Shown: piece after piece, positions 1-64,000 of the stretch
Numbering within the stretch: position 1 is the first letter of the stretch
How the letters are laid out: every line of letters begins with the position of its first letter
Source of the DNA: Actinocorallia populi
GTDB taxonomy: Bacteria; Actinomycetota; Actinomycetes; Streptosporangiales; Streptosporangiaceae
DNA length: 64,000 nucleotides
Reading direction: 5' to 3'
Assembly (NCBI RefSeq): GCF_002995495.1
Contig: NZ_PVZV01000005.1
Span: 62,001-126,000 of the forward strand
Notes under the pieces: generated by a model
Told to the model about the DNA's origin: nothing
The model's database searches: none
What the model saw: only the letters and a program-made list of their open reading frames with translations
Translations under genes and position numbers: made by a program

Positions 1-1
1 C

Positions 2-1057
2 GGGAAGAGCGTCATCGCGCTGTCGGTGCTCGGCGAGCTGTTCCGGCAGGGCAGGACGGCGCTGCACGCGACGGGCTCCTCGGCGTTCACGACCACCCTG
101 CGCAACCACGTCGGCAAGGGCTCCGGACGGGTCAAATCGCTGTTCAAGTACTTCAACAGCTTCATGGCGGCGGAGAAGAACTCGCTGGACGTCCTGATCT
201 GCGACGAGGCCCACCGGATCAGGGAGACGTCGGCGAACCGCTACACCAGGGCCGCGTTCCGGACCGGCAGGCCGCAGCTCGACGAGCTGATCTCGGTGGC
301 CAGGGTCCCGGTCTTCCTGCTCGACCGGAACCAGGTCGTCCGCCCGGGGGAGCTGGGCAGCCCCGAGGAGATCCGGGCGTACGCGGAGAGCCGCGGCTTC
401 AAGGTCCACGAGATCGCCCTGGACGGGCAGTTCCGGTGCGGGGGGAGCGCGCTGTACGAGGACTGGGTGCTGCGGCTGCTCGGCCTTCGGGGCGACGGCC
501 CCGTCCCCTGGACCGGTGAGGACGACCACTTCCGGGTGGAGGTCGCCGACAGCCCCGCGGCTTTGGAGGCGCGGCTGGAGCGGGAGCACGAAGCCGGTTT
601 CTCGGCGCGGATGACGGCCGGGTACTGCTGGCCGTGGAGCGAGCCGGAGGGGGACGGCTCCCTCGTGCCGGACGTGCGGATCGGCGGCTGGGCCCGGCCC
701 TGGAACGTCAAGAGCGACAGGGCCGTCGGAAACGCGCCCGCGAGTTCCCTGTGGGCGACCTCGCCGGGCGGGTTCGGGCAGGTCGGATGCGTCTACACCG
801 CTCAGGGGTTCGAGTACGACTGGAGCGGTGTCATTCTCGGGCCCGATCTCGTCGTCCGGGACGGCCGGTTCGTCGCGGTCAGGGAGGGCACGAGGGATCC
901 GGTGTTCAGGAAGGACACTTCGCCGGCGGAGTACGAGCGGCTCGTGAAGCACACATACAAGGTGCTGCTCACCCGGGGCATGATCGGGACGGTGCTCTAC
1001 TCGACGGATGCCGAGACGCGGCAGTTCCTCGAGCGGCTGGTCGGTCCAGGGGCCTGA
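2..1057 (+). CDS. DUF2075 family ATPase/helicase-like protein, 3' part
   Basis: The frame is open from the first bases of the window, so the 5' end is missing. The first residues read GKSVIALSVL, the tail of a Walker A loop. A Walker B-type motif VLICDEAHRI lies at about residue 65 of the visible part. Further blocks typical of DUF2075 (Schlafen-group-3-like P-loop NTPases) follow: QFRCGGS, a GCVYTAQGFEYDW motif near residue 260, and a C-terminal LLTRGMIGTVLYS block that matches the last helicase motif. The family is predicted to bind nucleic acid and hydrolyse ATP; it often carries an N-terminal GIY-YIG or other nuclease domain, which would lie outside the window. The next gene starts 44 bases downstream on the same strand but looks functionally unrelated. 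Confidence 0.85.
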   Translation, partial: GKSVIALSVLGELFRQGRTALHATGSSAFTTTLRNHVGKGSGRVKSLFKYFNSFMAAEKNSLDVLICDEAHRIRETSANRYTRAAFRTGRPQLDELISVARVPVFLLDRNQVVRPGELGSPEEIRAYAESRGFKVHEIALDGQFRCGGSALYEDWVLRLLGLRGDGPVPWTGEDDHFRVEVADSPAALEARLEREHEAGFSARMTAGYCWPWSEPEGDGSLVPDVRIGGWARPWNVKSDRAVGNAPASSLWATSPGGFGQVGCVYTAQGFEYDWSGVILGPDLVVRDGRFVAVREGTRDPVFRKDTSPAEYERLVKHTYKVLLTRGMIGTVLYSTDAETRQFLERLVGPGA

Positions 1058-1101
1058 CGGGTTTCTTGTGGGGCGGGGCGCGGGCGCCTAGCGTCGGAGG
1101 C

Positions 1102-1989
1102 ATGAAGATACGGATCGGGTACGCGCCGGGGACCAGGGAACCGCAGCGGGAGGACTTCACCGCGCTGGTGGAGGAGCTGGAACGGTTGAGGTTCGATTCG
1201 TTGTGGGTGACGGAACGGGCCACCGGGGCCGGCGGGGACCCGGTGGCGCTGCTGGCGTACGCGGGGGCGGTGACGTCGCGGATCAAGCTGGGGACCGCGG
1301 TGATGACGTTGCCGGGACGGCAGCCGGCGCTGCTGGCGCAGCAGCTCGCCACGCTCGACCGGTTGACGGGCGGGCGGCTGCTGCCGGCGTTCGGGCTGGG
1401 GCAGCGGAGGCAGGAGGAGCACCAGGCGTTCGGGGTGCGGCGCAACGAGCGGGTGGCGTTGTTCGAGGAGCTGCTGCCGCTGCTGCGGCGCTTCTGGGCG
1501 GAGGACGCCGTCACCCACCACGGGGAGCGGTTCCGCTTCGACGCGCTGAACGTGCTCCCCAAACCGGTCAAGGGCGGATTCGACGTCTGGATGGGCGGCA
1601 GCTCGGACGCCGAGCTGCGGCGCACCGGGCGTCTGGCCGACGGGTGGCTGGCCGCTTTTGTCACCCCCGCCGAGGCCGCCGCGGGACGGGAGAAAGTGGA
1701 GCGCGCCGCCGCCGAGGCGGGCCGCGAGATCGACCCCGAGCACTTCGGCGCGACCATCCCCTACCACCGGGGGACCGTCCCCGAAGAGCGCCTGGCCAGA
1801 GCCCGCGCCGTCCACGGCCCGGCGCCCCTGGCCGACCTGGTCCCCGCCCTGGACGACCTGGAGGCCCACCTGCGCCGCTTCGTTGACGCGGGCATCTCCA
1901 AGTTCGTCCTGGCCCCCGTGCACAGCCCCGCGGACTGGACGACCGAGCTCACCGAGGTCAGGGACGCCGCCCTCTGCCTCCAGACCTGA
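1102..1989 (+). CDS. LLM-class flavin/F420-dependent oxidoreductase
   Basis: This 295-residue protein has the luciferase-like TIM-barrel signature: an N-terminal strand MKIRIGYAPG, the block KLGTAVMTLPGRQPALLAQQ with the usual LA-x-LD-x-L-x-GR continuation, and GLGQRRQEEHQAFG. It ends with a C-terminal region containing FVDAGISKFVLAPV. Members use FMNH2 or, in actinobacteria, reduced F420 to act on small organic substrates; the actual substrate cannot be told from the sequence. The ATG at 1102 follows a GGAGG at 1096-1100, which is very close, and is preferred because it begins exactly at the family's first beta strand; the same frame is open far upstream but those residues look like shadow coding. 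It could be transcribed with the upstream DUF2075 gene. Confidence 0.85.
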   Translation: MKIRIGYAPGTREPQREDFTALVEELERLRFDSLWVTERATGAGGDPVALLAYAGAVTSRIKLGTAVMTLPGRQPALLAQQLATLDRLTGGRLLPAFGLGQRRQEEHQAFGVRRNERVALFEELLPLLRRFWAEDAVTHHGERFRFDALNVLPKPVKGGFDVWMGGSSDAELRRTGRLADGWLAAFVTPAEAAAGREKVERAAAEAGREIDPEHFGATIPYHRGTVPEERLARARAVHGPAPLADLVPALDDLEAHLRRFVDAGISKFVLAPVHSPADWTTELTEVRDAALCLQT

Positions 1990-2104
1990 GGACTCCGGGC
2001 GGGCCGGTGGCCTCGGCCGGGCGGGGCGGGGCCAGGAGTGCCGTCCTCTGCCTTCAGGGGTGGGGGCTTCGGGTGGGCCGGTGGCCGGGTTGGGTGGGGT
2101 GAGG

Positions 2105-3265
2105 TCAGGGGCGGTGGGCGGCGGTTTCGGGGGCGGGGTTGCGGTAGCGGTCGCGGACGTCCTGGCGGAGGAGGGAGGCGAAGCCGGCGGATTCGATGCG
2201 GTGGACGAGGGCGGGCAGGGTGATGCCGAGGGCGGTGGCGGTGTCGGCCAGGTGCCAGTCCGCGGCGGCGAGGGTGCTCAGGAGGTGGCCGCGGCGCACC
2301 TGGTTCTCCGAGAGGCGGAAGGTCTTCAGGTAGGCGAGGGTGCCGGAGGAGTCGGTGATGGTCTCGGCCAGGTGGTTCTCGCGGCGGCGTTCGAAGGACG
2401 GCAGGAGGCGGGACAGGCGGTAGGGGCCGAGGTCGTAGACGGTCCCGGACGTGTAGACGCCGTCCAGGAGGGCGCCCGCCATGAGGCGGTCGTGGAAACG
2501 GGCCCAGGCCTCCTGCTGCTCGCGGGCCTGGGATCTCAGGTCGGCGAGGGAGCGGATGCGGGTGTCGTCCAGCCTGGCGTGGAAGTCCGGTACGGGCGGG
2601 CTGAGAACGCCGTAGTGGTAGATCAGCTCGCCGTACAGGTCGTTGACGAGCGTGGTGTGCAGGACGCGGTAGTCGGCGGGGTGGGGGACGACGAACGCGG
2701 CGGCCAGGGCGTCGGCGACGTAGACGAGGACGCCGCACTGCCCGTGGTGGATCTCGAAGACGCGCAGGGCCTCCTCCAAGCCGGTGATGGCGGCGCCGCT
2801 GTACGCCTCCTCCACGCGGGGAGAGAGTCCTTGTCTGACGGCGCGGTGCGACCACTCCTCCCACATGATCTCCGGGCCGCCGAAGTGCAACGTGAGGTAG
2901 CCCTCCAAGGCGAGGTGGAGAGGCAGGAAACGCAGCCGGTTCTTGTCCGTACGGCGTGCCATGCGGTGGTGGAAACGCAGCGGCATGTGGGCGGGGGGCC
3001 GTTCCGGCGTGCCCGGTGCGCGCAGCTGGGTGCCGTACGTCGCGGCGGGTGAGCCGTCAGAGGTCCAGGTGGCGACGAAGCCGTGCGGAATGTAGGTGGA
3101 GTACGTCATGCGGACGCCGACGTCCACCACGCCGTACGCGCTGTAGATGCGGGGGTCCAGGCGGAGGTCCTCGATCGGCGAGTCGCGAACCAGCGGGACG
3201 AGCCGCACCCCGCCCCAGGCCTGGGCCGGACGTGTCGTCAGTCCCTTCAACGCGATCCCGTTCAC
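2105..3265 (-). CDS. ARPP-2-like domain protein
   Basis: This 386-residue protein begins with the block GLTTRPAQAWGGVRLVPLVR, which I recognise from actinobacterial proteins annotated ARPP-2 (ARG and rhodanese-phosphatase-superfamily-associated protein), a domain linked by comparative genomics to RNA- or NAD-centred conflict systems. The catalytic role is unknown. The GTG at 3265 is chosen because GGGGGAG stands just upstream and because it overlaps the stop of the TROVE/VWA gene as GTGA, so the two are translationally coupled. The C-terminal half (LRVFEIHHGQCGVLVYVADALAAAF, then a helical tail with a LADTATALGITLPALVHRIESAGF segment) resembles a helix-turn-helix-like end. The family call is from remembered motifs only. 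Confidence 0.6.
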   Translation of the reverse strand: MNGIALKGLTTRPAQAWGGVRLVPLVRDSPIEDLRLDPRIYSAYGVVDVGVRMTYSTYIPHGFVATWTSDGSPAATYGTQLRAPGTPERPPAHMPLRFHHRMARRTDKNRLRFLPLHLALEGYLTLHFGGPEIMWEEWSHRAVRQGLSPRVEEAYSGAAITGLEEALRVFEIHHGQCGVLVYVADALAAAFVVPHPADYRVLHTTLVNDLYGELIYHYGVLSPPVPDFHARLDDTRIRSLADLRSQAREQQEAWARFHDRLMAGALLDGVYTSGTVYDLGPYRLSRLLPSFERRRENHLAETITDSSGTLAYLKTFRLSENQVRRGHLLSTLAAADWHLADTATALGITLPALVHRIESAGFASLLRQDVRDRYRNPAPETAAHRP

Positions 3266-4665
3266 GTCTTCTCCCCCAGGAAGTCCGCCACCCGCCGGTC
3301 CAGGTGGGCGCGCAACTCGGCCAACCCGGTGCGTCCTTCGGCGAACCCGGCCAGTTCCACCAGCGCGACGAGGTTCTCCGCGTCGCGGATGCCCGCTGTC
3401 GGAACGGTGGGGGACAGGCGGCGCACGTCGAAGGCCGCCGCGTCGTACACCGGGTTCAGGTGGACGATGGCGCAGGCGCGGGCGGGATCGAGCCGGGTGC
3501 GCCATACCCGCAGCACTTCACCGGCGAGGCCGGGTGGCGAGTTCTCCCACCCGTCGGAGACGATGACGAGCCGTTCGGGAGCGGTCTCCAGTGCGTCGAG
3601 GATGCGTTCGCCCAGGGGAGTGGCCCCGTACGGGCGGACCATCAGCGGGTCCCGCCGTCCCGACAACCACAGCGGCGTGTACCGCGACGCGAGAGCCTCC
3701 AGCAGGTAGTGGCAGGCCAGCGCCACCGCCAGCGGCCGGCGCCGCTTCTGCGCCGAGCCGTAGGCGGAGAAACTGTCGTCCAGGACGGCGGAGACCGCCC
3801 CCCAGCTCCCCGCGAGCCCGCCCGCGCACCTGCGGGCCGCCGCGCGCAGCGCTTCGACCAGTTCGTCATGGCGACGGGCACGCTCGTCGAGCCCCAGGGA
3901 CAGCACATAGGACGCCAGCCGCGTCAGCGGCATCGCCGTCAGGTCGGCTCGGACGGCTTCGCCCCCCGATCCCTGCAGGCGCAGCCGCTCCAGCCGGGTG
4001 AGCCGGGGTTCGATCCGCCCCAGAAAGGCGCTTCTCTTCACTCCGTGTTTGGCCGCAAACCCTTCCGCCACCGTGTATGGCAATTCATAAATGGCCTCCT
4101 GCGCAAAGTGCGCGCGCACCCAGGCGTTCATCAGGGGGGCGGAGTAACGCCCGCCGCGGTGCGGAGTGAAGAGAAAGGTCCCGAGTTCCCGGTCGAGGCT
4201 CAGGTGAATGTGACGCACGGCATCCTTGAGCCCGCCGCGGTACTTCACCGCGTCGAACGCCGGATCGGGCCGTCCCGCAAGCCAGTCGCGCATGATGGCG
4301 CGCGTCCTTCGGTTGTTGACCCGCGCGCGCCGCAGCCGCCGGAACAACCGGTAGACCCGCTGGGGAGGCAGCGTCTCCAGTTTCCGCGCGATGAGCCGCC
4401 CCTCGGCCCGCGGGTCCTTTGCCTCGCGCGAGGTGCACAGGAGGTTCTGGATGATCAGCGCGGCGTTGTGGTCGTTGACGTCCAGGGCGAGCGACGCGGC
4501 GTACAGGTCGCGGTAGTTGCCCAGCAGGTAGTGGTGCAGGAAGTCCAGGGAGAGCCCCTGCCCGCCGCCTTGGGAGTGGAACTCACGCTGCCCCGTCGAG
4601 GTGATCGCCGCGTTGACGAACAGCAGCACGTCCTCGGCCGCGATGAGGTCGGCCTCGTCCCGCAT
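3262..4665 (-). CDS. TROVE-like helical repeat and VWA-domain protein (Ro60-like)
   Basis: This is a 467-residue protein. The N-terminal 270 residues are helical and include the block NNRRTRAIMRDWLAGR followed by AFDAVKYRGGLKDAVRHIH, which resembles the TROVE module of Ro60/Rsr RNA-binding proteins. The C-terminal part is a VWA domain: a MIDAS DxSxS match in VLDDSFSAYGS at about residue 296 and a distal Asp in LVIVSDGWENS near residue 367. Ro proteins bind misfolded small RNAs and Y RNAs. It is the upstream member of a coupled pair with the ARPP-2-like gene (GTGA overlap). No Y RNA was recognised next to it. The VWA call is firmer than the TROVE call. Confidence 0.65.
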   Translation of the reverse strand: MRDEADLIAAEDVLLFVNAAITSTGQREFHSQGGGQGLSLDFLHHYLLGNYRDLYAASLALDVNDHNAALIIQNLLCTSREAKDPRAEGRLIARKLETLPPQRVYRLFRRLRRARVNNRRTRAIMRDWLAGRPDPAFDAVKYRGGLKDAVRHIHLSLDRELGTFLFTPHRGGRYSAPLMNAWVRAHFAQEAIYELPYTVAEGFAAKHGVKRSAFLGRIEPRLTRLERLRLQGSGGEAVRADLTAMPLTRLASYVLSLGLDERARRHDELVEALRAAARRCAGGLAGSWGAVSAVLDDSFSAYGSAQKRRRPLAVALACHYLLEALASRYTPLWLSGRRDPLMVRPYGATPLGERILDALETAPERLVIVSDGWENSPPGLAGEVLRVWRTRLDPARACAIVHLNPVYDAAAFDVRRLSPTVPTAGIRDAENLVALVELAGFAEGRTGLAELRAHLDRRVADFLGEKT

Positions 4666-4966
4666 GGGCTCCTCCCGGTGGCGTGGGGTCGGCCGGGGAA
4701 TGGAGCGCGAACTGCGAAGCTTCGCTGTATAGGCGGGTCCCGGAAGTCGCGCCGGAGTCCCGCGGCCGACCGCCGAACGCTACCACCTGAAGCGCCTCCG
4801 TTTCACCGGTATTTCACGCGCGCTTACCGGCCGCGCCGATCACTAAACACCGGAGACTGTCAAGTGACATAGATCTCTTTTGCATAAAATCTGCATCAAG
4901 TCCTGCGGCACGGGCAGATCTAGAAATGCCAACAACATCACTTGACTTCGCGTTCGGAGAGGCATA
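4666..4966. promoter_or_regulatory. Divergent promoter region with spaced inverted repeat and a 12-bp palindrome
   Basis: This 300-base gap separates the minus-strand TROVE/VWA gene from the plus-strand glsB-like gene. A 12-bp palindrome GCGAAGCTTCGC lies near 4717-4728, about 50 bases before the VWA start. The second half is AT-richer than its surroundings and holds GTCAAGTGA at 4859-4867 facing its exact complement TCACTTGAC at 4938-4946, with AGATCT inside each arm. GGAGAGG at 4956-4962 serves the glsB-like ATG. A protein binding the 79-bp spaced arms, or a leader hairpin, is possible. No promoter consensus is certain. Confidence 0.4.
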
Positions 4967-5257
4967 ATGACCGTCACTGGAATCATCACCGCCATCGTCA
5001 TCGGCGCGATCGTCGGCATGCTCGGCCGCCTGATCCTGCCCGGCCGTCAGTCGATCGGCGTGCTGCTGACCGTGGGCGTCGGTATCGTCGCGGCGATCAT
5101 CGGCACCCTGCTCGCCCAGGGCGTCGGCGTCGCCACCACCGATGGCGTCGACTGGATCGAGCTGGCCTTCCAGGTCGTCCTGGCCGCCGTGGGTGTGGGC
5201 GCCACCGCCGCCCTGATGGGCCGGGGCGGTCGTACCCACCACCGCGGTCGCTACTGA
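4967..5257 (+). CDS. GlsB/YeaQ/YmgE family small membrane protein
   Basis: This 96-residue protein has three hydrophobic segments: GIITAIVIGAIVGMLGRLIL, the stretch VLLTVGVGIVAAIIGTLLA, and an FQVVLAAVGVGATAALMG helix. Glycine-rich packing motifs and a short charged C-terminus (GRGGRTHHRGRY) complete it. These are the hallmarks of the transglycosylase-associated GlsB/YeaQ family, which is tied to envelope stress in other bacteria without a defined biochemical role. The ATG has a good GGAGAGG site 4 bases upstream. The gene stands alone, with a strong terminator after it and an unusual inverted repeat before it. Confidence 0.85.
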   Translation: MTVTGIITAIVIGAIVGMLGRLILPGRQSIGVLLTVGVGIVAAIIGTLLAQGVGVATTDGVDWIELAFQVVLAAVGVGATAALMGRGGRTHHRGRY

Positions 5258-5301
5258 CGCGAGACGCACGGGGACGCCTGAGCGCTCCCGCGGCCGGCGC
5301 C

Positions 5302-5346
5302 GAGGCCCCGCTTCCGGAAACGGAAGGCGGGGCCTCGCCCTTTGTT
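5302..5346 (+). terminator. Rho-independent terminator after glsB-like gene
   Basis: A GAGGCCCCGC arm at 5302-5311 pairs with GCGGGGCCTC at 5327-5336; the inner TTCCG/CGGAA pairs extend it around a GAAA loop with one bulged G. The tail GCCCTTTGTTC is weakly T-rich. It lies between convergent genes and may serve both strands. Confidence 0.7.
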
Positions 5347-5398
5347 CCCGGGCACCGCCCGCCGGGTGGGCCGGCGCGATGAGCGCGTTCCCCGGTGG

Positions 5399-5944
5399 TC
5401 AGCCTCCGGCGAGGTTCCCGTCCAGCGGTTCCTCCACATGCGGGAGGCACCGCTGCCCGACCTCGCGGAGGCGGCCGGTCTCCACCTCGTAGACGAAGCC
5501 GCGGATCTCGTCGGTGTACGGGATGAACGGATCGACCCGGATCCGCCTGATGGACTGGAGGACGTCCTCCTCCAGGTCGTCGAAGGCCTCGGCCGCCCAG
5601 TCCGGCTTCACCCCCGTCTCCTCCTGGAGCCGCCTTTTGAACATGTCGTCGGTGAAGGCGAGCATGCCGCAGTCGGTGTGGTGGATCAGCATGATCTCGG
5701 TGGTGCCCAGGAGGCGCTGGCTGATCGCGAGGCTGCGCCGCTCGTCGGCGGTGATGACCCCGCCCGCGTTCCGGATGACGTGCGCGTCGCCCTCGCGCAG
5801 GCCGAGGATCTTGTAGATGTCGAGCCGCGCGTCCATGCACGCCACCACCGCGAGGCCCCTGGCCGGCGTCGATGGCAGGTTCCCCTCGGCGAACGAGGCG
5901 GCGTAGCGCTCGTTGTTGGCCAGCAGCTCATCGGTCACGCTCAT
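5399..5944 (-). CDS. Beta-class carbonic anhydrase
   Basis: The 181-residue protein carries all the zinc and catalytic residues of a beta-carbonic anhydrase: CMDAR (Cys36, Asp38, Arg40) and HHTDC (His89, Cys92), together with VIRNAGG and a TTEIMLIHHT strand. It interconverts CO2 and bicarbonate in the cytoplasm. Its length and spacing match the short actinobacterial type (Rv1284-like). The ATG at 5944 follows an AGGT-containing stretch; no longer start is needed because the family begins at the helix MSVTDELLANNERYAASF. It is a single gene facing the MarR/FUSC pair. Confidence 0.93.
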   Translation of the reverse strand: MSVTDELLANNERYAASFAEGNLPSTPARGLAVVACMDARLDIYKILGLREGDAHVIRNAGGVITADERRSLAISQRLLGTTEIMLIHHTDCGMLAFTDDMFKRRLQEETGVKPDWAAEAFDDLEEDVLQSIRRIRVDPFIPYTDEIRGFVYEVETGRLREVGQRCLPHVEEPLDGNLAGG

Positions 5945-6051
5945 GTATACCTCCGTTACTCTGCGTCACTTTCGAGAGTAGAGGAACGGACGGGGTGAAG
6001 GGCGGAGGGGCGGCTCTCGCCGTCCGGATGTCATCCGCCCGGCGGCCGCGC

Positions 6052-6558
6052 TCACAGGCCGCCGAGGCGGCCTTCGAGGAGGACGAGGAGTTCGGCGAGG
6101 CGGTCGGCGAGTTCGGTGCGGGCCGTCTCGTCCAGCCCGGAGAGGAGGGCGGACTCGTGGGCGAGCTGGGCGGGGAGCGCCTCGTCGATGAGGGCGCGGC
6201 CCTCGGGGGTGAGGGAGAGGTGGGTGACGCGGCGGTCGTGGTCGTCGGTGCGGCGGGAGACCAGGCCGCGGTCCTCCAGTGCGCGCAGGCGCTTGGTGAC
6301 GGCCGCGCCGGAGGCGAAGGTCTCGCGGGCCAGATGGCCGGGGGTGAGTTCGCCGCCGACGCGGCGCAGCGCGGCGAGGATCTCGAACTCCGGACGGGAC
6401 AGGCCGTGCCGGGCCAGCGGGGTGTGCTCGGCCTGCTGGAGCAGCAGGTGACAGCGGGTCAGCCGGCCGATCACCGCGATGGGGGAGGTGTCCACGCCGG
6501 GAAGTGCCTGCTCCCACTGGCGCAGCACCCGCGCGACGACGTCCTCGGTGTCCTTCAC
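6052..6558 (-). CDS. MarR family transcriptional regulator
   Basis: This 168-residue winged-helix protein has the MarR core: LSRPEFEILAALRRVGGELT, then HLARETFASGAAVTKRLRAL as the recognition helix region, and RGLVSRRTDDHDRRVTHLSL as the wing with the DxRxxxxxLT-type signature. The GTG at 6558 overlaps the stop of the FUSC gene (GTGA), so the regulator is translated from the same message as the transporter it probably controls. A likely operator would sit before the FUSC gene rather than before this one. The N-terminal helix (VLRQWEQALPGVDTSPIAVI) is the typical dimerisation element. Confidence 0.9.
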   Translation of the reverse strand: MKDTEDVVARVLRQWEQALPGVDTSPIAVIGRLTRCHLLLQQAEHTPLARHGLSRPEFEILAALRRVGGELTPGHLARETFASGAAVTKRLRALEDRGLVSRRTDDHDRRVTHLSLTPEGRALIDEALPAQLAHESALLSGLDETARTELADRLAELLVLLEGRLGGL

Positions 6559-8102
6559 GGGAGCGACTTTAGCCGCGCCAGTTCGCGGTGGCCGTCGCGC
6601 TCCGCCTGAACGATGCGCTCCTCGGGCAGGCCGCGCCGCCACCATTCCCCGGACTCGGTCTCGAGGGAGTCCCGCAGCTCCGCCAGCGCGGAGGCCAGGG
6701 CCGTCGCGGCGGGGACGGGCGCGACGGTACGGGAGGATTCCCGGGTCCGCTCCAGCCGTTCCAGGGCCAGGTCGACGCGGTGGGCGGCGCGCCGGTCGAC
6801 CACCAGCAGGCAGGCCAGCAGGCCGGCCGCGACGCCGACGCAGGTGTCCAGCCACCGGTCGGTGACGAGCACGAAACCGGGCTCGGCGGCGGCGAACTCC
6901 GTCATGAGCAGGGCCATCGGGGTGACGAAGACGGTGCCGAGCCAGTAGTTGCGGGGGATGAACGCCTCGGCGGCGACCTGGCAGGCCAGGATCAGCAGGA
7001 TCAGCGCTACGGCGCCCGTCCGGCTGACCGGCAGCAGCAGGGTGAAGACCGCGAGGCCCGCGAAGTTCCCCAGGGCCCGCTGGAGCCCGCGCGTCCAGGA
7101 GAGTACGGCGTTCGCCTGGCACACCGCCGCGGCCGTCACGAGCGCCCAGTACGGGTGCCCGACCCCGGCCAGCAGCGACACCCAGCCCGCCAGCAGTGTC
7201 GCCAGCAGTGTCCGGAGGACGACCGGGACGAGTCCCGGCAGTATCTTCACGGGCCGTGCGGCGCTGCGTTCCGCGGCCAGCCCGACGAGTTCCTCGTGCT
7301 GCTCGCCGGACAGGCCCACGTCCGGAACGGTGTCCGTCTCGCGCAGGGCACGGGCCCACCTGCGCAGCGGGACGGGGTCGGGTGTCCGGACGAGCGCCTC
7401 CTCGGCCTGGACGATCAGCCGTTCCAGCCCTGAGGGGCGGGCCGCCAGGACCGCCCGCCACGCCGCGTTGACGGCCGCCGCCGCACGCCGCCTCCCGGCG
7501 GGCCCGTCGATCGCGGCCGCGGCCTCCAGCGCCTGCGCGACCGCCCGCCGTTCGGGTCCGTGCGGCCGGAGCAGGGCGGGCGCCATCACCACCGCCCAGG
7601 CGAACGCCGCGCCCAGCGCGGTCAGCGCCACGTGTTTCGGCACCTCGCCGAGCCGGTGCGGAACGAACGCGCAGGCCGCCCCGATGAACGTCAGGACGAC
7701 GTTTCCCGGCGGTCCGGCCCGCAGCGACTCGGTGAAGAGCCTGTGCCCCGCGGCCAGCAGCGCCCCTACCGCCACCAGCAGCACCGCCGAGCCCGTCAGG
7801 CTCGCCGCGGTGATCGCCGCGGCCACGGTGCCGGTCATCACCAGCCCGATCCACGCCGTCATCCGGGCCCGCGCCCGGTAGGGCAGCGCGTGCGCGTACA
7901 GGGCGCACATCGCCCCCGCCGAGGTGTAGACCGCCAGGTCGAGCCGTCCCAGCGCGAGCAGCGCGAAGTCCGGCACGACCAGCGCGATCACCGCGCTCAG
8001 CGCGCGTTTCCACCAGATCTCGTCCCGCGCGCCGACGCCGAGGACCCCCGCGAGGGGGAACCGGGGGCGCAGTGACCACCTGTCGAGAGCACACACGAAC
8101 AT
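6555..8102 (-). CDS. FUSC family membrane transporter
   Basis: This 515-residue protein has two hydrophobic clusters of several membrane helices, each followed by a cytoplasmic stretch. Its layout is that of FUSC (fusaric-acid-resistance-like/aromatic acid exporter) proteins: helices from about residue 34 to 160, a hydrophilic region to about 300, then a second helix set including WVSLLAGVGHPYWALVTAAA, the conserved P-x-W block of the family. A role in export of an aromatic or other lipophilic acid is inferred from the family. The coupled MarR gene suggests ligand-induced expression. The ATG at 8102 lacks a clear ribosome-binding site, so the start is provisional. Confidence 0.8.
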   Translation of the reverse strand: MFVCALDRWSLRPRFPLAGVLGVGARDEIWWKRALSAVIALVVPDFALLALGRLDLAVYTSAGAMCALYAHALPYRARARMTAWIGLVMTGTVAAAITAASLTGSAVLLVAVGALLAAGHRLFTESLRAGPPGNVVLTFIGAACAFVPHRLGEVPKHVALTALGAAFAWAVVMAPALLRPHGPERRAVAQALEAAAAIDGPAGRRRAAAAVNAAWRAVLAARPSGLERLIVQAEEALVRTPDPVPLRRWARALRETDTVPDVGLSGEQHEELVGLAAERSAARPVKILPGLVPVVLRTLLATLLAGWVSLLAGVGHPYWALVTAAAVCQANAVLSWTRGLQRALGNFAGLAVFTLLLPVSRTGAVALILLILACQVAAEAFIPRNYWLGTVFVTPMALLMTEFAAAEPGFVLVTDRWLDTCVGVAAGLLACLLVVDRRAAHRVDLALERLERTRESSRTVAPVPAATALASALAELRDSLETESGEWWRRGLPEERIVQAERDGHRELARLKSLP

Positions 8103-8130
8103 ATAGCTTACAAGTGTTTTACTCGTGAAA
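8103..8130. promoter_or_regulatory. Candidate MarR operator/promoter before FUSC-MarR operon
   Basis: This short AT-rich stretch, unusual for the region, lies directly before the FUSC start. Read on the minus strand it holds imperfect facing arms TTCACGAGT and CACTTGTAA separated by AAAA. Position and symmetry fit an autoregulatory MarR site, but symmetry is incomplete. Confidence 0.3.
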
Positions 8131-8184
8131 TAAATTCCGGCCGGACGTGACCGGTTCCGCCCGGGGCGGGATCCCGCCCGGACG

Positions 8185-9339
8185 TCACAGGTAGGGGCCG
8201 GGGCTTTCGGCGGGGGCGGCGGGAGCCGTGGTGATCTGCTGCGAGGCCGAGGCCAGCGCGGTGAGCTCGGCGAGGGTCGAGCCCTCGGGCGCGATCCGTT
8301 CGCCGGGCGGGAGGGCGGTCCCGGAGCGTTCGAGCCACGCGGACGCCTCGTCCCGGGGGAGGCGGCCGATCTCCAGCTGGGCCATGCACCGGCCGGGGCG
8401 GATGACCGCCGGGTGGAGCCGGGAGAGGTCCTCGTTCGTGGTGATGGCGATGAGGACGTCGCGCCCCTGGCCGAGCATCCCGTCCGTCAGGTTGAGCAGC
8501 CGGGACAGGCCCTGCCCGGTGTTCTGCTTGGCCTCGACGCGGATCAGTTCGTCGCAGTCCTCCAGGAGGAGCATCCGCCAGCGGGGAGCGTCGTCGTCGC
8601 TGTCCGCGCCGACCGCGACGCTCATGAGGTAACCGGGGTCGGAGAACAGCCGCTCGGGGTCGAGCAGGCAGTCGACCTGGCACCAGGACGACCACTCCCG
8701 CGCCAGCGCCCGCAGCAGGGTGGTCTTTCCGGTGCCCGGAGGCCCGTGCAGCAGCAGGAGGCGGCCGGTCAGCCCCTCGGACGTGAGCCGCATGAGCCTG
8801 TCCAGGGCGGGTGCCGCCACGGACGGGTAGTTGCCGCGGATGTCCGCCCACGAAGGCGCGGAGATCGACCGCTCCCGGCGAATGGGGGAGTTCGTTCCGG
8901 CGTGCCAGAACCCCATCTCCACCCGGCTCTCGTCCTCGGGGGCGGGTTCGGTGGAGTCGCGCACCGACTCCTCCAGCACGGAGGCCGCCAGTTCGCGGCT
9001 CACCGCGGTGACCTCCACCTGCGCCGAACCGCCCGGCCACCGGACCGCGCGCAGCGCGTATCCCTCTCCGGCGGCCAGGACGGACCCGCCCCCGTCCTCC
9101 TCGGCGCTCCGCAGCACGGTGGAGTCGGCGGGGCGGAGCGGCGCGTCGGCCCGCACCCGCTCCAGCCGGGTGGACTTGGAGTGCGGGTGCTCCCCGCGGA
9201 CGAACCGCTGGAGCGCCAGGGCGTCGATGACGTCGCGGGGGGAGTCGGCGTCGTCGACGTTCATGACCCAGGAGAGCTCCGGCTCGCCTTGGGGAAGCTG
9301 CGTATCAAGAAGCCGGAGATTCCCCTGTGAACTGGACAT
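8185..9339 (-). CDS. DUF5925-type AAA ATPase
   Basis: This is a 384-residue protein. The N-terminal half (about 1-160) matches the actinobacterial DUF5925 region in style, with SWVMNVDDADSPRDVIDALA near the start and GFWHAGTNSPIRRERSISAP before the ATPase. The C-terminal half is an AAA domain with Walker A GPPGTGKTT at about residue 197, Walker B MLLLEDCDEL near 258, a sensor-1-like LIAITTNEDL and an arginine-containing VIRPGRCMAQ block. It is probably a classical AAA unfoldase or remodeller of unknown target. Start choice is not settled: the ATG has only GAGGAC immediately before it, while AGGAGG lies 15 bases upstream. Confidence 0.75.
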   Translation of the reverse strand: MSSSQGNLRLLDTQLPQGEPELSWVMNVDDADSPRDVIDALALQRFVRGEHPHSKSTRLERVRADAPLRPADSTVLRSAEEDGGGSVLAAGEGYALRAVRWPGGSAQVEVTAVSRELAASVLEESVRDSTEPAPEDESRVEMGFWHAGTNSPIRRERSISAPSWADIRGNYPSVAAPALDRLMRLTSEGLTGRLLLLHGPPGTGKTTLLRALAREWSSWCQVDCLLDPERLFSDPGYLMSVAVGADSDDDAPRWRMLLLEDCDELIRVEAKQNTGQGLSRLLNLTDGMLGQGRDVLIAITTNEDLSRLHPAVIRPGRCMAQLEIGRLPRDEASAWLERSGTALPPGERIAPEGSTLAELTALASASQQITTAPAAPAESPGPYL

Positions 9340-9521
9340 GTCCTCGATGATCGCCCTCCTACGGCGGCCCGTCCACTACTTTTCCCGGAACGTGCCGGGC
9401 GGCGGCGCGCGCGGCCCGTGGGACAAAGAAGACACGACCCGGGAGAACACCTGGTTGAGGAACGGGACGCCCGGTGCCTACATTCGGTCGGTCGGAGTCC
9501 GACCCGGTGAAAGGACACGAG

Positions 9522-10982
9522 GTGCTCCTCGACGCGGCCCAGTGGCAGGACAAGATCTTCATCGACGGCGCGTGGGAGCCCGGCTCCGGCGGGACGGCCG
9601 AGGTGAGCGAGCCCGCCACCGGCGCCTCCCTCGGCTCCATCGGCATCGCCGGCACCGGCGACCTGGCGCGGGCGGCCGAGAGCGCCGCCGCCGCGCAGCG
9701 CGAGTGGGCCGCGCTGCCGCACTCGCGGCGGGCCGCGGTGCTGCGCAGGGCCGCGGCGCTGTGGGCCGAGCACGCCGAGGACATCTCCTGGTGGAACATC
9801 CGCGAGGTCGGCGCGGTCCCCGGCATGGCCGGATTCGCGGTGCACAACGCCGAGCAGGAGTGCCACGAGGCCGCCGCGCTGCCCGGCCGCTCCTACGGCG
9901 AGCTCCTGCCCAGCGAGGAGCCGCGCCTGTCGATGGCCGCCCGCATGCCCGCGGGCGTCGTCGGCGTGATCTCCCCGTTCAACGTGCCGATCATCCTGGG
10001 CATCCGCTCGGTCGCCCCGGCGCTGGCGCTGGGCAACGCGGTGATCCTCAAGCCGGACCCGCGCACCGCCGTCACCGGCGGCGTCACGATCGCGCGGATC
10101 TTCGAGGAGGCGGGCCTGCCCCCGGGCGTCCTGCAGATGCTCCCCGGCGGCGCGGACGTCGGCCAGGCGATGGTGGAGCACCCGCTGGTGCGCGTCATCT
10201 CCTTCACCGGCTCCACCGAGGCGGGCCGCAGGGTCGGCGAGCTGGCCGGACGCCACCTCAAGCGCGCCCACCTGGAGCTCGGCGGCAACTCCGCCCTGAT
10301 CATCCTGGACGACGCCGACCTGGACGCCGCCGTCAACCTCGCGGCCTGGGGCGGCTTCTTCCACCAGGGCCAGATCTGCATGACGACCGGCCGCCACCTC
10401 GTCCACGAGCGCCTGTACGACGAGTTCGTCGACCGCCTGGCCGCCAAGGCGAGCGCCCTGCCCGTCGGCGACCCCGCCACCGGGCAGGTCGCCCTCGGCC
10501 CGGTCATCGACGCGGGACAGCGCGACAAGATCCACGCCCTGGTCTCCGCCAGCACCGGCGGAGGGGCCCGCCTCGCCGCCGGAGGCACCTACGAGGACCT
10601 CTTCTACCGCCCCACGGTCCTGGCCGACGCCACCCCCGACACGCCCGCCTTCGCCCGGGAGGTCTTCGGCCCGGTCGCCCCGGTGGCGCGCTTCACCACT
10701 CCCGAAGAGGCCGTACGCCTGGCCGTCACCAGCGAGTACGGCCTGTCTCTCGGCATCGTCACCGGCGACGCCATGCGGGGCTGGGAACTGGCCCAGAAGA
10801 TCCCCACCGGCATCGTGCACATCAACGACCAGACCGTCAACGACGAGGCCAACGCCCCCTTCGGCGGCGTCGCCGCCTCCGGGACCGGCTCCCGCTTCGG
10901 CGGACCCGCCGCCAACGTCGAGGCCTTCACCGAGACCCGCTGGATCACCATGCGCGGCAAGGCCCCGACCTACCCGTTCTGA
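9522..10982 (+). CDS. Aldehyde dehydrogenase (benzaldehyde dehydrogenase-like)
   Basis: This 486-residue NAD(P)+-dependent aldehyde dehydrogenase has the catalytic Cys286 in FFHQGQICMTTGR, the general base Glu252 in LELGGNSALIIL, and the cofactor-binding block VISPFNVPIILGIR and SFTGSTEAGRRVGEL. The C-terminal FGGVAASGTGSRFGGPAA also fits. The overall pattern is closest to aryl-aldehyde (benzaldehyde/vanillin) dehydrogenases. The GTG at 9522 is chosen because AAAGGA at 9510-9515 is well spaced; an in-frame GTG at 9474 is possible but lacks a site. It faces the sulfotransferase/SDR/DUF1214 group and may belong to the same catabolic programme. Confidence 0.9.
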   Translation: MLLDAAQWQDKIFIDGAWEPGSGGTAEVSEPATGASLGSIGIAGTGDLARAAESAAAAQREWAALPHSRRAAVLRRAAALWAEHAEDISWWNIREVGAVPGMAGFAVHNAEQECHEAAALPGRSYGELLPSEEPRLSMAARMPAGVVGVISPFNVPIILGIRSVAPALALGNAVILKPDPRTAVTGGVTIARIFEEAGLPPGVLQMLPGGADVGQAMVEHPLVRVISFTGSTEAGRRVGELAGRHLKRAHLELGGNSALIILDDADLDAAVNLAAWGGFFHQGQICMTTGRHLVHERLYDEFVDRLAAKASALPVGDPATGQVALGPVIDAGQRDKIHALVSASTGGGARLAAGGTYEDLFYRPTVLADATPDTPAFAREVFGPVAPVARFTTPEEAVRLAVTSEYGLSLGIVTGDAMRGWELAQKIPTGIVHINDQTVNDEANAPFGGVAASGTGSRFGGPAANVEAFTETRWITMRGKAPTYPF

Positions 10983-10986
10983 CGGG

Positions 10987-12114
10987 TCACCCGGCGAAGC
11001 GCTCGTCGACCTCCTCGGGGGTGAGGCCGAAGTCCTCCAGCGAGTAGCTGTGGGACGGGCGGCCCGTCCCCGCGTCGCTCTCGGTGCGCAGGGCCGCCAT
11101 CGCGGCGCGCGCCTCGTCGGTGAAGGGCAGGCCGAAGCGGGTGTAGATGCCCTCGACGGTGCCGACGGGGTCGCTGACGAACGCGTCGTAGTCGACGTCG
11201 TGGAAGCGGGACGGGTCGTGCTTGGCGCGCTCGGCGCGGAAGAGGTCCAGGCCGCGGCCCCACAGGTCGAGCTGGGAGCGGCCGATCACCGGGCCCTCGA
11301 AGGCCGTGGACCAGCCGGACGAGCTGTGCGCGGCGAGGCTGCACATCGAGGCCATCGACGTGCGGGGGGCGCGGTGCGTCTGGACGATCAACGCGTCGGG
11401 GTAGACCTCCAGCAGCGCGTCCAGGGCGAAGAGGTGGCTGGGGTTCTTCAGCACCCAGCGGCGGTTCGCGTCGGGCATGCCGATGAGCTGGAGGTTGCGC
11501 CGGTGCCTGCGGTAGGCGGGCGTCCAGTCCTGGTCGGCGAGCCAGGCCGAGTACGTGGGCAGGTGCGCCAGGCACTCGAACGAGACGGAGCGCAGGGACT
11601 GGCGCAGCAGCTGCCAGCACTCCTCCACCATGTCGGCCGACATGTAGTGCACGCCCATGAACTCGGGGTGCTTGACGTGGTGCCGCTGGTATCCGGCCTG
11701 GATGGCCTGGAAGAACGGGTCGTCCGGCCAGGTCTCGCGGGGCGGGCGGGGCCGCGGCATCTCGGCGAGCCACACCTCCAGGCCCTGGTGCGCCGGGTCG
11801 GCGGTGAGGAGGCGGTGCAGCGCGGTCGTGCCGGTGCGGGGCAGGCCGGTGACGAAGATGGGGCGTTCGACGGGGACGTCCGCGTACTGGGGGTTCTGCC
11901 GCCAGGCCTGCTCGGCCAGGAGGCGGGCGCCCAGCGAGCCGCGCACCATGGCGCGGGCCGCCTTGACCCCGAGCGGGGTGAGGGCGGCCTCCCGCTCGTA
12001 GGAGTCGAGGAGGACGGCCAGGCCGTCGCGGTAGTCGTCCTCCCCGAAGTCGGACAGGCCGGTGATCTTGGTGGCCGAGGCGTGGAGGTCCTCGGCGGTG
12101 CCGACGGTGCTCAT
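10987..12114 (-). CDS. Sulfotransferase family protein
   Basis: This 375-residue protein contains the PAPS 5'-phosphosulfate loop FVTGLPRTGTTALHRLL near residue 90 and a 3'-phosphate-binding block around LIVQTHRAPRTSMASMCSL. It belongs to the large actinobacterial sulfotransferase family whose members sulfonate lipids or sterol-like acceptors; the acceptor is not predictable. GGAGG stands 7 bases before the ATG. It is the last gene of a compact minus-strand group (DUF1214-like, SDR, sulfotransferase) with a 17-base gap after the SDR, so all three are likely one operon. Confidence 0.85.
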   Translation of the reverse strand: MSTVGTAEDLHASATKITGLSDFGEDDYRDGLAVLLDSYEREAALTPLGVKAARAMVRGSLGARLLAEQAWRQNPQYADVPVERPIFVTGLPRTGTTALHRLLTADPAHQGLEVWLAEMPRPRPPRETWPDDPFFQAIQAGYQRHHVKHPEFMGVHYMSADMVEECWQLLRQSLRSVSFECLAHLPTYSAWLADQDWTPAYRRHRRNLQLIGMPDANRRWVLKNPSHLFALDALLEVYPDALIVQTHRAPRTSMASMCSLAAHSSSGWSTAFEGPVIGRSQLDLWGRGLDLFRAERAKHDPSRFHDVDYDAFVSDPVGTVEGIYTRFGLPFTDEARAAMAALRTESDAGTGRPSHSYSLEDFGLTPEEVDERFAG

Positions 12115-12131
12115 CGGTGGGCCTCCGGAGG

Positions 12132-12908
12132 TCAGTGGTGGAACTCGCCGCAGTTGACGTCGAGGCACTGCCCGGTGACCGCCCGGGCGAGCGGGGAGAG
12201 CAGGAACACCGCGGTGTCGGCGATCTCGTCGGGTTCGGGGAGCCTGCGCAGGTCGATGTCGGCCGCGGTCTCCTCGTAGACCTGCCGGGTGGGGACGCCG
12301 CGCTCCTTGGCGAGGTGCTTGAAGTAGAACTTCAGGTTGTCGGCCCAGATGTAGCCGGGCGCGATCGTGTTGACCCGCACGCCCCGCGGCCCGAGCTCGG
12401 TGGCGAGGCTCTGCGCGAGGGCCAGCAGTGCGGCCTTGGACATCTTGTACGCGCCGAACGTGCGCCGCGAGTGCCGCAGCACCGAGGAGTTGACCATCAC
12501 GACGGAGCCGCCGTGCTCGGCGAGCGCCGGGGCGGCCAGGCCGGTCAGCCGCAGCGCGGCGAACACGTTCGTCTCGATGGCGGCGCGGATCCCGTCGGGG
12601 TCGGTGTCGCCCAGGTCGGCCAGCGGGGGGATCGAGAAGGCGTTGTTGACCAGCCCGTCCAGCCGCCCGCACTCCGCCAGCGCGGTGTCCACGAGCCGCC
12701 GGCACGAGTCGTCGTCGGTGATGTCGGTCCGGACGGTGATCGCGCGGCGGCCCAGCGCGGCGACCTCCCCGGCGACCTCGGTCAGCCGTTCGGGCGTGCG
12801 CGCCGCCAGCACGACGTCGGCGCCCGCGGCGGCGCAGCGCAGCGCCAGGCTCCGGCCCAGGCCGGGCCCGACCCCGGAGACGATGACGACCTTGTCCTGC
12901 AGCAGCAT
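12132..12908 (-). CDS. Short-chain dehydrogenase/reductase
   Basis: This 258-residue classical SDR has the nucleotide-binding motif SGVGPGLGRS near the N-terminus, LVNNAF after strand 4, a catalytic Ser in VMVNSSVLRHS and the YKMSK catalytic Tyr/Lys pair. The C-terminal block TGQCLDVNCGEFHH replaces the usual V-D-G-G motif. It would oxidise or reduce an alcohol/ketone with NAD(P)(H). The ATG overlaps the stop of the upstream gene as TGATG, showing translational coupling. Its neighbours suggest a role in degrading a steroid, terpenoid or aromatic compound. Confidence 0.9.
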   Translation of the reverse strand: MLLQDKVVIVSGVGPGLGRSLALRCAAAGADVVLAARTPERLTEVAGEVAALGRRAITVRTDITDDDSCRRLVDTALAECGRLDGLVNNAFSIPPLADLGDTDPDGIRAAIETNVFAALRLTGLAAPALAEHGGSVVMVNSSVLRHSRRTFGAYKMSKAALLALAQSLATELGPRGVRVNTIAPGYIWADNLKFYFKHLAKERGVPTRQVYEETAADIDLRRLPEPDEIADTAVFLLSPLARAVTGQCLDVNCGEFHH

Positions 12909-14086
12909 CAGCCCAGCATCCTTCGCGCGACGGCCGTCTGACGCACGGCGATCCGGTCGGTCCACTCCTGCGGCGTCACCTTTTGGTTTTCGTGGTGGGG
13001 CAGCAGCTTGGGCAGCTCGTCGAACGGCACGACCTCGACGCGGGGCCCTTCCTCGGGGTTGAGCGCCCGGGAGAGCCGCTGCCAGCGGAACTGCAGGAAG
13101 CCGCGCCGGTGCCCGGTGCACTCGATCCAGTTGGCCAGGCCGGGGTCGCGTTCGGCGACGACGTAGCGGATCATCCCGTCGGGGTCGACGCGGGCCTGGT
13201 CGGCGGTGAGGCTCGTCTGGTGGTTGATGTAGTCGAGCGAGACGTACCAGAGGCTGCCGAGCTGGAAGCCGAAGTACGGCGCGAGCTCCTTGGCGGGGGC
13301 CGGCACCGTGATGACCATGGCCTGGTCGTCGGCCAGGTCGTAGTGCCCGACGGAGGAGTACTGCGTGGTGAGGCCGCCGGGGGTGGAGCGCGGCTCGGTG
13401 AGCGTGTTGACCGGCAGGTCCAGGTAGTGCCACTCGGGGAAGGCGAGGAACGTCTTGATCCGGGAGACGAGGATGCGCCCGGCGACGCCGAAGCGCTTGG
13501 CGCTCAGCTGCTCGGTCGCCGCGGGAGGGGCCATGCCGAGGGTGTCGGCGCGGTGGATGCGGATCTCGCCGCGCCGCTCGTTCGCCCAGTCGCTGTAGAC
13601 CTCGCGGGCGATGAGCATCGCCGCGCCGGGCGCGAGCGCGAAGTAGTTCGGGCCCGCGTCGGGCTTCGCCGGCCCGAACCGCACCTCGTACGTGCCGTCG
13701 GGGGCGATCTCGAGCTCGCGGTCGTCGAACGCGGTGAGGCTGTCGGGGGAGCTGGCGGGGCTGTAGTCGCCGTTCATCACCTGGAAGCTGAGGTCGGCGG
13801 TGGTGCCCCGGCGGCCCGTGACGACGTACTCGGCGTCGTCGCGGATGTAGGCGTGGAAGTAGAGCGTGTCGGGGTTGTCGAGCCCGAGCTTGCTGTACGG
13901 GCCGGTGGAGGCGACGAAGAAGGGGAAGTCGCGCTCGTAGGCCCATGCCAGGTGCAGTGACGCCTTGATGCTCCCGGCGAGGTAGTCCAGGCCCTCGGCC
14001 AGGTCCTGCTCGGTGCTGATGTGCGGTGCCGAGCGGATGATGCGCTCGGCTTCGGCGATCGCCGCGCCGAAGGACTCTGTGGCCAC
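12908..14086 (-). CDS. DUF1214-like domain protein
   Basis: This 392-residue protein has no catalytic motif I can identify. The layout matches the soluble proteins with a DUF1214-type C-terminal beta-rich half that often accompany steroid/aromatic catabolic genes: DLAEGLDYLAGSIKASLHLA near the N-terminus, an NPDTLYFHAYIRDDAEYVVTG block, and LGSLWYVSLDYINHQTSLT in the later half. The GTG at 14086 is chosen because AAGGAG is placed 6 bases upstream; the ATG at 14107 would put that site inside the gene. It is the first gene of the operon that continues into the SDR and sulfotransferase, and it is divergent from the IclR regulator. Confidence 0.65.
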   Translation of the reverse strand: MATESFGAAIAEAERIIRSAPHISTEQDLAEGLDYLAGSIKASLHLAWAYERDFPFFVASTGPYSKLGLDNPDTLYFHAYIRDDAEYVVTGRRGTTADLSFQVMNGDYSPASSPDSLTAFDDRELEIAPDGTYEVRFGPAKPDAGPNYFALAPGAAMLIAREVYSDWANERRGEIRIHRADTLGMAPPAATEQLSAKRFGVAGRILVSRIKTFLAFPEWHYLDLPVNTLTEPRSTPGGLTTQYSSVGHYDLADDQAMVITVPAPAKELAPYFGFQLGSLWYVSLDYINHQTSLTADQARVDPDGMIRYVVAERDPGLANWIECTGHRRGFLQFRWQRLSRALNPEEGPRVEVVPFDELPKLLPHHENQKVTPQEWTDRIAVRQTAVARRMLG

Positions 14087-14169
14087 CTGCTGCTCCTTGC
14101 GGTACAAATATGGACCGATGCGGTAGATTTCTGTGCTGCGACATTAGAACGCGTTCCAGGGAGGGGTCA
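14087..14169. promoter_or_regulatory. Divergent promoter with KstR-like box
   Basis: The 83-base region between the operon above and the IclR gene contains TAGAACGCGTTCCA at 14145-14158. It matches TNNAACNNGTTNNA exactly, the consensus reported for the cholesterol-catabolism repressor KstR, and has a 10-bp perfect core palindrome GAACGCGTTC at 14147-14156. A GGGAGGGG ribosome-binding site for the IclR ATG follows. TetR-family relatives with other ligands use similar boxes, so the regulator's identity is not proven. Confidence 0.5.
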
Positions 14170-15084
14170 ATGGGCGGAGCCCGGCGCTCACCGCCGACCG
14201 CGCGGGTGGTCGCGGTGCTCGACCGGTTCGCCACGTCGGGCGGCCGCCGCTTCGGCCTGTCGGAGCTCGCCCGCGACCTGGGCATCAGCAAGCCCACCTG
14301 CCTGGGCATCCTCACCGAGCTGACCGCCACGGGCTACCTGGTCCGCGACCCCCGCACCCTGGCCTACGGCCTCGGCCCCGCGCTCATCGCCGCGGGCCGC
14401 GCCGCCCAGCGGGGCTTCGCCGCGACCGGGGCGGCGCGCCGCCACCTCGAGCCGCTGGTCGCCCGCCACCGCACGGCCGCCACGGTCTCCGCCGTCGTCG
14501 ACGACGAGATCATGGTCCTCGACGCGCTCGCCGCCCCGGGGCTCACCCCCGCCCGGGTGGGGGAGCGCTACCCGTTCGCCCCGCCCAGCGGCCTGATGTA
14601 CGTCCTGTGGGATCACGACGAGGCGTTCGAACGCTGGCTGGCCAAGGAGCCGACCCTCCCGGTCACCCTGGACCGCGGCCGCCTCCGCACCATCACGGCC
14701 CGCTGCCGCGCCTCGGGCTACCTCGTGGAGAGCCTCACCCCGGCGGGCATGCGCCTGTACTCCCTGCTGAACGACGCCGCGGCCCGCGACCTCCCCCCGG
14801 AGGCCCGTGCCCTGATGGGCGAGCTGCTGTCCGACCTGGGGGAGCGCGTCTACCTCGAGGCCGAGCTCAGCCCCGGGGTCCGCCATCCCGTCCATCTCAT
14901 CGCCGCCCCCGTCTACGACGCCGACGGTGCGCAGGAGCTCGTCCTGGCCCTCCAGGTCGGCGCCACGCTCACCGGCGCCGAGATCGCCCGCAGGGGCGCC
15001 GCCCTCGTCGCGGCGGCCGAGGCCGTCACCGCGGAGCTCGGCGGGCGCCTCCCGGGCCGCGCGGACCCGCCGATCGAAGACTGA
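14170..15084 (+). CDS. IclR family transcriptional regulator
   Basis: This 304-residue protein has an N-terminal winged helix (ARVVAVLDRFATSGGRRFGL, then ELARDLGISKPTCLGILTEL) followed by an IclR-type GAF-like effector domain with LEPLVARHRTAATVSAVVDD and a RASGYLVESLTPAGMRLYSL block. The ATG at 14170 sits after GGAGGGG; the longer frame upstream would run through the promoter. It probably controls the divergent DUF1214/SDR/sulfotransferase operon in response to a pathway intermediate. Confidence 0.85.
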   Translation: MGGARRSPPTARVVAVLDRFATSGGRRFGLSELARDLGISKPTCLGILTELTATGYLVRDPRTLAYGLGPALIAAGRAAQRGFAATGAARRHLEPLVARHRTAATVSAVVDDEIMVLDALAAPGLTPARVGERYPFAPPSGLMYVLWDHDEAFERWLAKEPTLPVTLDRGRLRTITARCRASGYLVESLTPAGMRLYSLLNDAAARDLPPEARALMGELLSDLGERVYLEAELSPGVRHPVHLIAAPVYDADGAQELVLALQVGATLTGAEIARRGAALVAAAEAVTAELGGRLPGRADPPIED

Positions 15085-15100
15085 TTTCGCAAATTCAGCC

Positions 15101-15136
15101 GATTTGTCGGTGCGCCTCACTAGGTTCGTGATCATT
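15101..15136 (+). promoter_or_regulatory. Array promoter block, copy A (before DUF4132-a)
   Basis: The block reads GATTTGTCGG, ten bases, then TAGGTTCGTGATCA. It is shared by five units of the array. TAGGTT fits a -10 hexamer; the TTGTC element is only 11 bases before it, too close for a standard -35. By analogy to copy B transcription would begin near 15134, giving a leader of about 110 bases before the GTG at 15243. That leader resembles those of copies D and E. Confidence 0.6.
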
Positions 15137-15242
15137 CATCGCAGCGAGGGCGAGACGGACTCCTGCGTTCTTCGGTATCCCCGGAACCGCGCCTCCTGCG
15201 GCTGGCGCTCCGGGGACGTCTACATCTGGAGGTGGAGCCCCG

Positions 15243-16109
15243 GTGGGCTGGTTGTCAGCGGGCGAGGGATACGAGATCGCCCTGGTGGACGGCAAGGTGG
15301 TGGCGCGGTCGGCCCGCGCGGGCGGAAGGCAGCTGAAGACGCTGCCGAAGGCGCTGCGCGACCACCCCGAGGTGGAGCGGCTGCGCCAGTTCGCCGAATG
15401 GCTCGGCCAGCACGCCGCCGCGTGCGTCGCGCAGGTCGACGCGTGGATGATCTCGTCGCTGCCGGTGCCCACCGGGCTGCTCGGCCGGGTGTGGCCCGAC
15501 GACGCCTGGCAGGTGGCGCTGCGCGACCTCATCGTGGTCGGCGACGACCCGGACGAGCCCGGCTTCCTGCGGGACGTCTCGGAGTCCGGGGAACTGCGGG
15601 TGGTGAACCTGGACGGGGAGACGGTGCGGATGTCCGCCGAGACGGTGACGTTCCCGCACCCGGTGCTGCTGCCCGACCTGGAGGACCTGCGCGAGTTCGC
15701 CGCCGAACTCGAGGTGACCCAGAAGGTCGAGCAGATCTACCGCGCCACCTGGATCAAGCCCGCCGAGGCGGAACTGGCCCCGAAGGCCACCTCCGTGAAC
15801 GAGTTCTCCGGCGGGAGGTTCGCCTCGCGGTTCGCGCTGACGGCCCGCGCCGAGTCCTGCGGCTACCGCGTGTCCGGCGGCTACGCCACCTGCGGGGTGC
15901 GGGACGGCGGCCGGACGCTCGAGGCCTCGTTGTGGATCGGTGAACCGTACTGGGACGGCGAGAACGAGACCGGCTCCCTGACCTGGAACGACAAGGACGG
16001 CAAGGCGCTGAAGCTGCGGGAGGTGGGTCCCGTGGCCTGGTCGGAGGGGATGCGGATGGGCGCGGCGCTGTACGCCGGCCGGATCGTGGAAGGGACCGAG
16101 GGCAGATGA
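15243..16109 (+). CDS. Short DUF4132 protein, copy a
   Basis: This 288-residue protein corresponds to the C-terminal DUF4132 module of larger MolR/YehI-type proteins. Visible blocks are FPHPVLLPDLEDLREFAAEL, QKVEQIYRATW, and AESCGYRVSGGYATCGVRDG near residue 202. It closes with VAWSEGMRMGAALYAGR, the region that in MolR-like proteins ends the domain. Function is unknown; in enterobacteria the YehI protein with this domain is encoded beside YehL (MoxR ATPase). The GTG at 15243 has GGAGG about 9 bases upstream, the same arrangement as copy b. Its stop overlaps the ATG of giant 1 (ATGA), so the two are made together. Confidence 0.8.
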   Translation: MGWLSAGEGYEIALVDGKVVARSARAGGRQLKTLPKALRDHPEVERLRQFAEWLGQHAAACVAQVDAWMISSLPVPTGLLGRVWPDDAWQVALRDLIVVGDDPDEPGFLRDVSESGELRVVNLDGETVRMSAETVTFPHPVLLPDLEDLREFAAELEVTQKVEQIYRATWIKPAEAELAPKATSVNEFSGGRFASRFALTARAESCGYRVSGGYATCGVRDGGRTLEASLWIGEPYWDGENETGSLTWNDKDGKALKLREVGPVAWSEGMRMGAALYAGRIVEGTEGR

Positions 16110-19100
16110 GCGACGCCTCCGAACTGCTGGCCGCCGGTGCCGTCCTCCCGCTCGGCACGGTGGACGCGGGGGAGTCGGCGGTCCTGCTGACCGCCCGCAC
16201 CTACCGGCACCCGGCCCTGGACGACCGCGTGGTGGTGCGGCTGACGGCCGCCGACCTCGGGCAGGGCGAGGACCAGGCCTCCGGTTTCCTCGGCCTGGAA
16301 CGGATCAGCGAGCCCGTGGAGGTCGGATTCGGCCGGCGCACCGCGCTGGGCTTCCCCGAATGGGTGCTGGTCCACCACCCCGAGGACGGCCACCACGCCC
16401 TGGCCGTCATGCCCGAGATGAAGAAGATCGACCAGCGCGCGAAGAACAAGCCGAAGGCCGCGCTGGACGGCTTCCACGAGCTGGCCCGGCGCCTGGCCTC
16501 CTCGGTACCGCACCTGCTGCCGACCTTCTACGAGCGGGCCGCCCGTACCTTCCTCGGCATCGAGAACGTCGTCTACGCCACGCAGATGTTCACCCACGCC
16601 CGCAAGGCCGAGGCCGAGCACGGGCTGCCGATCGACGACGAGCGGCACGACGCGGTCTTCCTGGAGTTCGCGCTCGCCGGTGCGCTGCCGGTGAAGGTCC
16701 TCTCCGGATACGCCAAGGAGCTGGCCGCCCGGGTCTCCGCCGAGGAGGCTCTGCGCCGTTTCACGCGGCTGTGCGTGCGGCGTACCGCGAGCGGGCTGCC
16801 GCCGTCGGCGCAGATGGCCGTGGAGCTGCGGCGCCTGGCCAAGGCGGCAGGCGAGGACTCCGTGGCCGTCGAACACGCCTACCTCACCGAGCTGCTCGCC
16901 CTCCCGGCGACCGTGCGCGCCGCCGCGGGCTGGTGGAAGTCGCACCGGGCGGCCCTGATCTCCCTGGCCGCGCAGCGGCCGGAGGCGTGCGGGACGCTGC
17001 TGAACATGTTCCCGGTCAACGACGACCAGGACTTCTCGTCCCTGTGGCTGGAGATCCTCGAGGAGTCCGGGGCCACCGAGGCGCTCTCCGCACCTGACGG
17101 GACGCCCCGGGAGGCACGGCCGCAGGACGGCAGCGCGGGCTGGTTGAAGCGTTTCCTGCAGATGTGGGGGTCGGGATGGCACAAACCCCGTCCGCCCGGG
17201 CTGCTCCCGCTGGTGGAGCGCATGGCGGACCGGCTGCGAGCCGAGCTCACCGCCCGCGGCGAGGGTTTCGAGATCCCCCGGCACGTCGACCTGCTGGACC
17301 TGCTGCTCGCCCTGGGTGTCCCGGTGGCCGACCCCACCGAGCGCCACCAGCTGGATCTGAACGACTGGGCCAGGCTCGAGGAGCGGCGTGACCTGCTCGC
17401 CCTGGAGGCCGACGGAAGGTTCCGCCGGGCCTTCCACAGCGGCGCCGACGCCTTCTCGAACGACGAACACGGCCGGCGGGCGATGAGCGCCCTGATGGCC
17501 TCGCCGGGCGGACGGCCCCTGCTGGTGGAGTGGGTCGGCGAGGTCGCCCGCCGGTCGACCGCCACGGGGCTGCCGGGCCTGCCCGCCGCGCTGAACAGGC
17601 TCGGCTGGCTGCCCGGAGAGGTACTGGCGCTGGACGAGGAGGCGGCGCGCACGGCGATCACCTCGAGCCTGGCACCGGTCCTGGCCCGCACCCTGCGAGC
17701 CGGGCTCTTCGACGAGCTGCACTGGCCCGCCTGGGAGGAGTGCCTCGCCGAACTCGTCCAGGCCGATAAGACCAACAAGATCCTCGTCGCCGACGCCTGG
17801 CCGTACCTCATCGTCGCAGGCCCCGTGCAGGTCCGGGTGATCGGCCCCGAGGGTCCGGTGCTCGTCCACGACCTGCGCATTCCCGCCTCCGACAACGGCG
17901 GCGACTCGGTCGGCTTCCGTTACGTGGACGGGGAGCTGTTCGTCCACTGGTACTCCTCGCAGTACGGCGGGAAGCGCGTCGGGTACTGGCACACCGAAGC
18001 CGGTCAGCCGCGGCCCGTGGAGGGCCACCTGCCCAAGGCGAAGAGCATGTACTGGTACCAGAACGACCAGGAGATCAGCCTGCCGCTGCCCGGCGGCGGC
18101 CACACCACCGGCGCCGGAACGGTGCACCGCGGCGACACGGTGATGCCCTGGTTCCGGCCGGTCGCCACCGACGGGACGTCGTACTGGGTGTGGACCGCCC
18201 GGAAAGAAGAAGGATCCGGATCCGGCTGGCACGAGTACGACCCGGCGAGCGGCGAGCACGGCCGAGAGAGCCTGCCGGGCTTCTTCACCGACGGAGTACG
18301 GGCGGTACCGGGCTCCTCCTTCTCCTCCGGCTGGCTGCTGCCCGCCCCCGGGGCCGGGACCACCCCCACGGGCACCCCCGCGGACGGGCTGTTCGGCTGG
18401 CGGGTCGTGGAACTGCCCGACGGCTCCCTGCGCTCGGAGGACCTCGCCGGGAACGGCATGACGACACCGAAGGGCGTCATTCCGTTCAGCGGCCTGTTCA
18501 TGCCCGGCAGCGACCGGCCCCTGGCCGTGCTGACCCGCTCCTACCAGGTCGAGCTGGCCGACCAGGACGGCGTCGTCACCGCCTTCGCGCAGACCGACCA
18601 CGCCCCCGGGGTGTTCGCGGAGGGCACCCCGCTCCTGCCTCCGGCGCGGTACTGGCACTTTCTGCGGCCTCGCGACCCCCGTGGTTCGGAGGTGCTGCGC
18701 GGTATCGACCACGAGACCGTCTCGGCCCTGATCAAGGCGGCCGCGGCCATCGGCGAGAACCCGGCCAGGGAGGCCGAGGCCGCGGCCGCCGCCGCCGAGG
18801 AGCTGGCCGGGGCGATCCGGGCACTGCTGCCGGAGGTCACGCACGAGGCGCTGATCGCCGGGGTGGCCGGGGTCGTGAAATACACCGCCGAACAGCAGAA
18901 GGTCCTGGACAGGGCCGCGAAGCGCCTCGAGGCGGCTCTTGCTTCGGAGCCCGTCCAGGAGGAGGTCGCGACCGGCCCCGCCGACCGGCTGCTCAAGGCG
19001 GTGCTCGACGGCCTGGGCCTCGACCGGAACCAGAACCGCGACGACGAGGCCCCCGCCCTCTTCGGCGTGCTCCAGACCATGGCGCGGGCCACGGCGGACG

Positions 19101-21025
19101 ACGCCTTCGCCGATCCGTCCGAACGTCCGCGCCTCCATCTGGACGGACCGAAGTTCCCTGAGTCCTCCCTGCACCTGCACAGGCTGCTCGAAAGTCACGC
19201 CGCCGCGGTCTACCGTGCGGTGACGGGGTACAGCGCCCCCGAGCAGCGGGAGGCGCTGCGGGAACTGCTGACGGCGCTCGGCGAGCTGGGCCTGGTCACG
19301 GACGGGCGGCGGCCCGACCGCTGGCGCCGGTTCGTGCTGCGGCTGGAGAAGGAGCTGATCAGCCACCCCGACGGCTCGTGGCGGACGCGCCACTGGAGGA
19401 GGCTGCTCCCGCTGGAAGGCGGCGCCTTCCTGGCCTTCCTGGACTGCTCCCTGTCGGACAAGGGCGGAGAGTTCACGGCGCTGTTCCACGACCCGGCGGG
19501 CAGGTTCGAGGTCCCGGAGCCCTACACGGTGGGCTCGTCCGGCCCGGTCATCGACCCGGAGCGCACCGTCCCGCAGGACGGGTTCCTGGCCGAGGCCGCC
19601 GAACGCGGTCCGGCGCCGTGGTTCCCCGAGGCGGCCGAGGAGTTCTCCCGGCTCACCGGTGTCACCCCGACCACGGCCAAGCTGGTGCTCGCCGGCCTGC
19701 CGTCGGTCGACAGCTGGGAGCGCAACTTCCTGGCGCCCGAGCTGCGGTCCGTGCTCGACGTCAAGGTCGCCGAGGCCGCCTTCGCCAAGGACCAGCTCAG
19801 GGGGTTGGGCATCCGGATCCGGCAGGCGCTGATCGGCGCGCTGCTGCCCGCCGACCCGGCCCGCCTGTGGACCGACGGTCCCGACACGGCCGCGGCGGCG
19901 AAGGTGTGGAACGCCGAGTTCGGCCGGCGGGTGGCGGTGCCCGAGGCGCTCCTGACCGAGGCGGCCAAGACGGTGCGCACCGGCTGGGACTCCATCGCGG
20001 CGCTGCCCGCCCTGCTCGACCCGGCCTCCGAACCGCAGCTGAGCCAGGACCTCAAGTGGGTCGTGCGGGGGGACAAGGTCGTGCCGGAGGGGAAGACCGC
20101 GGGTTTCACCGCGGCGACCCTCCGTACCGCCGTCGCGCTGACGGCCTGGCTCGCCCACAGCCTCCCCGGCGGGGACCCGCTGCGCGACCGCCTTCCGGCC
20201 GCCCTCGCGGCGGTGCGGGCCAGGCTCGCCAACCCCGACCTGATGCTCGGCGCCGACCGGTACGTCGACATCTCCAGGTTCCGCAAGGTGGCGGGCGCCC
20301 CCACCGAGGTCGGGGAGGGGTACGAGCGGTACGGCGCGGTCGTCATGGCCACCCACGACAGCCTGCCCTACCCCGCCGTCCGGACGGCCCTGCTGGACGA
20401 GACCGGCTCGGACCCCTACCTGGCCGTGCTGCGCGCCGACCTCCCCGAACTGGGGGCTCTGGAACTCCCCTGGCGCACCGCCCTGGACGGCCGTTTCGCG
20501 GAGCTCCTGGCGGACCCGGGCGATCCGGCCGCGGGGGAGAGGGACGCCGACGGCACGTGGTGGCCGCAGGATCCGTCCCGTTCCGTGCCGGATCTCGTCG
20601 CCGAGGCCGCGGAGCGGTTCGGGCTCGGCGCGGATGCGGCGACGGTCTATCTGATGTTGTTGGTCATGCCGGATCCCACCGACAAGAACACCGCGAGGTG
20701 GACGGGCTGGAAACCGGCCCGGATCAAGGCGGCCCGTGCCGAGCTGGCCGCGACGGATCTGGTGGTGGAGGCGCGTCGCTCCCGGGCGAGTCGTTCCTTG
20801 TTCCTTCCGGGTGCTTGGAGTGAGTTGAAGACGCCCTGTCTGCCGTTGGAGGAGTGGAAGCTTTCGCTCTACGGTGTGCCGGCCGGGGCGCAGCGGCCTT
20901 CGTTGGGTGTCGTTGTTCCCTTCGAGCCTGTCGCGGACCTGTATCGCAGGGCGTGGCAGCGCATCGTGGAGGACGACGTGCCCCGCTTCGCGGCCCTGGA
21001 GGTCCGCAAGGGCCGGCGCCGCTGA
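16106..21025 (+). CDS. Giant array protein 1 (MoxR/DUF4132-cluster paralogue)
   Basis: This 1,639-residue soluble protein of unknown function is translationally coupled to DUF4132-a by ATGA. Visible regions are: an N-terminal block (GAVLPLGT, then ALDDRVVVRL and HHPEDGHHALAV); a helical segment around 134-200 with LLPTFYERAARTFLGIENVV; a beta-rich middle from about 575 to 780 with GYWHT, TSYWVWTA and WHEYDP motifs, possibly a propeller; and an Ala/Glu-rich coiled-coil-like stretch near 870-940. A helical block near 1170-1220 (PWFPEAAEEFSRLTGVT) follows, and the end around 1530-1600 has a winged-helix-like look (GWKPARIKAARAELAATDLV). No catalytic motif, signal peptide or membrane helix was found. 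Three paralogues follow. Confidence 0.8.
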   Translation: MSDASELLAAGAVLPLGTVDAGESAVLLTARTYRHPALDDRVVVRLTAADLGQGEDQASGFLGLERISEPVEVGFGRRTALGFPEWVLVHHPEDGHHALAVMPEMKKIDQRAKNKPKAALDGFHELARRLASSVPHLLPTFYERAARTFLGIENVVYATQMFTHARKAEAEHGLPIDDERHDAVFLEFALAGALPVKVLSGYAKELAARVSAEEALRRFTRLCVRRTASGLPPSAQMAVELRRLAKAAGEDSVAVEHAYLTELLALPATVRAAAGWWKSHRAALISLAAQRPEACGTLLNMFPVNDDQDFSSLWLEILEESGATEALSAPDGTPREARPQDGSAGWLKRFLQMWGSGWHKPRPPGLLPLVERMADRLRAELTARGEGFEIPRHVDLLDLLLALGVPVADPTERHQLDLNDWARLEERRDLLALEADGRFRRAFHSGADAFSNDEHGRRAMSALMASPGGRPLLVEWVGEVARRSTATGLPGLPAALNRLGWLPGEVLALDEEAARTAITSSLAPVLARTLRAGLFDELHWPAWEECLAELVQADKTNKILVADAWPYLIVAGPVQVRVIGPEGPVLVHDLRIPASDNGGDSVGFRYVDGELFVHWYSSQYGGKRVGYWHTEAGQPRPVEGHLPKAKSMYWYQNDQEISLPLPGGGHTTGAGTVHRGDTVMPWFRPVATDGTSYWVWTARKEEGSGSGWHEYDPASGEHGRESLPGFFTDGVRAVPGSSFSSGWLLPAPGAGTTPTGTPADGLFGWRVVELPDGSLRSEDLAGNGMTTPKGVIPFSGLFMPGSDRPLAVLTRSYQVELADQDGVVTAFAQTDHAPGVFAEGTPLLPPARYWHFLRPRDPRGSEVLRGIDHETVSALIKAAAAIGENPAREAEAAAAAAEELAGAIRALLPEVTHEALIAGVAGVVKYTAEQQKVLDRAAKRLEAALASEPVQEEVATGPADRLLKAVLDGLGLDRNQNRDDEAPALFGVLQTMARATADDAFADPSERPRLHLDGPKFPESSLHLHRLLESHAAAVYRAVTGYSAPEQREALRELLTALGELGLVTDGRRPDRWRRFVLRLEKELISHPDGSWRTRHWRRLLPLEGGAFLAFLDCSLSDKGGEFTALFHDPAGRFEVPEPYTVGSSGPVIDPERTVPQDGFLAEAAERGPAPWFPEAAEEFSRLTGVTPTTAKLVLAGLPSVDSWERNFLAPELRSVLDVKVAEAAFAKDQLRGLGIRIRQALIGALLPADPARLWTDGPDTAAAAKVWNAEFGRRVAVPEALLTEAAKTVRTGWDSIAALPALLDPASEPQLSQDLKWVVRGDKVVPEGKTAGFTAATLRTAVALTAWLAHSLPGGDPLRDRLPAALAAVRARLANPDLMLGADRYVDISRFRKVAGAPTEVGEGYERYGAVVMATHDSLPYPAVRTALLDETGSDPYLAVLRADLPELGALELPWRTALDGRFAELLADPGDPAAGERDADGTWWPQDPSRSVPDLVAEAAERFGLGADAATVYLMLLVMPDPTDKNTARWTGWKPARIKAARAELAATDLVVEARRSRASRSLFLPGAWSELKTPCLPLEEWKLSLYGVPAGAQRPSLGVVVPFEPVADLYRRAWQRIVEDDVPRFAALEVRKGRRR

Positions 21026-21044
21026 GCGAGACCGCCGCTCCACG

Positions 21045-21075
21045 CGTGCCCGCCGGGGATCCCCCGGCGGGCACG
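21045..21075 (+). terminator. Hairpin after giant 1
   Basis: A 14-bp perfect stem, CGTGCCCGCCGGGG against its complement, has a 3-base loop and is followed by TCTCGGTTTTC. It would insulate giant 1 from the promoter of giant 2, which begins 16 bases later. Confidence 0.75.
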
Positions 21076-21090
21076 TCTCGGTTTTCGGGT

Positions 21091-21126
21091 GATTTGTCAG
21101 AGCCGCCCACTAGATTCACGATCATG
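21091..21126 (+). promoter_or_regulatory. Array promoter block, copy B, with leaderless start
   Basis: The block is GATTTGTCAG, ten bases, TAGATT, then CACGATC and ATG. The start codon of giant 2 at 21124 lies just 7 bases after the -10-like TAGATT, exactly where transcription should begin, and no ribosome-binding site is present. This is the geometry of a leaderless mRNA, common in actinobacteria. The other four copies have the same spacing up to an A but no start codon there. Confidence 0.65.
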
Positions 21127-24100
21127 AACGACATGGCTGAGCTGCCGAGGGGCGCCGTTCTTCCGCTGGGCACCGAAGGCGCGGGGGAGCGGCTGGCGCC
21201 GCTGGCCGCCCGCGGCTACCGGCACCCCGCCCTGGCCGGCCGGGTGGTGGTGCGGCTGGTGCCCGCCGAGCAGATCGAGGGCGCGGACCTGGCCGCCCGG
21301 TTCCTGGGTCTGGAGGGCTTCGGCGAGCCCGAGACCGTCGCCCTGGGGCCGCGCACCGCGCTGGGCTTCCCCGAGTGGGTGCTGGCGCACCACCCCGAGG
21401 ACGGGCATCACGCGCTGGCCGTCGTGCCCGAACTGGAGCGCATCGCCCGGCGCGCGAGGTCCAAGCCGAAGGCGGCGCTGACGGCGTTCCAGGAGCTGGC
21501 CGCCAAGTTGGCGTCGTCGGTGCCGCACCTGCTGCCGACCTTCTACGAGCGGGTGGCGCGGGAGTTCCTCGCGGTCGAGAACCCCACCTACGCCGCGCAG
21601 ATGTTCACTCGCGCCCGTACCGCCGAGGCCGAGCACGGGCTGTCGATCGACGAGGATCGGCTGGACGCGGTCTTCCTGGAGTTCACGCTCGCTGGAGCCC
21701 TCCAGGTCAAGACGCTCTCCGCCTACGCCGCCGGCTTGGCCGAGCGCGTGCCCGCCGATGAGGCGCTGCGCCGCTTCACCCGGTTGTGCGTGCGGCGTAC
21801 GGCGGGTGGGGTGCCGCCGTCGGCGCGGATGGCCACCGACCTGAGGCGGCTCGCCAAGGCCGCGAGTGCGGACGCGAAGACCGTCGAACACGACTACCTC
21901 GCCGAGATGTTGGACCTGCCCGCGACCGCGCACGCCGTCGGAGGCTGGTGGAAGGCGCACCGCCAGGCGCTGCTTTCCTTGGCCCGGGAACGCCCGGAGA
22001 TCTGCGGGAAGCTGCTGAACCTGATCCCGGAAGACACCGAACGCGACGGCGAGATGCCCGCTCTGTGGTTGGAGATCCTGGAGGAGTCCGGTGCCACCGT
22101 CGCGCTCTGTGATCCCGGCAGCGTGCCCGAAGCCGCATGGCCGGAGGACGGCAGCGTCGGCTGGCTGAAGCGGTTCCACGAGTTCGTGAGGAAAGCGCAG
22201 CAGAATGCCTGCCTGCCCGCTCTGTACCCGCTGGTCGAGCGCATGGCGGACCGGTTGAAGGCCGAACTCGCCGCCGACGGTGAAGGACTGCCCGCCTTCC
22301 AGCAGGTCGACCTGCTGGATCTGCTGCTCGCCTTGGGCATACCGGTGGCCGATCCGTCGCGCGGCCACTCGCTGAGGCTGGAGGACTGGGCCGGGGCTCC
22401 GGAGCAGCGGGACCTGCTGGCGCTCGCCGCCGACGACCGCTTCCGTGTCTCCTTCCACCGCGGCATCGGAAGGTTGAACACCGGCCGCGGCGCGCAGGTC
22501 TTCCAGAAGCTGATCGCCTCACCCGGCGGCCGCCCGGTGCTCACCGACTGGATGGCGAAGGTCGCCCGCGAGACGGTCAGGCCGAGCCTGTCCCGACTCG
22601 CCGGGCCGCTGGAACGGTTGGAGCGGCTGCCCGACGAGGTGCTGGCGCTCGCCGAGAAGGAGGTGCGCGAGGTGGCGACGACCGACCTCGCCTCGATCCT
22701 CGCCCGGAACCTGCGGGGCGGGCTCTTCGACGAACTGGGCTGGCCCGCCTGGGAGGAGGCGCTGGCACAGCTGGGCGGCAAGCCGTCCAGGCTGCGCATC
22801 GCCGACGCCTGGCCGCACCTGATCGTCTCCAACCGGCACCAGGCCAGGGTGATCGGCGCCGAGGGCACCGTCCTGGTCCACGACCTGCGCGTCCCCGCCG
22901 GGGAGATACTCGACAGACCGTGCTTCCACTACGTGGACGGCGAACTGCTCGTCCAGTGGTCGTCCCGGCAGCGGAACGGCGAATGGCTCGGGTACTGGCA
23001 CACCTCGGCCGACCGGCGGCAGCCGATGAGGGGCGCCGTCGGCCGCAGTGCCCGCATGCCCTGGGACCAGGACGGGTTCTACAACCTGCCGCTCCCCGGA
23101 GGCGGCCGCACCACCGGCGCGGGAGTGCTGCACCAGGGGGACACCGTGCTGCCCGAGGCCGGGCGCGTCATCGGCGACGGCACGTCGTACTGGGTGCTGC
23201 GGTTCGCGGACGGTGAAAGCGCCTGGCACGAATACGACCCGGTGAGCGGGGAGACCGGGCGGCAGAGCATGCCCGCCTTCTTCACCGACGCGATCCGCGG
23301 CCTTCCCGAGGGAAGCACCTTCGAGAGCGGCAGGCTGCTCCCCGCCGTCGCCGAGAAGGCAGGGCCGGACGGGATCCCGGTGGGCGGGGCGGACGGCTGG
23401 CGGGTGGTGCGGCTGCCCGACGGCTCGTACCGCGGTGAAGACCTCGCCGGCAACGCCGTCACCACTCGGGGATCCTTCCGCCCGGTGGGCGTGGTGTTCC
23501 TGCCGGGGGACGAAAGACCCCGCGCGCTGGTGCAGGGCTCCTTCCAACTGGAACTGGTCGACCCCGACGACGTCGTCACCGCCTCCACGAGGACGGACGG
23601 CCCGGCCGGCCGGGCCACCGCGCTCCTGCCGCCGGTGCAGTACTGGCACGCCATGCGCCCCCGTGACCCGCGGGGCTCACAGGCCCTGCGCCGCATCGGC
23701 GGAGACACCGCGGCCGCACTGCTCAAGGCGGTCCGGGAGGGGGCGGAGCCGGCCGACGCCGTCCGCACCCTGATCCCGGAGCTCACCCACGAGAGCCTGA
23801 TCAAGGAGATCGGCGCGGTCGTGCGGACCGCCGCCGACCGGCAGCAGACCCTCGACAGGATCGGACGGAAGCTGAAGAGGACTTCCCTTCCCCCCAAGCC
23901 GGTGGAGAAGTTCGAAGGACCGTACGACTCGGCCATCCGGCACGCGCTCAACGGCATCGACGAAGGAGAGGGCTTCGGCGGTGACAATCCCGTTCTCTTC
24001 ACCTTGATCGAGCACATGCGCCGCGCCCGGGACGGACGGTACGACGGCGAGCAGTGCGAAACCCACCTGGACGGGATCAGGCTCCCCCACACGCCCCTGC

Positions 24101-25950
24101 GAATGGAGTTTCTGCTCTCCATCCGTGCGGCGATGTCCTACCGCGCGGTATCGGCACTCACCCCGCCCGAGGACAGGGCGGTGCTCGGCTCACTACTGAG
24201 GGCTTTCGGCGAACTGGGCATGACCGGCGACGCCGAGACGCGGTCCCGGTGGCGGCTGCTCAAGCTGCACATGGACCAGACAGGAACCAACTCCCTCCAC
24301 TGGAAGCAGAAGAAGAACCGCCGGAGGGCACTGCTCCCGCTGGAAGACGGTGCGTTCCTGGCCTTCGTGGACTACGACCACGTCAACGCGGGCGTCGAAT
24401 TCCCCGTGCTCTTTCACGACCCGGCGGGCCGGTTCGAGGTGCCCACCTCCTACCGGGTGGTCTCGTCCGAGCCGCTCACCGCGCCGGAGGACGGCTTCTC
24501 CCCGGACGGTCTGCTGGCCGAGGCCGCCGCGCGCGGGCCCGTCCCCTGGTTCCCCGAGGCGGCCGAGGAGTTCGCCCGGCTGACCGGCGTCACCGTCACT
24601 ACGGCGAAGCTGATCGTCGCGGGTCTGCCCGGGATCGAGCACTGGGAGCGGAACTTCCTGTCCGCCGAGGTGCGGTCCGTGCTCAAGGTGAAGGTCGCCG
24701 AAGCTGCCGTGGCCAAGGACGGCCTCAGCAGACTGGACACGGCGTTCAGGCGCGCCCTCGTCGGCGCGCTCGTGCCCGCCGACCCGTCCCGGCTGTGGAC
24801 CGACGGTCCCGACGCGGCCGCGGCGGCGAAGGTGTGGAACGCCGAGTTCGGCAGGCGTACGGCGGTCCCCGAAGCCCTTATGGCCGAGGCGGTCAAGGTG
24901 ATGCGCGGCGGCTGGCCCGCCGGTGAGGCGCTGCCCGCCCTGTTCGACCCGGCGTCCGCGCCCGAGCTGACCCGGGACCTGAAGTGGACGGTGGACGATG
25001 ACCGCGCCGTCCCCGAGAGCTGGAGTGAGAAGGGGTTCACCTCGACGGTCCTCATCGGAGCCGTCGCGGCGTCCGCCTGGCTCGCCCACCGCCTTCCCGC
25101 CGGGGACCCGCTGCGCGGCAGGCTCCCCGCGGCGCTCGCGGCGGTCCGCGACCGGCTCGCCAACCCCGACCTGCTGCTCCACCTCGACCAGTACGTCGAC
25201 CTCCCGGACTTCCGCAGGGCGGCGGGCACCGCCACCGAGGTGCGGGAGGGGTACGAGCGGTACGGGGCGTTGATCATGGCCACCGCCGACGACCTTCCCT
25301 ACCCCGCGATCAGGACGGCGCTGCTCGACGAGCAGGGTCAGGACCTGTACCTGCCCCTGCTGCGGGAGGAGTTCGAACCCACCGGTGTGGAGACGGCACT
25401 CCGCCTCGTACGGGACGGCCGTTTCGCGGAGCTCCTGGCGGACCCGGGTGATCCGGCCGCGGGGGAGCGGGACGCCGACGGCGTGTGGTGGCCGCAGGAT
25501 CCGTCTCGTTCTGTGCCGGATCTCGTCGCCGAGGCCGCGGGGCGGTTCGGGCTCGGTGCGGATGCGGCGACGGTCTATCTGATGTTGTTGGTCATGCCGG
25601 ATCCCACGGACAAGAACACTGCGAGGTGGACGGGCTGGAAGCCTGCCCGGGTCAAGGCGGCCCGTGCGGAGTTGGCTGCGACGGATCTGGTGGTGGAGGC
25701 GCGTCGCTCCCGGGCGAGCCGTTCCCTGTTCCTTCCGGGCGCTTGGAGTGAGTTGAAGACGCCCTGTCTGCCGTTGGAGGAGTGGAAGCTTTCGCTCTAC
25801 GGTGTGCCGGCCGGGGCGCAGCGGCCTTCGTTGGGTGTCGTCGTGCCCTTCGAGCCTGCCGCGGACCTGTATCGCAGGGCGTGGCAGCGCATCGTGGAGG
25901 ACGACGTGCCCCGCTTCGCGGCCCTGGAGGTCCGCCGTCGGCGAGGCTGA
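21124..25950 (+). CDS. Giant array protein 2
   Basis: This is a 1,608-residue paralogue of giant 1 with the same order of blocks: VVVRLVPAEQIEGADLAARF, HHPEDGHHALAVVPELERIA and LLPTFYERVAREFLAVENPT; the beta-rich middle with DGTSYWVLRF and WHEYDPVSG; PWFPEAAEEFARLTGVT; and a C-terminal GWKPARVKAARAELAATDLV. No DUF4132 gene precedes it. The ATG at 21124 is chosen because it aligns with the N-termini of giants 1, 3 and 4 and with the leaderless promoter geometry; the frame is open further upstream only as a shadow. The last 520 bases are nearly identical to those of giant 1, and an internal 125-base block is identical to giant 3. Function unknown. Confidence 0.8.
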   Translation: MNDMAELPRGAVLPLGTEGAGERLAPLAARGYRHPALAGRVVVRLVPAEQIEGADLAARFLGLEGFGEPETVALGPRTALGFPEWVLAHHPEDGHHALAVVPELERIARRARSKPKAALTAFQELAAKLASSVPHLLPTFYERVAREFLAVENPTYAAQMFTRARTAEAEHGLSIDEDRLDAVFLEFTLAGALQVKTLSAYAAGLAERVPADEALRRFTRLCVRRTAGGVPPSARMATDLRRLAKAASADAKTVEHDYLAEMLDLPATAHAVGGWWKAHRQALLSLARERPEICGKLLNLIPEDTERDGEMPALWLEILEESGATVALCDPGSVPEAAWPEDGSVGWLKRFHEFVRKAQQNACLPALYPLVERMADRLKAELAADGEGLPAFQQVDLLDLLLALGIPVADPSRGHSLRLEDWAGAPEQRDLLALAADDRFRVSFHRGIGRLNTGRGAQVFQKLIASPGGRPVLTDWMAKVARETVRPSLSRLAGPLERLERLPDEVLALAEKEVREVATTDLASILARNLRGGLFDELGWPAWEEALAQLGGKPSRLRIADAWPHLIVSNRHQARVIGAEGTVLVHDLRVPAGEILDRPCFHYVDGELLVQWSSRQRNGEWLGYWHTSADRRQPMRGAVGRSARMPWDQDGFYNLPLPGGGRTTGAGVLHQGDTVLPEAGRVIGDGTSYWVLRFADGESAWHEYDPVSGETGRQSMPAFFTDAIRGLPEGSTFESGRLLPAVAEKAGPDGIPVGGADGWRVVRLPDGSYRGEDLAGNAVTTRGSFRPVGVVFLPGDERPRALVQGSFQLELVDPDDVVTASTRTDGPAGRATALLPPVQYWHAMRPRDPRGSQALRRIGGDTAAALLKAVREGAEPADAVRTLIPELTHESLIKEIGAVVRTAADRQQTLDRIGRKLKRTSLPPKPVEKFEGPYDSAIRHALNGIDEGEGFGGDNPVLFTLIEHMRRARDGRYDGEQCETHLDGIRLPHTPLRMEFLLSIRAAMSYRAVSALTPPEDRAVLGSLLRAFGELGMTGDAETRSRWRLLKLHMDQTGTNSLHWKQKKNRRRALLPLEDGAFLAFVDYDHVNAGVEFPVLFHDPAGRFEVPTSYRVVSSEPLTAPEDGFSPDGLLAEAAARGPVPWFPEAAEEFARLTGVTVTTAKLIVAGLPGIEHWERNFLSAEVRSVLKVKVAEAAVAKDGLSRLDTAFRRALVGALVPADPSRLWTDGPDAAAAAKVWNAEFGRRTAVPEALMAEAVKVMRGGWPAGEALPALFDPASAPELTRDLKWTVDDDRAVPESWSEKGFTSTVLIGAVAASAWLAHRLPAGDPLRGRLPAALAAVRDRLANPDLLLHLDQYVDLPDFRRAAGTATEVREGYERYGALIMATADDLPYPAIRTALLDEQGQDLYLPLLREEFEPTGVETALRLVRDGRFAELLADPGDPAAGERDADGVWWPQDPSRSVPDLVAEAAGRFGLGADAATVYLMLLVMPDPTDKNTARWTGWKPARVKAARAELAATDLVVEARRSRASRSLFLPGAWSELKTPCLPLEEWKLSLYGVPAGAQRPSLGVVVPFEPAADLYRRAWQRIVEDDVPRFAALEVRRRRG

Positions 25951-25956
25951 TCCGCG

Positions 25957-26000
25957 AGCGCGGCCGAGACGGGCTTCCGCCTGTCTCGGCCGCGCTTTTT
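25957..26000 (+). terminator. Rho-independent terminator after giant 2
   Basis: A 14-bp perfect stem (AGCGCGGCCGAGAC at 25957-25970 against 25983-25996) is followed directly by TTTT. It is the most canonical terminator in the array and separates giant 2 from the promoter block of giant 3. Confidence 0.88.
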
Positions 26001-26030
26001 CATAGTCGGGCTGATTGCAGGTTTTTGATT

Positions 26031-26066
26031 GTTTTGTCGGCAACGCCCACTAGGTTCGTGATCATT
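26031..26066 (+). promoter_or_regulatory. Array promoter block, copy C (before giant 3)
   Basis: GTTTTGTCGG, ten bases, then TAGGTTCGTGATCATT. The expected transcription start is near 26064, giving a leader of about 47 bases with AAAGGGGAGAGGG before the ATG at 26111. Confidence 0.6.
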
Positions 26067-26110
26067 CGCCGCGGGAGGACGGACCGGACGGTCGAAAGGG
26101 GAGAGGGCGC

Positions 26111-29100
26111 ATGAATGACGTTGAAGGCCTGCTGGAGGCGGGCGCCGTGCTGCCGCCCGGCACCGAGGGCGGCGGCGAGGACGCCGTTCCGCTGACCGCG
26201 CGGACGTACCGGCATCCGGCCTTGGACGATCGCGTGGTGGTGCGGCTGGTGGCCGCAGAGCTCGGGGAGGGCGAGGATCTCGCCACCGGGTTCCTCGGTC
26301 TGGAGATCTCGGCCGAACCGGAGGTCGTCGGCGTCGGGAAGCGGGCTGCTCTGGGCTTTCCCGAGTGGGTGCTGGTGCATCACCCCGAGGACGGGCATCA
26401 CGCGCTGGCCCTCGTACCGGAGTTGGAGCGCATCGCCCGGCGGGCCAAGTCCAAGCCGAAGGCGGCACTGGTGGCGTTCCAGGAGCTGGCCGCCAAGTTG
26501 GCGTCGTCGGTGCCGCACCTGCTGCCGACCTTCTACGAGCGGGTGGCGCGGGAGTTCCTCGCGGTCGAGAACCCCACCTACGCCGCGCAGATGTTCACCC
26601 GCGCCCGCAGCGCGGAGACCGAGCACGGGCTGCCGATCGACGAGGATCGGCTGGACGCGGTCTTCCTGGAGTTCGCGCTCGCCGGAGCCCTCCAGGTCAA
26701 GACGCTCTCAGCCTACGCCGCCGCGCTGTCCGAGCGGGTGCCCGCAGACGAGGCACTGCGCCGCTTCATCCGCCTGTGCGTGCGGCGGACCGCGGGCGGA
26801 GTGCCGCCGTCGGCGCGGATGGCCACCGACCTGAGGCGGCTCGCCAAGGCCGCGAGCGGGGACGTGCAGGAGGTCGAACACGCCTATCTCGTTGAGGTGC
26901 TGTCCCTGCCCACGACCATTCGTGCCGCCGCGGGCTGGTGGAAGACGCACCGTCAAGCGCTGGTCTCCCTGGCTCGCGAGCGTCCCGAGATCCGCGGAAA
27001 GCTGCTGAGCCTGATCCCGGACGACCCCGAGCACAGCGGCGAGATGCCCGTCATGTGGCTGGAGATCCTGGAGGAGGCCGGTGCCATCGCCGCACTCTGC
27101 GACCCCGACAGCGCGCCCGAGGCGGCGCGGTCGGAGGACGGCAGCGTCGGCTGGCTGAAGCGGATGCACGCGTTCCTGGTGAGGAGGCGGAGAGGCGCTC
27201 ACCTGCCCGCCCTGTATCCGCTGGTCGAGCGCATGGCGGACCGGTTGAAGGCCGAACTCGCCGCCATCGGCGAAGGGCTGCCCGCCTTCAGGCAGGTCGA
27301 CCTGCTGGACCTGCTGCTCTCTCTGGGCGTACCGGTGGCCGATCCGCCGTACGGCCACTCCCTGGAACTGGCCGACTGGTCCAGGACCGACGGGCAGCGG
27401 GACCTGCTGGCGCTCGCCGCCGATCACCGCTTCCACGGCTCCTTCCGCCGCAGCCTCGATGCGTTGATCAACCGTCACGGCGGCGCGCATGCCTTCGGGA
27501 GACTGCTCGCCTCCCCCGGCGGACGCCCGATACTCACCGAGTGGATGACGACGGTCGCCCGCGAGACGATCGTGCCGAGCCTGCCCAGGCTTCCCGAGCA
27601 GCTGGGACGGCTGGAGCGGCTGCCCGGCACCGTGCTGGCGCTCGCGGAGAAGGAGGTGCGCGCGGTCGCGGCCACCGACCTGGCCCCGGTCCTCGTCCGG
27701 AGCCTGCGGGCGGGGCTCTTCGACGAGCTGGGCTGGCCCGCCTGGGAGGAGGCGCTGGCCTCCCTGGGCGGTGACAAGCCCTACCAGCTGCGCGTCACCG
27801 ACGCCTGGCCGTACCTGATCGTCGCCGGGAACACCCAGGTCAGGGTGATCGGCGCCGAGGGCACCGTCCTCGTCCACGACCTGCGCGTCCCCGCCGGGGA
27901 CGCGGTCAACGGCCCGTGCTTCCACTACGTGGACGGGGAACTGCTCGTCTACTGGACGTCCCGGCAGCGGAACGGCGGGCTGCTCGGCTACTGGCACACC
28001 GCGGCCGACCGGCAGCAGCCGATGACGGGCGTCATCAGCCAAGGCGTACGCCTTGGCTGGTACCGGCACGACATCCGCAGCCTGCAGCTTCCCGGAGGCG
28101 GGCGCACCACCGGTGCGGGAGTGCTGCACCGGGGGGACACCGTGCTGCCCTCATTCCGCCGCGTCATCGGCGACGGCACGTCGTACTGGGTGTGGCACCC
28201 CATGGAGAACGGCGACGGCCACGCCTGGCACGAGTACGACCCGGAGAGCGGAGAGACCGGGCGGCGGAGCGAGCCCGCCTTCTTCACCGACGCGACCCGG
28301 GGCCTTCCCGAGGGGAGCGCCTTCGTGAGCGGCACGCTGCTGCCCGCCGTCTCCGGCAAGGCCGGACCGGACGGCGTCCCGGTGGGCGGGACGGACGGCT
28401 GGCGGGTCACGCGGCTGCCCGACGGCTCGTACCGCGGCGAGGACCTCGCGGGGAACACCGTCACGACTCCGGCGGGCTCCCGTCCGGCGGGCGTGATGTT
28501 CCTGCCGGGGGACGACAGGCCCCGCGCCCTGACGCGGAACGTCTACGAGGTGGAGCTGATCGACCCCGACGGCGTCGTCACCGCCTCCGCCAGGACGGAC
28601 GGGAAGGCCGGACGGGTCACCGCGCCGCTGCCGTCGCCGCAGTACTGGCACGGCATGCGCCCCCGCGACCCGCGGGGCTCGGAGGCGCTGCGCCGGATCG
28701 ACGAGGAGACCGCGGCCGCGTTGATGAAGGCGGTCCAGGGCGAAGGCGAGCTCTCCGAGCTCGTCCGCGCGCTGATTCCGGAGATCACCCACGAGGGCCT
28801 GGCCGCGGAGGTCGGCGCGGTCGCGCGGTTCGCCGCCCACCGGCAGGCGGCCCTGGAGGGGATCGGGCGGAGACTGGACGACGCGCTCGCTCCCCCCGTG
28901 GCGGTGGAGAGGTTCGAGGGACCGGGCGACATGGCGATCCGGGGCGCGCTCAACGGCGTTCTGCGGGGTCGGCGCACCAGCGGCGGGGGGCCCGCCTTCT
29001 TCACCTCGATCGAGCTCATGCGCCGTGCCAAGGCCGGACGGTATGCCGACAAGAAGTGCGAGACCCACATAGAGGGAATCGTGCTGCCCTACACCACCCT

Positions 29101-30958
29101 TCGGGCCGAAGACCTGCTCTCCATCCGTGCGGCGATGTCCTACCGTGCGGTGTCGGCGTTCACCCCGGTCGAGGACAGGGACGTACTGAGCACGCTGCTG
29201 AAGGCGTTCGGCGAGCTGGGCATGACCGGCGACGACGAGACGCGGGCCCGATGGCGCGTGCTCCGGCTCCGCCTGGAGATGTCCGCGCTCCAGACCGAGG
29301 ACGGGAAGGAAGGCCACCGAAGGGCGCTCCTCCCGCTGGAAGGCGGTGCGTTCCTGGCCGTGGTGGACTTCGCACACCAGCAGAACACGGGGGCATGCGA
29401 GTTCCCGGCGCTCTTCTACGACCCGGCAGGTCGATTCGAGGCCCCCTCCACCTACCAGGTGCTCTCGTCCGAGCCGCTCACCGCGCCGGAGGACGGCTTC
29501 TCCCCGGACGGTCTGCTGGCCGAGGCCGCCGCGCGCGGTCCCGTCCCCTGGTTCCCCGAGGCGGCCGAGGAGTTCGCCCGGCTGACCGGCGTCACCGTCA
29601 CTATGGCGAAGCTGGTCGTCGCGGGTCTGCCCGGGATCGAGTATTGGGAGCGGAACTTCCTGTCGGCCGAGGTGCGGTCCGTGCTCAAGGTGAAGGTCGC
29701 CGACGCCGCCCTGGCCAAGGACGAACTCAGCAGGCTGGACCAGGACTTCAGGTGCGCCCTCGTCGGCGCGCTCGTGCCCGCCGACCCGTCCCGGCTGTGG
29801 ACCGGCGGTCCCGACGCGGCCGCGGCGGCGGAGGTGTGGAACGCCAGGTTCGGCCGGCGGGTGCCGGTGCCCGAGGCGCTCATGGCCGAGGCGGTCAAGG
29901 TGATGCGCGGCGGCTGGCCCGCCGGCCTGGCGCTGCCCGCCCTGTTCGACCCGGCGTCCGCGCCCGAGCTGACCCGGGACCTGAAGTGGACGGTGCGGGG
30001 CGACGGCGTCGTCCCCGAGATCAAGGGCGAGAAGGGGTTCACCTCGACGATCCTCGTCGGAGCCGTCGCGGCGTCCGCCTGGCTCGCCCACCGGCTCCCC
30101 GCCGGGGACCCGCTGCGCGGCAGACTCCCCGCGGCGCTCGCGGCGGTCCGCGAGCGGCTCGCCAACCCCGACCTGCTGCTTCGCCTCGACCGGTACGTCA
30201 ATCTTCCGAGCTTCCGCAAGCTGGCGGGCAGTGCCACCGAGGCGGGGGACGGGTACGAGAGGTACGGGGCCGTCGTCATGGCGACCTCCGACAACCTGCC
30301 TTACCCCGCGATCAAGACGGCACTGCTCGACGCGGCGGGAGAGGATCCGTACCTGCCCGCGCTGCGCGAGGGCGCCGAACCCACCAGAGTGGAGACGGCG
30401 CTGCGCTTCGTACGGGAGGAGCGTTTCGCCGCGCTGCTGGCCGACCCGGGCGACCCGGCGGCGGGGGAGCGGGACGCAGACGGCACCTGGTGGCCGCAGG
30501 ACCCGTCCCGTTCGGTGCCCGACCTCGTCACCGAGGCGGCGGAGCGGTACGGCCTGGGCCGGGACGCGGCCGCGGTGTACCTGATGCTGCTGGCGATGCC
30601 CGATCCCACCGACCGCGACACGGCCCGGTGGACGGGATGGAAGCCGGTTCGCCTCAAGGCGGCCCGCGCGGAGCTGGCGGCCACGGACCTCGTCGTCGAG
30701 GCCCGCCGCCCCCGTGCGGGCCGCTCCCTGTTCCTGCCCGGCGGCTGGAACGCGCTGCGCGCCCCCCACCTGCCGCAGGAGGAGTGGAAGCTCCCGCTGT
30801 ACGACCTGGTCGGCGGCGCGGAGCCCAAGGCGCTGCTCGGCGTCCTCGTCCCCGCCGAGCCCGTGGCGGACCTGTACCGCAGGGCGTGGCAGCGCATCGT
30901 CGAGGACGACGTGCCGCGCTTCGCGAACCTGGAGATCCGCCGAGGCCGACGCCGCTGA
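26111..30958 (+). CDS. Giant array protein 3
   Basis: This is a 1,615-residue paralogue, closest to giant 2 in the N-terminal third (identical DNA at 21484-21608 and 26474-26598) and in a block after residue 1115. It keeps all array hallmarks: GAVLPPGT, HHPEDGHHALALVPELERIA, LLPTFYERVAREFLAVENPT, DGTSYWVWHP, WHEYDPESG, PWFPEAAEEFARLTGVT and GWKPVRLKAARAELAATDLV. Divergence is strongest in the region around residues 900-1080 (for example CETHIEGIVLPYTTLRAEDL), which varies between all four copies. The ATG has a GGGGAGAGGG site. It has its own promoter block and is followed by a strong hairpin. Confidence 0.8.
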   Translation: MNDVEGLLEAGAVLPPGTEGGGEDAVPLTARTYRHPALDDRVVVRLVAAELGEGEDLATGFLGLEISAEPEVVGVGKRAALGFPEWVLVHHPEDGHHALALVPELERIARRAKSKPKAALVAFQELAAKLASSVPHLLPTFYERVAREFLAVENPTYAAQMFTRARSAETEHGLPIDEDRLDAVFLEFALAGALQVKTLSAYAAALSERVPADEALRRFIRLCVRRTAGGVPPSARMATDLRRLAKAASGDVQEVEHAYLVEVLSLPTTIRAAAGWWKTHRQALVSLARERPEIRGKLLSLIPDDPEHSGEMPVMWLEILEEAGAIAALCDPDSAPEAARSEDGSVGWLKRMHAFLVRRRRGAHLPALYPLVERMADRLKAELAAIGEGLPAFRQVDLLDLLLSLGVPVADPPYGHSLELADWSRTDGQRDLLALAADHRFHGSFRRSLDALINRHGGAHAFGRLLASPGGRPILTEWMTTVARETIVPSLPRLPEQLGRLERLPGTVLALAEKEVRAVAATDLAPVLVRSLRAGLFDELGWPAWEEALASLGGDKPYQLRVTDAWPYLIVAGNTQVRVIGAEGTVLVHDLRVPAGDAVNGPCFHYVDGELLVYWTSRQRNGGLLGYWHTAADRQQPMTGVISQGVRLGWYRHDIRSLQLPGGGRTTGAGVLHRGDTVLPSFRRVIGDGTSYWVWHPMENGDGHAWHEYDPESGETGRRSEPAFFTDATRGLPEGSAFVSGTLLPAVSGKAGPDGVPVGGTDGWRVTRLPDGSYRGEDLAGNTVTTPAGSRPAGVMFLPGDDRPRALTRNVYEVELIDPDGVVTASARTDGKAGRVTAPLPSPQYWHGMRPRDPRGSEALRRIDEETAAALMKAVQGEGELSELVRALIPEITHEGLAAEVGAVARFAAHRQAALEGIGRRLDDALAPPVAVERFEGPGDMAIRGALNGVLRGRRTSGGGPAFFTSIELMRRAKAGRYADKKCETHIEGIVLPYTTLRAEDLLSIRAAMSYRAVSAFTPVEDRDVLSTLLKAFGELGMTGDDETRARWRVLRLRLEMSALQTEDGKEGHRRALLPLEGGAFLAVVDFAHQQNTGACEFPALFYDPAGRFEAPSTYQVLSSEPLTAPEDGFSPDGLLAEAAARGPVPWFPEAAEEFARLTGVTVTMAKLVVAGLPGIEYWERNFLSAEVRSVLKVKVADAALAKDELSRLDQDFRCALVGALVPADPSRLWTGGPDAAAAAEVWNARFGRRVPVPEALMAEAVKVMRGGWPAGLALPALFDPASAPELTRDLKWTVRGDGVVPEIKGEKGFTSTILVGAVAASAWLAHRLPAGDPLRGRLPAALAAVRERLANPDLLLRLDRYVNLPSFRKLAGSATEAGDGYERYGAVVMATSDNLPYPAIKTALLDAAGEDPYLPALREGAEPTRVETALRFVREERFAALLADPGDPAAGERDADGTWWPQDPSRSVPDLVTEAAERYGLGRDAAAVYLMLLAMPDPTDRDTARWTGWKPVRLKAARAELAATDLVVEARRPRAGRSLFLPGGWNALRAPHLPQEEWKLPLYDLVGGAEPKALLGVLVPAEPVADLYRRAWQRIVEDDVPRFANLEIRRGRRR

Positions 30959-30984
30959 TCCGAGAGAGCGGCGGGGATCCCTCC

Positions 30985-31018
30985 GCGGCGCCCGCCGATT
31001 CCCGTCGGCGGGCGCCGC
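30985..31018 (+). terminator. Hairpin after giant 3
   Basis: A 14-bp perfect stem (GCGGCGCCCGCCGA against TCGGCGGGCGCCGC) has a 6-base loop. No T-run follows directly, so termination strength is uncertain. It precedes promoter copy D. Confidence 0.65.
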
Positions 31019-31073
31019 GCCCGTGAAGGGGTTTCTCTCGCGGCTACCTGGGTTGTTTTCGGGGTTTTCGACT

Positions 31074-31108
31074 GGTTTGTCGTGGTGGCCCGCTAGGTTC
31101 GTGATCAT
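31074..31108 (+). promoter_or_regulatory. Array promoter block, copy D (before DUF4132-b)
   Basis: GGTTTGTCGT, ten bases, TAGGTTCGTGATCAT. The leader from about 31107 to the GTG at 31215 resembles the copy A leader, sharing TCC-GCGTTCTTCG followed by CCCGGAAC and the GGAGGTG ribosome-binding site region. This indicates that promoter, leader and DUF4132 gene duplicated as one unit. Confidence 0.6.
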
Positions 31109-31214
31109 CGTCGCGGTGCGGCCCGGGAGGGCTCCCGCGTTCTTCGCCATTCCCGGAACGCATCGTCCTTCGGCGTGCGGCCTCCGGGCAGCGGACTTCT
31201 GGAGGTGCGGCCCG

Positions 31215-32072
31215 GTGGGTTGGTCGGCGGCGGGTGAGGGATACGAGATCTCCCTGGCGGAGGGGCGCGTCGTGGCGCGCTCCACGTCGGGGAGATCGGC
31301 GGGGAGGCGGCTGAAGACGCTGCCGAAGGCGCTGCGCGACCATGCCGAGGTGGAGCGGCTGCGGCGGTTCGCCGAGTGGCTGGACCGGCACACCGCGGAG
31401 TGCGCCGCGCAGGTCGACGCGTGGATGGTCTCGGCGCTGCCCGTGCCGTCCGCGGTGCTGGGCCAGGTATGGGAGGACGAGGCGTGGCGGGCGGCGCTGC
31501 GCGACCTCGTGGTGGTCGGCGGCGACCCGGAGACGACGGGCTTCCTGCGGGACGTGTCGGAGTCGGGGGAACTGGGAGTGGTGAACCTGGACGGCGAGAC
31601 GGTGCGGTCGTCCGCCGAGACGGTGGTGTTCCCGCATCCGGTGCTGCTGCCCGACCTGGACGGGCTGCGGGAGTTCGCCGCCGAGCTGGGGGTGACCCAG
31701 AAGGTCGAGCAGATCTACCGGGCGACCTGGAACAAGCCGTCGGATCCGCGCTCGCGGTCCGATGCCACGAGCGAGTTCGCCGGAGGGAGGTACCGCTCGC
31801 GCTTCGCCCTCGTCTCCCGCGCCGAGTCCCTCGGCTACCGGGTCTCGGGCGGTTACGTCATCCACCGCCTCCGCGACGGCGGCGGCCGGATGGTCCAGGC
31901 CGCGGTGTGGGTCGGTGAACCGCACCGTGAGGACGAATGCGAGACCGGCGGCCTGGGCTGGCGGGACCCGGAAGGGCATCACCTGCCGTTCGACGAGATC
32001 GACGCGGTGGCCTGGTCGGAGGGCATGCGCATGGCGGCCGCCCTGTACGCGGGCCGGACCGGGGAGAGCTGA
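31215..32072 (+). CDS. Short DUF4132 protein, copy b
   Basis: This 285-residue paralogue of DUF4132-a has the same blocks: LKTLPKALRDHAEVERLRRF, QKVEQIYRATW, SLGYRVSGGYVIHRLRDGGG and VAWSEGMRMAAALYAGR. The GTG at 31215 follows GGAGG at 31201-31205. Unlike copy a, it is not directly coupled to a giant: 297 bases and a further promoter block separate it from giant 4. A relic of a giant N-terminus directly after its stop suggests the coupling was lost. Function unknown. Confidence 0.8.
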   Translation: MGWSAAGEGYEISLAEGRVVARSTSGRSAGRRLKTLPKALRDHAEVERLRRFAEWLDRHTAECAAQVDAWMVSALPVPSAVLGQVWEDEAWRAALRDLVVVGGDPETTGFLRDVSESGELGVVNLDGETVRSSAETVVFPHPVLLPDLDGLREFAAELGVTQKVEQIYRATWNKPSDPRSRSDATSEFAGGRYRSRFALVSRAESLGYRVSGGYVIHRLRDGGGRMVQAAVWVGEPHREDECETGGLGWRDPEGHHLPFDEIDAVAWSEGMRMAAALYAGRTGES

Positions 32073-32078
32073 GGGCCC

Positions 32079-32120
32079 GTGAACGACGCGCACGGACTGC
32101 CGGCGCCTGTTCACCGTGAG
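32079..32120 (+). pseudogene. Possible relic of a giant-gene start
   Basis: Seven bases after the DUF4132-b stop a GTG opens VNDAHGLPAP, which lines up with the N-termini MNDVEGLLEAG, MSDASELLAAG and MGDASGLLAAG of the giants, at both DNA and protein level for about 30 bases. The frame then continues into unrelated residues and stops. It looks like the stump left when a coupled giant was deleted or displaced. The match is short, so chance is not excluded. Confidence 0.4.
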
Positions 32121-32220
32121 CCTCGGCGCGGAGGCGTTCCGCCCGGTCAGGCCGAGAAGCCGGTCCGCGGGGTTGCACGTTTCTCCAGCGAACAGGGGCA
32201 GGGATTTCTGTTTTTCGGCT

Positions 32221-32256
32221 GATTTGTCGGTGGGGCCCACTAGGTTCGTGATCACC
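32221..32256 (+). promoter_or_regulatory. Array promoter block, copy E (before giant 4)
   Basis: GATTTGTCGG, ten bases, TAGGTTCGTGATCA. The leader of about 116 bases to the ATG at 32370 contains a CTCCCGCGTT segment shared with the leaders of copies A and D. Confidence 0.6.
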
Positions 32257-32369
32257 GCTGCGGTGAGGGCCGGACAGGCCTCCCGCGTTTTCGGCGCCTT
32301 CCGGACCGTGTCGCCGCCGAGTGCGTGGCGTGCGGGCCGGTCCACGGAGAGAAGAGAGGGAGAGCGTGC

Positions 32370-35300
32370 ATGGGTGATGCTTCCGGACTGCTGGCGGCGG
32401 GCGCCGTCCTCCCGCTCGGCACCGAAGGCGCGGGGGAGCAGGCGGTGCCGCTGGCCGCCCGGAAGTACCGGCACCAGGTCCTCGGCGACCGGGTGGTGGT
32501 GCGGCTGGTGGCCGTCGAGCTGGGTGCGGGGGAGGACCGTGCCGCGGAGTTCCTGGGCATGGAACGCCTCGGCGAGCCCAGAGAAGTCGGTCTCGGCCGG
32601 CGCGGTTCGCTGGGTTTCCCGGAGTGGGTGCTGGTGCACCACCCCGAGGACGGCCACCATGCCCTGGACGTCGTGCCCGAGCTGGAGCGCATCGCGCAGC
32701 GTGCGAAGACCAAGCCGAAAGCGGCGCTGGACGCCTTCCGGGAGCTGGGCGGGCGTCTGGAGTCCTCGGTCCCGCACCTGCTGCCGACCTTCTACGAGCG
32801 GGTCGCCCGGGAGTTCCTCGCGATCGAGAACACCGTCTACGCGGTCCAGATGTTCGCCCGCGCCCGTGCCGCCGAAGCCGAGCACGGACTGCCGATCGAC
32901 GAGGAGCGGCTCGACGCCGTCTTCCTGGAGTTCATGCTCGCCGGGGCGCTGCCGGTGAAGGTCATCTCCGGATACGCCAAGGGGCTGGCCGCCCGCGTGC
33001 CCGCAGACGAGGCGCTGCGCCGCTTCACCCGGCTGTGCCTGCGCCGCACGGCGGGCGGGATGGCGCCGTCGTCGCAGGTGGCGGCAGACCTGAGGCGCCT
33101 GGCCAAGGCGGCGGGCGAGAACGTTCGAGCCGTCGAACACGCCTACCTCACCGGACTGCTCGCCTTCCCGGTGACGGAACAGGCGGCCCTGGGCTGGTGG
33201 AAGGCACACCGTTCGGCCCTGTCCTCCCTGGCCGAGCGGCAGCCGGAGGTCCTCGGAACGCTGCTGAACATGATGCCGTCGCCCGAAGACCGGAACATGC
33301 CGGAACTGTGGCTGCAGATCCTGGAGGCGGCCGGCGCCTTCACCGTGCTCTGCGACCCCGACGGCGCGCCCGAGGAGGCACGGCCGAAGGACGGCAGCGC
33401 GGGCTGGCTGCAGCGCTTCCTGGACTTCTGGAACACGCGGTGGCGCAGAGACCGTCCGCCCGCGCTGCTCCCGCTGGTCGAGCGCATGGCGGACCGGCTG
33501 CGGTCCGAGCTCGCAGCGAGCGGCGCGAGCTTCGAGGTCCCCCACCTGCTGGACCTGCTGGACCTGATGCTCGCCCTGGACGTACCGGTGACCGGTCCGG
33601 GCTGGGACACCCGGCAGCCCCTGACCGACTGGGCCCGGGGGGAAGACCGGCGCGATCTGCTGGCGCTGGCGGCCGACCCGCGCTTCCGCCACGACTTCCA
33701 CCGGAACGCCGACAGGCTGCCCGACGACGAGGCGGGCCGGCACGCCCTGCGCGTCCTGCTCGCCTCGCCGGGCGGACGCCCGCTGCTGGCCGGCTGGGTG
33801 GCCGAGCTCGCCCGCCGGACGACCGCCGCGGCCCTGCCGGACGCTCCCGGCGTGGTGGAGCACCTCGGCCGGCTGCCCGGCGAGGTGCTGGCGCAGGCCG
33901 GGGACGCGGTGCGCGCGGCGGTCACCACGGGCATGGCCCCGGCCCTGCGGCAGACCCTGCGGGCCGGGATCCTCGACGAGCTCGGCTGGTCCGCGTGGGA
34001 GGAGGCACTCGCCGACCTCGCCCGTCCCGAGGCCGTGGCCGAGATCCGCGTCGCGGGCGCCTGGCCGCACCTGATCGTCGCCGGCCGGACCCAGGCCAGG
34101 GTGATCGGCGCCGAGGGCACCGTGCTCACCCACGACCTGCGCGTCCTCGACGGCGACGTCCGCGGCGGTCCGGGCTTCCACCACGTGGACGGGGAACTGC
34201 TCGTCCACTGGAAGTCCTGGCAGCGAGACGGCGGACTCCTCGGCTACCGGCACACCGACGCCGACCGGCACCACCCCGTGGAAGGCCACTTCTCCCCGGC
34301 GACACCCATGTCCCTGTACAAGGAGACCGACGAGGTCGGCCTGTCGCTGCCCGGCGGAGGCCTCGCCACCGGCGCCGGGACCCTGCGCCGGGAGGACACC
34401 GTCCTGCCCGAGAGCCGGCAGCTCGTCACCGACGGGACGTCGTACTGGGTGTGGACGGCGAAAGCCGAGGCCGGGACCGGCTGGGCCTGGCACGAGTACG
34501 ACCCGGTGAACGGAGAACGCGGACGCGAGAGCACGCCGGGCTTCTTCGCCGATGCCACCCGCGACCTGCCCGGCGGCGTCTTCTCCGCTGGCTGGCTGCT
34601 GCCCGCCCCCGGCATCGGGGACACCCCGGTCGGCACCCCCTCGAACGGCCTGCTCGGCTGGCGGGTCGTATGGCTGCCCGACGAGTCCTACCGAGGCGAG
34701 GACCTCGCCGGGAACACCGTCACGGCACCCAAGGGGCACCGGCCGCTCAGCGCCTTGTTCCTGCCCGGTGACGACAGGCCGCGCGCCGTGGCGAGCAGGG
34801 GCTACCAGAGGCTGGGACTGGTCGACCCGGACGGGGCCGTCACGTCCTCCATGAGGACGGACGGGGCTCCGGGAGCGTTCGCGGAGGGCACCGTGCTCCT
34901 GCCTCCGGTGCGGTACTGGCACTGCCTGAGCCCCCGCGACCCCCGGGGCTCGGCGGCGCTGCGCCGGATCGACCTGGAGACGGCCACGTCCCTGCTCAAG
35001 GCCGCGATGGGCGACGGCGACCTGATCCAAGCCGTCCGCGAGCTGCTGCCGGACCTCACCCACGAGGCGTTGATCGCCGGAGTGGCCGGGGTCGCACGGC
35101 ACGCCGCCGCCCGGCAGAAGTCACTGGACGAGACGGCGAAGCGGCTGGAGGAGGCACGCGCCGAGGAGCCTGTACCGGAGGAGAAGTCCGCCCCGGGCGA
35201 GCGGCTGGTCAGGGAGGCACTCAGCGGCCTGGACGGCGAGCGGTACCAGCCGGCCTACGGCGAGGCCTCCGAGTTCTTCGCGGGAACGCGGATCATGCTG

Positions 35301-37268
35301 CAGGCCGCCGCGGGAAAGATCGAGGTTCCGGCCCCCGAAGGACGGCCTGTCCTGCACCTGGACGGCCCCGACCTACCCGGGAGCCGACTGTGGGAGCGTT
35401 CCCTGCCCGAAGGCCGGGCCGCCATGGCCTACCGGGCGGTGTCGGAGATCACCGATCCCGAGCACCGGGAGGCGCTGCGGGCGCTGCTGAAGCTGCTCGA
35501 CAAGCTGGACCTGGTCCCCGACGAGAACGGAAAGGTGTCCCGCTGGCGCCTGTTCAACCTGTATCTCGACGCGACGGCGCTCCGTCCGGCCCTCCAGGAA
35601 ACGAAGGGGCCGTGGAGCTGGAACGGTCTGCTTCCTCTGGACGGTGGCGCGTTCCTGACCGTCGTGGGTTCCGCCCGCAGTTCGGACTACACGGGTCGGT
35701 TCACCACGATGTTCTATGACCCGTCATGCCGGTTCGAGGTCCCCGACCCCTACACGGTTCTGTCGTCGGAACCGTTCGTCCCACCGGCGAACACCATCCC
35801 GCTGGACGGGTTCCTGGCCGCGGCCGCCGAGCGCGGACCGGTGCCGTGGTCGCCTGAGGCCGCGGCGGAGTTCTCCCGGCTCACCGGCGTCACCGAGGCG
35901 ACGGCCCGGCTGGTGGTCGCGGGGCTGCCATGGGTCGACAAGAAGGAACGGAACTTCCTGCCGTCGAAGATGCGGACCGCGCTCGGGCTGAAGGCCGCCG
36001 ACGCCGCCGTCGCCCGGGAAGAGCTGCGTGCGCTGACGCCGAGCGTCCGGCGGGCTCTGGTCGGCGCCCTGCTGCCCGCCGATCCGGCCCGGCTGTGGAC
36101 CGACGGCCCCGACGTCGCCGCCGCGGCGAAGGTGTGGAACACCGAGGTCGGCAAGCGGCTCACGGTGCCGGTGGCGCTCATGACCGAGGCGTGCCAGGCG
36201 GTGCGGACCCGCTGGGAGGGCGCTCGCTGCCTGTCCGCCGTGCTCGATCCGGCCTCCGAGCCGCGGCTGAGCCGGGACGTGAAGTGGATCGTGCGAGGGG
36301 ACCACGTCTCCACCGAGAACGAGAAGACGGTCGGCTTCACCCAGGACACGCTTTTCGGCGCCGTCGCGATGACGGCCTGGCTCGCCCACCGGCTCCCGGC
36401 CGGGGACCCGCTGCGCGAACGGCTTCCCGAGACCCTCGAAACGGTGCGCGCCAGGCTCGCCTACCCCGACCTGATGTTCGATTTCGGAAATCGTGTCGAG
36501 CTCGACGGGTTCCGCAGGGTGGCGGGCCCGCCCACCGAAGCCGGTGACGGATACGAGCGGTACGGCGCGGTCGTGATGGCCACCGGCCGCACGTACTCCT
36601 ACCCCGGCGTCCGGCCGGCACTGCTGGACGAGCCCGGAAGCGACTCCTACCTGACTCTTCTGCAGGAAGAACGCCCCGATTTCCTCGGACTCGCCGCGCT
36701 CGGACCGGCGGTGCGCACGGCCCGGGACGAGCGTTTCGCGGCGTTGCTCGCTGATCCGGGTGATCCGGTGGCGGGGGAGCGGGACGCCGATGGCATGTGG
36801 TGGCCGCAGGATCCGTCCCGTTCCGTGCCGGATCTCGTTGCCGAGGCTGCTTCGCGGTACGGGTTGGGTTCGGATGCGGCGGCCGTGTACCTGATGCTTC
36901 TGGCGATGCCCGACCCCACCGACAAGAACACCGCGCGGTGGACGGGCTGGCAGCCCGACCGGCTCAAGGCGGCCTGTGCCGAGCTGGCGGAAAGGGATCT
37001 CGTCGTCGAGGCTCGGCGGTCCCGGGCCGGACGTTCCCTGTTCCTGCCCGGCGGCTGGATCGGTTTCCCCGCCCCCAGAACACCGCTGGAGGAGTGGAAG
37101 CTCCCGCTCTACCCCCTGGCGGGCGCCCCGGAGGCGAAGACGCCCTTCGGCGTCGTCGTCCCCGCCGAACCCGTCGCCGACCTGTACCGCAAAGCCTGGC
37201 GACGCGTCCGCGAGGAGGACGGGCCGCGCTTCGCGGAACTCCAGGTCCGCCGGGGCCGGGGCCGCTAG
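32370..37268 (+). CDS. Giant array protein 4
   Basis: This 1,632-residue paralogue is closest to giant 1 in several regions (for instance VKVISGYAKGLAARV and the stretch after WVDK). It keeps HHPEDGHHALDVVPELERIA, LLPTFYERVAREFLAIENTV, DGTSYWVWTA, WHEYDPVNG and the C-terminal GWQPDRLKAACAELAERDLV. The ATG at 32370 has GAGAGGGAGAG before it; an upstream in-frame start at 32325 would add 15 unrelated residues. No hairpin follows the stop, and the MoxR gene begins 63 bases later, so this giant probably shares a transcript with the ATPase, VWA and SWIM genes. Confidence 0.8.
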   Translation: MGDASGLLAAGAVLPLGTEGAGEQAVPLAARKYRHQVLGDRVVVRLVAVELGAGEDRAAEFLGMERLGEPREVGLGRRGSLGFPEWVLVHHPEDGHHALDVVPELERIAQRAKTKPKAALDAFRELGGRLESSVPHLLPTFYERVAREFLAIENTVYAVQMFARARAAEAEHGLPIDEERLDAVFLEFMLAGALPVKVISGYAKGLAARVPADEALRRFTRLCLRRTAGGMAPSSQVAADLRRLAKAAGENVRAVEHAYLTGLLAFPVTEQAALGWWKAHRSALSSLAERQPEVLGTLLNMMPSPEDRNMPELWLQILEAAGAFTVLCDPDGAPEEARPKDGSAGWLQRFLDFWNTRWRRDRPPALLPLVERMADRLRSELAASGASFEVPHLLDLLDLMLALDVPVTGPGWDTRQPLTDWARGEDRRDLLALAADPRFRHDFHRNADRLPDDEAGRHALRVLLASPGGRPLLAGWVAELARRTTAAALPDAPGVVEHLGRLPGEVLAQAGDAVRAAVTTGMAPALRQTLRAGILDELGWSAWEEALADLARPEAVAEIRVAGAWPHLIVAGRTQARVIGAEGTVLTHDLRVLDGDVRGGPGFHHVDGELLVHWKSWQRDGGLLGYRHTDADRHHPVEGHFSPATPMSLYKETDEVGLSLPGGGLATGAGTLRREDTVLPESRQLVTDGTSYWVWTAKAEAGTGWAWHEYDPVNGERGRESTPGFFADATRDLPGGVFSAGWLLPAPGIGDTPVGTPSNGLLGWRVVWLPDESYRGEDLAGNTVTAPKGHRPLSALFLPGDDRPRAVASRGYQRLGLVDPDGAVTSSMRTDGAPGAFAEGTVLLPPVRYWHCLSPRDPRGSAALRRIDLETATSLLKAAMGDGDLIQAVRELLPDLTHEALIAGVAGVARHAAARQKSLDETAKRLEEARAEEPVPEEKSAPGERLVREALSGLDGERYQPAYGEASEFFAGTRIMLQAAAGKIEVPAPEGRPVLHLDGPDLPGSRLWERSLPEGRAAMAYRAVSEITDPEHREALRALLKLLDKLDLVPDENGKVSRWRLFNLYLDATALRPALQETKGPWSWNGLLPLDGGAFLTVVGSARSSDYTGRFTTMFYDPSCRFEVPDPYTVLSSEPFVPPANTIPLDGFLAAAAERGPVPWSPEAAAEFSRLTGVTEATARLVVAGLPWVDKKERNFLPSKMRTALGLKAADAAVAREELRALTPSVRRALVGALLPADPARLWTDGPDVAAAAKVWNTEVGKRLTVPVALMTEACQAVRTRWEGARCLSAVLDPASEPRLSRDVKWIVRGDHVSTENEKTVGFTQDTLFGAVAMTAWLAHRLPAGDPLRERLPETLETVRARLAYPDLMFDFGNRVELDGFRRVAGPPTEAGDGYERYGAVVMATGRTYSYPGVRPALLDEPGSDSYLTLLQEERPDFLGLAALGPAVRTARDERFAALLADPGDPVAGERDADGMWWPQDPSRSVPDLVAEAASRYGLGSDAAAVYLMLLAMPDPTDKNTARWTGWQPDRLKAACAELAERDLVVEARRSRAGRSLFLPGGWIGFPAPRTPLEEWKLPLYPLAGAPEAKTPFGVVVPAEPVADLYRKAWRRVREEDGPRFAELQVRRGRGR

Positions 37269-37331
37269 ACCCTCATCCGACTTTCGTGAACCCCATGAAC
37301 TCGTGAACCCGTGCAAGGAAAGGAAGACACG

Positions 37332-38492
37332 ATGACCTCCACCGCGCAGGTGACGGAAGCCCCCGCCCGCCAGGTGCTCCCCGCAGAGGAGCGGTACGCC
37401 GACGAGCTGGCCTTCCTGGCCGCCTACGACTCCGGACCCCGCCCGCCCGGCTGGGCGCTGACCCCGAAGGCCGTCGTCACGTTCGTCTGCGGCTCCGGCG
37501 ACGAGCCCCTGCGCCTGCCCTCGCCGGTGAAGGGCATGCCCGACCGGCTCGTCGTGGCGCCCAAGTTCGTCGGGGAGCGCTCCCTCGTCGAGCGGTGCGT
37601 GGTGACCCTCGCCGGAGAGCGCGGCCTGCTGCTCGTCGGCGAACCCGGCACCGCCAAGTCGATGCTCTCGGAACTGCTCGCCGCCGCCGTCTGCGGCACC
37701 AGCGCCCTGACCGTCCAGGGCACCGCCGGGACCACCGAGGACGCCTTCCGCTACGGCTGGAACTACGCGCTCCTGCTGGCCCAGGGCCCCACCCCGCAGG
37801 CGCTCGTGCCCTCGCCCGTCCTCACCGCGATGCGCAGCGGCCGCGTCGCCCGCATCGAAGAGGTCACCCGCTGCCTCCCCGAGGTGCAGGACGCGCTGGT
37901 GTCGATCCTGTCCGACCGGCGGCTGAGCGTCCCCGAACTGTCGGGCACCGACGACGCGACCCTCTCGGCGGCCTCCGGTTTCACCGTCATCGCCACCGCC
38001 AACCTCCGCGACCGCGGCGTCTCGGAGATGTCGGCCGCCCTCAAGCGCCGCTTCAACTTCGAGACCGTCGCGCCGATCGCCGACGCCGCCGCCGAGACCG
38101 AGCTGATCCGCCGCCAGGCCACCACCGCCGTGGAGCGCGCCGGCGCGCCCTTCTCCGTCGACGACTCCGTCCTGGACACCCTCGTCACCGTCTTCCGCGA
38201 CCTGCGCTCCGGCCGTTCCGCCGAAGGCTGGGACGTGGAGCGCCCCAGCACCGTCATGTCCACCGCCGAAGCCGTCCAGGTGGCCGCCTCCCTGGCCATC
38301 TCCACCGCCTACCTCTCCTCCGGCGACCCCCTCGACCTCGTCCCCGGCCACCTCCTCGGCGTCGTCCGCAAGGACGACGCCGCCGACCACGCCCGCCTCC
38401 TCGGCTACTGGGACGGCCCCGTCCGCCGCCGCGCCGAAGACGGCTCCGCCACCTGGCGCCGTCTGTGGGACCTCCGCGAGACCGTCCGCTGA
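37332..38492 (+). CDS. MoxR-type AAA+ ATPase (YehL-like)
   Basis: This 386-residue MoxR-family AAA+ protein has Walker A GEPGTAKS, a Walker B-type block ARIEEVTRC followed by LPEVQDALVSILSDRRL, and sensor 1 in FTVIATANLRDRG. The arginine-finger region MSAALKRRFNFET follows. The QGTAGTTEDAFRYGWNYALL segment is characteristic of the YehL subfamily known from E. coli. MoxR ATPases act with VWA-domain partners as chaperones that mature or remodel protein complexes. The ATG follows AAGGAAG. Its position between giant 4 and the DUF5682-VWA gene supports a role in acting on the giants. Confidence 0.9.
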   Translation: MTSTAQVTEAPARQVLPAEERYADELAFLAAYDSGPRPPGWALTPKAVVTFVCGSGDEPLRLPSPVKGMPDRLVVAPKFVGERSLVERCVVTLAGERGLLLVGEPGTAKSMLSELLAAAVCGTSALTVQGTAGTTEDAFRYGWNYALLLAQGPTPQALVPSPVLTAMRSGRVARIEEVTRCLPEVQDALVSILSDRRLSVPELSGTDDATLSAASGFTVIATANLRDRGVSEMSAALKRRFNFETVAPIADAAAETELIRRQATTAVERAGAPFSVDDSVLDTLVTVFRDLRSGRSAEGWDVERPSTVMSTAEAVQVAASLAISTAYLSSGDPLDLVPGHLLGVVRKDDAADHARLLGYWDGPVRRRAEDGSATWRRLWDLRETVR

Positions 38493-38802
38493 TCCGAAGG
38501 CCCGGGGGACACCCCGGCCGACCGCGGCGAAGCGGGACCGGCTGTTCCCTGCGGGGGTCTGAGGGTTCGTTTCTCAGGTGGACGGCCTGGCCGCTCGCGT
38601 GGAGCGGGGACTGGTCGTTCCCTCGCGGGAGGCTGAGGGCTCGTCTCTCAGGTGGACGATCCGGTCGTTCGCGGTGAAGCGGGGTCGGCTCCCCGCGCGG
38701 TCGTTCCCGGGGTCGCGGCCGGGCGGAGATCGGTCGTTCTCCGCATGGGGTCTGGGGAGCGTCCCCGGACAGACAGGTAGAAGGAAGTCTGGAGGAGTTG
38801 CG
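38493..38802 (+). repeat. 310-base gap with tandem imperfect repeats
   Basis: Two units of about 72-75 bases begin with AGCGGG at 38531 and 38603, and a third partial unit starts at 38678. Each full unit contains CTGAGGG-TCGT-TCTCAGG, in which CTGAG and CTCAG can pair. GTCGTTCCC recurs in the second and third units. The segment between the MoxR gene and the DUF5682-VWA gene shows no convincing coding; an in-frame extension of the downstream gene through it would be low complexity. It may be a processing or regulatory RNA segment. Confidence 0.5.
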
Positions 38803-41800
38803 GTGTTGAGTGCCGTGGGAGTCGTGGAGCCGCGGGAGGCCGTGGGGCTGCTCGCCGAGTGCGGGAAGCCGTTCCTGGTGGGGGTGCGTCATCACAGTCC
38901 GGCGGTGGCCGCCGTCGTGCCGGCGTTGCTGGAGGCGGCCGGGGCGGAGGTGGTGTGCGTCGAGCTGCCCGCTGACTTCCAGCGGTGGATTCCGCACCTG
39001 GGGGACGCCGGGATGACGGCGCCCGTCGCGCTCGCGGGAACGCAGCGGGACGGAGGGCTGGGGTTCTACCCGTTCGCGGACTTCTCTCCCGAGCTCGCGG
39101 CCATCCGCTGGGCGCGGGAGCGCGGGGTACCGGTGGTGTGCTGCGACCTGCCCCTGGCGGACCCGGGCTGGGCGGGGGAGCGGGGCGCCGGTTCGGGAGA
39201 GGCGGTCTTCGCGGGAGCGCTGGCGGCCTCGGGGACCGGACGCGACGGGGACGACCTGTGGGACCGCGCCGTCGAGGTGCTGGCGCCCGGTTGCAGCCCC
39301 GAGGCCGTGCGGCGTGCGGCGCTCGGCGTCGGCTGGGCGCTGCGGCAGGACGCCGAGCGCGGAGCCGGGGTGGCCGCCGTCGACCTGGCGCGCGAGGCGT
39401 ACATGCGGGGCGTCCTGGCACGGGTCGCCGCCGACGGGCGCCGTGTCGCTGCCGTCGTCGGCTCCTTCCACGCGCCCGCGCTGGTGACCGGGGACGCGGC
39501 GGAGGTGCCGGAGGCGCTCGACGAGGAGTCGGTGACCTCGCTGGTGCCCTACGCCTTCGACCTGCTGGACGCGAGGTCGGGATACCCGGCGGGAATTCGG
39601 GACCCGCGCTGGCAGCAGGAGGTGTTCCAGGCCGGCGGCGACCCCGCGGAACTGCGGGACGCCGCGGCGCGCGCCATCACCGGGATCTGCCGGGCGATGC
39701 GGGACGCCGGGCACACGGCGGGCACGGGAGAGGCGGCCGAGACGCTGCGGGTCGCCTGCGACCTGGCCCTGCTGCGCGGGCTGCCCGCGCCGGGGCGGGG
39801 CGAACTGGTGGAGGCGGTGAGCACCGTGCTCGGCCAGGGCGAGCCCCTCGGCCGGGGACGGGCCGTGGCCAAGGCACTGGAACAGGTGCTGGTCGGGACG
39901 GCCCGGGGCAGGCTCGCGCCCGGCACGCCGCGCTCGGGCCTCGGCCCGTCCGTGGAGCGGGAGCTGGCGGAGCTGCGGCTGCCCTGCCCCGACGACCCCG
40001 ACTTCAAGGAGCTGCGGCTCGACCCGCTGCGGTCCGCGCTGGACCGCCGCCGCGAGACGCTGCTCCAGCGGCTCGACGTGTGCGGCGTCGGGTACGGCGA
40101 GCGGGTCGACGTCGGCGGCACCGGCGACGGCACCGCCCTCAGCACCCGCTGGCGGGTGAGGTGGACCCCGTCCGTGCCCGCCCGGCTCGACCTCGTCGGC
40201 GTCCGGGGCGTCACCGCCGCCCAGGCCGCGGCCGGCACCCTCAGCGAGCGGTTCCGGCACGAGGCGGCCGCGGGCGGCCCCACCTGCGCCCAGCTCCTGG
40301 GCGGCCTGGAGACCGCCGCCCGCTGCGACCTGCCGGACCTCGTCGCCGCCCGCCTCGCCGACGCCGCCGAGGCGCTGCCCTCGGCGGGAACCCTCCCCGA
40401 ACTGATCCGGGGCCTGGACCTGCTGGAGGCGCTGCGCCGCGAGCACCTCCCCGGAACCACCCCCGAGCTGCGCGAGCAGGCGTCCGGCCTGGCGGCCGTC
40501 CTGCTGGAGGCGGCCGTCCGCGCCCTGCCCGGCCTCGCCGGAAGCGACGACCCCCAGGACGCCACCGCCCTGGTGGACCTGGCCACCCGCGCCGGAGAGC
40601 ACCGCCTCGGCCTCCGCCTGGACGACGCCCTGGACACCCTGGCCCGCACCGGATCCCCGATGATGAGCGGCACGGCCCGCGCCGTCCGCGTCCTGCTGGA
40701 CCTGGACGACGCCGCCTCCCTGGGCTCCCGCGTCGCGGGCTGGATCGACACCGCCACCACCCCCGAGATCCGCACCCGCCTGCACCGCAGGCTCGCCGGC
40801 CTGCTCACCGCGGCGGGACCCCTCCTGGAGAACGCCCCCGCCGCCCTCGACCCGCTGATCGGCCGCATCGAGACCCTCTCCGACCGGAGCTTCCTCGTCC
40901 GGCTCCCGGCCCTGCGCGGCGGCTTCAACATCCTCACGCCCGCCGCCCGCGGCCGCCTCCTGGAGACGGTCACCGCGCGCCTGGGCGACCGCCCCGACCT
41001 CGCCCTCGACGTCCCCGCCCCCCTCCTGGCCCTGTGGACCACCACCGACAGCCAGGCCCACCGGGCGCTCCAGATGCTCGACCTGCCCGCCTTCGGCTCA
41101 CCGGAGGCGAAGGCGCCCGAGCCGGGACCGGCCGGGAAGCACACGACGACCGACCCCGCGCCGATCGCGCGGTCCGCACCGTCTGAGCTGGTCATGCCGT
41201 CCGCGCAGTCCGCGCCGTCTGTGAAGTCCGCGCCGTCCGCAACATCTGAGCCGTCTGCACCGTCTGCACCGTCCGTGAAGTTCGCACCGTCCGAGCCGTC
41301 TGCACGGTCTGGGCTGATCGTGCCGTCCGCATCGTCTGTGCCGGCCGTGCCGATCGTGCCGTCCGCGCAGCCCGCGGCGTCCGCGGGGGGCGTGCCGGTG
41401 CGGGAAGGCGGTCCGGAGCGGCCGTCCGTCCTCCCGGAGGAGGGCGGCGAGCGGCGGCTGGGCCCGGCCGACCGGTGGCGGCTCCTGCTCGGGCGGGAGA
41501 GCGAGAAGCTCTCGCCGGGAGCCGGCCGCTACGGGCAGGCGCTCGACGAGCTGTACGGGGCGGGCAAGGGCGAAGGGGCCGCCGACTTCGGTCCCGGCGG
41601 CGACCCCGCGAACGGCGGGGGACGGGAGGAGTCCTTCCCCACCGCCCGCGAATGGGCGGCCGAGCTGGAGGCGCTGTTCGGCGCCGATGTGTGCGAGGAG
41701 GTCCTGGCGCAGGCGGCCGACGCGGGCCGCACGGACGTGCTCACCGAACTGAACCCCGACCTCGTGCGCCCGTCCATCGGGCTGCTGACGACCGTGCTGT

Positions 41801-42579
41801 CCCTGGCGGGCGGCATGCCCGAGCAGCAGCTCGCCAAGCTGCGCCCCCTGGTGAAGCGCCTGGTGGACGAGCTGGCCAAGGAACTGGCGACCCGGATGCG
41901 GCCCACCCTCACCGGCCTGGCCACGCCGCGGCCGACCCGCAGGCCCGGCGGGAAGCTGGACCTGCAGCGCACCCTGCGGGCGAACCTCGCGCACACCCGC
42001 GAACTCGACGACGGACGGCGCGTCGTGGTGCCCGAGAACCCGGTCTTCACCACGCGCGCCAGCCGGCAGTCCGACTGGCGGCTGATCCTCGTGGTCGACG
42101 TGTCCGGCTCGATGGAGGCGTCCGTCATCTGGTCGGCCCTCACCGCCGCCGTGCTCGGCGGCGTCCCCACCCTCTCCACCCACTTCCTGACGTTCTCCAC
42201 CGAGGTCATCGACCTGACCGAGCGCGTCGACGACCCGCTCTCCCTGCTGCTGGAGGTGCGCGTCGGCGGCGGCACGCACATCGCGCGCGGCCTCGCCCAC
42301 GCGCGCTCCCTGGTGACGGTGCCCAGCCGCACCCTGGTCGTGGTCGTCAGCGACTTCGAAGAGGGCTACGGCGTCGGCGGGCTCCTCGCCGAGGTCCGCA
42401 CGCTCGTCTCCTCCGGCGTCCACCTCCTGGGCTGCGCCGCCCTCGACGACACCGGCGCTCCCCGCTACTCCAAGCCCATCGCCACGCAGCTGGCCGCCGC
42501 CGGAATGCCGGTGGCCGCCCTCAGCCCCCAGGCACTGGCCCGCTGGGTCGGCGCCCGCCTCCGCGGAGAAGCCCGATGA
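38803..42579 (+). CDS. DUF5682-VWA fusion protein (YehM-YehP-like)
   Basis: This 1,258-residue protein joins two functions that are separate genes in enterobacteria. Residues 1 to about 780 are DUF5682: FLVGVRHHSPAVAAVVPALL near the start, VVCVELPADF, and AVVGSFHAPAL, a pattern that recalls the TraB/ChaN/erythromycin-esterase fold. A linker at about 785-865 is made of degenerate SAPS-type repeats. The C-terminal VWA domain has the MIDAS motif DVSGSM near residue 1096, GGGTHIARG and VVSDFEEG. GTG at 38803 is chosen for GGAGGAG five bases upstream. The stop overlaps the SWIM gene's ATG. It is the expected VWA partner of the adjacent MoxR ATPase. Confidence 0.85.
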   Translation: MLSAVGVVEPREAVGLLAECGKPFLVGVRHHSPAVAAVVPALLEAAGAEVVCVELPADFQRWIPHLGDAGMTAPVALAGTQRDGGLGFYPFADFSPELAAIRWARERGVPVVCCDLPLADPGWAGERGAGSGEAVFAGALAASGTGRDGDDLWDRAVEVLAPGCSPEAVRRAALGVGWALRQDAERGAGVAAVDLAREAYMRGVLARVAADGRRVAAVVGSFHAPALVTGDAAEVPEALDEESVTSLVPYAFDLLDARSGYPAGIRDPRWQQEVFQAGGDPAELRDAAARAITGICRAMRDAGHTAGTGEAAETLRVACDLALLRGLPAPGRGELVEAVSTVLGQGEPLGRGRAVAKALEQVLVGTARGRLAPGTPRSGLGPSVERELAELRLPCPDDPDFKELRLDPLRSALDRRRETLLQRLDVCGVGYGERVDVGGTGDGTALSTRWRVRWTPSVPARLDLVGVRGVTAAQAAAGTLSERFRHEAAAGGPTCAQLLGGLETAARCDLPDLVAARLADAAEALPSAGTLPELIRGLDLLEALRREHLPGTTPELREQASGLAAVLLEAAVRALPGLAGSDDPQDATALVDLATRAGEHRLGLRLDDALDTLARTGSPMMSGTARAVRVLLDLDDAASLGSRVAGWIDTATTPEIRTRLHRRLAGLLTAAGPLLENAPAALDPLIGRIETLSDRSFLVRLPALRGGFNILTPAARGRLLETVTARLGDRPDLALDVPAPLLALWTTTDSQAHRALQMLDLPAFGSPEAKAPEPGPAGKHTTTDPAPIARSAPSELVMPSAQSAPSVKSAPSATSEPSAPSAPSVKFAPSEPSARSGLIVPSASSVPAVPIVPSAQPAASAGGVPVREGGPERPSVLPEEGGERRLGPADRWRLLLGRESEKLSPGAGRYGQALDELYGAGKGEGAADFGPGGDPANGGGREESFPTAREWAAELEALFGADVCEEVLAQAADAGRTDVLTELNPDLVRPSIGLLTTVLSLAGGMPEQQLAKLRPLVKRLVDELAKELATRMRPTLTGLATPRPTRRPGGKLDLQRTLRANLAHTRELDDGRRVVVPENPVFTTRASRQSDWRLILVVDVSGSMEASVIWSALTAAVLGGVPTLSTHFLTFSTEVIDLTERVDDPLSLLLEVRVGGGTHIARGLAHARSLVTVPSRTLVVVVSDFEEGYGVGGLLAEVRTLVSSGVHLLGCAALDDTGAPRYSKPIATQLAAAGMPVAALSPQALARWVGARLRGEAR
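41171..41395 (+). repeat. Low-complexity repeat linker within the DUF5682-VWA gene
   Basis: Short units built on CCGTC(C/T)GCA/CCGTCTG recur about fifteen times and encode SAPS, SEPS and VPSA-like steps. The stretch is in frame and separates the DUF5682 and VWA domains, so it is a flexible linker that probably varies in length by slippage. Confidence 0.6.
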
Positions 42580-44510
42580 CCACTCCCTCGACAACCCTCC
42601 CCCCGGTCGCCCCCGACGTGACGGCCACCGCCGTGGAGAGCCTCACGTCCCGGCTGCGCAAGAAGCTGGACGCCGCCGTGGAGCAGTACGCGGCGGCCCC
42701 CGTCACCAGGGGCGACGACGGCTCCCTGACGGTCGTCTGCGGCGAGGACACCGCCGTCACCCTCACCCCCGGACCCGCGGGAACGGTCAGCACGGCAGAG
42801 CAGGCCGTGTGCAGCTGCCTGCTCGCGCCCCGCTGCCTGCACCGCGCGGCCGTCCTCACCGCCTGCCCGATCGCCGACCCCGCCGCGGAGCCCGAGGCCT
42901 CGGCCGACGCGCCGGCCCCCGGAGCCGAACCGGCCGCCGCCTCGTCGACCGACAGGGCCGCCTCCGGCACGGCATCCGGACCGGAGGCGGGCGAAGCGGC
43001 CGGTACGCCGGCCGCCGGATCCGGGAAGACCGCCCCGGTGCCGGCGGAGGAGCCGCCTGCGAAGAAGCTTACGGCCGCGCAGGTCCGTGCGGCCGAAGGC
43101 CTGTGGAAAGCCGCTGCCGCCGTTCTGGCGGCGGGCGCCCAGGCGACGGGTTCCGTCCCGCAGGCCGAGCTGCTCCGCGCCGCCCACACCGCCCGGCTCG
43201 CCGGGCTCTACCGAGCCGAGGCCGCCGCGCTGCGCGTCGTACGCGGGGTGAAGGGCGCGCGGGCCCGCTACGAGAGCCACCGGCTGGCCGACCTCGCCGC
43301 CGCGCTGGGCGACCTCCTGCTGACGGCGTCCCTCCTGGCGACGGGCCGCTCCGAGACACGGCTCGTCGGCACGGCCCGCCGCGACTACCGCCAGGGCAGC
43401 AGCCTGCGCGTCCAGGGCGTCTTCCGCGAACCGGTGATCAGCGCGACGGGTTACGGCGGCGTCGTCACCCACCTCGTCTCCGAGACCGGCGACTGGTACT
43501 CGATCGCCGACGTCAAACCGGGCGGTCCCTCCCGCGCGCGGGGCGCCGCCACCGCCCCCGTCGCCCTCGGCGGCGTCCCCCTGGACCACGCCGGCCTCGC
43601 CCGCTCCGGCCTGACGGTCATCGGCACGACGGTCTCCCCGGACGGGCGGCTGGGCGCGGGCAAGGGCGTCCGCGCCCTGCCGGGCCCCGGCCTGGACTGG
43701 GCCGCCGCGCCCTTCCTGTTCGGCCGCACCCTGGCCGAGGCCGTCGCCGAACGGCTCGCCGTCGACCCCGGCGCCGACCCCGTCCAGGCCGAACTCCGGC
43801 TCCGCCGCCCCGTCGGCTGCGACCTGGTGATCCTCGGCCCCTCGGGCGACCACGTCCTGGCCCGCGAGCTCCATCCCGAGACCGGGGAGCCGCAGCCCGT
43901 CCTGGTCCGCCTGGTCCCCGCCCACCGCCACCCCGACCTGGCGCACACCGCCAACCTGCGCCAGCTGGCGGCCCGCCCCGGCGTGCACGTCCGCGTGGTC
44001 GCCCGCGTCGACCCGACCCGCGCCACCACCCTCACGCCCCTGGCGGTCGGTCCCGTTCCCGGCCACCCCTGCACCCTGCGCCTCCCCGCCGAATGGCAGG
44101 GCCACGCCGACCTCGGCTACGACCACGTCCAGGGCGCGCACTTCCCGGCGGAGCTCGAGCCCGGACCGCCTGTCGGCGCGGCCCCCGACCCCCTGACCGA
44201 CTCCCCGCTCTGGCGCGTCCGACGCCTGGTGGAGCTGGCCGCCGCGGGCGGACGCCGCGCCGTGGCCGAATCGGCACGGGGGGAGGCGGCCGTCCCGTCC
44301 CTCCTCGACCGCACCGGCTTCCACCACGCCGCCACCCTGACCACCGCCCTCACGAACGAGGCCGCCCGCCACACCCGTGACGTCTTCGGCCGCCTCGCCG
44401 ACACCGACCCCCGCCACTTCGCCGCCGCCTGGCTCGCCTCGTCCGTCCACCTCACCGCGGCCGAGCACGCCCTCGTCCGCGCCACCTGGGAGGCGGGCCA
44501 GGCCTCGTAG
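42576..44510 (+). CDS. SWIM zinc-finger protein (YehQ-like)
   Basis: This is a 644-residue protein. A CxCx6CxH motif, CSCLLAPRCLH at about residue 80, is a SWIM-type zinc finger, predicted to bind nucleic acid or protein. An Ala/Pro/Glu-rich linker (about 100-165) follows, then a long mixed region with TARRDYRQGSSLRVQGVFRE and a helical C-terminus. It overlaps the DUF5682-VWA gene by ATGA and ends the operon. A SWIM protein is the usual last member of YehL-type MoxR clusters. Its exact task is unknown. Confidence 0.82.
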   Translation: MTTPSTTLPPVAPDVTATAVESLTSRLRKKLDAAVEQYAAAPVTRGDDGSLTVVCGEDTAVTLTPGPAGTVSTAEQAVCSCLLAPRCLHRAAVLTACPIADPAAEPEASADAPAPGAEPAAASSTDRAASGTASGPEAGEAAGTPAAGSGKTAPVPAEEPPAKKLTAAQVRAAEGLWKAAAAVLAAGAQATGSVPQAELLRAAHTARLAGLYRAEAAALRVVRGVKGARARYESHRLADLAAALGDLLLTASLLATGRSETRLVGTARRDYRQGSSLRVQGVFREPVISATGYGGVVTHLVSETGDWYSIADVKPGGPSRARGAATAPVALGGVPLDHAGLARSGLTVIGTTVSPDGRLGAGKGVRALPGPGLDWAAAPFLFGRTLAEAVAERLAVDPGADPVQAELRLRRPVGCDLVILGPSGDHVLARELHPETGEPQPVLVRLVPAHRHPDLAHTANLRQLAARPGVHVRVVARVDPTRATTLTPLAVGPVPGHPCTLRLPAEWQGHADLGYDHVQGAHFPAELEPGPPVGAAPDPLTDSPLWRVRRLVELAAAGGRRAVAESARGEAAVPSLLDRTGFHHAATLTTALTNEAARHTRDVFGRLADTDPRHFAAAWLASSVHLTAAEHALVRATWEAGQAS

Positions 44511-44550
44511 CACGCGCCTCGCCGCCGCGGCGACTACACCGCAGGTTTCC

Positions 44551-44604
44551 GGGAAATGGGTGTCAGCCCGGATGGCGGTGGCCGCGGCGGTCGCCGATGC
44601 TGGG
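44551..44604 (+). repeat. Dispersed repeat, copy 1
   Basis: It begins GGGAAATGGGTG and contains GATGGCGGTGGCCGCGG, then ends CTGGG. About four fifths of positions match the second copy at 48910-48964. Each copy precedes a different gene. Confidence 0.5.
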
Positions 44605-44720
44605 ACAGGGAACGACGAAACGCCCGGACCGGGCCAGAAGGAGTCTGTTTCGACGACCACCAGCCCATGCCGCGCACCGCGCGACGGGCCCTTTACAGAA
44701 CACGGAGCGGACGTCCGTTC

Positions 44721-44776
44721 CGGACCATATCGGCGGCGCCGGGTCAACGTTGACCCGGCGCCGCCGATATGGTCCG
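44721..44776. repeat. 56-bp perfect palindrome
   Basis: The left half from CGGACCATATCGGCGG to GGGTCAAC at 44748 is the exact complement of the right half from GTTGACCC to GGTCCG, with no loop. It lies 211 bases after the SWIM stop and 59 before the next start. It could end transcription in either direction as a long hairpin, or bind a dimeric protein. Confidence 0.85.
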
Positions 44777-44834
44777 CCGGGCGTCCCTCCGCCGGTGCCC
44801 GCCACCGGACCCAGCACGAGAGTGGAGTGACACG

Positions 44835-45269
44835 ATGCCTCTTGATCTGACCGGCGACGATGTGACGAACCGGGACCTGCTCGGCCGGGTGACGCTGCCG
44901 CTCACCGGCTGGACCGCCCGCCTCCACCACCCCGACCGCCTGGTGCTGGACCCGGGCGGCGGATCGCCCCTGACCTACTCGCTGCTCGGCTCCGCGGCGC
45001 CCGAGCAGCTGCTGCTCCGCGCCCACCACGTCCGGCTCGGCCGCGCCTTCGGCCCCGCGGGGATCGACACCGTGACACTGGCCTACGGGGTGACCGGAGG
45101 CGGCCCCGCCGAACCGCTCTTCCTGCGCCACCGCCCCTGGCGGCCGGCCCGCGTCCACGAGGCACGCCCCGTCACGCTGTCCGGCCGCGTCTGGCTGGCC
45201 GAGCTCCCCGGCCACTTCGACGAGGTCCGCGTCACCGCCGACGGCCACACCGCCGTCCGCCTCGTCTGA
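44835..45269 (+). CDS. Hypothetical protein, 144 residues
   Basis: I do not recognise this protein. The ATG follows AGTGGAGTGACACG. The sequence is soluble, with regularly spaced beta-like segments (LLGRVTLPLTGWTARLHHPD, LRAHHVRLGRAFG, TVTLAYGVTGG), and lacks cysteines. Strong third-position GC bias supports real coding. A hairpin at 45327-45351 ends the unit. It stands between the MoxR operon and the VOC gene and may be independent. Confidence 0.55.
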   Translation: MPLDLTGDDVTNRDLLGRVTLPLTGWTARLHHPDRLVLDPGGGSPLTYSLLGSAAPEQLLLRAHHVRLGRAFGPAGIDTVTLAYGVTGGGPAEPLFLRHRPWRPARVHEARPVTLSGRVWLAELPGHFDEVRVTADGHTAVRLV

Positions 45270-45326
45270 GCCCGGCGGGCCCTTGCCGGAGCCGTCACCG
45301 ACCCCTGACCCCGAAGCACCGCACCC

Positions 45327-45351
45327 GGCGCCGTCCTCCTTGGACGGCGCC
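45327..45351 (+). terminator. Hairpin after the 144-residue protein gene
   Basis: GGCGCCGTCC and GGACGGCGCC form a 10-bp perfect stem with loop TCCTT. No T-run follows. Confidence 0.6.
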
Positions 45352-45424
45352 ACGTCCGGCGAGCGGCTGAAGGGGCGACTTACGGGTCGGTCATCATGCC
45401 GCAGGCCGCCGGTCTTGCAGACGG

Positions 45425-45547
45425 ATGAAATTCACGGACCGGCGCGCCTTTCCCGCTGAAACCAGATGGACGCCCACGCCCCCGCGAACCGCGTGGGTCG
45501 ACCCGCAGGGCGAGGTGCGGGACGTCGGGTACATCCCCAGCTCCTGA
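45425..45547 (+). CDS. Possible 40-residue small protein
   Basis: An ATG opens a frame MKFTDRRAFPAETRW, a proline-rich middle, then AWVDPQGEVRDVGYIPSS and a stop. The end has a natural protein look, but no ribosome-binding site precedes the start. It could be a real small gene or the tail of a decayed one. The rest of the 45270-45730 gap shows nothing else I can support. Confidence 0.25.
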   Translation: MKFTDRRAFPAETRWTPTPPRTAWVDPQGEVRDVGYIPSS

Positions 45548-45730
45548 TCCCGGACCGGCCGCGGTGCCGCCATGTCCGGTCTCGCAGGGGAGTCCCACTC
45601 CGGCAGGGGCCGGTACGGCCGAGGTGAAGCGTCCGCCTCCTCGCCTCGGCCGTGCCGCCCTGACCGGGCGGGGACTATCGGCCGGAGAGCACCGCGGGCC
45701 CGGCTTCGGGGCCCTCGCCGCCCGCAGTGG

Positions 45731-46147
45731 TCAGGACGGTGCCGGGCCCTCCTGCGAGGTGATCACCCAGACGTGGCCGTCGGGGTCGGCGAAGGAGCCC
45801 TCGTAGGCCCAAGGCCGCTGACCGGGGGCGGAGACGGTCTCGGCTCCGGCCCGGCGTGCTCGCTCGACGAGTTCGTCGACGGCGGCGGCGTTCTCGGCGG
45901 GCAGGTTGAGCAGGCACTCGCTGCTCTCCTTCGGGGCGATGTCGCGGCCGCCGGCGACCCACCCGAAGCCGACCGTGGGGATGAGCATGAGGCGGACGCC
46001 GTCATTGAGCGCGAACTGCAGCGGCTCGGGCACGCCGTCGTCCGCCACCTCGCCGACGGGCTCGAAGCCCAGGCCGTCGCGGTAGAACGCGAACGACGTG
46101 CGGCGGTCGGCGATCGGCAGGCAGACGATGAAGGGGGCTGTGGTCAT
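45731..46147 (-). CDS. VOC family (glyoxalase-like) protein
   Basis: This 138-residue protein has two beta-alpha-beta-beta-beta halves. The first reads FIVCLPIADRRTSFAFYRDG with LGFEPVGEVADDG, the second ends YEGSFADPDGHVWVI, the classic VOC closing block. Ligand Glu/His positions are partly kept. Members include dioxygenases, glyoxalases and resistance proteins for thiol or antibiotic adducts; this single-domain form is often a stand-alone protein of unknown substrate. The ATG has GAGGAA seven bases upstream. Confidence 0.88.
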   Translation of the reverse strand: MTTAPFIVCLPIADRRTSFAFYRDGLGFEPVGEVADDGVPEPLQFALNDGVRLMLIPTVGFGWVAGGRDIAPKESSECLLNLPAENAAAVDELVERARRAGAETVSAPGQRPWAYEGSFADPDGHVWVITSQEGPAPS

Positions 46148-46456
46148 GTGCGGTTCCTCGGGAAGGCCGGTCTCTCACCGGAACGGCGGGCGGGGAGATC
46201 ACACTAGGCGGTGGCTCTGACAGAACGACGGCCCGTCCGGTCCGCCGGAGGGGCGGGCCGCATCGCGGAAGCCGGCCGACGCCCGGGTCCGGCACGTCCA
46301 GGCCGACGGCAAAATGTCTCGATAGTCAATTTTCATTGCAAATGAGAGTAATTGCCAATCTAATAATGGTCACATTGTCGTCACTCGGTCGCGATCCGCG
46401 GTTCGCCGCGGGGAATGATAGGAATATGCTCCGCGCCGAGAGAGAAGAGGGCAGCC
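46148..46456. promoter_or_regulatory. Divergent region with AT-rich dyad
   Basis: The centre, around 46318-46380, is strikingly AT-rich for this genome. It holds TTTTCATTGCAAATGAGAG with an imperfect dyad TCATT-GCAAATGA at 46332-46344, resembling sites of Fur/Zur-like metal regulators but not matching a consensus closely. A GAGAAGAGG site lies before the DUF2235 start. The promoter for the hydrolase is likely here. Confidence 0.35.
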
Positions 46457-47617
46457 GTGGGCTCCAAGCGCCTCGTGGTCTGCTGTGATGGCACCTGGAA
46501 CACCGCCGACCAGGAGGTGGCAGGATGGCTTTGCCCGACCAATATCCCCAAACTCGCACTTTCCATCGCCCCGCGGGATTCCGCCGGGGTGGACCAGCGC
46601 GTCTATTACCGCAGCGGGGTCGGCACGGGCCGGTGGGAGCGCCTGCGCGGCGGCGCGTTCGGCTTCGGGTTGTCGCGCAACGTCTTCGACGCCTACCGCT
46701 TCCTCATCGACAACTACGAGACCGGGGACGAGTTGTTCCTCTTCGGGTTCAGCCGCGGCGCGTTCACCGCGCGCAGCCTCGCCGGCCTGGTCCGCAACAG
46801 CGGCGTCCTGCGCAGGGAGAACGCGGGCCGGCTGAAGGAGGCATGGTCCCTCTACCGGAGCAGGACCGAAAAACCCGGCGGCGTGGCCTCCACCCTGTTC
46901 CGCAACTCGTACTCGCACGAGCCCCGGATCCGCTTCCTCGGCGTGTTCGACACCGTCGGCGCCCTGGGCGTCCCGGCCCTCGGCCCCCGCTGGCTCGGCC
47001 CGGTCGTCAGACGGCTCAACCGCCGCTGGGAGTTCCACGACACCACGCTCAGCTCCCGCGTCGACGGCGCGTTCCACGCGCTGGCGCTCGACGAGCGGCG
47101 GTCGGTGTTCGAGCCGACGCTCTGGCACCGCAAGCCGGAGGCCCGCGACCAGGAACTGAGGCAGGCGTGGTTCGCCGGAGCGCACTGCGACGTCGGCGGC
47201 GGCCACCGCGACACGGCCCTGTCCGACCTGGCGCTGCTGTGGATGGCCGCCTGCGCGCACGAATACGGCCTGGAGTTCCTGCCCACCGCCTTCCAGCCCG
47301 GAAGCCCCGCCGAGACCGCCCCGGACGAGAGCACCCGCTTCACCGTGGCCCCCGACCCGATGGGCCGCCTCCACAGCTCCTGGAAGGGCCTCTACCGCCT
47401 GACCGAACCCGCGGACCGGATGATCGGCACCGCCGTGAACGAACAGGGCCTCCCCGACGGCCACGAATACCTGGCGGCCACCGCCAAGGAACGCCACGAC
47501 AACGACCCCCTGTACCGCCCCCGAGGCCTCGTCGCCTACCTGGAGGACCCGGCGAACGTCCGCCTGGAGCCGGTTCCGAAGACCACGCGCGTCGGTGACG
47601 GACCGCCGATCTTCTGA
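46457..47617 (+). CDS. DUF2235 alpha/beta hydrolase
   Basis: This 386-residue protein has the DUF2235 marks: an N-terminal LVVCCDGTWNTADQE, the nucleophile elbow GFSRGAFTARSLAGL with Ser in GxSxG, the acid block FLGVFDTVGALG, and WFAGAHCDVGGGHRD with the likely catalytic His/Asp region. The domain is shared with Tle1-type phospholipases, but the stand-alone actinobacterial members have no known substrate. The GTG at 46457 is selected because it begins just before the first strand and follows GAAGAGG. No signal peptide is visible. Confidence 0.88.
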   Translation: MGSKRLVVCCDGTWNTADQEVAGWLCPTNIPKLALSIAPRDSAGVDQRVYYRSGVGTGRWERLRGGAFGFGLSRNVFDAYRFLIDNYETGDELFLFGFSRGAFTARSLAGLVRNSGVLRRENAGRLKEAWSLYRSRTEKPGGVASTLFRNSYSHEPRIRFLGVFDTVGALGVPALGPRWLGPVVRRLNRRWEFHDTTLSSRVDGAFHALALDERRSVFEPTLWHRKPEARDQELRQAWFAGAHCDVGGGHRDTALSDLALLWMAACAHEYGLEFLPTAFQPGSPAETAPDESTRFTVAPDPMGRLHSSWKGLYRLTEPADRMIGTAVNEQGLPDGHEYLAATAKERHDNDPLYRPRGLVAYLEDPANVRLEPVPKTTRVGDGPPIF

Positions 47618-47642
47618 GCCCCGGTGATGGCCGGCACCGGGA

Positions 47643-48740
47643 TCAAGGCCGCTCGGCGAGCCACCGGGCGGCCGAACGGCGGACGGCCGCTCCCGCCGTC
47701 CGGTTGCGGGCGATCGCCCGGATGACCTCGGCCGCTCCGGCCGAGGTGCCGGAGCCGAGCGTCTCGAGGATCTTTTTGAGGGTCCTGTCCGAGACGAGGC
47801 ACTCGGCCTGCGCGACGGCGAGCAGAAGGCGCAGGTCGGGCGGTGGCTCCAGGACCTTGCCGATGAGGTGGCCGCGCAGGAGGCCCTGGGTGCGGGGGCT
47901 GAAGACGAGGTCGCGCAGGAGCTCCGGGCCGAGCCGGTCCCGGGCGGTGGTCCGGAGGAACTGGCGGGTCACGTCCAGGCGGCGGCTCTCGACCAGGAAG
48001 TCCCGCGCGAAGCGGGCACCGGTTCCGTCCTTCCGGGCGAAGAAGGCGCGGATCACCGCCGCGCCGGCGAAAGGGCCAGGCCGGAGGAAACGGCTCGTCA
48101 GGGCGGCCGCGACCAGGCCGGCATCGTCCGGGGTGCCGTGTTCGGCCAGGACGGCCAGGGCGGAATCCCTCCTCGACCGGCAGAGCCACCTGTACGGCCG
48201 CGCGAAGGCCCTGCGGCGCAGGCGGGCCAGAGCGGGCCCGTCACCGGTGGCGGCGAGCATGGCAAGGACGTCGAAGAACGGCCGCGCCCGCCAGTGCCTG
48301 CCGCCCGCCAGGGCGCGGAGGACTCCCGCGTCGCGAAGCGAGGGATCCTCGGTGTACCGGTCGCGTACGTGGATGGAGAAGTCGAGGATCAACCTTCGGC
48401 TCGCGAGGACCTCCCGGAGCACCTGCAGACGTGCCTCGCCGCCCTGCTCGAAGAGTTCCGCGCACGGCCCGTCGCACTCCCGGCGCCCCTCCCCGGGCCG
48501 AGCCGGATCCTTGACCCAGAAGCAGTCGGCCATGTCCCGCCTGCGCCGCCCCTCACGCAGCAGCCAGGACCGCACCAGCACGAGGTCCTCCGCCTCCCCG
48601 CGCCGGGCCAGCAGGCCGACGGCGGCACGAAGCCCCGGCGGATCCTCCGCGAGAAGCCCCGACAGGAAGCCCAGATTCCCCGCACCGCCTTCCGCCGCCC
48701 TGCGCAGAAGCTCGTGCGTCAGATCCTCCCCAGCGCTCAA
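47643..48740 (-). CDS. Helical hypothetical protein (HEAT-like)
   Basis: I do not recognise this 365-residue protein. It is almost entirely alpha-helical with recurring LLxxLA and ALAxLRxRA-like helices (LRAAVGLLARRGEAEDLVLV, ALARLRRRAFARPYRWLCRS, AAEVIRAIARNRTAGAAVRR), compatible with HEAT-type repeats. TTG at 48740 is chosen because GGAGG precedes it; ATG/GTG-type starts up to 48809 are possible but add a poorly structured arginine-rich stretch. It converges with the DUF2235 gene, 25 bases apart. Confidence 0.55.
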   Translation of the reverse strand: MSAGEDLTHELLRRAAEGGAGNLGFLSGLLAEDPPGLRAAVGLLARRGEAEDLVLVRSWLLREGRRRRDMADCFWVKDPARPGEGRRECDGPCAELFEQGGEARLQVLREVLASRRLILDFSIHVRDRYTEDPSLRDAGVLRALAGGRHWRARPFFDVLAMLAATGDGPALARLRRRAFARPYRWLCRSRRDSALAVLAEHGTPDDAGLVAAALTSRFLRPGPFAGAAVIRAFFARKDGTGARFARDFLVESRRLDVTRQFLRTTARDRLGPELLRDLVFSPRTQGLLRGHLIGKVLEPPPDLRLLLAVAQAECLVSDRTLKKILETLGSGTSAGAAEVIRAIARNRTAGAAVRRSAARWLAERP

Positions 48741-48909
48741 CCCGCCTCCTCGAATGGGCCCCCCGGTTTCCGACGCGAGCGGAAACCGAGTGGTTCGCCG
48801 GGCGATCACACGTCATCGGTGAAGGCCCTCCGGAGGCGGACGGTCGAAGCGCTTCGGGTCGGGCGGGAGAGACTGCGTGTGGGAATGCGCGGATACATCC
48901 TCTGATTGC

Positions 48910-48964
48910 GGGAAATTGGGTGGTGGGCCCGATGGCGGTGGCCGCGGTGGTGGTCGATCCTGGG
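48910..48964 (+). repeat. Dispersed repeat, copy 2
   Basis: It begins GGGAAATTGGGTGG, contains the same GATGGCGGTGGCCGCGG core as copy 1 and ends CCTGGG. It sits about 105 bases before the actin-like gene within the otherwise empty gap 48741-49068. Confidence 0.5.
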
Positions 48965-49068
48965 CGGGGCCGGTGGTGCGATCCGGTCGGCGGTCGTGCC
49001 TTGCGTCCTCGGGTCCTGTGGAGGGCGGGCCTTCGGACGGCGGCTCCTTGGACATCGGAGTGATCTGT

Positions 49069-49956
49069 ATGCGGTTCGGTTCCGTCGAGGACCGTGGTGG
49101 TGCGCGGCGCGGGCCGCGTGCCGCGGTCGATCTGGGCAGCAGTCGCATCCGGGTCAGCGTGCCCGCTCGCGAGGTGCTGATCGACCGGCCTTCATCGCTT
49201 CCCGCCGCGCCAGGCGCCGGGGACGAGGCGTTCGGGGGAGTCCGGCCGCGCCGGAAGCGGGGGGCGGACCGGGACGCGTGGGTCGAGGGGGCTGCTCCTC
49301 CGGGGTGGGTGCGTCCCATCCGGCACGGCATGGTGACCGACGCCCGGGACTGCGCCCGGCTGACCGGCGGCGCTCTGCGGGAGGCCGCCGCGCCCGCCCT
49401 GAAGGAGATCCTGCTGGCGCTTCCCAGCGCGGCCACCGACCGGGACCGGCGGCGGGCGGTGACGGCCGTGCGGGCCGCCGCGGACTGCCCGGTGCGGACG
49501 ATGGAGGCGCCGCTGGCCGCGGTGATGGGTGCGGGGCGTGCGTTCGGCGATACGAGCCCCCGGCTGGTGCTGGACATCGGCGCGGGCCTCGCCGAGATGG
49601 CGGTGATCGTGGAAGGGGAGGTTGGTCACGCGCGTTCCGTCCAGTACCTCCTGGAACGGCCGCCCGGTAGCGCGAGTCCGCGGCTGCCGCGGCACGTGCA
49701 CGGCAGGCTGGCCGACGAGCTGCAGCAGATGCTGGACGGGCTGCCGGCCCGGCTGCGGTCCCGTGTCCTGTCCCGGGGACTGCTGCTGACCGGCGGCGGG
49801 GCGCTCCTGCCGTCCCTGCCGGGCGGGCTCGCCTCCCGGCTGGCGGTGGACGTCCGCATCGCTCCCGACCCGGCCCGCGCCACCATCCGCGGCCTGGCCC
49901 GCGTCTGCCTCGCCCCCGAGTCCGTACGGGCGGTGGTCGCCGTCCGGGAGGACTGA
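49069..49956 (+). CDS. Divergent actin/MreB-like ATPase
   Basis: This 295-residue protein has the three nucleotide-binding signatures of the actin/Hsp70 fold in order: a phosphate-1-like AAVDLGSSRIRVSVP near the start, a phosphate-2-like LVLDIGAGLAEMAVIVEGEV around residue 165, and an adenosine-like GLLLTGGGALLPSLPGGLA near 245. It is shorter than MreB (about 340) and lacks the mre operon partners, so a shape role is unlikely. Similar stray MreB-like proteins occur in actinomycetes without known function. The ATG has GGAG eight bases upstream. Confidence 0.75.
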   Translation: MRFGSVEDRGGARRGPRAAVDLGSSRIRVSVPAREVLIDRPSSLPAAPGAGDEAFGGVRPRRKRGADRDAWVEGAAPPGWVRPIRHGMVTDARDCARLTGGALREAAAPALKEILLALPSAATDRDRRRAVTAVRAAADCPVRTMEAPLAAVMGAGRAFGDTSPRLVLDIGAGLAEMAVIVEGEVGHARSVQYLLERPPGSASPRLPRHVHGRLADELQQMLDGLPARLRSRVLSRGLLLTGGGALLPSLPGGLASRLAVDVRIAPDPARATIRGLARVCLAPESVRAVVAVRED

Positions 49957-50036
49957 GGCGCCGGATTCGGTGACGCTCATCCCGGGTGTCCGAAGTCGGC
50001 CGGAGGAGACCTGAGCGCGGTGCGGAAGGGCGGGCG

Positions 50037-50489
50037 TCACCGGGCCAGGAAGATGAAGGCCGGGGCGGTCAGGGCGAGGGGGAGGCCCAGGAACAACGCC
50101 ACGGCTCCACCGGTCCAGGCCGCGGCGCGCTGCTGGGCGGAGGTGGCGCCCTCGGCCGCCAGGGCGGCTCGGAGCTCGGCGTAGTAGTGGCTCTTGTCCG
50201 GGACCGCCATGGAGACGACGGGCCAGTAGAGCAGCCCGGCGAGCGTCACCGCGACCGGCGCGAGCCAGGGGGCGCCCGCCGCGTCGGCGAGCAGGGCACC
50301 GAGGACGGACACGGCGAGGTAGCCGACCGCGGAGGCCAGTTGCAAGCCGAGTGCCAGCAGCGCGGCTCGAAGGGCGCTGCCGCGGGCCGCCGGCAGCAGC
50401 GGGCGCCACAGCGCGGTGCGGAAGCGGCGGCGCTGGACATGGCCCCAGCAGAGCAGGAACAGCTGAGTGAAGACCAACAATGCCGCCAT
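50037..50489 (-). CDS. Small membrane protein, 150 residues
   Basis: I do not recognise the family. The protein shows about four hydrophobic segments: an N-terminal LLVFTQLFLLCWGH, LLALGLQLASAVGYLAVSVL, a second pair around LAPVAVTLAGLLYWPVVSMA, and GGAVALFLGLPLALTAPAFI at the C-terminus. A polar loop PDKSHYYAELRAALAAE lies between the last two. Function unknown; it converges with the actin-like gene. Confidence 0.6.
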   Translation of the reverse strand: MAALLVFTQLFLLCWGHVQRRRFRTALWRPLLPAARGSALRAALLALGLQLASAVGYLAVSVLGALLADAAGAPWLAPVAVTLAGLLYWPVVSMAVPDKSHYYAELRAALAAEGATSAQQRAAAWTGGAVALFLGLPLALTAPAFIFLAR

Positions 50490-50692
50490 ATCGGCTGAAT
50501 GCTCCTAAGGACGGGCTACGGGGGTGGTCATCATGCCACGTGCCGCGGACGGATTCCCGCGGCAGGCGATCGGACGGGTGACCCGGCCGCTTTACAGAAA
50601 GCGGAAACCATCAAGAGAATTCCACGAAGGCGGCTCCCGGATTCGTCGTTCTCGCCGTTGAGGGCGTAGGGCGGACTGCCGATAGTGGCCGC

Positions 50693-51847
50693 ATGAGAAA
50701 GCAGCGCATCATCATGGCGGGAGTGGTCGCCGCGACGGTCGTGGCGGCGCCCGCGACGGCCCGCGCGGCGGACGGGGACGAGTGGCGCGCCATCCGGCCG
50801 GTCGTCACCCTGCCGACCCGGGACCTCCGGGACGTCGAGGCCGTCAGCCCCACGGAGACCTGGATAGCCGGCTACCAGTACAACCACCGCAGCGAGGCCC
50901 CCGACTACTTCCCGATCCTGCAGCGGTGGAACGGCAGGAGCTGGAAGGCGTACGAGCCCACGGGCATCGGGTTCGAAGGCCGGCTGTACGCCCTCAGCGC
51001 GGTCGGCGCGAACGACGTCTGGGTGGCGGGCTCCCTCGAGGGGGAAGAGGACGCGAGCTACGCCGACACCTACCTGGGGCACTGGGACGGCACCGCGTGG
51101 AGCAGGGTCGCCGCTCCGCCGGTGACCGAGGCCGGCGGGCGGCTGCGCCACATGGCGGCGGACGAGGGCGGCGTCTGGCTGTCGGAGCTGAACGGCAGGG
51201 TCTCCCGCTGGGACGGGACGTCCTGGACCACCCATCTCGAACTCGGGAAGCGGGTGATCGTCCTGGAGTCCTTCTCCTCGGGCGAGGCGTGGCTGCGGGC
51301 GGAGGACGGCCTGTACCGGTGGGACGGCACCTCCTGGAGCCGGGTTCAGCTCCCCGCGGGCGCCGAGCCGTCCCACGTGAGGATCGACAAGGCGGACGGG
51401 GTCTGGACGGCGACCCCGAACGGGCTGGCCGTCTGGAACAACGGCTCCTGGCAGGAGACCCCCTACCCCGAGGAGTACCGGAACAGGCGCGTCGGCAACA
51501 TCTCCCAGGGGCACTGGGTCCACCTGCGGGACAACGAAGGTCCGGTGAGCTGGCTGCGCTGGACCGGCTCCGACTGGACCGTCATCTCGGACGAGTCGCA
51601 GAACACCCCCGGCAGGCAGGTGATGACCGACTCCGCAGGACGCATCTGGGGCGTCGCGTACGCCTACCTCCCTTTCGTGGACGGGACGAGCGGCAAGCTG
51701 GTCCGCTTCGAGAACGGCCGATGGAAGACGGTCTCCGGCCTGCCCCGCGCCATCTACACGCTGCACGCCATCCCCGGCAGCGACAAGCTGATCGGCGTGG
51801 GCGTCGACGGCTTCACCGGCGACCTGAAGGCCATCACCAACGGCTGA
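50693..51847 (+). CDS. Secreted beta-propeller-like protein
   Basis: This 384-residue protein has a clear signal peptide (MRKQRIIMAGVVAATVVAAP, cleavage after ATARA). The mature part repeats blocks of the type LxRWNGRSW, GHWDGTAWSRV, SRWDGTSWTTH, YRWDGTSWSRV and VRFENGRWKTV about every 40 residues. That pattern is typical of secreted actinomycete propellers with W-D-G-x-x-W strands, and ligand or binding function is unknown. The ATG is at 50693, with an AT-rich upstream segment; a hairpin at 51874-51899 follows. Confidence 0.8.
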   Translation: MRKQRIIMAGVVAATVVAAPATARAADGDEWRAIRPVVTLPTRDLRDVEAVSPTETWIAGYQYNHRSEAPDYFPILQRWNGRSWKAYEPTGIGFEGRLYALSAVGANDVWVAGSLEGEEDASYADTYLGHWDGTAWSRVAAPPVTEAGGRLRHMAADEGGVWLSELNGRVSRWDGTSWTTHLELGKRVIVLESFSSGEAWLRAEDGLYRWDGTSWSRVQLPAGAEPSHVRIDKADGVWTATPNGLAVWNNGSWQETPYPEEYRNRRVGNISQGHWVHLRDNEGPVSWLRWTGSDWTVISDESQNTPGRQVMTDSAGRIWGVAYAYLPFVDGTSGKLVRFENGRWKTVSGLPRAIYTLHAIPGSDKLIGVGVDGFTGDLKAITNG

Positions 51848-51873
51848 CGACGACGCACGGCGACCCCTTCACC

Positions 51874-51899
51874 AGGGGCACGGCCCCGGCCGTGCCCCT
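51874..51899 (+). terminator. Hairpin after the propeller gene
   Basis: AGGGGCACGGCC pairs with GGCCGTGCCCCT in a 12-bp stem around a 2-base turn. It also faces the end of the convergent acyl-CoA synthetase gene. Confidence 0.65.
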
Positions 51900-51996
51900 C
51901 CGGCCACACGTATGACCGGGCCGAGGCCGCCTCTCGACGGGGACGGCGATCAGCCGCCTTCGAGCCGTGTGAGAAAGGAGCGCGTCATGGCGGAGT

Positions 51997-53619
51997 TCAC
52001 ATGCCGCTGGTGCGCTGCTTGCGGAGGACGAAGCGCTGGACCTTGCCGCTGGGGGTCTTGGGGAGGGCGTCGATGAAGTGGACGGCGCGCGGGTAGGCGT
52101 GGGCGGCGAACCTGGTCTTGACGAGCTGCTGGAGCTCCCGGACGAGGGCGTCGGCCGGGGGCGTGCCGGGGCGGAGGACGACGTAGGCCTCGAGGACCTC
52201 GCCGCGCAGGGTGTCGGGGACGCCGATGGCGGCGGCCTCGATGACGCTCTCGTGCTGGACGAGGACGCTCTCGACGTCGAAGGGGCCGATGCGGTAGCCG
52301 GCCATGATGATGATGTCGTCGTCCCGGGACGAGAAGCGGAAGAAGCCGTCCTCGTCCCTGGTGCCGGCGTCGCCGGTGAGGTACCAGCGGCCGTCGGGGG
52401 TGAAGCGTTCGGCGGTCTTGCCGGGGGCGTCCACGTAGCCGTGGAACCACATCAGCGGGCTTTCCGCGACGTTCAGCGCGACCCGTCCGAGGACGCCGGG
52501 GCCGGCGGGTTCGTCGCGGTCGTCGTGCAGGACCTCCGCGGACCAGCCCGGCAGGGCCCTGCCCATCGAACCGGCCGGGACGTCGGTGCGCAGGCCGTCC
52601 GCCCAGGCGTCCGCGATCACCATGCCGTGCTCGGTCTGGCCGTAGTGGTCGCGGACGGCGGTGCCGAGCACCTCGCGGGACCAGGCGTTGACCTCGGGGG
52701 TGAGCGGTTCCCCGGCGGAGGAGGCGCGGCGCAGCCGGATCCCCTCGGGGGCGGGGGCGTCGGAGGCGCGCAGGCTGCGGTAGACGGTCGGGGCGGAGGT
52801 GAAGTTGGTGACGCCGAACTCCTGGAGCACCTTCCAGGTGAGTTCCGGGCTGAACCCGGCGCTCAGCAGCAGGTTGCGCCTGCCCGCGGCGAGCGGGGCG
52901 AGGATGCCGTAGTACAGGCCGTAGGCCCAGCCGGGGTCGGCGGCGTTCCAGAACACGTCCTCGGGCCGCACGTCGAGCCCGTACTCCAGGTAGGCATGGA
53001 AGGACGCCAGCGCCTTGACCGGCACGGGGACGCCCTTGGGCGTACCGGTGGTGCCGGAGGTGAACAGCTGCACGAGCGGGGCGTCGCCGCCCATGACGGC
53101 GGGGGCGGCCGAGGGCTCGTCGCCGCCGTAGAGCTCGAGCAGCCTGCCGAAGGAGAATCCGTCGGCGGTGCCCTCTCCGGCGACGATCGTCTCCCAGGGC
53201 GCCTCGGCGGGGATGTCCTCGCCCGGGGCGAGCTTGGGCAGCTGCCCGGAGTCGACGACCACGACCTTGGCCTTGCCGGCGTCCAGCCGCAGCGCGATGG
53301 CCGACGGCGCGAACGCGGTGAACAGCGGGATGTGCACCGCGCCCCGCCGCCAGATGCCCAGCAGCGCCACGACGAGGTCGGCGGACTTGCCCATGAGGGT
53401 GGCGACGGCGTCCCCCGGTTCGACGCCCAGCCCGGCCAGTGCCGCCGCGAACCGCGCCGAGTCGTGCCGCAGCCGTCCGTAGGTGAGGTCCTCGAAGGAG
53501 AGGTCGGCGTTCACGACGGTGAACGCGACGGCCTCGGCGGGGTGCCGGTCGCACAGCAGTTCGGCCGCGCAGGCCCGCGGAGATCCGTAGAGGGCGAGCA
53601 GCTCCTCGACGTGGTTCAT
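51997..53619 (-). CDS. AMP-forming acyl-CoA synthetase
   Basis: This 540-residue adenylate-forming enzyme has the phosphate loop LFTSGTTGTPKG, the aromatic block HYGQTEHGMV, the hinge WYLTGDAGTRDEDGFF and the C-terminal catalytic lysine block LPKTPSGKVQRF. It resembles acetyl/medium-chain acyl-CoA synthetases (AcsA/ACSM type) and would activate a carboxylic acid with ATP and CoA. The ATG has an AGAGGGA site. A divergent GAF-LuxR regulator 109 bases away is the likely controller. Confidence 0.92.
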   Translation of the reverse strand: MNHVEELLALYGSPRACAAELLCDRHPAEAVAFTVVNADLSFEDLTYGRLRHDSARFAAALAGLGVEPGDAVATLMGKSADLVVALLGIWRRGAVHIPLFTAFAPSAIALRLDAGKAKVVVVDSGQLPKLAPGEDIPAEAPWETIVAGEGTADGFSFGRLLELYGGDEPSAAPAVMGGDAPLVQLFTSGTTGTPKGVPVPVKALASFHAYLEYGLDVRPEDVFWNAADPGWAYGLYYGILAPLAAGRRNLLLSAGFSPELTWKVLQEFGVTNFTSAPTVYRSLRASDAPAPEGIRLRRASSAGEPLTPEVNAWSREVLGTAVRDHYGQTEHGMVIADAWADGLRTDVPAGSMGRALPGWSAEVLHDDRDEPAGPGVLGRVALNVAESPLMWFHGYVDAPGKTAERFTPDGRWYLTGDAGTRDEDGFFRFSSRDDDIIIMAGYRIGPFDVESVLVQHESVIEAAAIGVPDTLRGEVLEAYVVLRPGTPPADALVRELQQLVKTRFAAHAYPRAVHFIDALPKTPSGKVQRFVLRKQRTSGM

Positions 53620-53728
53620 GAAGATCCCTCTCTTTCTCCGGTGCAGCGGTTTTCGAGTGGAGTGTGACCTTCGTCTATCTTGTGAGGAGAGTTCAGAACG
53701 GGACTACCCCCGGAAAGGGGTGAACAAA

Positions 53729-54592
53729 ATGCACCCCGCTCCGGACGGCCTGCTGCGGCCCGACGACGGCGACGCCTACCGCCAGGAGCTGCGCCTCCTG
53801 CGCGACCGGTCCGGCCTCCCCGTCGTCTTCGGAGGCCAGGTCCTTGACGGGAACTTGACACTCGCCCAGTTCCTCGGCGTCCGCACCTCCGGGCTCCGCG
53901 GCCTGCGCGTCACCCCCGGCAGCGGCCTGGGCGGCCGCGTCCTGGCCGCCGGGCGCCCCATGGCCCTGAACGACTACGGCTCCGCCGGATCGATCACCCA
54001 CGACTACGACACCCCCGTCCTGGCCGAGGGCATCCGCGCCGTCACCGCCGTCCCGGTGACCGTCCTGGGCACGGTGAGGGGCGTCCTGTACGCCGCCGAC
54101 CGCAGCCCCGCCCCGCTGGGCGGCCGCGCCCACGACCTCCTGGCGGACGCCGCCCGCCGCCTCGCCGCCGAGCTGTCCGTCCGGGACGAGGTGGACCGCC
54201 GCATCCGTCTCTCCCGCACTCTCCCCGCCGCCGCGGACGGCCCCCTCACCCCCCGGGTCGCCGAGGAGCTGCGCGCCCTCCACGCCGAGCTGCGAAGCAT
54301 CGCCCAGGACGCGGCGGACCCCGCCCTGCGCACCCGCCTGCGGTCGGCCGCCCGCCGCCTGACCGCCCTGGCCTCCCCCCAGGACCCCCCGCCCCTCACC
54401 CCCCTGTCCCCGCGGGAACTGGACGTCCTCTCCCAGGTCGCCCTCGGCTGCACCAACGCCGAGGCCGCCGCCCGGCTCTCCCTCCTCCCCGAGACCGTCA
54501 AGGCCTACCTCCGCAGCGCCATGCGCAAACTGGACGCCCACACCCGGCACGAGGCCGTCGTCTCCGCCCGCCGCCGAGGCCTCCTGCCCTGA
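53729..54592 (+). CDS. GAF-domain LuxR-type transcriptional regulator
   Basis: This is a 287-residue protein. Residues about 40-150 form a GAF-like sensor (LRGLRVTPGSGLGGRVLAAG, EGIRAVTAVPVTVLGTVRGV). The C-terminal 65 residues are a LuxR/FixJ helix-turn-helix: LSPRELDVLSQVALGCTNAE with AARLSLLPETVKAYLRSAMR. The ATG at 53729 is used because the longer upstream frame crosses the divergent promoter. Regulators of this form are commonly paired with acyl-CoA synthetase genes in actinobacteria. Confidence 0.85.
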   Translation: MHPAPDGLLRPDDGDAYRQELRLLRDRSGLPVVFGGQVLDGNLTLAQFLGVRTSGLRGLRVTPGSGLGGRVLAAGRPMALNDYGSAGSITHDYDTPVLAEGIRAVTAVPVTVLGTVRGVLYAADRSPAPLGGRAHDLLADAARRLAAELSVRDEVDRRIRLSRTLPAAADGPLTPRVAEELRALHAELRSIAQDAADPALRTRLRSAARRLTALASPQDPPPLTPLSPRELDVLSQVALGCTNAEAAARLSLLPETVKAYLRSAMRKLDAHTRHEAVVSARRRGLLP

Positions 54593-54756
54593 CCCGGATC
54601 GACACGATCGGTGATCTCCCCTAGGCTCCCCTGCCGTGACAGCTCTCTTCGGGTAGCGGACCGCGTGGTCCTGCGGCGTCGTAGCAACGCTCCGCCGCGG
54701 CCGCGCGCTTTTCATGTCCGCCCGTGAGAGCTTCTGTCATTTCTGGAGGATGCGCC

Positions 54757-56022
54757 GTGCGCACCGTCCCCTCGTCTTCCCAGCCCTCCCGGCCGAGCCT
54801 GTGGCGGCACCGGGCGTTCGCGCTGCTGGCCTCGGCTCACGCCGTCAGCCAGGTGGGCAGCCAGATCAGCCTCGTCGCGCTGCCGCTGCTCGCGCTGACG
54901 GTCCTGCACGCCTCGCCGGTGCAGATCGGGTTGCTCACCGCCGCCGAGACCGCGGGATTCCTGCTGGTCGGCCTGCCCTCCGGGGTCTGGGTCGACCGGA
55001 TGGCCAAGAAACCCGTTCTGGTCGTGTGCGACGTGATCCGGGCACTCGCGCTCGGATCGCTGCCGGTCGCCCACCTGCTCGGGGTCCTGGGCCTGCCGCA
55101 GTTGTACGCCGTCGCGCTGGTGACGGGCCTGGCGACGGTGTTCTTCCAGGTCGCCTACCAGTCCTACCTGCCGGTCCTCGTCGACTCCGACCGGCTGGTG
55201 GAGGGCAACACCAGGCTCCAGACGCTCGGGACGGCGGCGGAGGTCGCCGGTCCCGGGCTGGGCGGGTGGCTGACGCGCCTCGTCGGGGCGCCCGTCGCGA
55301 TCGTCCTGGACGCCGTCAGCTTCCTCGGCTCCGCCCTGCTCCTGCTGGGGATCAGGGCGGACGAGCCCGCACACGCCACCGAGCGGCGCGGGTTGTGGAC
55401 GGAGATGCGCGAAGGGCTGGCGTTCCTCGCCCGCCACCGCATCCTGCGCGCCGTGGTCGCCGCTTCGGCCTTCGCGAACCTCTTCGGCACCGCGCTGATG
55501 GCGATGCTGCCCGTCTTCTTCATCCAGGAGGCGGGCGTCGACTTCAGCACGTACGGGATGGTCCTGGCGGCGGGGAGCGTCGGCGGGGTGCTCGGCGCGA
55601 TGACCACCGAGTGGCAGCAGCGGCTGATCGGCGGGGCGCGGATGCTCTGGCTGAACGCGATCCTCGCCGGGCTGGCGCTCCTGCTCGTGCCGCTCGCCGA
55701 ACCCGGCTGGAAGCTCGGCCTCGCCGTCGCCGGACTGGCCGTCGACGGCTTCTTCGTCGCCTCGTGGGCGGTCGCTTCCGTCAGCCTGCGCCAGACCCTC
55801 ACCCCGACCGGCCTGCTCGGCCGCGTCAACGCCACCGCCCGCTTCGTCAACTGGGGCGTCATGCCCGCCGGAGCCCTCCTCGGCGGCCTCCTCACCGAGG
55901 CGATCAGCGCCCGCACCGCGCTGCTGGTCTTCGGCGCCGGCTACCTGGCCTCCTGCCTCCCGGTCCTCCTCTCGCCCCTGCGCGGCCTGCGCTCCCTGCC
56001 TCGGAGCGGCGGCGTCCGGTGA
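54757..56022 (+). CDS. MFS transporter (enterobactin exporter-like)
   Basis: This 421-residue protein has about twelve membrane helices. The loop motif VWVDRMAKKPVLVVCDVIRA after helix 2 is the MFS_3 form of motif A. Others are QSYLPVLVDSDRLVEGNTRL and RVNATARFVNWGVMPAGALL, characteristic of this group of macrolide/siderophore exporters. GTG at 54757 follows TGGAGGA; the upstream ATG at 54724 would place that site inside the gene. The substrate is unknown. Confidence 0.85.
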   Translation: MRTVPSSSQPSRPSLWRHRAFALLASAHAVSQVGSQISLVALPLLALTVLHASPVQIGLLTAAETAGFLLVGLPSGVWVDRMAKKPVLVVCDVIRALALGSLPVAHLLGVLGLPQLYAVALVTGLATVFFQVAYQSYLPVLVDSDRLVEGNTRLQTLGTAAEVAGPGLGGWLTRLVGAPVAIVLDAVSFLGSALLLLGIRADEPAHATERRGLWTEMREGLAFLARHRILRAVVAASAFANLFGTALMAMLPVFFIQEAGVDFSTYGMVLAAGSVGGVLGAMTTEWQQRLIGGARMLWLNAILAGLALLLVPLAEPGWKLGLAVAGLAVDGFFVASWAVASVSLRQTLTPTGLLGRVNATARFVNWGVMPAGALLGGLLTEAISARTALLVFGAGYLASCLPVLLSPLRGLRSLPRSGGVR

Positions 56023-56024
56023 CC

Positions 56025-56048
56025 GGGCGGCGGGGAGGCCCGCCGCCC
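56025..56048. terminator. Hairpin between convergent MFS and HxlR genes
   Basis: GGGCGGCGGG and CCCGCCGCCC form a 10-bp stem with GAGG loop directly after the MFS stop. It can act on both strands. Confidence 0.65.
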
Positions 56049-56080
56049 CCGCACGGCGGCCGATCCGCGTTCCGGGGAGG

Positions 56081-56575
56081 TCAGCGGCCGCGGGCGAGGA
56101 CGCTACGGGCGAGTGCCGTCCGTTCGGCGGCCTCGTCCGCGGCGGCCTGCTCCTCGGCGGCGACGCGGGCGTCGTAGGCGGTGCGGGCGGCGGCTATCTG
56201 GTTCTGGTGCTCCTCGGTCCAGGTGACGAGGGCGCGGATGGTCGTGTGGAGGGTGGCGCCCAGCGGGGTGAGGGCGTAGTCGACGCGCGGGGGCACGGTC
56301 GGGTGCACGGTGCGGCTGACCAGGCCGTCGCGCTCCAGGTGGCGCAGGGTGCGGGTGAGCATGCGCTGGCTGACGCCGTCGATCATGCGGCGCAGCTCGG
56401 TGAAGCGGAGGCTGTGCTTGTCGAGCAGGGCGATGACCAGGAGCGACCACTTGTCCGCGACGCGGTCGAGGATCTGGCGGACCTCGCAGTCCTCCCGGGT
56501 GTCCCACTGCAGGATGTCGTAGTCGTCGCCGGTATCCCCGCAGTAACCGGGGGACTCTGATGTGCCTTCTTCCAT
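56081..56575 (-). CDS. HxlR family transcriptional regulator
   Basis: This 164-residue protein has the HxlR core: CEVRQILDRVADKWSLLVIA with the signature Cys and DKWS, LRFTELRRMIDGVSQRMLTR, and the wing GLVSRTVHPTVPPRVDYALT. A long charged C-terminal helix follows. The N-terminal extension has two further cysteines (Cys12, Cys30 region), which could allow redox sensing. It is divergent from the next MFS gene, which it likely represses. Confidence 0.9.
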   Translation of the reverse strand: MEEGTSESPGYCGDTGDDYDILQWDTREDCEVRQILDRVADKWSLLVIALLDKHSLRFTELRRMIDGVSQRMLTRTLRHLERDGLVSRTVHPTVPPRVDYALTPLGATLHTTIRALVTWTEEHQNQIAAARTAYDARVAAEEQAAADEAAERTALARSVLARGR

Positions 56576-56601
56576 GATCCTTCATGGTGCCCGACGATGG
56601 G

Positions 56602-56624
56602 GCCGGTTACAAGAAGGAACCGGC
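56602..56624. promoter_or_regulatory. Candidate HxlR operator
   Basis: GCCGGTT at 56602-56608 faces AACCGGC at 56618-56624 across nine bases in the divergent region. The inner GGTTAC resembles half-sites of HxlR-type proteins. Symmetry is exact only for seven bases per arm. Confidence 0.35.
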
Positions 56625-56676
56625 ATGCACTCGGGGAACCGGGAAGCCGGTCCGTGTCCTGGAGAAGGGGTGGACC

Positions 56677-58113
56677 GTGTCCACGACATCCGCATTGAAC
56701 GAGCGCATGGACGCGCGCGCCTGGGGCGTGCTGCTCGTGCTGGCCGGGGCGGTGTTCCTGGAAGGCGTCGACGTCGCGATGCTGAACGTGGCGCTGCCGG
56801 CGATCCGGGCCGACCTCGGGCTGTCCACAGGGACGCTCAGCGGCGTGGTCAGCGCCTACGTGCTGGGGTACGGCGGGTTCATGCTGCTGGGAGGGCGGGC
56901 GGCGGACCTGCTGGGCCGCCGCCGGATGTTCCTGTCCTGGCTGGTCGTCTTCCTGCTCTTCTCCGGTCTGGGCGGCTTCGCCAGTGAGGGCTGGATGTTG
57001 CTGCTCGCCCGGTTCGTCACCGGTGTCGCCGCGGCGTTCATGGCGCCCGCCGGGCTGGCACTGCTCATCGGCGCCTTCCCCGAGGGCCCGCGGCGCACCA
57101 AGGCGCTCGGCGTCTACGCGGGGACGGCCGCCGGCGGGTTCTCCCTGGGGCTGGTCGTCGGCGGCCTGCTGACCTCGGTCGGCTGGCGGTGGGTGTTCTT
57201 CGCCCCGGTGCTGCTCGCCGCGGTGATCCTGGTGGCGGCGCTCCTGCTCATCAAGGAGGCCGACGAGCCGGAACGCCCCGAGGGGGGCTTCGACCTGCCT
57301 GGCGCGTTCAGCATCACCGGCGCGATGCTGCTGCTGGTGTACGGGGTGGTCCGGCTCGAGCACTCCGGAAACGGCATGGCGGGCACCCTCGGCGTCTTCG
57401 CCGCGGGGTTCGCACTGCTGGCCGCCTTCGTCGCGATCGAACGCCGCTCGCCCGACCCGCTGGTCCGGCTGGGCATCCTGCGCTCGGCGCCGTTCGTCCG
57501 GGCCAACCTGGGAGCGCTGCTGTTCATCGGCTCGTTCATGGGCTTCCAGTTCCTGGCGACCCTCTACCTCCAGGAGGTGCGCGGCTGGAGCCCCCTGCAG
57601 ACGGGCCTGGCCATGCTGGTGGTCGGCGTGGACACCGTCCTCGCCCCGACCCTGACGCCGCGCCTGGTGAACCGCTTCGGCAACGTGCCCGTGCTGTTCG
57701 GCGGGATGGTGCTGGCCGTGCTGGCGTACCTGTTGTTCCTGCCGCTGGGGATGGACTGGACGTACGCCGCGATGCTCCCGACCATGGTCCTGCTCGGCCT
57801 GGCGTTCTCCCTCGCGTACGGCCCGCTCACCATGGCCGCCACCGAAGGCGTCGACGAGCGGGAGGAAGGCCTGGCCAGTGGCATCTTCTACACCTCCATC
57901 CAGTTCGGCACCGCCCTGGGCGTCTCGGCCGTGACCGCCGTGAACGTCGCGGCGCTCGGCGACGCCACCGCCCCCGCCGCGAAGCTCGACTCCCTCCAGG
58001 CGGCCCTGCTCATCCCGCTCGCCGCCGCGGTCGCCGGCGCGGTGATCACCGCCTTCGGCCTCCGCGGGGCCACCGCTCCCGAACGGCCCGAGCCGGTGCG
58101 CGTCCCCGTCTGA
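56677..58113 (+). CDS. MFS drug-resistance transporter (14-helix DHA2-like)
   Basis: This 478-residue protein has about fourteen hydrophobic helices. Motif D1-like FLEGVDVAMLNVALPAIRAD follows helix 1, motif A-like GGRAADLLGRRRMFL lies after helix 2, and FVTGVAAAFMAPAGLALL and SSVGWRW-type TSVGWRWVFF match the EmrB/QacA group. GTG at 56677 has GGAGAAGGGG at 56661-56670. The gene is divergent from HxlR; a long hairpin at 58129-58166 ends it. Confidence 0.88.
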   Translation: MSTTSALNERMDARAWGVLLVLAGAVFLEGVDVAMLNVALPAIRADLGLSTGTLSGVVSAYVLGYGGFMLLGGRAADLLGRRRMFLSWLVVFLLFSGLGGFASEGWMLLLARFVTGVAAAFMAPAGLALLIGAFPEGPRRTKALGVYAGTAAGGFSLGLVVGGLLTSVGWRWVFFAPVLLAAVILVAALLLIKEADEPERPEGGFDLPGAFSITGAMLLLVYGVVRLEHSGNGMAGTLGVFAAGFALLAAFVAIERRSPDPLVRLGILRSAPFVRANLGALLFIGSFMGFQFLATLYLQEVRGWSPLQTGLAMLVVGVDTVLAPTLTPRLVNRFGNVPVLFGGMVLAVLAYLLFLPLGMDWTYAAMLPTMVLLGLAFSLAYGPLTMAATEGVDEREEGLASGIFYTSIQFGTALGVSAVTAVNVAALGDATAPAAKLDSLQAALLIPLAAAVAGAVITAFGLRGATAPERPEPVRVPV

Positions 58114-58128
58114 GCAGCCCCTGACGCG

Positions 58129-58166
58129 CGAGGCTCCGGACCGGGAACCCCCGGTCCGGAGCCTCG
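58129..58166 (+). terminator. Strong hairpin after DHA2 transporter
   Basis: A 17-bp perfect stem, CGAGGCTCCGGACCGGG against its complement, has an AACC loop, 15 bases after the stop codon. No T-run follows. Confidence 0.75.
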
Positions 58167-58326
58167 CCGGTCGCTCCCTGCCCAAAAACAGCCACTTGTA
58201 ACAAAAACCTCACTACATGTCCGGTTTTGGTCTCCATCGCCTTTCGCGGGGGGCCGCCCGTCATGATCAAGGAGCGGTCCCCGCCCCGGGGGTGTGCGGA
58301 CGCCCGGTTGTGATCGACTTCTCATC

Positions 58327-58354
58327 GTCAAATATACATAAATGTCTATTTGAC
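58327..58354. promoter_or_regulatory. 28-bp near-perfect palindrome before the serine hydrolase
   Basis: GTCAAATA and TATTTGAC form exact outer arms; inside, ACAT and ATGT pair as well. Only the ninth pair and the two central bases deviate. The stretch is AT-rich in a GC-rich region and overlaps TTTGACA-like promoter sequence. It fits a TetR- or MarR-type operator for the serine hydrolase/esterase pair. No regulator gene lies directly beside it. Confidence 0.5.
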
Positions 58355-58400
58355 AGTTAGGCTGCCGCTCGGTCAAACCTCCCCTTGCTCGAGGAGTGTC

Positions 58401-59507
58401 ATGAAAGCCAAGCGGTTCTCCGTGGTCGCGGCCCTGTGCGGCCTCGGCCTGTCCACGGTCGCGGTCCCGGCCGAGGCATCCGTCCCCGACGCCGCGCAGG
58501 TCCTGCTGGACGGCATGGAACAGGGCCACGCGGCCGGATATCCGGGTGTGATCGGCATGGTCCGCGACGGCGGGCAGGAGCAGTCCGTGCACGTCGGCGT
58601 CGGCAACCGGTCGACGAACGCGGCGGCCGACCCGGCGGCCAGGTTCCGGATCGGGAGCGTCAGCAAGTCGTTCACGGCCGCGACGGTCCTGCTGCTGGAG
58701 GCCGAGGGGCTGCTCGACCTCGACGACAGCGTCGAGCAGTGGCTGCCCGGCGTCGTCAGCGGCACCGGTTACGACGCGACGCAGATCAAGTTGCGGCACC
58801 TGCTCAACCAGACCTCCGGCCTGCCCCAGTACACGATGAACATCGACGGTTTCCTGTGGGGCGCCGAATGGACGCCGCAGCAGCTCGTGAACGGCGCCAC
58901 GAAGAAGGCGCCGATCGGGGCGCCGGGGCAGACCTGGCACTACTCCAACGCCAACTACGTCCTCGCCGGCATGGTGATCGAGGCCGCGACCGGCACCAGC
59001 GCGGCCGCGGCGATGCAGGCACGGATCTTCACCCCGCTCGGCCTCGCCGACACGAGCCTGCCCTCGGCCAACACGATGGCGGGCGCGCACCTGCAGGGCT
59101 ACTTCCTCACCACCCCGATCACCTACATGACCGTCACCACCCAGAAGGTCTCCGCCACCTGGACCGCCGGAGCGATCGTCTCCACGCTCGAGGACATCGC
59201 CACCTTCGAGCGGGCCCTCCTGGACGGCACCCTCCTGCCGCCCGCCCAGCTGGCCGAACTGAAGACGACGGTGCCGACCGACACGGCCGGGACCTCCTAC
59301 GGCCTGGGCCTGGCGAAGAACGACCTCGGCTGCGGCGAGGCGTGGTGGCACAACGGCTCGGTGCCCGGCTACTTCACCCTCACCTACGCCAGCGACGACG
59401 GCTCCAGGCAGGTCACCCTCACCGCCAACGAGAACCACCTCCTGGGCGGCACCCCCGGCCAGACGCACCTGTGGAACGGCGGCGTCTCCGCCTTCTGCGC
59501 CCTCTGA
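58401..59507 (+). CDS. Secreted serine hydrolase (beta-lactamase/DD-peptidase family)
   Basis: This 368-residue protein has a signal peptide (MKAKRFSVVAALCGLGLSTV, cleavage after PAEA). It carries the penicillin-binding fold motifs SVSK (SxxK nucleophile), YSN in TWHYSNANYVL, and HNG in WWHNGSVPGY. This is the class C/D-alanyl-D-alanine carboxypeptidase-like group, which includes peptidases, esterases and amidases. ATG at 58401 has GAGGAG upstream. The esterase gene follows 49 bases later, suggesting one exported degradative unit. Confidence 0.9.
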   Translation: MKAKRFSVVAALCGLGLSTVAVPAEASVPDAAQVLLDGMEQGHAAGYPGVIGMVRDGGQEQSVHVGVGNRSTNAAADPAARFRIGSVSKSFTAATVLLLEAEGLLDLDDSVEQWLPGVVSGTGYDATQIKLRHLLNQTSGLPQYTMNIDGFLWGAEWTPQQLVNGATKKAPIGAPGQTWHYSNANYVLAGMVIEAATGTSAAAAMQARIFTPLGLADTSLPSANTMAGAHLQGYFLTTPITYMTVTTQKVSATWTAGAIVSTLEDIATFERALLDGTLLPPAQLAELKTTVPTDTAGTSYGLGLAKNDLGCGEAWWHNGSVPGYFTLTYASDDGSRQVTLTANENHLLGGTPGQTHLWNGGVSAFCAL

Positions 59508-59556
59508 CCCGCACGCGCGCACGCCGTTCGGCCACCCCCCGGCAAGAGGAGCATCC

Positions 59557-60600
59557 GTGAAGAAATGGTTCACCGCCGCCGCGACCCTCATGGTCGCCGC
59601 CCTGACCCTGCCCTGGTCCGCGCCGGCGCTCGCCGACGGGCCGCCCCCGCTGGCGGACGCCGCGGGCCTGACCGTGACCGGCGCGCCCGCCGGCACCGAC
59701 ACGAACTTCACCTTCAAGGTGACGACGCCGAACGTCGCGGGCGAACGCACGATGCGGGTCATCCTGCCCGCCGACTACGCCGCGAACCCGACGAAGCACT
59801 ACCCGGTCAACTACTTCCTGCACGGGGCGCACCCGACCGCGAGCGGCGGCGAGCCGGGCTGGGCCTTCCCGGCGTTCCTCGACGCCTCCGCCCGCTCGGC
59901 GATGATCACGGTCGTCCTCGACGGCGGCAACCGCGGCTGGTACACCGACTGGCGGGTCCAGAACAGCGCGGCGGGCGCCGCCAAGTGGGAGACCTTCCAC
60001 ATCCAGCAGGTCATCCCGTTCATCGACGCCAACCTGCGGACCCTGGCGACCCGTGACAAGCGCGCCATCACCGGCTACTCGATGGGCGGCTTCGGCGCGA
60101 TGCACTACGCCTTCAAGCACCCCGACCTCTTCTCGCACGCGGCCTCGATGTCCGGTCCCGTCGACATCGCCGACACCCTTGGCCGCCTCGCCGTCATGAA
60201 CGGCCTGCGCAACCTCGCCGAGTGGTGCAGCGCCGTCGTCGGCTGCAACGGCTCCTACGGCCCGACCCTGCCCGACAACGTGATCTTCGGCCCGCTCATC
60301 CCGATCCCCGACCCCGGCATCTGGCACCAGGAGAACCCGACCTTCCACGCCGACCAGCTCGTCGACGTCGAGCTCGGCCTCTACCACGGCAACGCCGACA
60401 TCATCGAGCAGGGCGCCACGGTCCTCAACGGCAACTTCGCCGCGGCCCTCGACGCCGAGGACATCACCTACCGCCACGTCAACTACGGCAACGGCTCCAC
60501 CTGGGGCACGGGCTGCACCGGCGTGCACGCCGACGGCGACTGCGTGGAGGCCTCCCTCCGCGACTGGCTCCCGCGCGTGGAGGCCGGCTTCGCCTCCTGA
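59557..60600 (+). CDS. Secreted esterase (antigen 85/esterase D-like)
   Basis: This 347-residue alpha/beta hydrolase has a signal peptide (MKKWFTAAATLMVAALTLPW, likely cleaved after APALA). The nucleophile elbow GYSMGGFGAMHYAF, the oxyanion region NYFLHGAHP, and a C-terminal His in GCTGVHADGDC match the antigen 85/esterase family. The start is GTG with GAGGAG seven bases before. A hairpin at 60617-60647 ends the unit. It probably acts on an extracellular ester or cell-envelope glycolipid. Confidence 0.88.
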   Translation: MKKWFTAAATLMVAALTLPWSAPALADGPPPLADAAGLTVTGAPAGTDTNFTFKVTTPNVAGERTMRVILPADYAANPTKHYPVNYFLHGAHPTASGGEPGWAFPAFLDASARSAMITVVLDGGNRGWYTDWRVQNSAAGAAKWETFHIQQVIPFIDANLRTLATRDKRAITGYSMGGFGAMHYAFKHPDLFSHAASMSGPVDIADTLGRLAVMNGLRNLAEWCSAVVGCNGSYGPTLPDNVIFGPLIPIPDPGIWHQENPTFHADQLVDVELGLYHGNADIIEQGATVLNGNFAAALDAEDITYRHVNYGNGSTWGTGCTGVHADGDCVEASLRDWLPRVEAGFAS

Positions 60601-60616
60601 CCCCACCCCCGCAGAC

Positions 60617-60647
60617 CCTTCCGCCGCGCCCCGTGCGCGGCGGAAGG
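60617..60647 (+). terminator. Hairpin after the esterase gene
   Basis: CCTTCCGCCGCGC pairs with GCGCGGCGGAAGG, a 13-bp perfect stem with CCCGT loop, 17 bases after the stop. Confidence 0.75.
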
Positions 60648-60771
60648 CCGTTGGTGAAGGCGCGCAGTTCTTCGCTGGGCTCGGCCGCGTCCGGCGCGCG
60701 GCGGAGGACTGTTGGTGAAGGCGCGCAGTTCCCCGACGGGCTCCGTCGCGCCCCGCGTGGCGGAAGGGACC
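60633..60771 (+). repeat. Tandem 61-bp repeats
   Basis: TTGGTGAAGGCGCGCAGTTC recurs at 60651 and 60712 with about 61 bases between. The flanking GCGCGGCGGA segment appears three times (60633, 60694 and, altered, 60754). The copies overlap the right arm of the esterase terminator, so the terminator hairpin arm itself seems to have been duplicated. No coding potential is seen in 60648-60841. Confidence 0.55.
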
Positions 60772-60841
60772 GCGTTCTGTGGGCGCCGTGATTTCGGGGG
60801 CCGGGCGGTCTGGGTCCGGGCGGCGGGGGAAGAGGGAGGGG

Positions 60842-62266
60842 GTGGAGGACTTGCGTTACGGCAGTGCGGCCGGGAGGTGGGTGCTGGCCGCGACGGTGCT
60901 CGGGTCGGCGCTCGCCGCGATCGACGCGACGGTGGTGGGGATCGCGCTGCCGGCCATCGGGCGGGAGTTCGGGGCGGGGCTGGCGAGCCTGCAGTGGGTG
61001 GTCACCGCCTACACGCTGACCCTCGCGGGGCTGCTGCTGGTGGCGGGTGCGCTCGGGGACCGGTACGGGCGGCGGCTCGTCTTCCAGATCGGAGTCGTCT
61101 GGTTCGCGGTGGCGTCCGCGTTGTGCGCCGTCGCGACCGGGCCCGGCATGCTGATCTGGGCGCGGGCGCTGCAGGGGGTGGGGGCGGCCCTGCTGACCCC
61201 GGGCAGCCTCGCGATCCTGCAGGCGTCCTTCCACCCGGACGACCGGGGCAGGGCGATCGGCGCCTGGTCGGGGCTGGGCGGCGTGGGTGCGGCGATCGGC
61301 CCGTTCCTGGGCGGCTGGCTCGTGGACGCCGTGTCCTGGCGGCTGATCTTCGTGATCAACCTGCCGCTCGCGGCGCTCGTCTTCGTGATGGCGTGGCGGC
61401 ACGTCCCGGAGTCCCGCGACGCCGAGGCGACCGGCCGGGTCGACGTCGTCGGGGGAGTGCTGGTGACCGGCGGGCTCATCGGCGTGACCTACGCCCTGAT
61501 CGAGGGCCCCGCGCACGGCCTGACGCCGCCCGCCGCGCTCGGCCTGCTCCTGGTCGCCTTCGTCTGGTGGGAGCGCCGGACGGCGCATCCGCTGCTCCCG
61601 CTGGACATGTTCCGCTCGGTCGCCTTCAGCGTGACGAACGTCGTCACGTTCATCGTGTACGGCGCCCTCGGCGGAGCCCTGTTCCTGCTTCCGCTCCAGC
61701 TCCAGCAGGTCTCCGGCTACACGGCCCTGGAGGCGGGCATCGCCCTGCTCCCCGTCACCGTCATCATGCTGCTGCTGTCGTCACGTTCCGGCGCGGTGGC
61801 CGCGAGGATCGGACCACGCCTCCAGATGAGCGTCGGCCCCGTCGTCGTGGGTGCCGGATTCGCCCTGCTCGTGCGGGTGGACGAGGCCGGGACCTACCTG
61901 ACCGAGGTGTTCCCGGCGGTCTGCGTCTTCGGCCTGGGCCTGGCCATCACGGTGGCGCCTCTGACCGCCACGGTCCTGGCGGCGGTCCCCGCCCGCCACG
62001 CCGGGATGGCCTCGGCCGTCAACAACGACGTGGCCCGCGCGGCCTCCCTGGTCGCGGTGGCGGTCTTCCCCGCGCTCGTCGGCATCACCGGCGACGCCTA
62101 CCTGCACCCCGAGCTCTTCTCCGCGGGCTTCCACAGCGCCGTGCTGATCGCCGGGGTCCTCTGCGTCGCCGCGGGGCTCCTGTCCGCGGTCGCCCTGCGC
62201 GACACGCCCTGCCCCAGGACGACCGCCCACCACCACTGCGCCCTGGACGCCCCTCCTCTGGACTGA
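60842..62266 (+). CDS. MFS transporter, DHA2 family
   Basis: This 474-residue multidrug-efflux-type protein has about fourteen helices. SALAAIDATVVGIALPAIGR in helix 1 is the D1 motif of the 14-helix group, GDRYGRRLVFQIG is motif A and WRLIFVINLPLA follows helix 6. The C-terminus is short and has a TAHHH histidine cluster. GTG at 60842 is preceded by GAGGGAGGG. It is probably transcribed with, or controlled by, the TetR regulator directly downstream. Confidence 0.88.
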   Translation: MEDLRYGSAAGRWVLAATVLGSALAAIDATVVGIALPAIGREFGAGLASLQWVVTAYTLTLAGLLLVAGALGDRYGRRLVFQIGVVWFAVASALCAVATGPGMLIWARALQGVGAALLTPGSLAILQASFHPDDRGRAIGAWSGLGGVGAAIGPFLGGWLVDAVSWRLIFVINLPLAALVFVMAWRHVPESRDAEATGRVDVVGGVLVTGGLIGVTYALIEGPAHGLTPPAALGLLLVAFVWWERRTAHPLLPLDMFRSVAFSVTNVVTFIVYGALGGALFLLPLQLQQVSGYTALEAGIALLPVTVIMLLLSSRSGAVAARIGPRLQMSVGPVVVGAGFALLVRVDEAGTYLTEVFPAVCVFGLGLAITVAPLTATVLAAVPARHAGMASAVNNDVARAASLVAVAVFPALVGITGDAYLHPELFSAGFHSAVLIAGVLCVAAGLLSAVALRDTPCPRTTAHHHCALDAPPLD

Positions 62267-62292
62267 CCGCCGTGACCGGCCTTGCGGCTAAA

Positions 62293-62316
62293 GTTAACGA
62301 ACGAACGTTCACGAAC
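62293..62316. promoter_or_regulatory. TetR operator-like repeat, copy 1
   Basis: GTTAACGAACGAACGTTCAC, continuing GAAC, lies just before the TetR start. It matches the second copy at 62950-62973 at 20 of 24 bases. The GAACGTTC core is palindromic, and AACGAACGTTC is a common TetR-family site in actinobacteria. Confidence 0.55.
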
Positions 62317-62326
62317 TGGAGGCCCC

Positions 62327-62908
62327 GTGGTCCGTCCCCGCACGACCAGCGACGAGGAGATCCTGGCGGCGGCCGCGCGCGCCGTCGGGCAGGTCGGGGC
62401 GGCACGGCTCACGCTGGCCGCCGTCGCCCGCGAGGCGGGCCTGGCCCCGGCCACGCTCGTCCAGCGCTTCGGCTCGAAGAGGGGCCTGCTGCTGGCCCTG
62501 GCCGAGCACGGCTCCGGCACCTCGCCGTTCGAGGCGGCCCGCGCGGCGAACCCGTCACCCCTCGCGGCGCTGCACGAGGCGCTCGGGGCGCTCGCCTCCC
62601 GGGTCGACAGCCCCGAGCAGATGGCCAACAACCTCGGTTTCCTGCAGCTGGACCTCACCGATCCGGAGTTCCGCGAGCACGCGGCGGACGACGCCCGGCG
62701 CACCGGCGGGCACATCGCCGGCCTGCTCGCCGAGGCCGTCGCGGCCGGCGAGCTGAGGGCGGGCGTGGACGTTCCGCGCCTGGCGCGCGCCGTCCAGGTC
62801 GCCTACAACGGCTCGCTGATCCTGTGGTCGCTCACCGGCGACATCCCTTTGGGCCGGGCCCTGCGCGCCGACGTGGACGAGGTGCTCGACCCGCACCGCC
62901 CGGGTTAG
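62327..62908 (+). CDS. TetR family transcriptional regulator
   Basis: This 193-residue protein has an N-terminal helix-turn-helix, ILAAAARAVGQVGAARLTLA then VAREAGLAPATLVQRFGSKR, typical of TetR. A helical ligand domain follows, with QMANNLGFLQLDLTDPEFRE and a VQVAYNGSLILWSLTGD helix. GTG at 62327 has GGAGG six bases upstream. Operator-like repeats precede this gene and the next one, which implies autoregulation and control of the dihydrofolate-reductase-like gene and perhaps the upstream transporter. Confidence 0.9.
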   Translation: MVRPRTTSDEEILAAAARAVGQVGAARLTLAAVAREAGLAPATLVQRFGSKRGLLLALAEHGSGTSPFEAARAANPSPLAALHEALGALASRVDSPEQMANNLGFLQLDLTDPEFREHAADDARRTGGHIAGLLAEAVAAGELRAGVDVPRLARAVQVAYNGSLILWSLTGDIPLGRALRADVDEVLDPHRPG

Positions 62909-62936
62909 TAAACGAACGTAAATTTACTAACCCGGG
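62899..62936. terminator. 14-bp hairpin overlapping the TetR stop codon
   Basis: CCCGGGTTAGTAAA at 62899-62912 is the exact complement of TTTACTAACCCGGG at 62923-62936. The TAG stop of the regulator lies inside the left arm and the loop contains CGAACGTAAA, which resembles the operator core. It may be a terminator, an operator, or both. Confidence 0.55.
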
Positions 62937-62949
62937 CAGGGCTGCTACC

Positions 62950-62973
62950 GTTAACGAACGGTCATTCACAAAC
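62950..62973. promoter_or_regulatory. TetR operator-like repeat, copy 2
   Basis: GTTAACGAACGGTCATTCAC, continuing AAAC, sits 12 bases before the start of the dihydrofolate-reductase-like gene. It repeats copy 1 with four changes, and includes its own CCGTTAACGAACGG partial palindrome. Confidence 0.55.
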
Positions 62974-62985
62974 CAGGGGGCCCGC

Positions 62986-63531
62986 ATGTCCTTCCCGCGT
63001 TCGTTCACCGCCCACGTCTTCATCGGCGTCAGCCTGGACGGCTTCATCGCCCGCCCGGACGGCGGCCTCGACTGGCTCACCGAGCGCGGCGAGGCCGCCG
63101 AGGGCGACCTGGGCTACCAGGAGTTCGCGGACGGCGTCGACACCGTCGTCATGGGCCGCGCCACCTACGAGAAGGCGCTGAGCTTCGGCCGCGACGTCTG
63201 GCCCTACGACGGCAAGCACGTCGCGGTGCTGAGCACCCGCCTCCCCGCCGACGCCGACCCGCGCGTCACCGTCCACCGCTCGCTGGAGGAACTGGTCGAG
63301 GACCTCGAGAAGCGCGGTGCCGAGAGCGTTTACGCCGACGGCGGCCAGGTCGTCCAGTCGTTCCTGCGCGCCGGCCTGATCGACGACCTCACCATCACCA
63401 CGGTCCCGGTCCTCATCGGCCGCGGCTTCCGCCTCTTCGGCGACCTCGACGCCGACATCCCCCTCACCCTGCGCTCGACCGCGGACATGGGCGCCGGCAT
63501 CACCCAGTCCGTCTACGAGGTGGCCCGCTGA
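62986..63531 (+). CDS. Dihydrofolate reductase family protein (RibD C-terminal-like)
   Basis: This 181-residue protein has the start FIGVSLDGFIARPDGGLDWL, the block VVMGRATYEKALSFGRDVWP, and VYADGGQVVQSFLRAGLIDD, the pattern of the YwjB/YyaP-type dihydrofolate-reductase-like fold also seen in RibD. These proteins probably reduce a small substrate with NAD(P)H; folate itself is not assumed. It is under a TetR-type operator repeat and may detoxify the compound exported by the neighbouring transporter. The ATG has AGGGGG before it. Confidence 0.88.
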   Translation: MSFPRSFTAHVFIGVSLDGFIARPDGGLDWLTERGEAAEGDLGYQEFADGVDTVVMGRATYEKALSFGRDVWPYDGKHVAVLSTRLPADADPRVTVHRSLEELVEDLEKRGAESVYADGGQVVQSFLRAGLIDDLTITTVPVLIGRGFRLFGDLDADIPLTLRSTADMGAGITQSVYEVAR

Positions 63532-63550
63532 ACGCCCGCCTCCCGACGCC

Positions 63551-64000
63551 TCACGCCACGCTGGTGTCGTGGTGGTCGTAGGGGGAGGCGGTGATGCCGG
63601 ACCGGCGGGCGCGCTCGGCCACCGCCGCCACCGCGCGTCTCTGCCAGACGTCGCCGTGGCGTGCGCGCCGCTCGCGGCGGCGCCGGGCGCCGGGGAGGCG
63701 GTCGCCGATCCTGCGTTGCAGAACGTTGAGGCGGGTGAGGGCCTCGGCGACGGCCTGCCAGGGCTGGAGGCGCACCCCGGCCAGGGGTGAACCGCGCAGG
63801 AGCGCCCGTACCAGGGACTCGCCGGTGAGGGCGGAGAGCAGGCCGAACAGCGGCGCCAGCGCCTCGAGCTGGAGCCTCCGCCGCACGGGGCGGGGGCTGA
63901 GGACGCGGTCGCAGACGGCGTTGACCGTGACCGCGGTCCAGGGGGTCGGGCCGCCCGCGGTGAGGATCATGTGGTGGGCCAGGTGCAGCCCGTCGAGGGC
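63551..64000 (-). CDS. Hypothetical protein, C-terminal part
   Basis: The frame is open beyond the window's right edge. The visible 149 residues start ALDGLHLAHHMILTAGG and include WTAVTVNAVCDRVLSPRPVR and the helical block LEALAPLFGLLSALTGESLV. An arginine-rich end, RRRRERRARHGDVWQRRAVA, follows. I do not recognise the family; the histidine-rich first block hints at a metal-dependent enzyme such as a hydroxylase or oxygenase, but this is not supported further. It converges with the dihydrofolate-reductase-like gene. Confidence 0.5.
   Translation of the reverse strand, partial: ALDGLHLAHHMILTAGGPTPWTAVTVNAVCDRVLSPRPVRRRLQLEALAPLFGLLSALTGESLVRALLRGSPLAGVRLQPWQAVAEALTRLNVLQRRIGDRLPGARRRRERRARHGDVWQRRAVAAVAERARRSGITASPYDHHDTSVA

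Follow-up and report, generated by a model that had tools for sequence, protein, structure and literature searches.

Closest described systems

In E. coli K-12, the genes for YehI (DUF4132), YehL (MoxR), YehM (DUF5682), YehP (VWA) and YehQ (SWIM) lie in this order, and the literature found describes no function for the yehI-yehL-yehM-yehP-yehQ set. A sister arrangement, SWIM-DUF5691-MoxR-DUF5682-VWA, occurs in the same genomes as the operon analysed here and in Deinococcus (DUF5691 rests on a Pfam match in the window's genome and on the annotation in Deinococcus). MoxR and vWA proteins with a third component also make up the ternary systems of Kaur et al. 2020 (PMC7159879), which were proposed to be conflict systems and one of which has TPR and beta-propeller partners; the available text of that paper makes no mention of yeh, SWIM, WGR or DUF4132. 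For regulation, the closest parallel is the RecA-NDp/PafBC regulon of actinobacteria, in which recA, uvrB and macrodomain genes are co-regulated from promoters of the same consensus and spacing as those reported below (PMC5656591, PMC8223512, PMC5087735).

The window (the whole stretch of 64,000 nucleotides that was analysed) holds a cluster that fits the yeh type, with DUF4132, MoxR, DUF5682 and VWA_CoxE encoded together and SWIM recognised by motif. An earlier reading made from the letters alone (the sequence-only reading) had drawn this parallel, and it held up, Pfam finding the same families in the same order; MoxR is 47% and VWA 37% identical to the E. coli protein. However, DUF5682 and VWA are fused in the window and separate in E. 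coli (YehM, YehP), and DUF4132 is encoded here by a short gene of its own, ahead of a giant gene of about 1,600 codons, whereas in YehI it occupies residues 954-1138 of 1210. Comparison of giant and DUF4132 profiles with the single YehI sequence by hhalign gave no match, the DUF4132 alignment being weakened by one long fused row (L022). The sister operon has DUF5691 instead of DUF4132 and the giant, in a different gene order, but DUF5682 and VWA are common to both and the MoxR proteins are 45-48% identical. Membership in the MoxR-vWA-beta-propeller group was not supported, the bpMoxR profile scoring 20.7 bits with a cut-off of 27.

Gene content and order of the cluster

Nine genes, all on the plus strand, occupy positions 15243 to 44510, the limits found by open frames and Pfam agreeing with those of the sequence-only reading; the frames also agree with GC by codon position. 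The gene content reported before (two DUF4132 genes, four giants, MoxR, DUF5682-VWA and SWIM on one strand) was recovered, but the order has to be amended: the second DUF4132 gene lies between the third and fourth giants, giving D-G-G-G-D-G-MoxR-DUF5682/VWA-SWIM (D, DUF4132; G, giant). The first DUF4132 gene (DUF4132a, 15243..16109, 288 aa; PF13569, E 4.9e-26) is followed by giants G1 (16106..21025, 1639 aa, 61-62% identical to G2-G4), G2 (about 21124..25950, about 1608 aa) and G3 (26111..30958, 1615 aa, 74% identical to G2). Then come DUF4132b (about 31215..32072, about 285 aa, 68.5% identical to DUF4132a) and G4 (about 32370..37268, about 1632 aa), which adjoins MoxR.

The MoxR-type AAA+ ATPase (about 37332..38492; AAA_5, 5.6e-38) matched midasin among PDB sequences at 3.7e-10. 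It carries GEPGTAKS at 37638, TANLRD at 37995 and ALKRRF at 38037, which we take to represent Walker A, sensor and arginine-finger-like motifs; a Walker A pattern is present in 82/82 MoxR frames, and the pattern used for Walker B gave no match. The DUF5682-VWA gene (38797..42579, with a possible earlier GTG start at 38578; PF18934, 9.3e-206; PF05762, VWA_CoxE, 9.6e-64) contains DVSGS...GGGTHI...VVSDF, presumably a MIDAS-type DxSxS...T...D motif. The last gene (about 42576..44510, 644 aa) was identified as a SWIM-type zinc finger protein by its CxC-x5-CxH motif at 42810 (CSCLLAPRCLH) together with a Pfam SWIM score of 15.6 bits, below the cut-off of 19.6. The motif pattern recurs in 74 of the 77 SWIM-gene frames from related loci, and best segments share 35-76% identity with the frames in the corresponding position there.

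By Pfam, nine flanking genes comprise a regulator, an aldehyde dehydrogenase, FUSC and two MFS transporters, an AMP-binding enzyme, a Tle1-like phospholipase and two unmatched genes. The phospholipase gene is 2 kb downstream of the cluster, and nothing connects the two.

A predicted DNA damage promoter of the operon

The LexA-independent P1 promoter of recA has the published consensus TTGTCRGTG-N8-TANNNT (PMC5656591). This RecA-NDp (PafBC-type) pattern, with 12 fixed positions, was found exactly six times in the 8.25-Mb genome, and the reversed pattern, used as a control over the same 8.25 Mb, gave 0 sites. Four exact sites lie outside the cluster, before recA (RecA, 1.9e-141), uvrB (UvrB_inter, 3e-33), a radA-like ATPase gene and a macrodomain gene. 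The other two are within it: one upstream of DUF4132a (TTGTCGGTG-N8-TAGGTT, 15104..15126, plus strand) and one before G4 (32224..32246, plus strand). Degenerate copies on the same strand precede G2 (21094..21116, 11/12, ending 7 nt before the chosen ATG), G3 (26034..26056, 10/12) and DUF4132b (31077..31099, 10/12). That the operon has a damage promoter of this type is well supported by sequence. The promoter was absent from the observations of the sequence-only reading, and it is what is new here. The regulator would presumably be of PafBC type; a Pup-ligase-family gene and pafC (PF19187, 2.5e-31) are present.

The promoter is kept in orthologous operons, with an exact site in 49 of 73 upstream regions and at most one mismatch among the 12 positions in 67, located 66-122 nt before the start codon. 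When both strands of 80 named loci (1.56 Mb) were scanned, all 50 exact sites fell before DUF4132; 49 are those of the 73 upstream regions, and the fiftieth is in L085, 89 nt upstream of the DUF4132 gene of that locus. Upstream of giant, MoxR and SWIM genes in these loci the best pattern score was 9. The sister system MoxR-DUF5682-VWA also has a site of at least 11/12 in 6/6 actinobacterial genomes. A -35/-10 pair (TTGNCN hexamer with a 16-19 nt spacer) was tried and rejected, with 0/73 upstream regions. Two stricter forms of the LexA (SOS) box were found neither in the window nor in the upstream regions; the loose form GAAC-N4-GTTC occurs once in the window (62299) and in 1/73 upstream regions.

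The operon is not named as a regulon member in the parts seen of PMC5656591, PMC8223512 and PMC5087735; a literature search of main texts likewise gave, among the matches listed, no assignment of it to a DNA damage regulon, and no paper mentioning DUF5682; DUF4132 was mentioned in three papers, and at least two of the yeh or molR names occurred together in three. In the proteome of an M. smegmatis pafBC mutant, two MoxR proteins of that species, MoxR1 and MoxR2, were lower.

The giant proteins

The giants (1,608-1,639 aa, 57-74% pairwise identity over full length) belong with MoxR, as DUF4132 and one giant precede MoxR in 76/76 named loci with enough upstream sequence; the earlier claim of a single system is strengthened accordingly. 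DUF4132 and the giant may even be a physical unit, since this order is kept in all 76 and since in L022, L028 and L029 a single frame encodes both DUF4132 and giant-like sequence. Nor did giants occur mostly away from MoxR: among 12 full-length copies in three genomes of the genus (a count that scored all candidates), 2 lie elsewhere, both in one genome (G001), and both of these have an upstream site at 11/12.

Profile searches, suggested earlier as a check, assigned the giants to no family of Pfam or NCBIfam at a score above the cut-off. When profiles of DUF4132 and of each half of the giant were run against PDB sequences, nothing came up at E below 0.3, and Foldseek found no PDB match for the two halves at E 0.001. 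Modelling predicts a candidate TPR-like solenoid of helical-hairpin repeats at residues about 92-558, Foldseek rows weakly suggest a beta-propeller at 560-830, and a winged-helix (wHTH) fold is possible at about 1470-1568. Of the roles offered earlier, that of a scaffold is made plausible by the solenoid and the beta-rich portion predicted. The divergence of the middle segment was confirmed, with a mean identity among G1-G4 of 32% in residues 961-1020 against 44-85% in other 60-residue blocks. Its reading as a mark of recognition or conflict was rejected by the control with single-copy orthologs, which are 35% identical there and have a middle-to-rest dN/dS ratio of 1.78 (sd 0.33, 150 pairs), compared with 1.91 for the six window pairs and 1.60 for 21 pairs of a second multi-copy genome. 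Against this control there was no paralog-specific selection or acceleration; the ratios being similar, the segment simply evolves fast.

Amplification was found only in this genus, where it apparently arose twice and separately; each of the 76 loci has one giant. In a survey of 200 genomes of the family, 25 matched at 1e-80; higher copy numbers could not be counted there because at most two candidates were scored per genome. The extra giants could be products of dosage or drift with no new function, only G4, next to MoxR, serving the machine. The single giant in the 76 loci and the lack of a paralog-specific selection signal fit this, as does a sign of gene conversion, the last 450 nt of G1 and G2 being 93.8% identical against 72.3% overall. 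However, none of the four frames is interrupted along its roughly 1,600 codons, and dN/dS is 0.49-0.63 when the middle segment is set aside. Promoter copies that match exactly or nearly so precede several giants, the dispersed ones among them, and the second genome expanded its giants separately. We regard drift as somewhat unlikely, and it is compatible with the explanation that we favor below.

Proposed function

Because the cluster is under the same kind of switch as DNA repair genes, it is most likely part of the answer to DNA damage. We consider it probable that it encodes a DNA damage-inducible AAA+ remodelling machine of the E. coli YehI/L/M/P/Q type, with DUF4132 and the giant as adaptor. 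Its mechanism might run as follows. Single-stranded DNA, which activates PafBC (PMC11804915), would arise from damage and activate PafBC, or a different activator that uses this site, and transcription would start at the predicted promoter before DUF4132. One promoter would have served the ancestral five-gene operon, the amplified units here having extra exact or degenerate copies. Judging from the families, the MoxR ring may act through its MIDAS-type VWA partner in the manner of RavA-ViaA and midasin. The anatomy suggests that DUF4132 and giant could form one adaptor whose solenoid and beta-rich part grip the client, while the possible winged helix and the SWIM protein would bring the machine to DNA, or to a complex bound to it. 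With ATP turnover, protein assemblies stalled on damaged chromosomes might then be remodelled or removed. Additional giants would broaden the client range or alter the dose.

The same promoter could instead fire a conflict (anti-phage or abortive) system, phage or prophage single-stranded DNA being the trigger and the giants recognising a part of the invader and setting off a lethal or blocking response. In line with this are the related MoxR-vWA ternary systems, one of which has TPR and beta-propeller partners, the patchy distribution in the family, the separate amplifications within one genus, the Cas3-like and Cas5 genes found under this promoter in another genome and the type I restriction-modification set that adjoins an Iodobacter locus on a plasmid; the Tle1-like phospholipase could be added, although no link to the cluster was seen. 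However, PADLOC models gave nothing at E below 0.02 for eight cluster proteins (best E 0.024) and no match up to E 1 for G1, no protein of the cluster itself has an effector domain by Pfam, 0/9 flanking genes match a defence family and the variable segment shows no paralog-specific acceleration. We judge a conflict role unlikely.

The VWA of CoxE type and the old name molR, which points to molybdate, would suit a metallochaperone or cofactor-insertion machine (CoxD/CoxE, Mg-chelatase or molybdenum type) that is damage-induced only within a general stress programme. A putative cobaltochelatase model (TIGR02442) matched weakly, at 24.8 bits against a cut-off of 779, and a proposed MolR-molybdate link is repeated in PMC8533742, where moeA and moeB were without differential expression. 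None of the nine flanking genes was recognised as serving cofactor biosynthesis, and the promoter puts the operon with recA, uvrB and the radA-like gene. Such a machine seems very unlikely to us, and damage-inducible remodelling remains our preferred explanation.

Related gene sets under other damage regulators

More broadly, and only tentatively, MoxR-DUF5682-VWA-SWIM with DUF4132 or DUF5691 adaptors may be a bacteria-wide, unrecognised arm of the damage response, wired to the regulator of each phylum (LexA, DdrO/IrrE, PafBC-type) and performing ATP-driven clearing or rebuilding of protein assemblies on damaged chromosomes, not base repair. The giants would be interchangeable client adaptors, present as arrays of four to seven in one actinobacterial genus. 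The promoter shared with recA and uvrB in actinobacteria gives the yeh-type MoxR/VWA/SWIM genes a testable context, and in E. coli and Deinococcus gene sets of this kind are linked to other, unrelated damage regulators, so that an old gene set with no job described in the literature found becomes a testable damage response hypothesis. The lineage-specific giant arrays offer a natural experiment on the adaptor role.

The gene molR is presumably the yehF/yehH end of the E. coli yeh locus. In place of the RecA-NDp type of promoter, a LexA-box-like site (13/20) lies 7 nt before yehF, and PMC3978071 counts molR among the SOS genes. In the Iodobacter and Allorhizobium loci, L181 had no LexA-type pattern and L182 had two (GTTC-N7-GTTC), neither directly before the operon. 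The relatives in E. coli and Deinococcus are tied to LexA and DdrO, respectively. In a 19-kb locus of Deinococcus taeanensis, the best RDRM-like site (13/15) is 20 nt before SWIM-DUF5691-MoxR-DUF5682-VWA, and 13 of 3,000 shuffles of the 150-nt region reached a score of 13. A tagged Deinococcus DUF4132 protein, DRA0166, went up after mitomycin C in the wild type but not in an irrE mutant (PMC8533742).

The cluster and its conserved gene order

The nine genes that the sequence-only reading had placed at 15243-44510, all on the forward strand of the window (contig 5, positions 62001-126000, of an 8.25-Mb genome), were borne out by gene frames, Pfam and GC by codon position. For the giants encoded by G1-G4, neither Pfam nor NCBIfam gave a family above its cut-off, and the PADLOC models gave nothing at E < 0.02. 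These four are the only full-length giants in the window's genome. A 636-residue frame elsewhere in it (L022, on G000:C6, locus 8963-10870, minus strand) encodes a DUF4132 part and then a giant-like first part before a stop, and would be a short relative or a remnant.

A MoxR search of the named genomes gave 197 related places; the top 80 were retained, each with flanks of up to 10 kb. DUF4132 and one giant were found 5' of MoxR on the same strand in 76/80 loci, including L040, where the DUF4132 match is split into two pieces; the remaining four contigs start too near MoxR to show them. DUF5682-VWA lay 3' of MoxR in all 80 loci and SWIM was present in 74, the remaining six ending at a contig edge. 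Streptomyces, Kitasatospora, Wenjunlia, Nonomuraea, Streptosporangium, Sphaerisporangium, Thermocatellispora, Actinocatenispora and Actinocorallia are represented. As the loci were chosen by MoxR similarity (81-85%), the sample covers the near branch only, and for this branch the proposal of a single system was right. The more distant loci L021, L024 and L026 also run DUF4132, giant or giant-like, MoxR, VWA, SWIM. In such a machine, MoxR-VWA would be the motor and DUF4132-giant the adaptor, with SWIM acting in placement.

One giant from another genus (G088:C18:29004-31061) has two TGA stops within the match and is a probable decayed copy. A short way 3' of the cluster, this actinobacterium carries a gene for a Tle1-like T6SS phospholipase catalytic domain protein (46415-47614, forward strand; PF09994, 1.2e-83).

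A probable DNA-damage promoter upstream of DUF4132

The strongest result of our analysis is the regulatory assignment: judged by its promoter, the operon very probably belongs to the LexA-independent DNA-damage regulon. The regions 5' of DUF4132 share an element fitting tTGTCRgtg-8 nt-TannnT, described as the consensus that underlies LexA-independent control in mycobacteria (PMC5656591). Among 73 orthologous upstream regions, this RecA-NDp site scored 12/12 in 49, 11 in 18, 10 in five and 9 in one, at 66-122 nt from the start codon. Among 1,460 random 300-nt slices drawn from these loci, with true sites left in, eight reached 11. Both strands of the 80 loci (1.56 Mb) hold 50 exact sites, 49 of them in the 73 regions; the 50th is 5' of DUF4132 in L085, a locus omitted from the 73 because it duplicates G002, another genome of the genus.

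Since the best score 5' of giant, MoxR and SWIM was at most 9, a single promoter probably serves the ancestral operon. The window has exact sites 5' of D1 and G4, one of 11/12 before G2 and ones of 10/12 before G3 and D2, which indicates that the amplified genes brought copies of the promoter with them. The dispersed giants of G001, a second genome of the genus, have a site at 11/12.

Genome-wide sites and candidate regulator

The window's whole genome contains six exact sites, and none of the reversed pattern. They precede recA, uvrB, a radA-like ATPase gene (our own naming from Pfam domains), a macrodomain gene, D1 and G4. In its promoter, the macrodomain gene resembles S. coelicolor SCO6735, which is reported as UV-inducible with a RecA-NDp promoter (PMC5087735). 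Ten further genomes had 5-25 exact sites each (0-1 for the reversed control), and recA had an exact site in 4/9 genomes. A candidate downstream gene was found for 29/30 sampled sites: by eye, some resemble uvrB, uvrC, ung, ligA, ruvC and macrodomain genes, Pfam identifies Cas3-like, Cas5 and SWIM genes, and others are mobile-element-like or unrelated in look.

The window's genome has two Pup-ligase-family genes, with pafC (PF19187, 2.5e-31) near one of them and, 5' of pafC, a frame resembling pafB by eye. Against a PafBC-type assignment counts an initial search, reported in PMC9380542, in which the M. smegmatis motif was not conserved in S. venezuelae; PMC5656591, moreover, reports ClgR at the P1 site. 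PafBC is thus only a candidate regulator of the site.

Exact RecA-NDp sites also occur 5' of CRISPR genes in genome G061 (L129 and L139, Cas3-like and Cas5 by Pfam) and of a gene Cas3-like by eye in G062 (L153), which suggests damage-inducible CRISPR in some actinomycetes. G062 (Nonomuraea jabiensis) has many exact sites that are nearly identical and read TTGTCGGTGCC-N3-CGATAYCGT; the gene 3' of the only one sampled, L143, resembles a transposase by eye, and the motif there may thus belong to a mobile element.

A sister MoxR-DUF5682-VWA system

A second DUF5682 locus with MoxR and VWA was found in 6/6 genomes, with DUF5691 identified by Pfam in the window's genome (PF18944, 2.6e-140) and SWIM in L174. 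All six had a site of at least 11/12 within the 16-17 kb taken: two sites in opposite directions at the MoxR end in L173 and L174, and one upstream of MoxR in the same direction in the other four. The gene 3' of the site had no Pfam identification in L173, L175, L176, L177 and L178. For L179, a third set in the genome of the window, an 11/12 site ~1 kb upstream is of unsure significance.

Amplification and divergence of the giants

Giants number four, seven and one in the three genomes of the genus. A quick tree built from 32 giants groups the four of the window in one clade (SH-aLRT 99), split into (G1,G4) and (G2,G3), and places six of G001's seven in another (SH-aLRT 100); the two arrays therefore probably arose separately. 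Two of the G001 giants lie far from its cluster. Of 200 genomes surveyed in the family, 25 had a match at 1e-80, and two full-length giants were seen in Actinocorallia only, with at most two candidates scored per genome. Over their last 450 nt, G1 and G2 share 93.8% identity, versus 72.3% overall, a sign of gene conversion.

Divergence at residues 900-1080 had been taken as a mark of recognition or conflict, a reading that fails the control with single-copy orthologs. Mean identity over residues 961-1020 is 32% among the window paralogs and 35% among single-copy orthologs of other genera. The dN/dS ratio of residues 880-1100 to the rest is 1.91 for the six window pairs, 1.60 for 21 G001 pairs and 1.78 (sd 0.33) for 150 ortholog pairs with dS 0.25-0.75. 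Mean dN/dS of the middle segment itself is 1.10, 1.00 and 0.92 (sd 0.23), respectively; a mild excess in the window is possible, yet it lies inside the ortholog spread.

Related loci in other phyla

The counterpart set in E. coli is yehI, yehL, yehM, yehP and yehQ, and molR we take to be the yehF end of this locus. A LexA-box-like site (13/20) lies 7 nt 5' of yehF, and molR is counted as a canonical SOS gene in PMC3978071. DUF5682 matched in 2/14 control genomes, E. coli and Deinobacterium.

Tagged DRA0166, a DUF4132 protein of Deinococcus radiodurans, is reported to rise after mitomycin C in the wild type, a rise that an irrE mutant lacks (PMC8533742); the parallel is one of the DUF4132 protein. 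In a 19-kb locus of D. taeanensis, the best RDRM-like site (13/15) is 20 nt 5' of SWIM-DUF5691-MoxR-DUF5682-VWA; when that 150-nt region was shuffled 3,000 times, 13 of the shuffles reached this score.

A pattern search of the Iodobacter and Allorhizobium loci found no convincing damage box. Two DUF4132 genes stand 5' of MoxR in Iodobacter, of which the first is short (657 aa) and adjoins transposase genes; Actinocorallia is thus not alone in having more than one adaptor. This set, with MoxR-DUF5682-VWA-SWIM (L181, 2427-14662), is on an Iodobacter fluviatilis plasmid typed as mobilizable, where a type I restriction-modification set adjoins it. A MoxR relative (H41), 41% identical across 95% of the query, occurs in MT835988.1, a phage record from human faecal samples.
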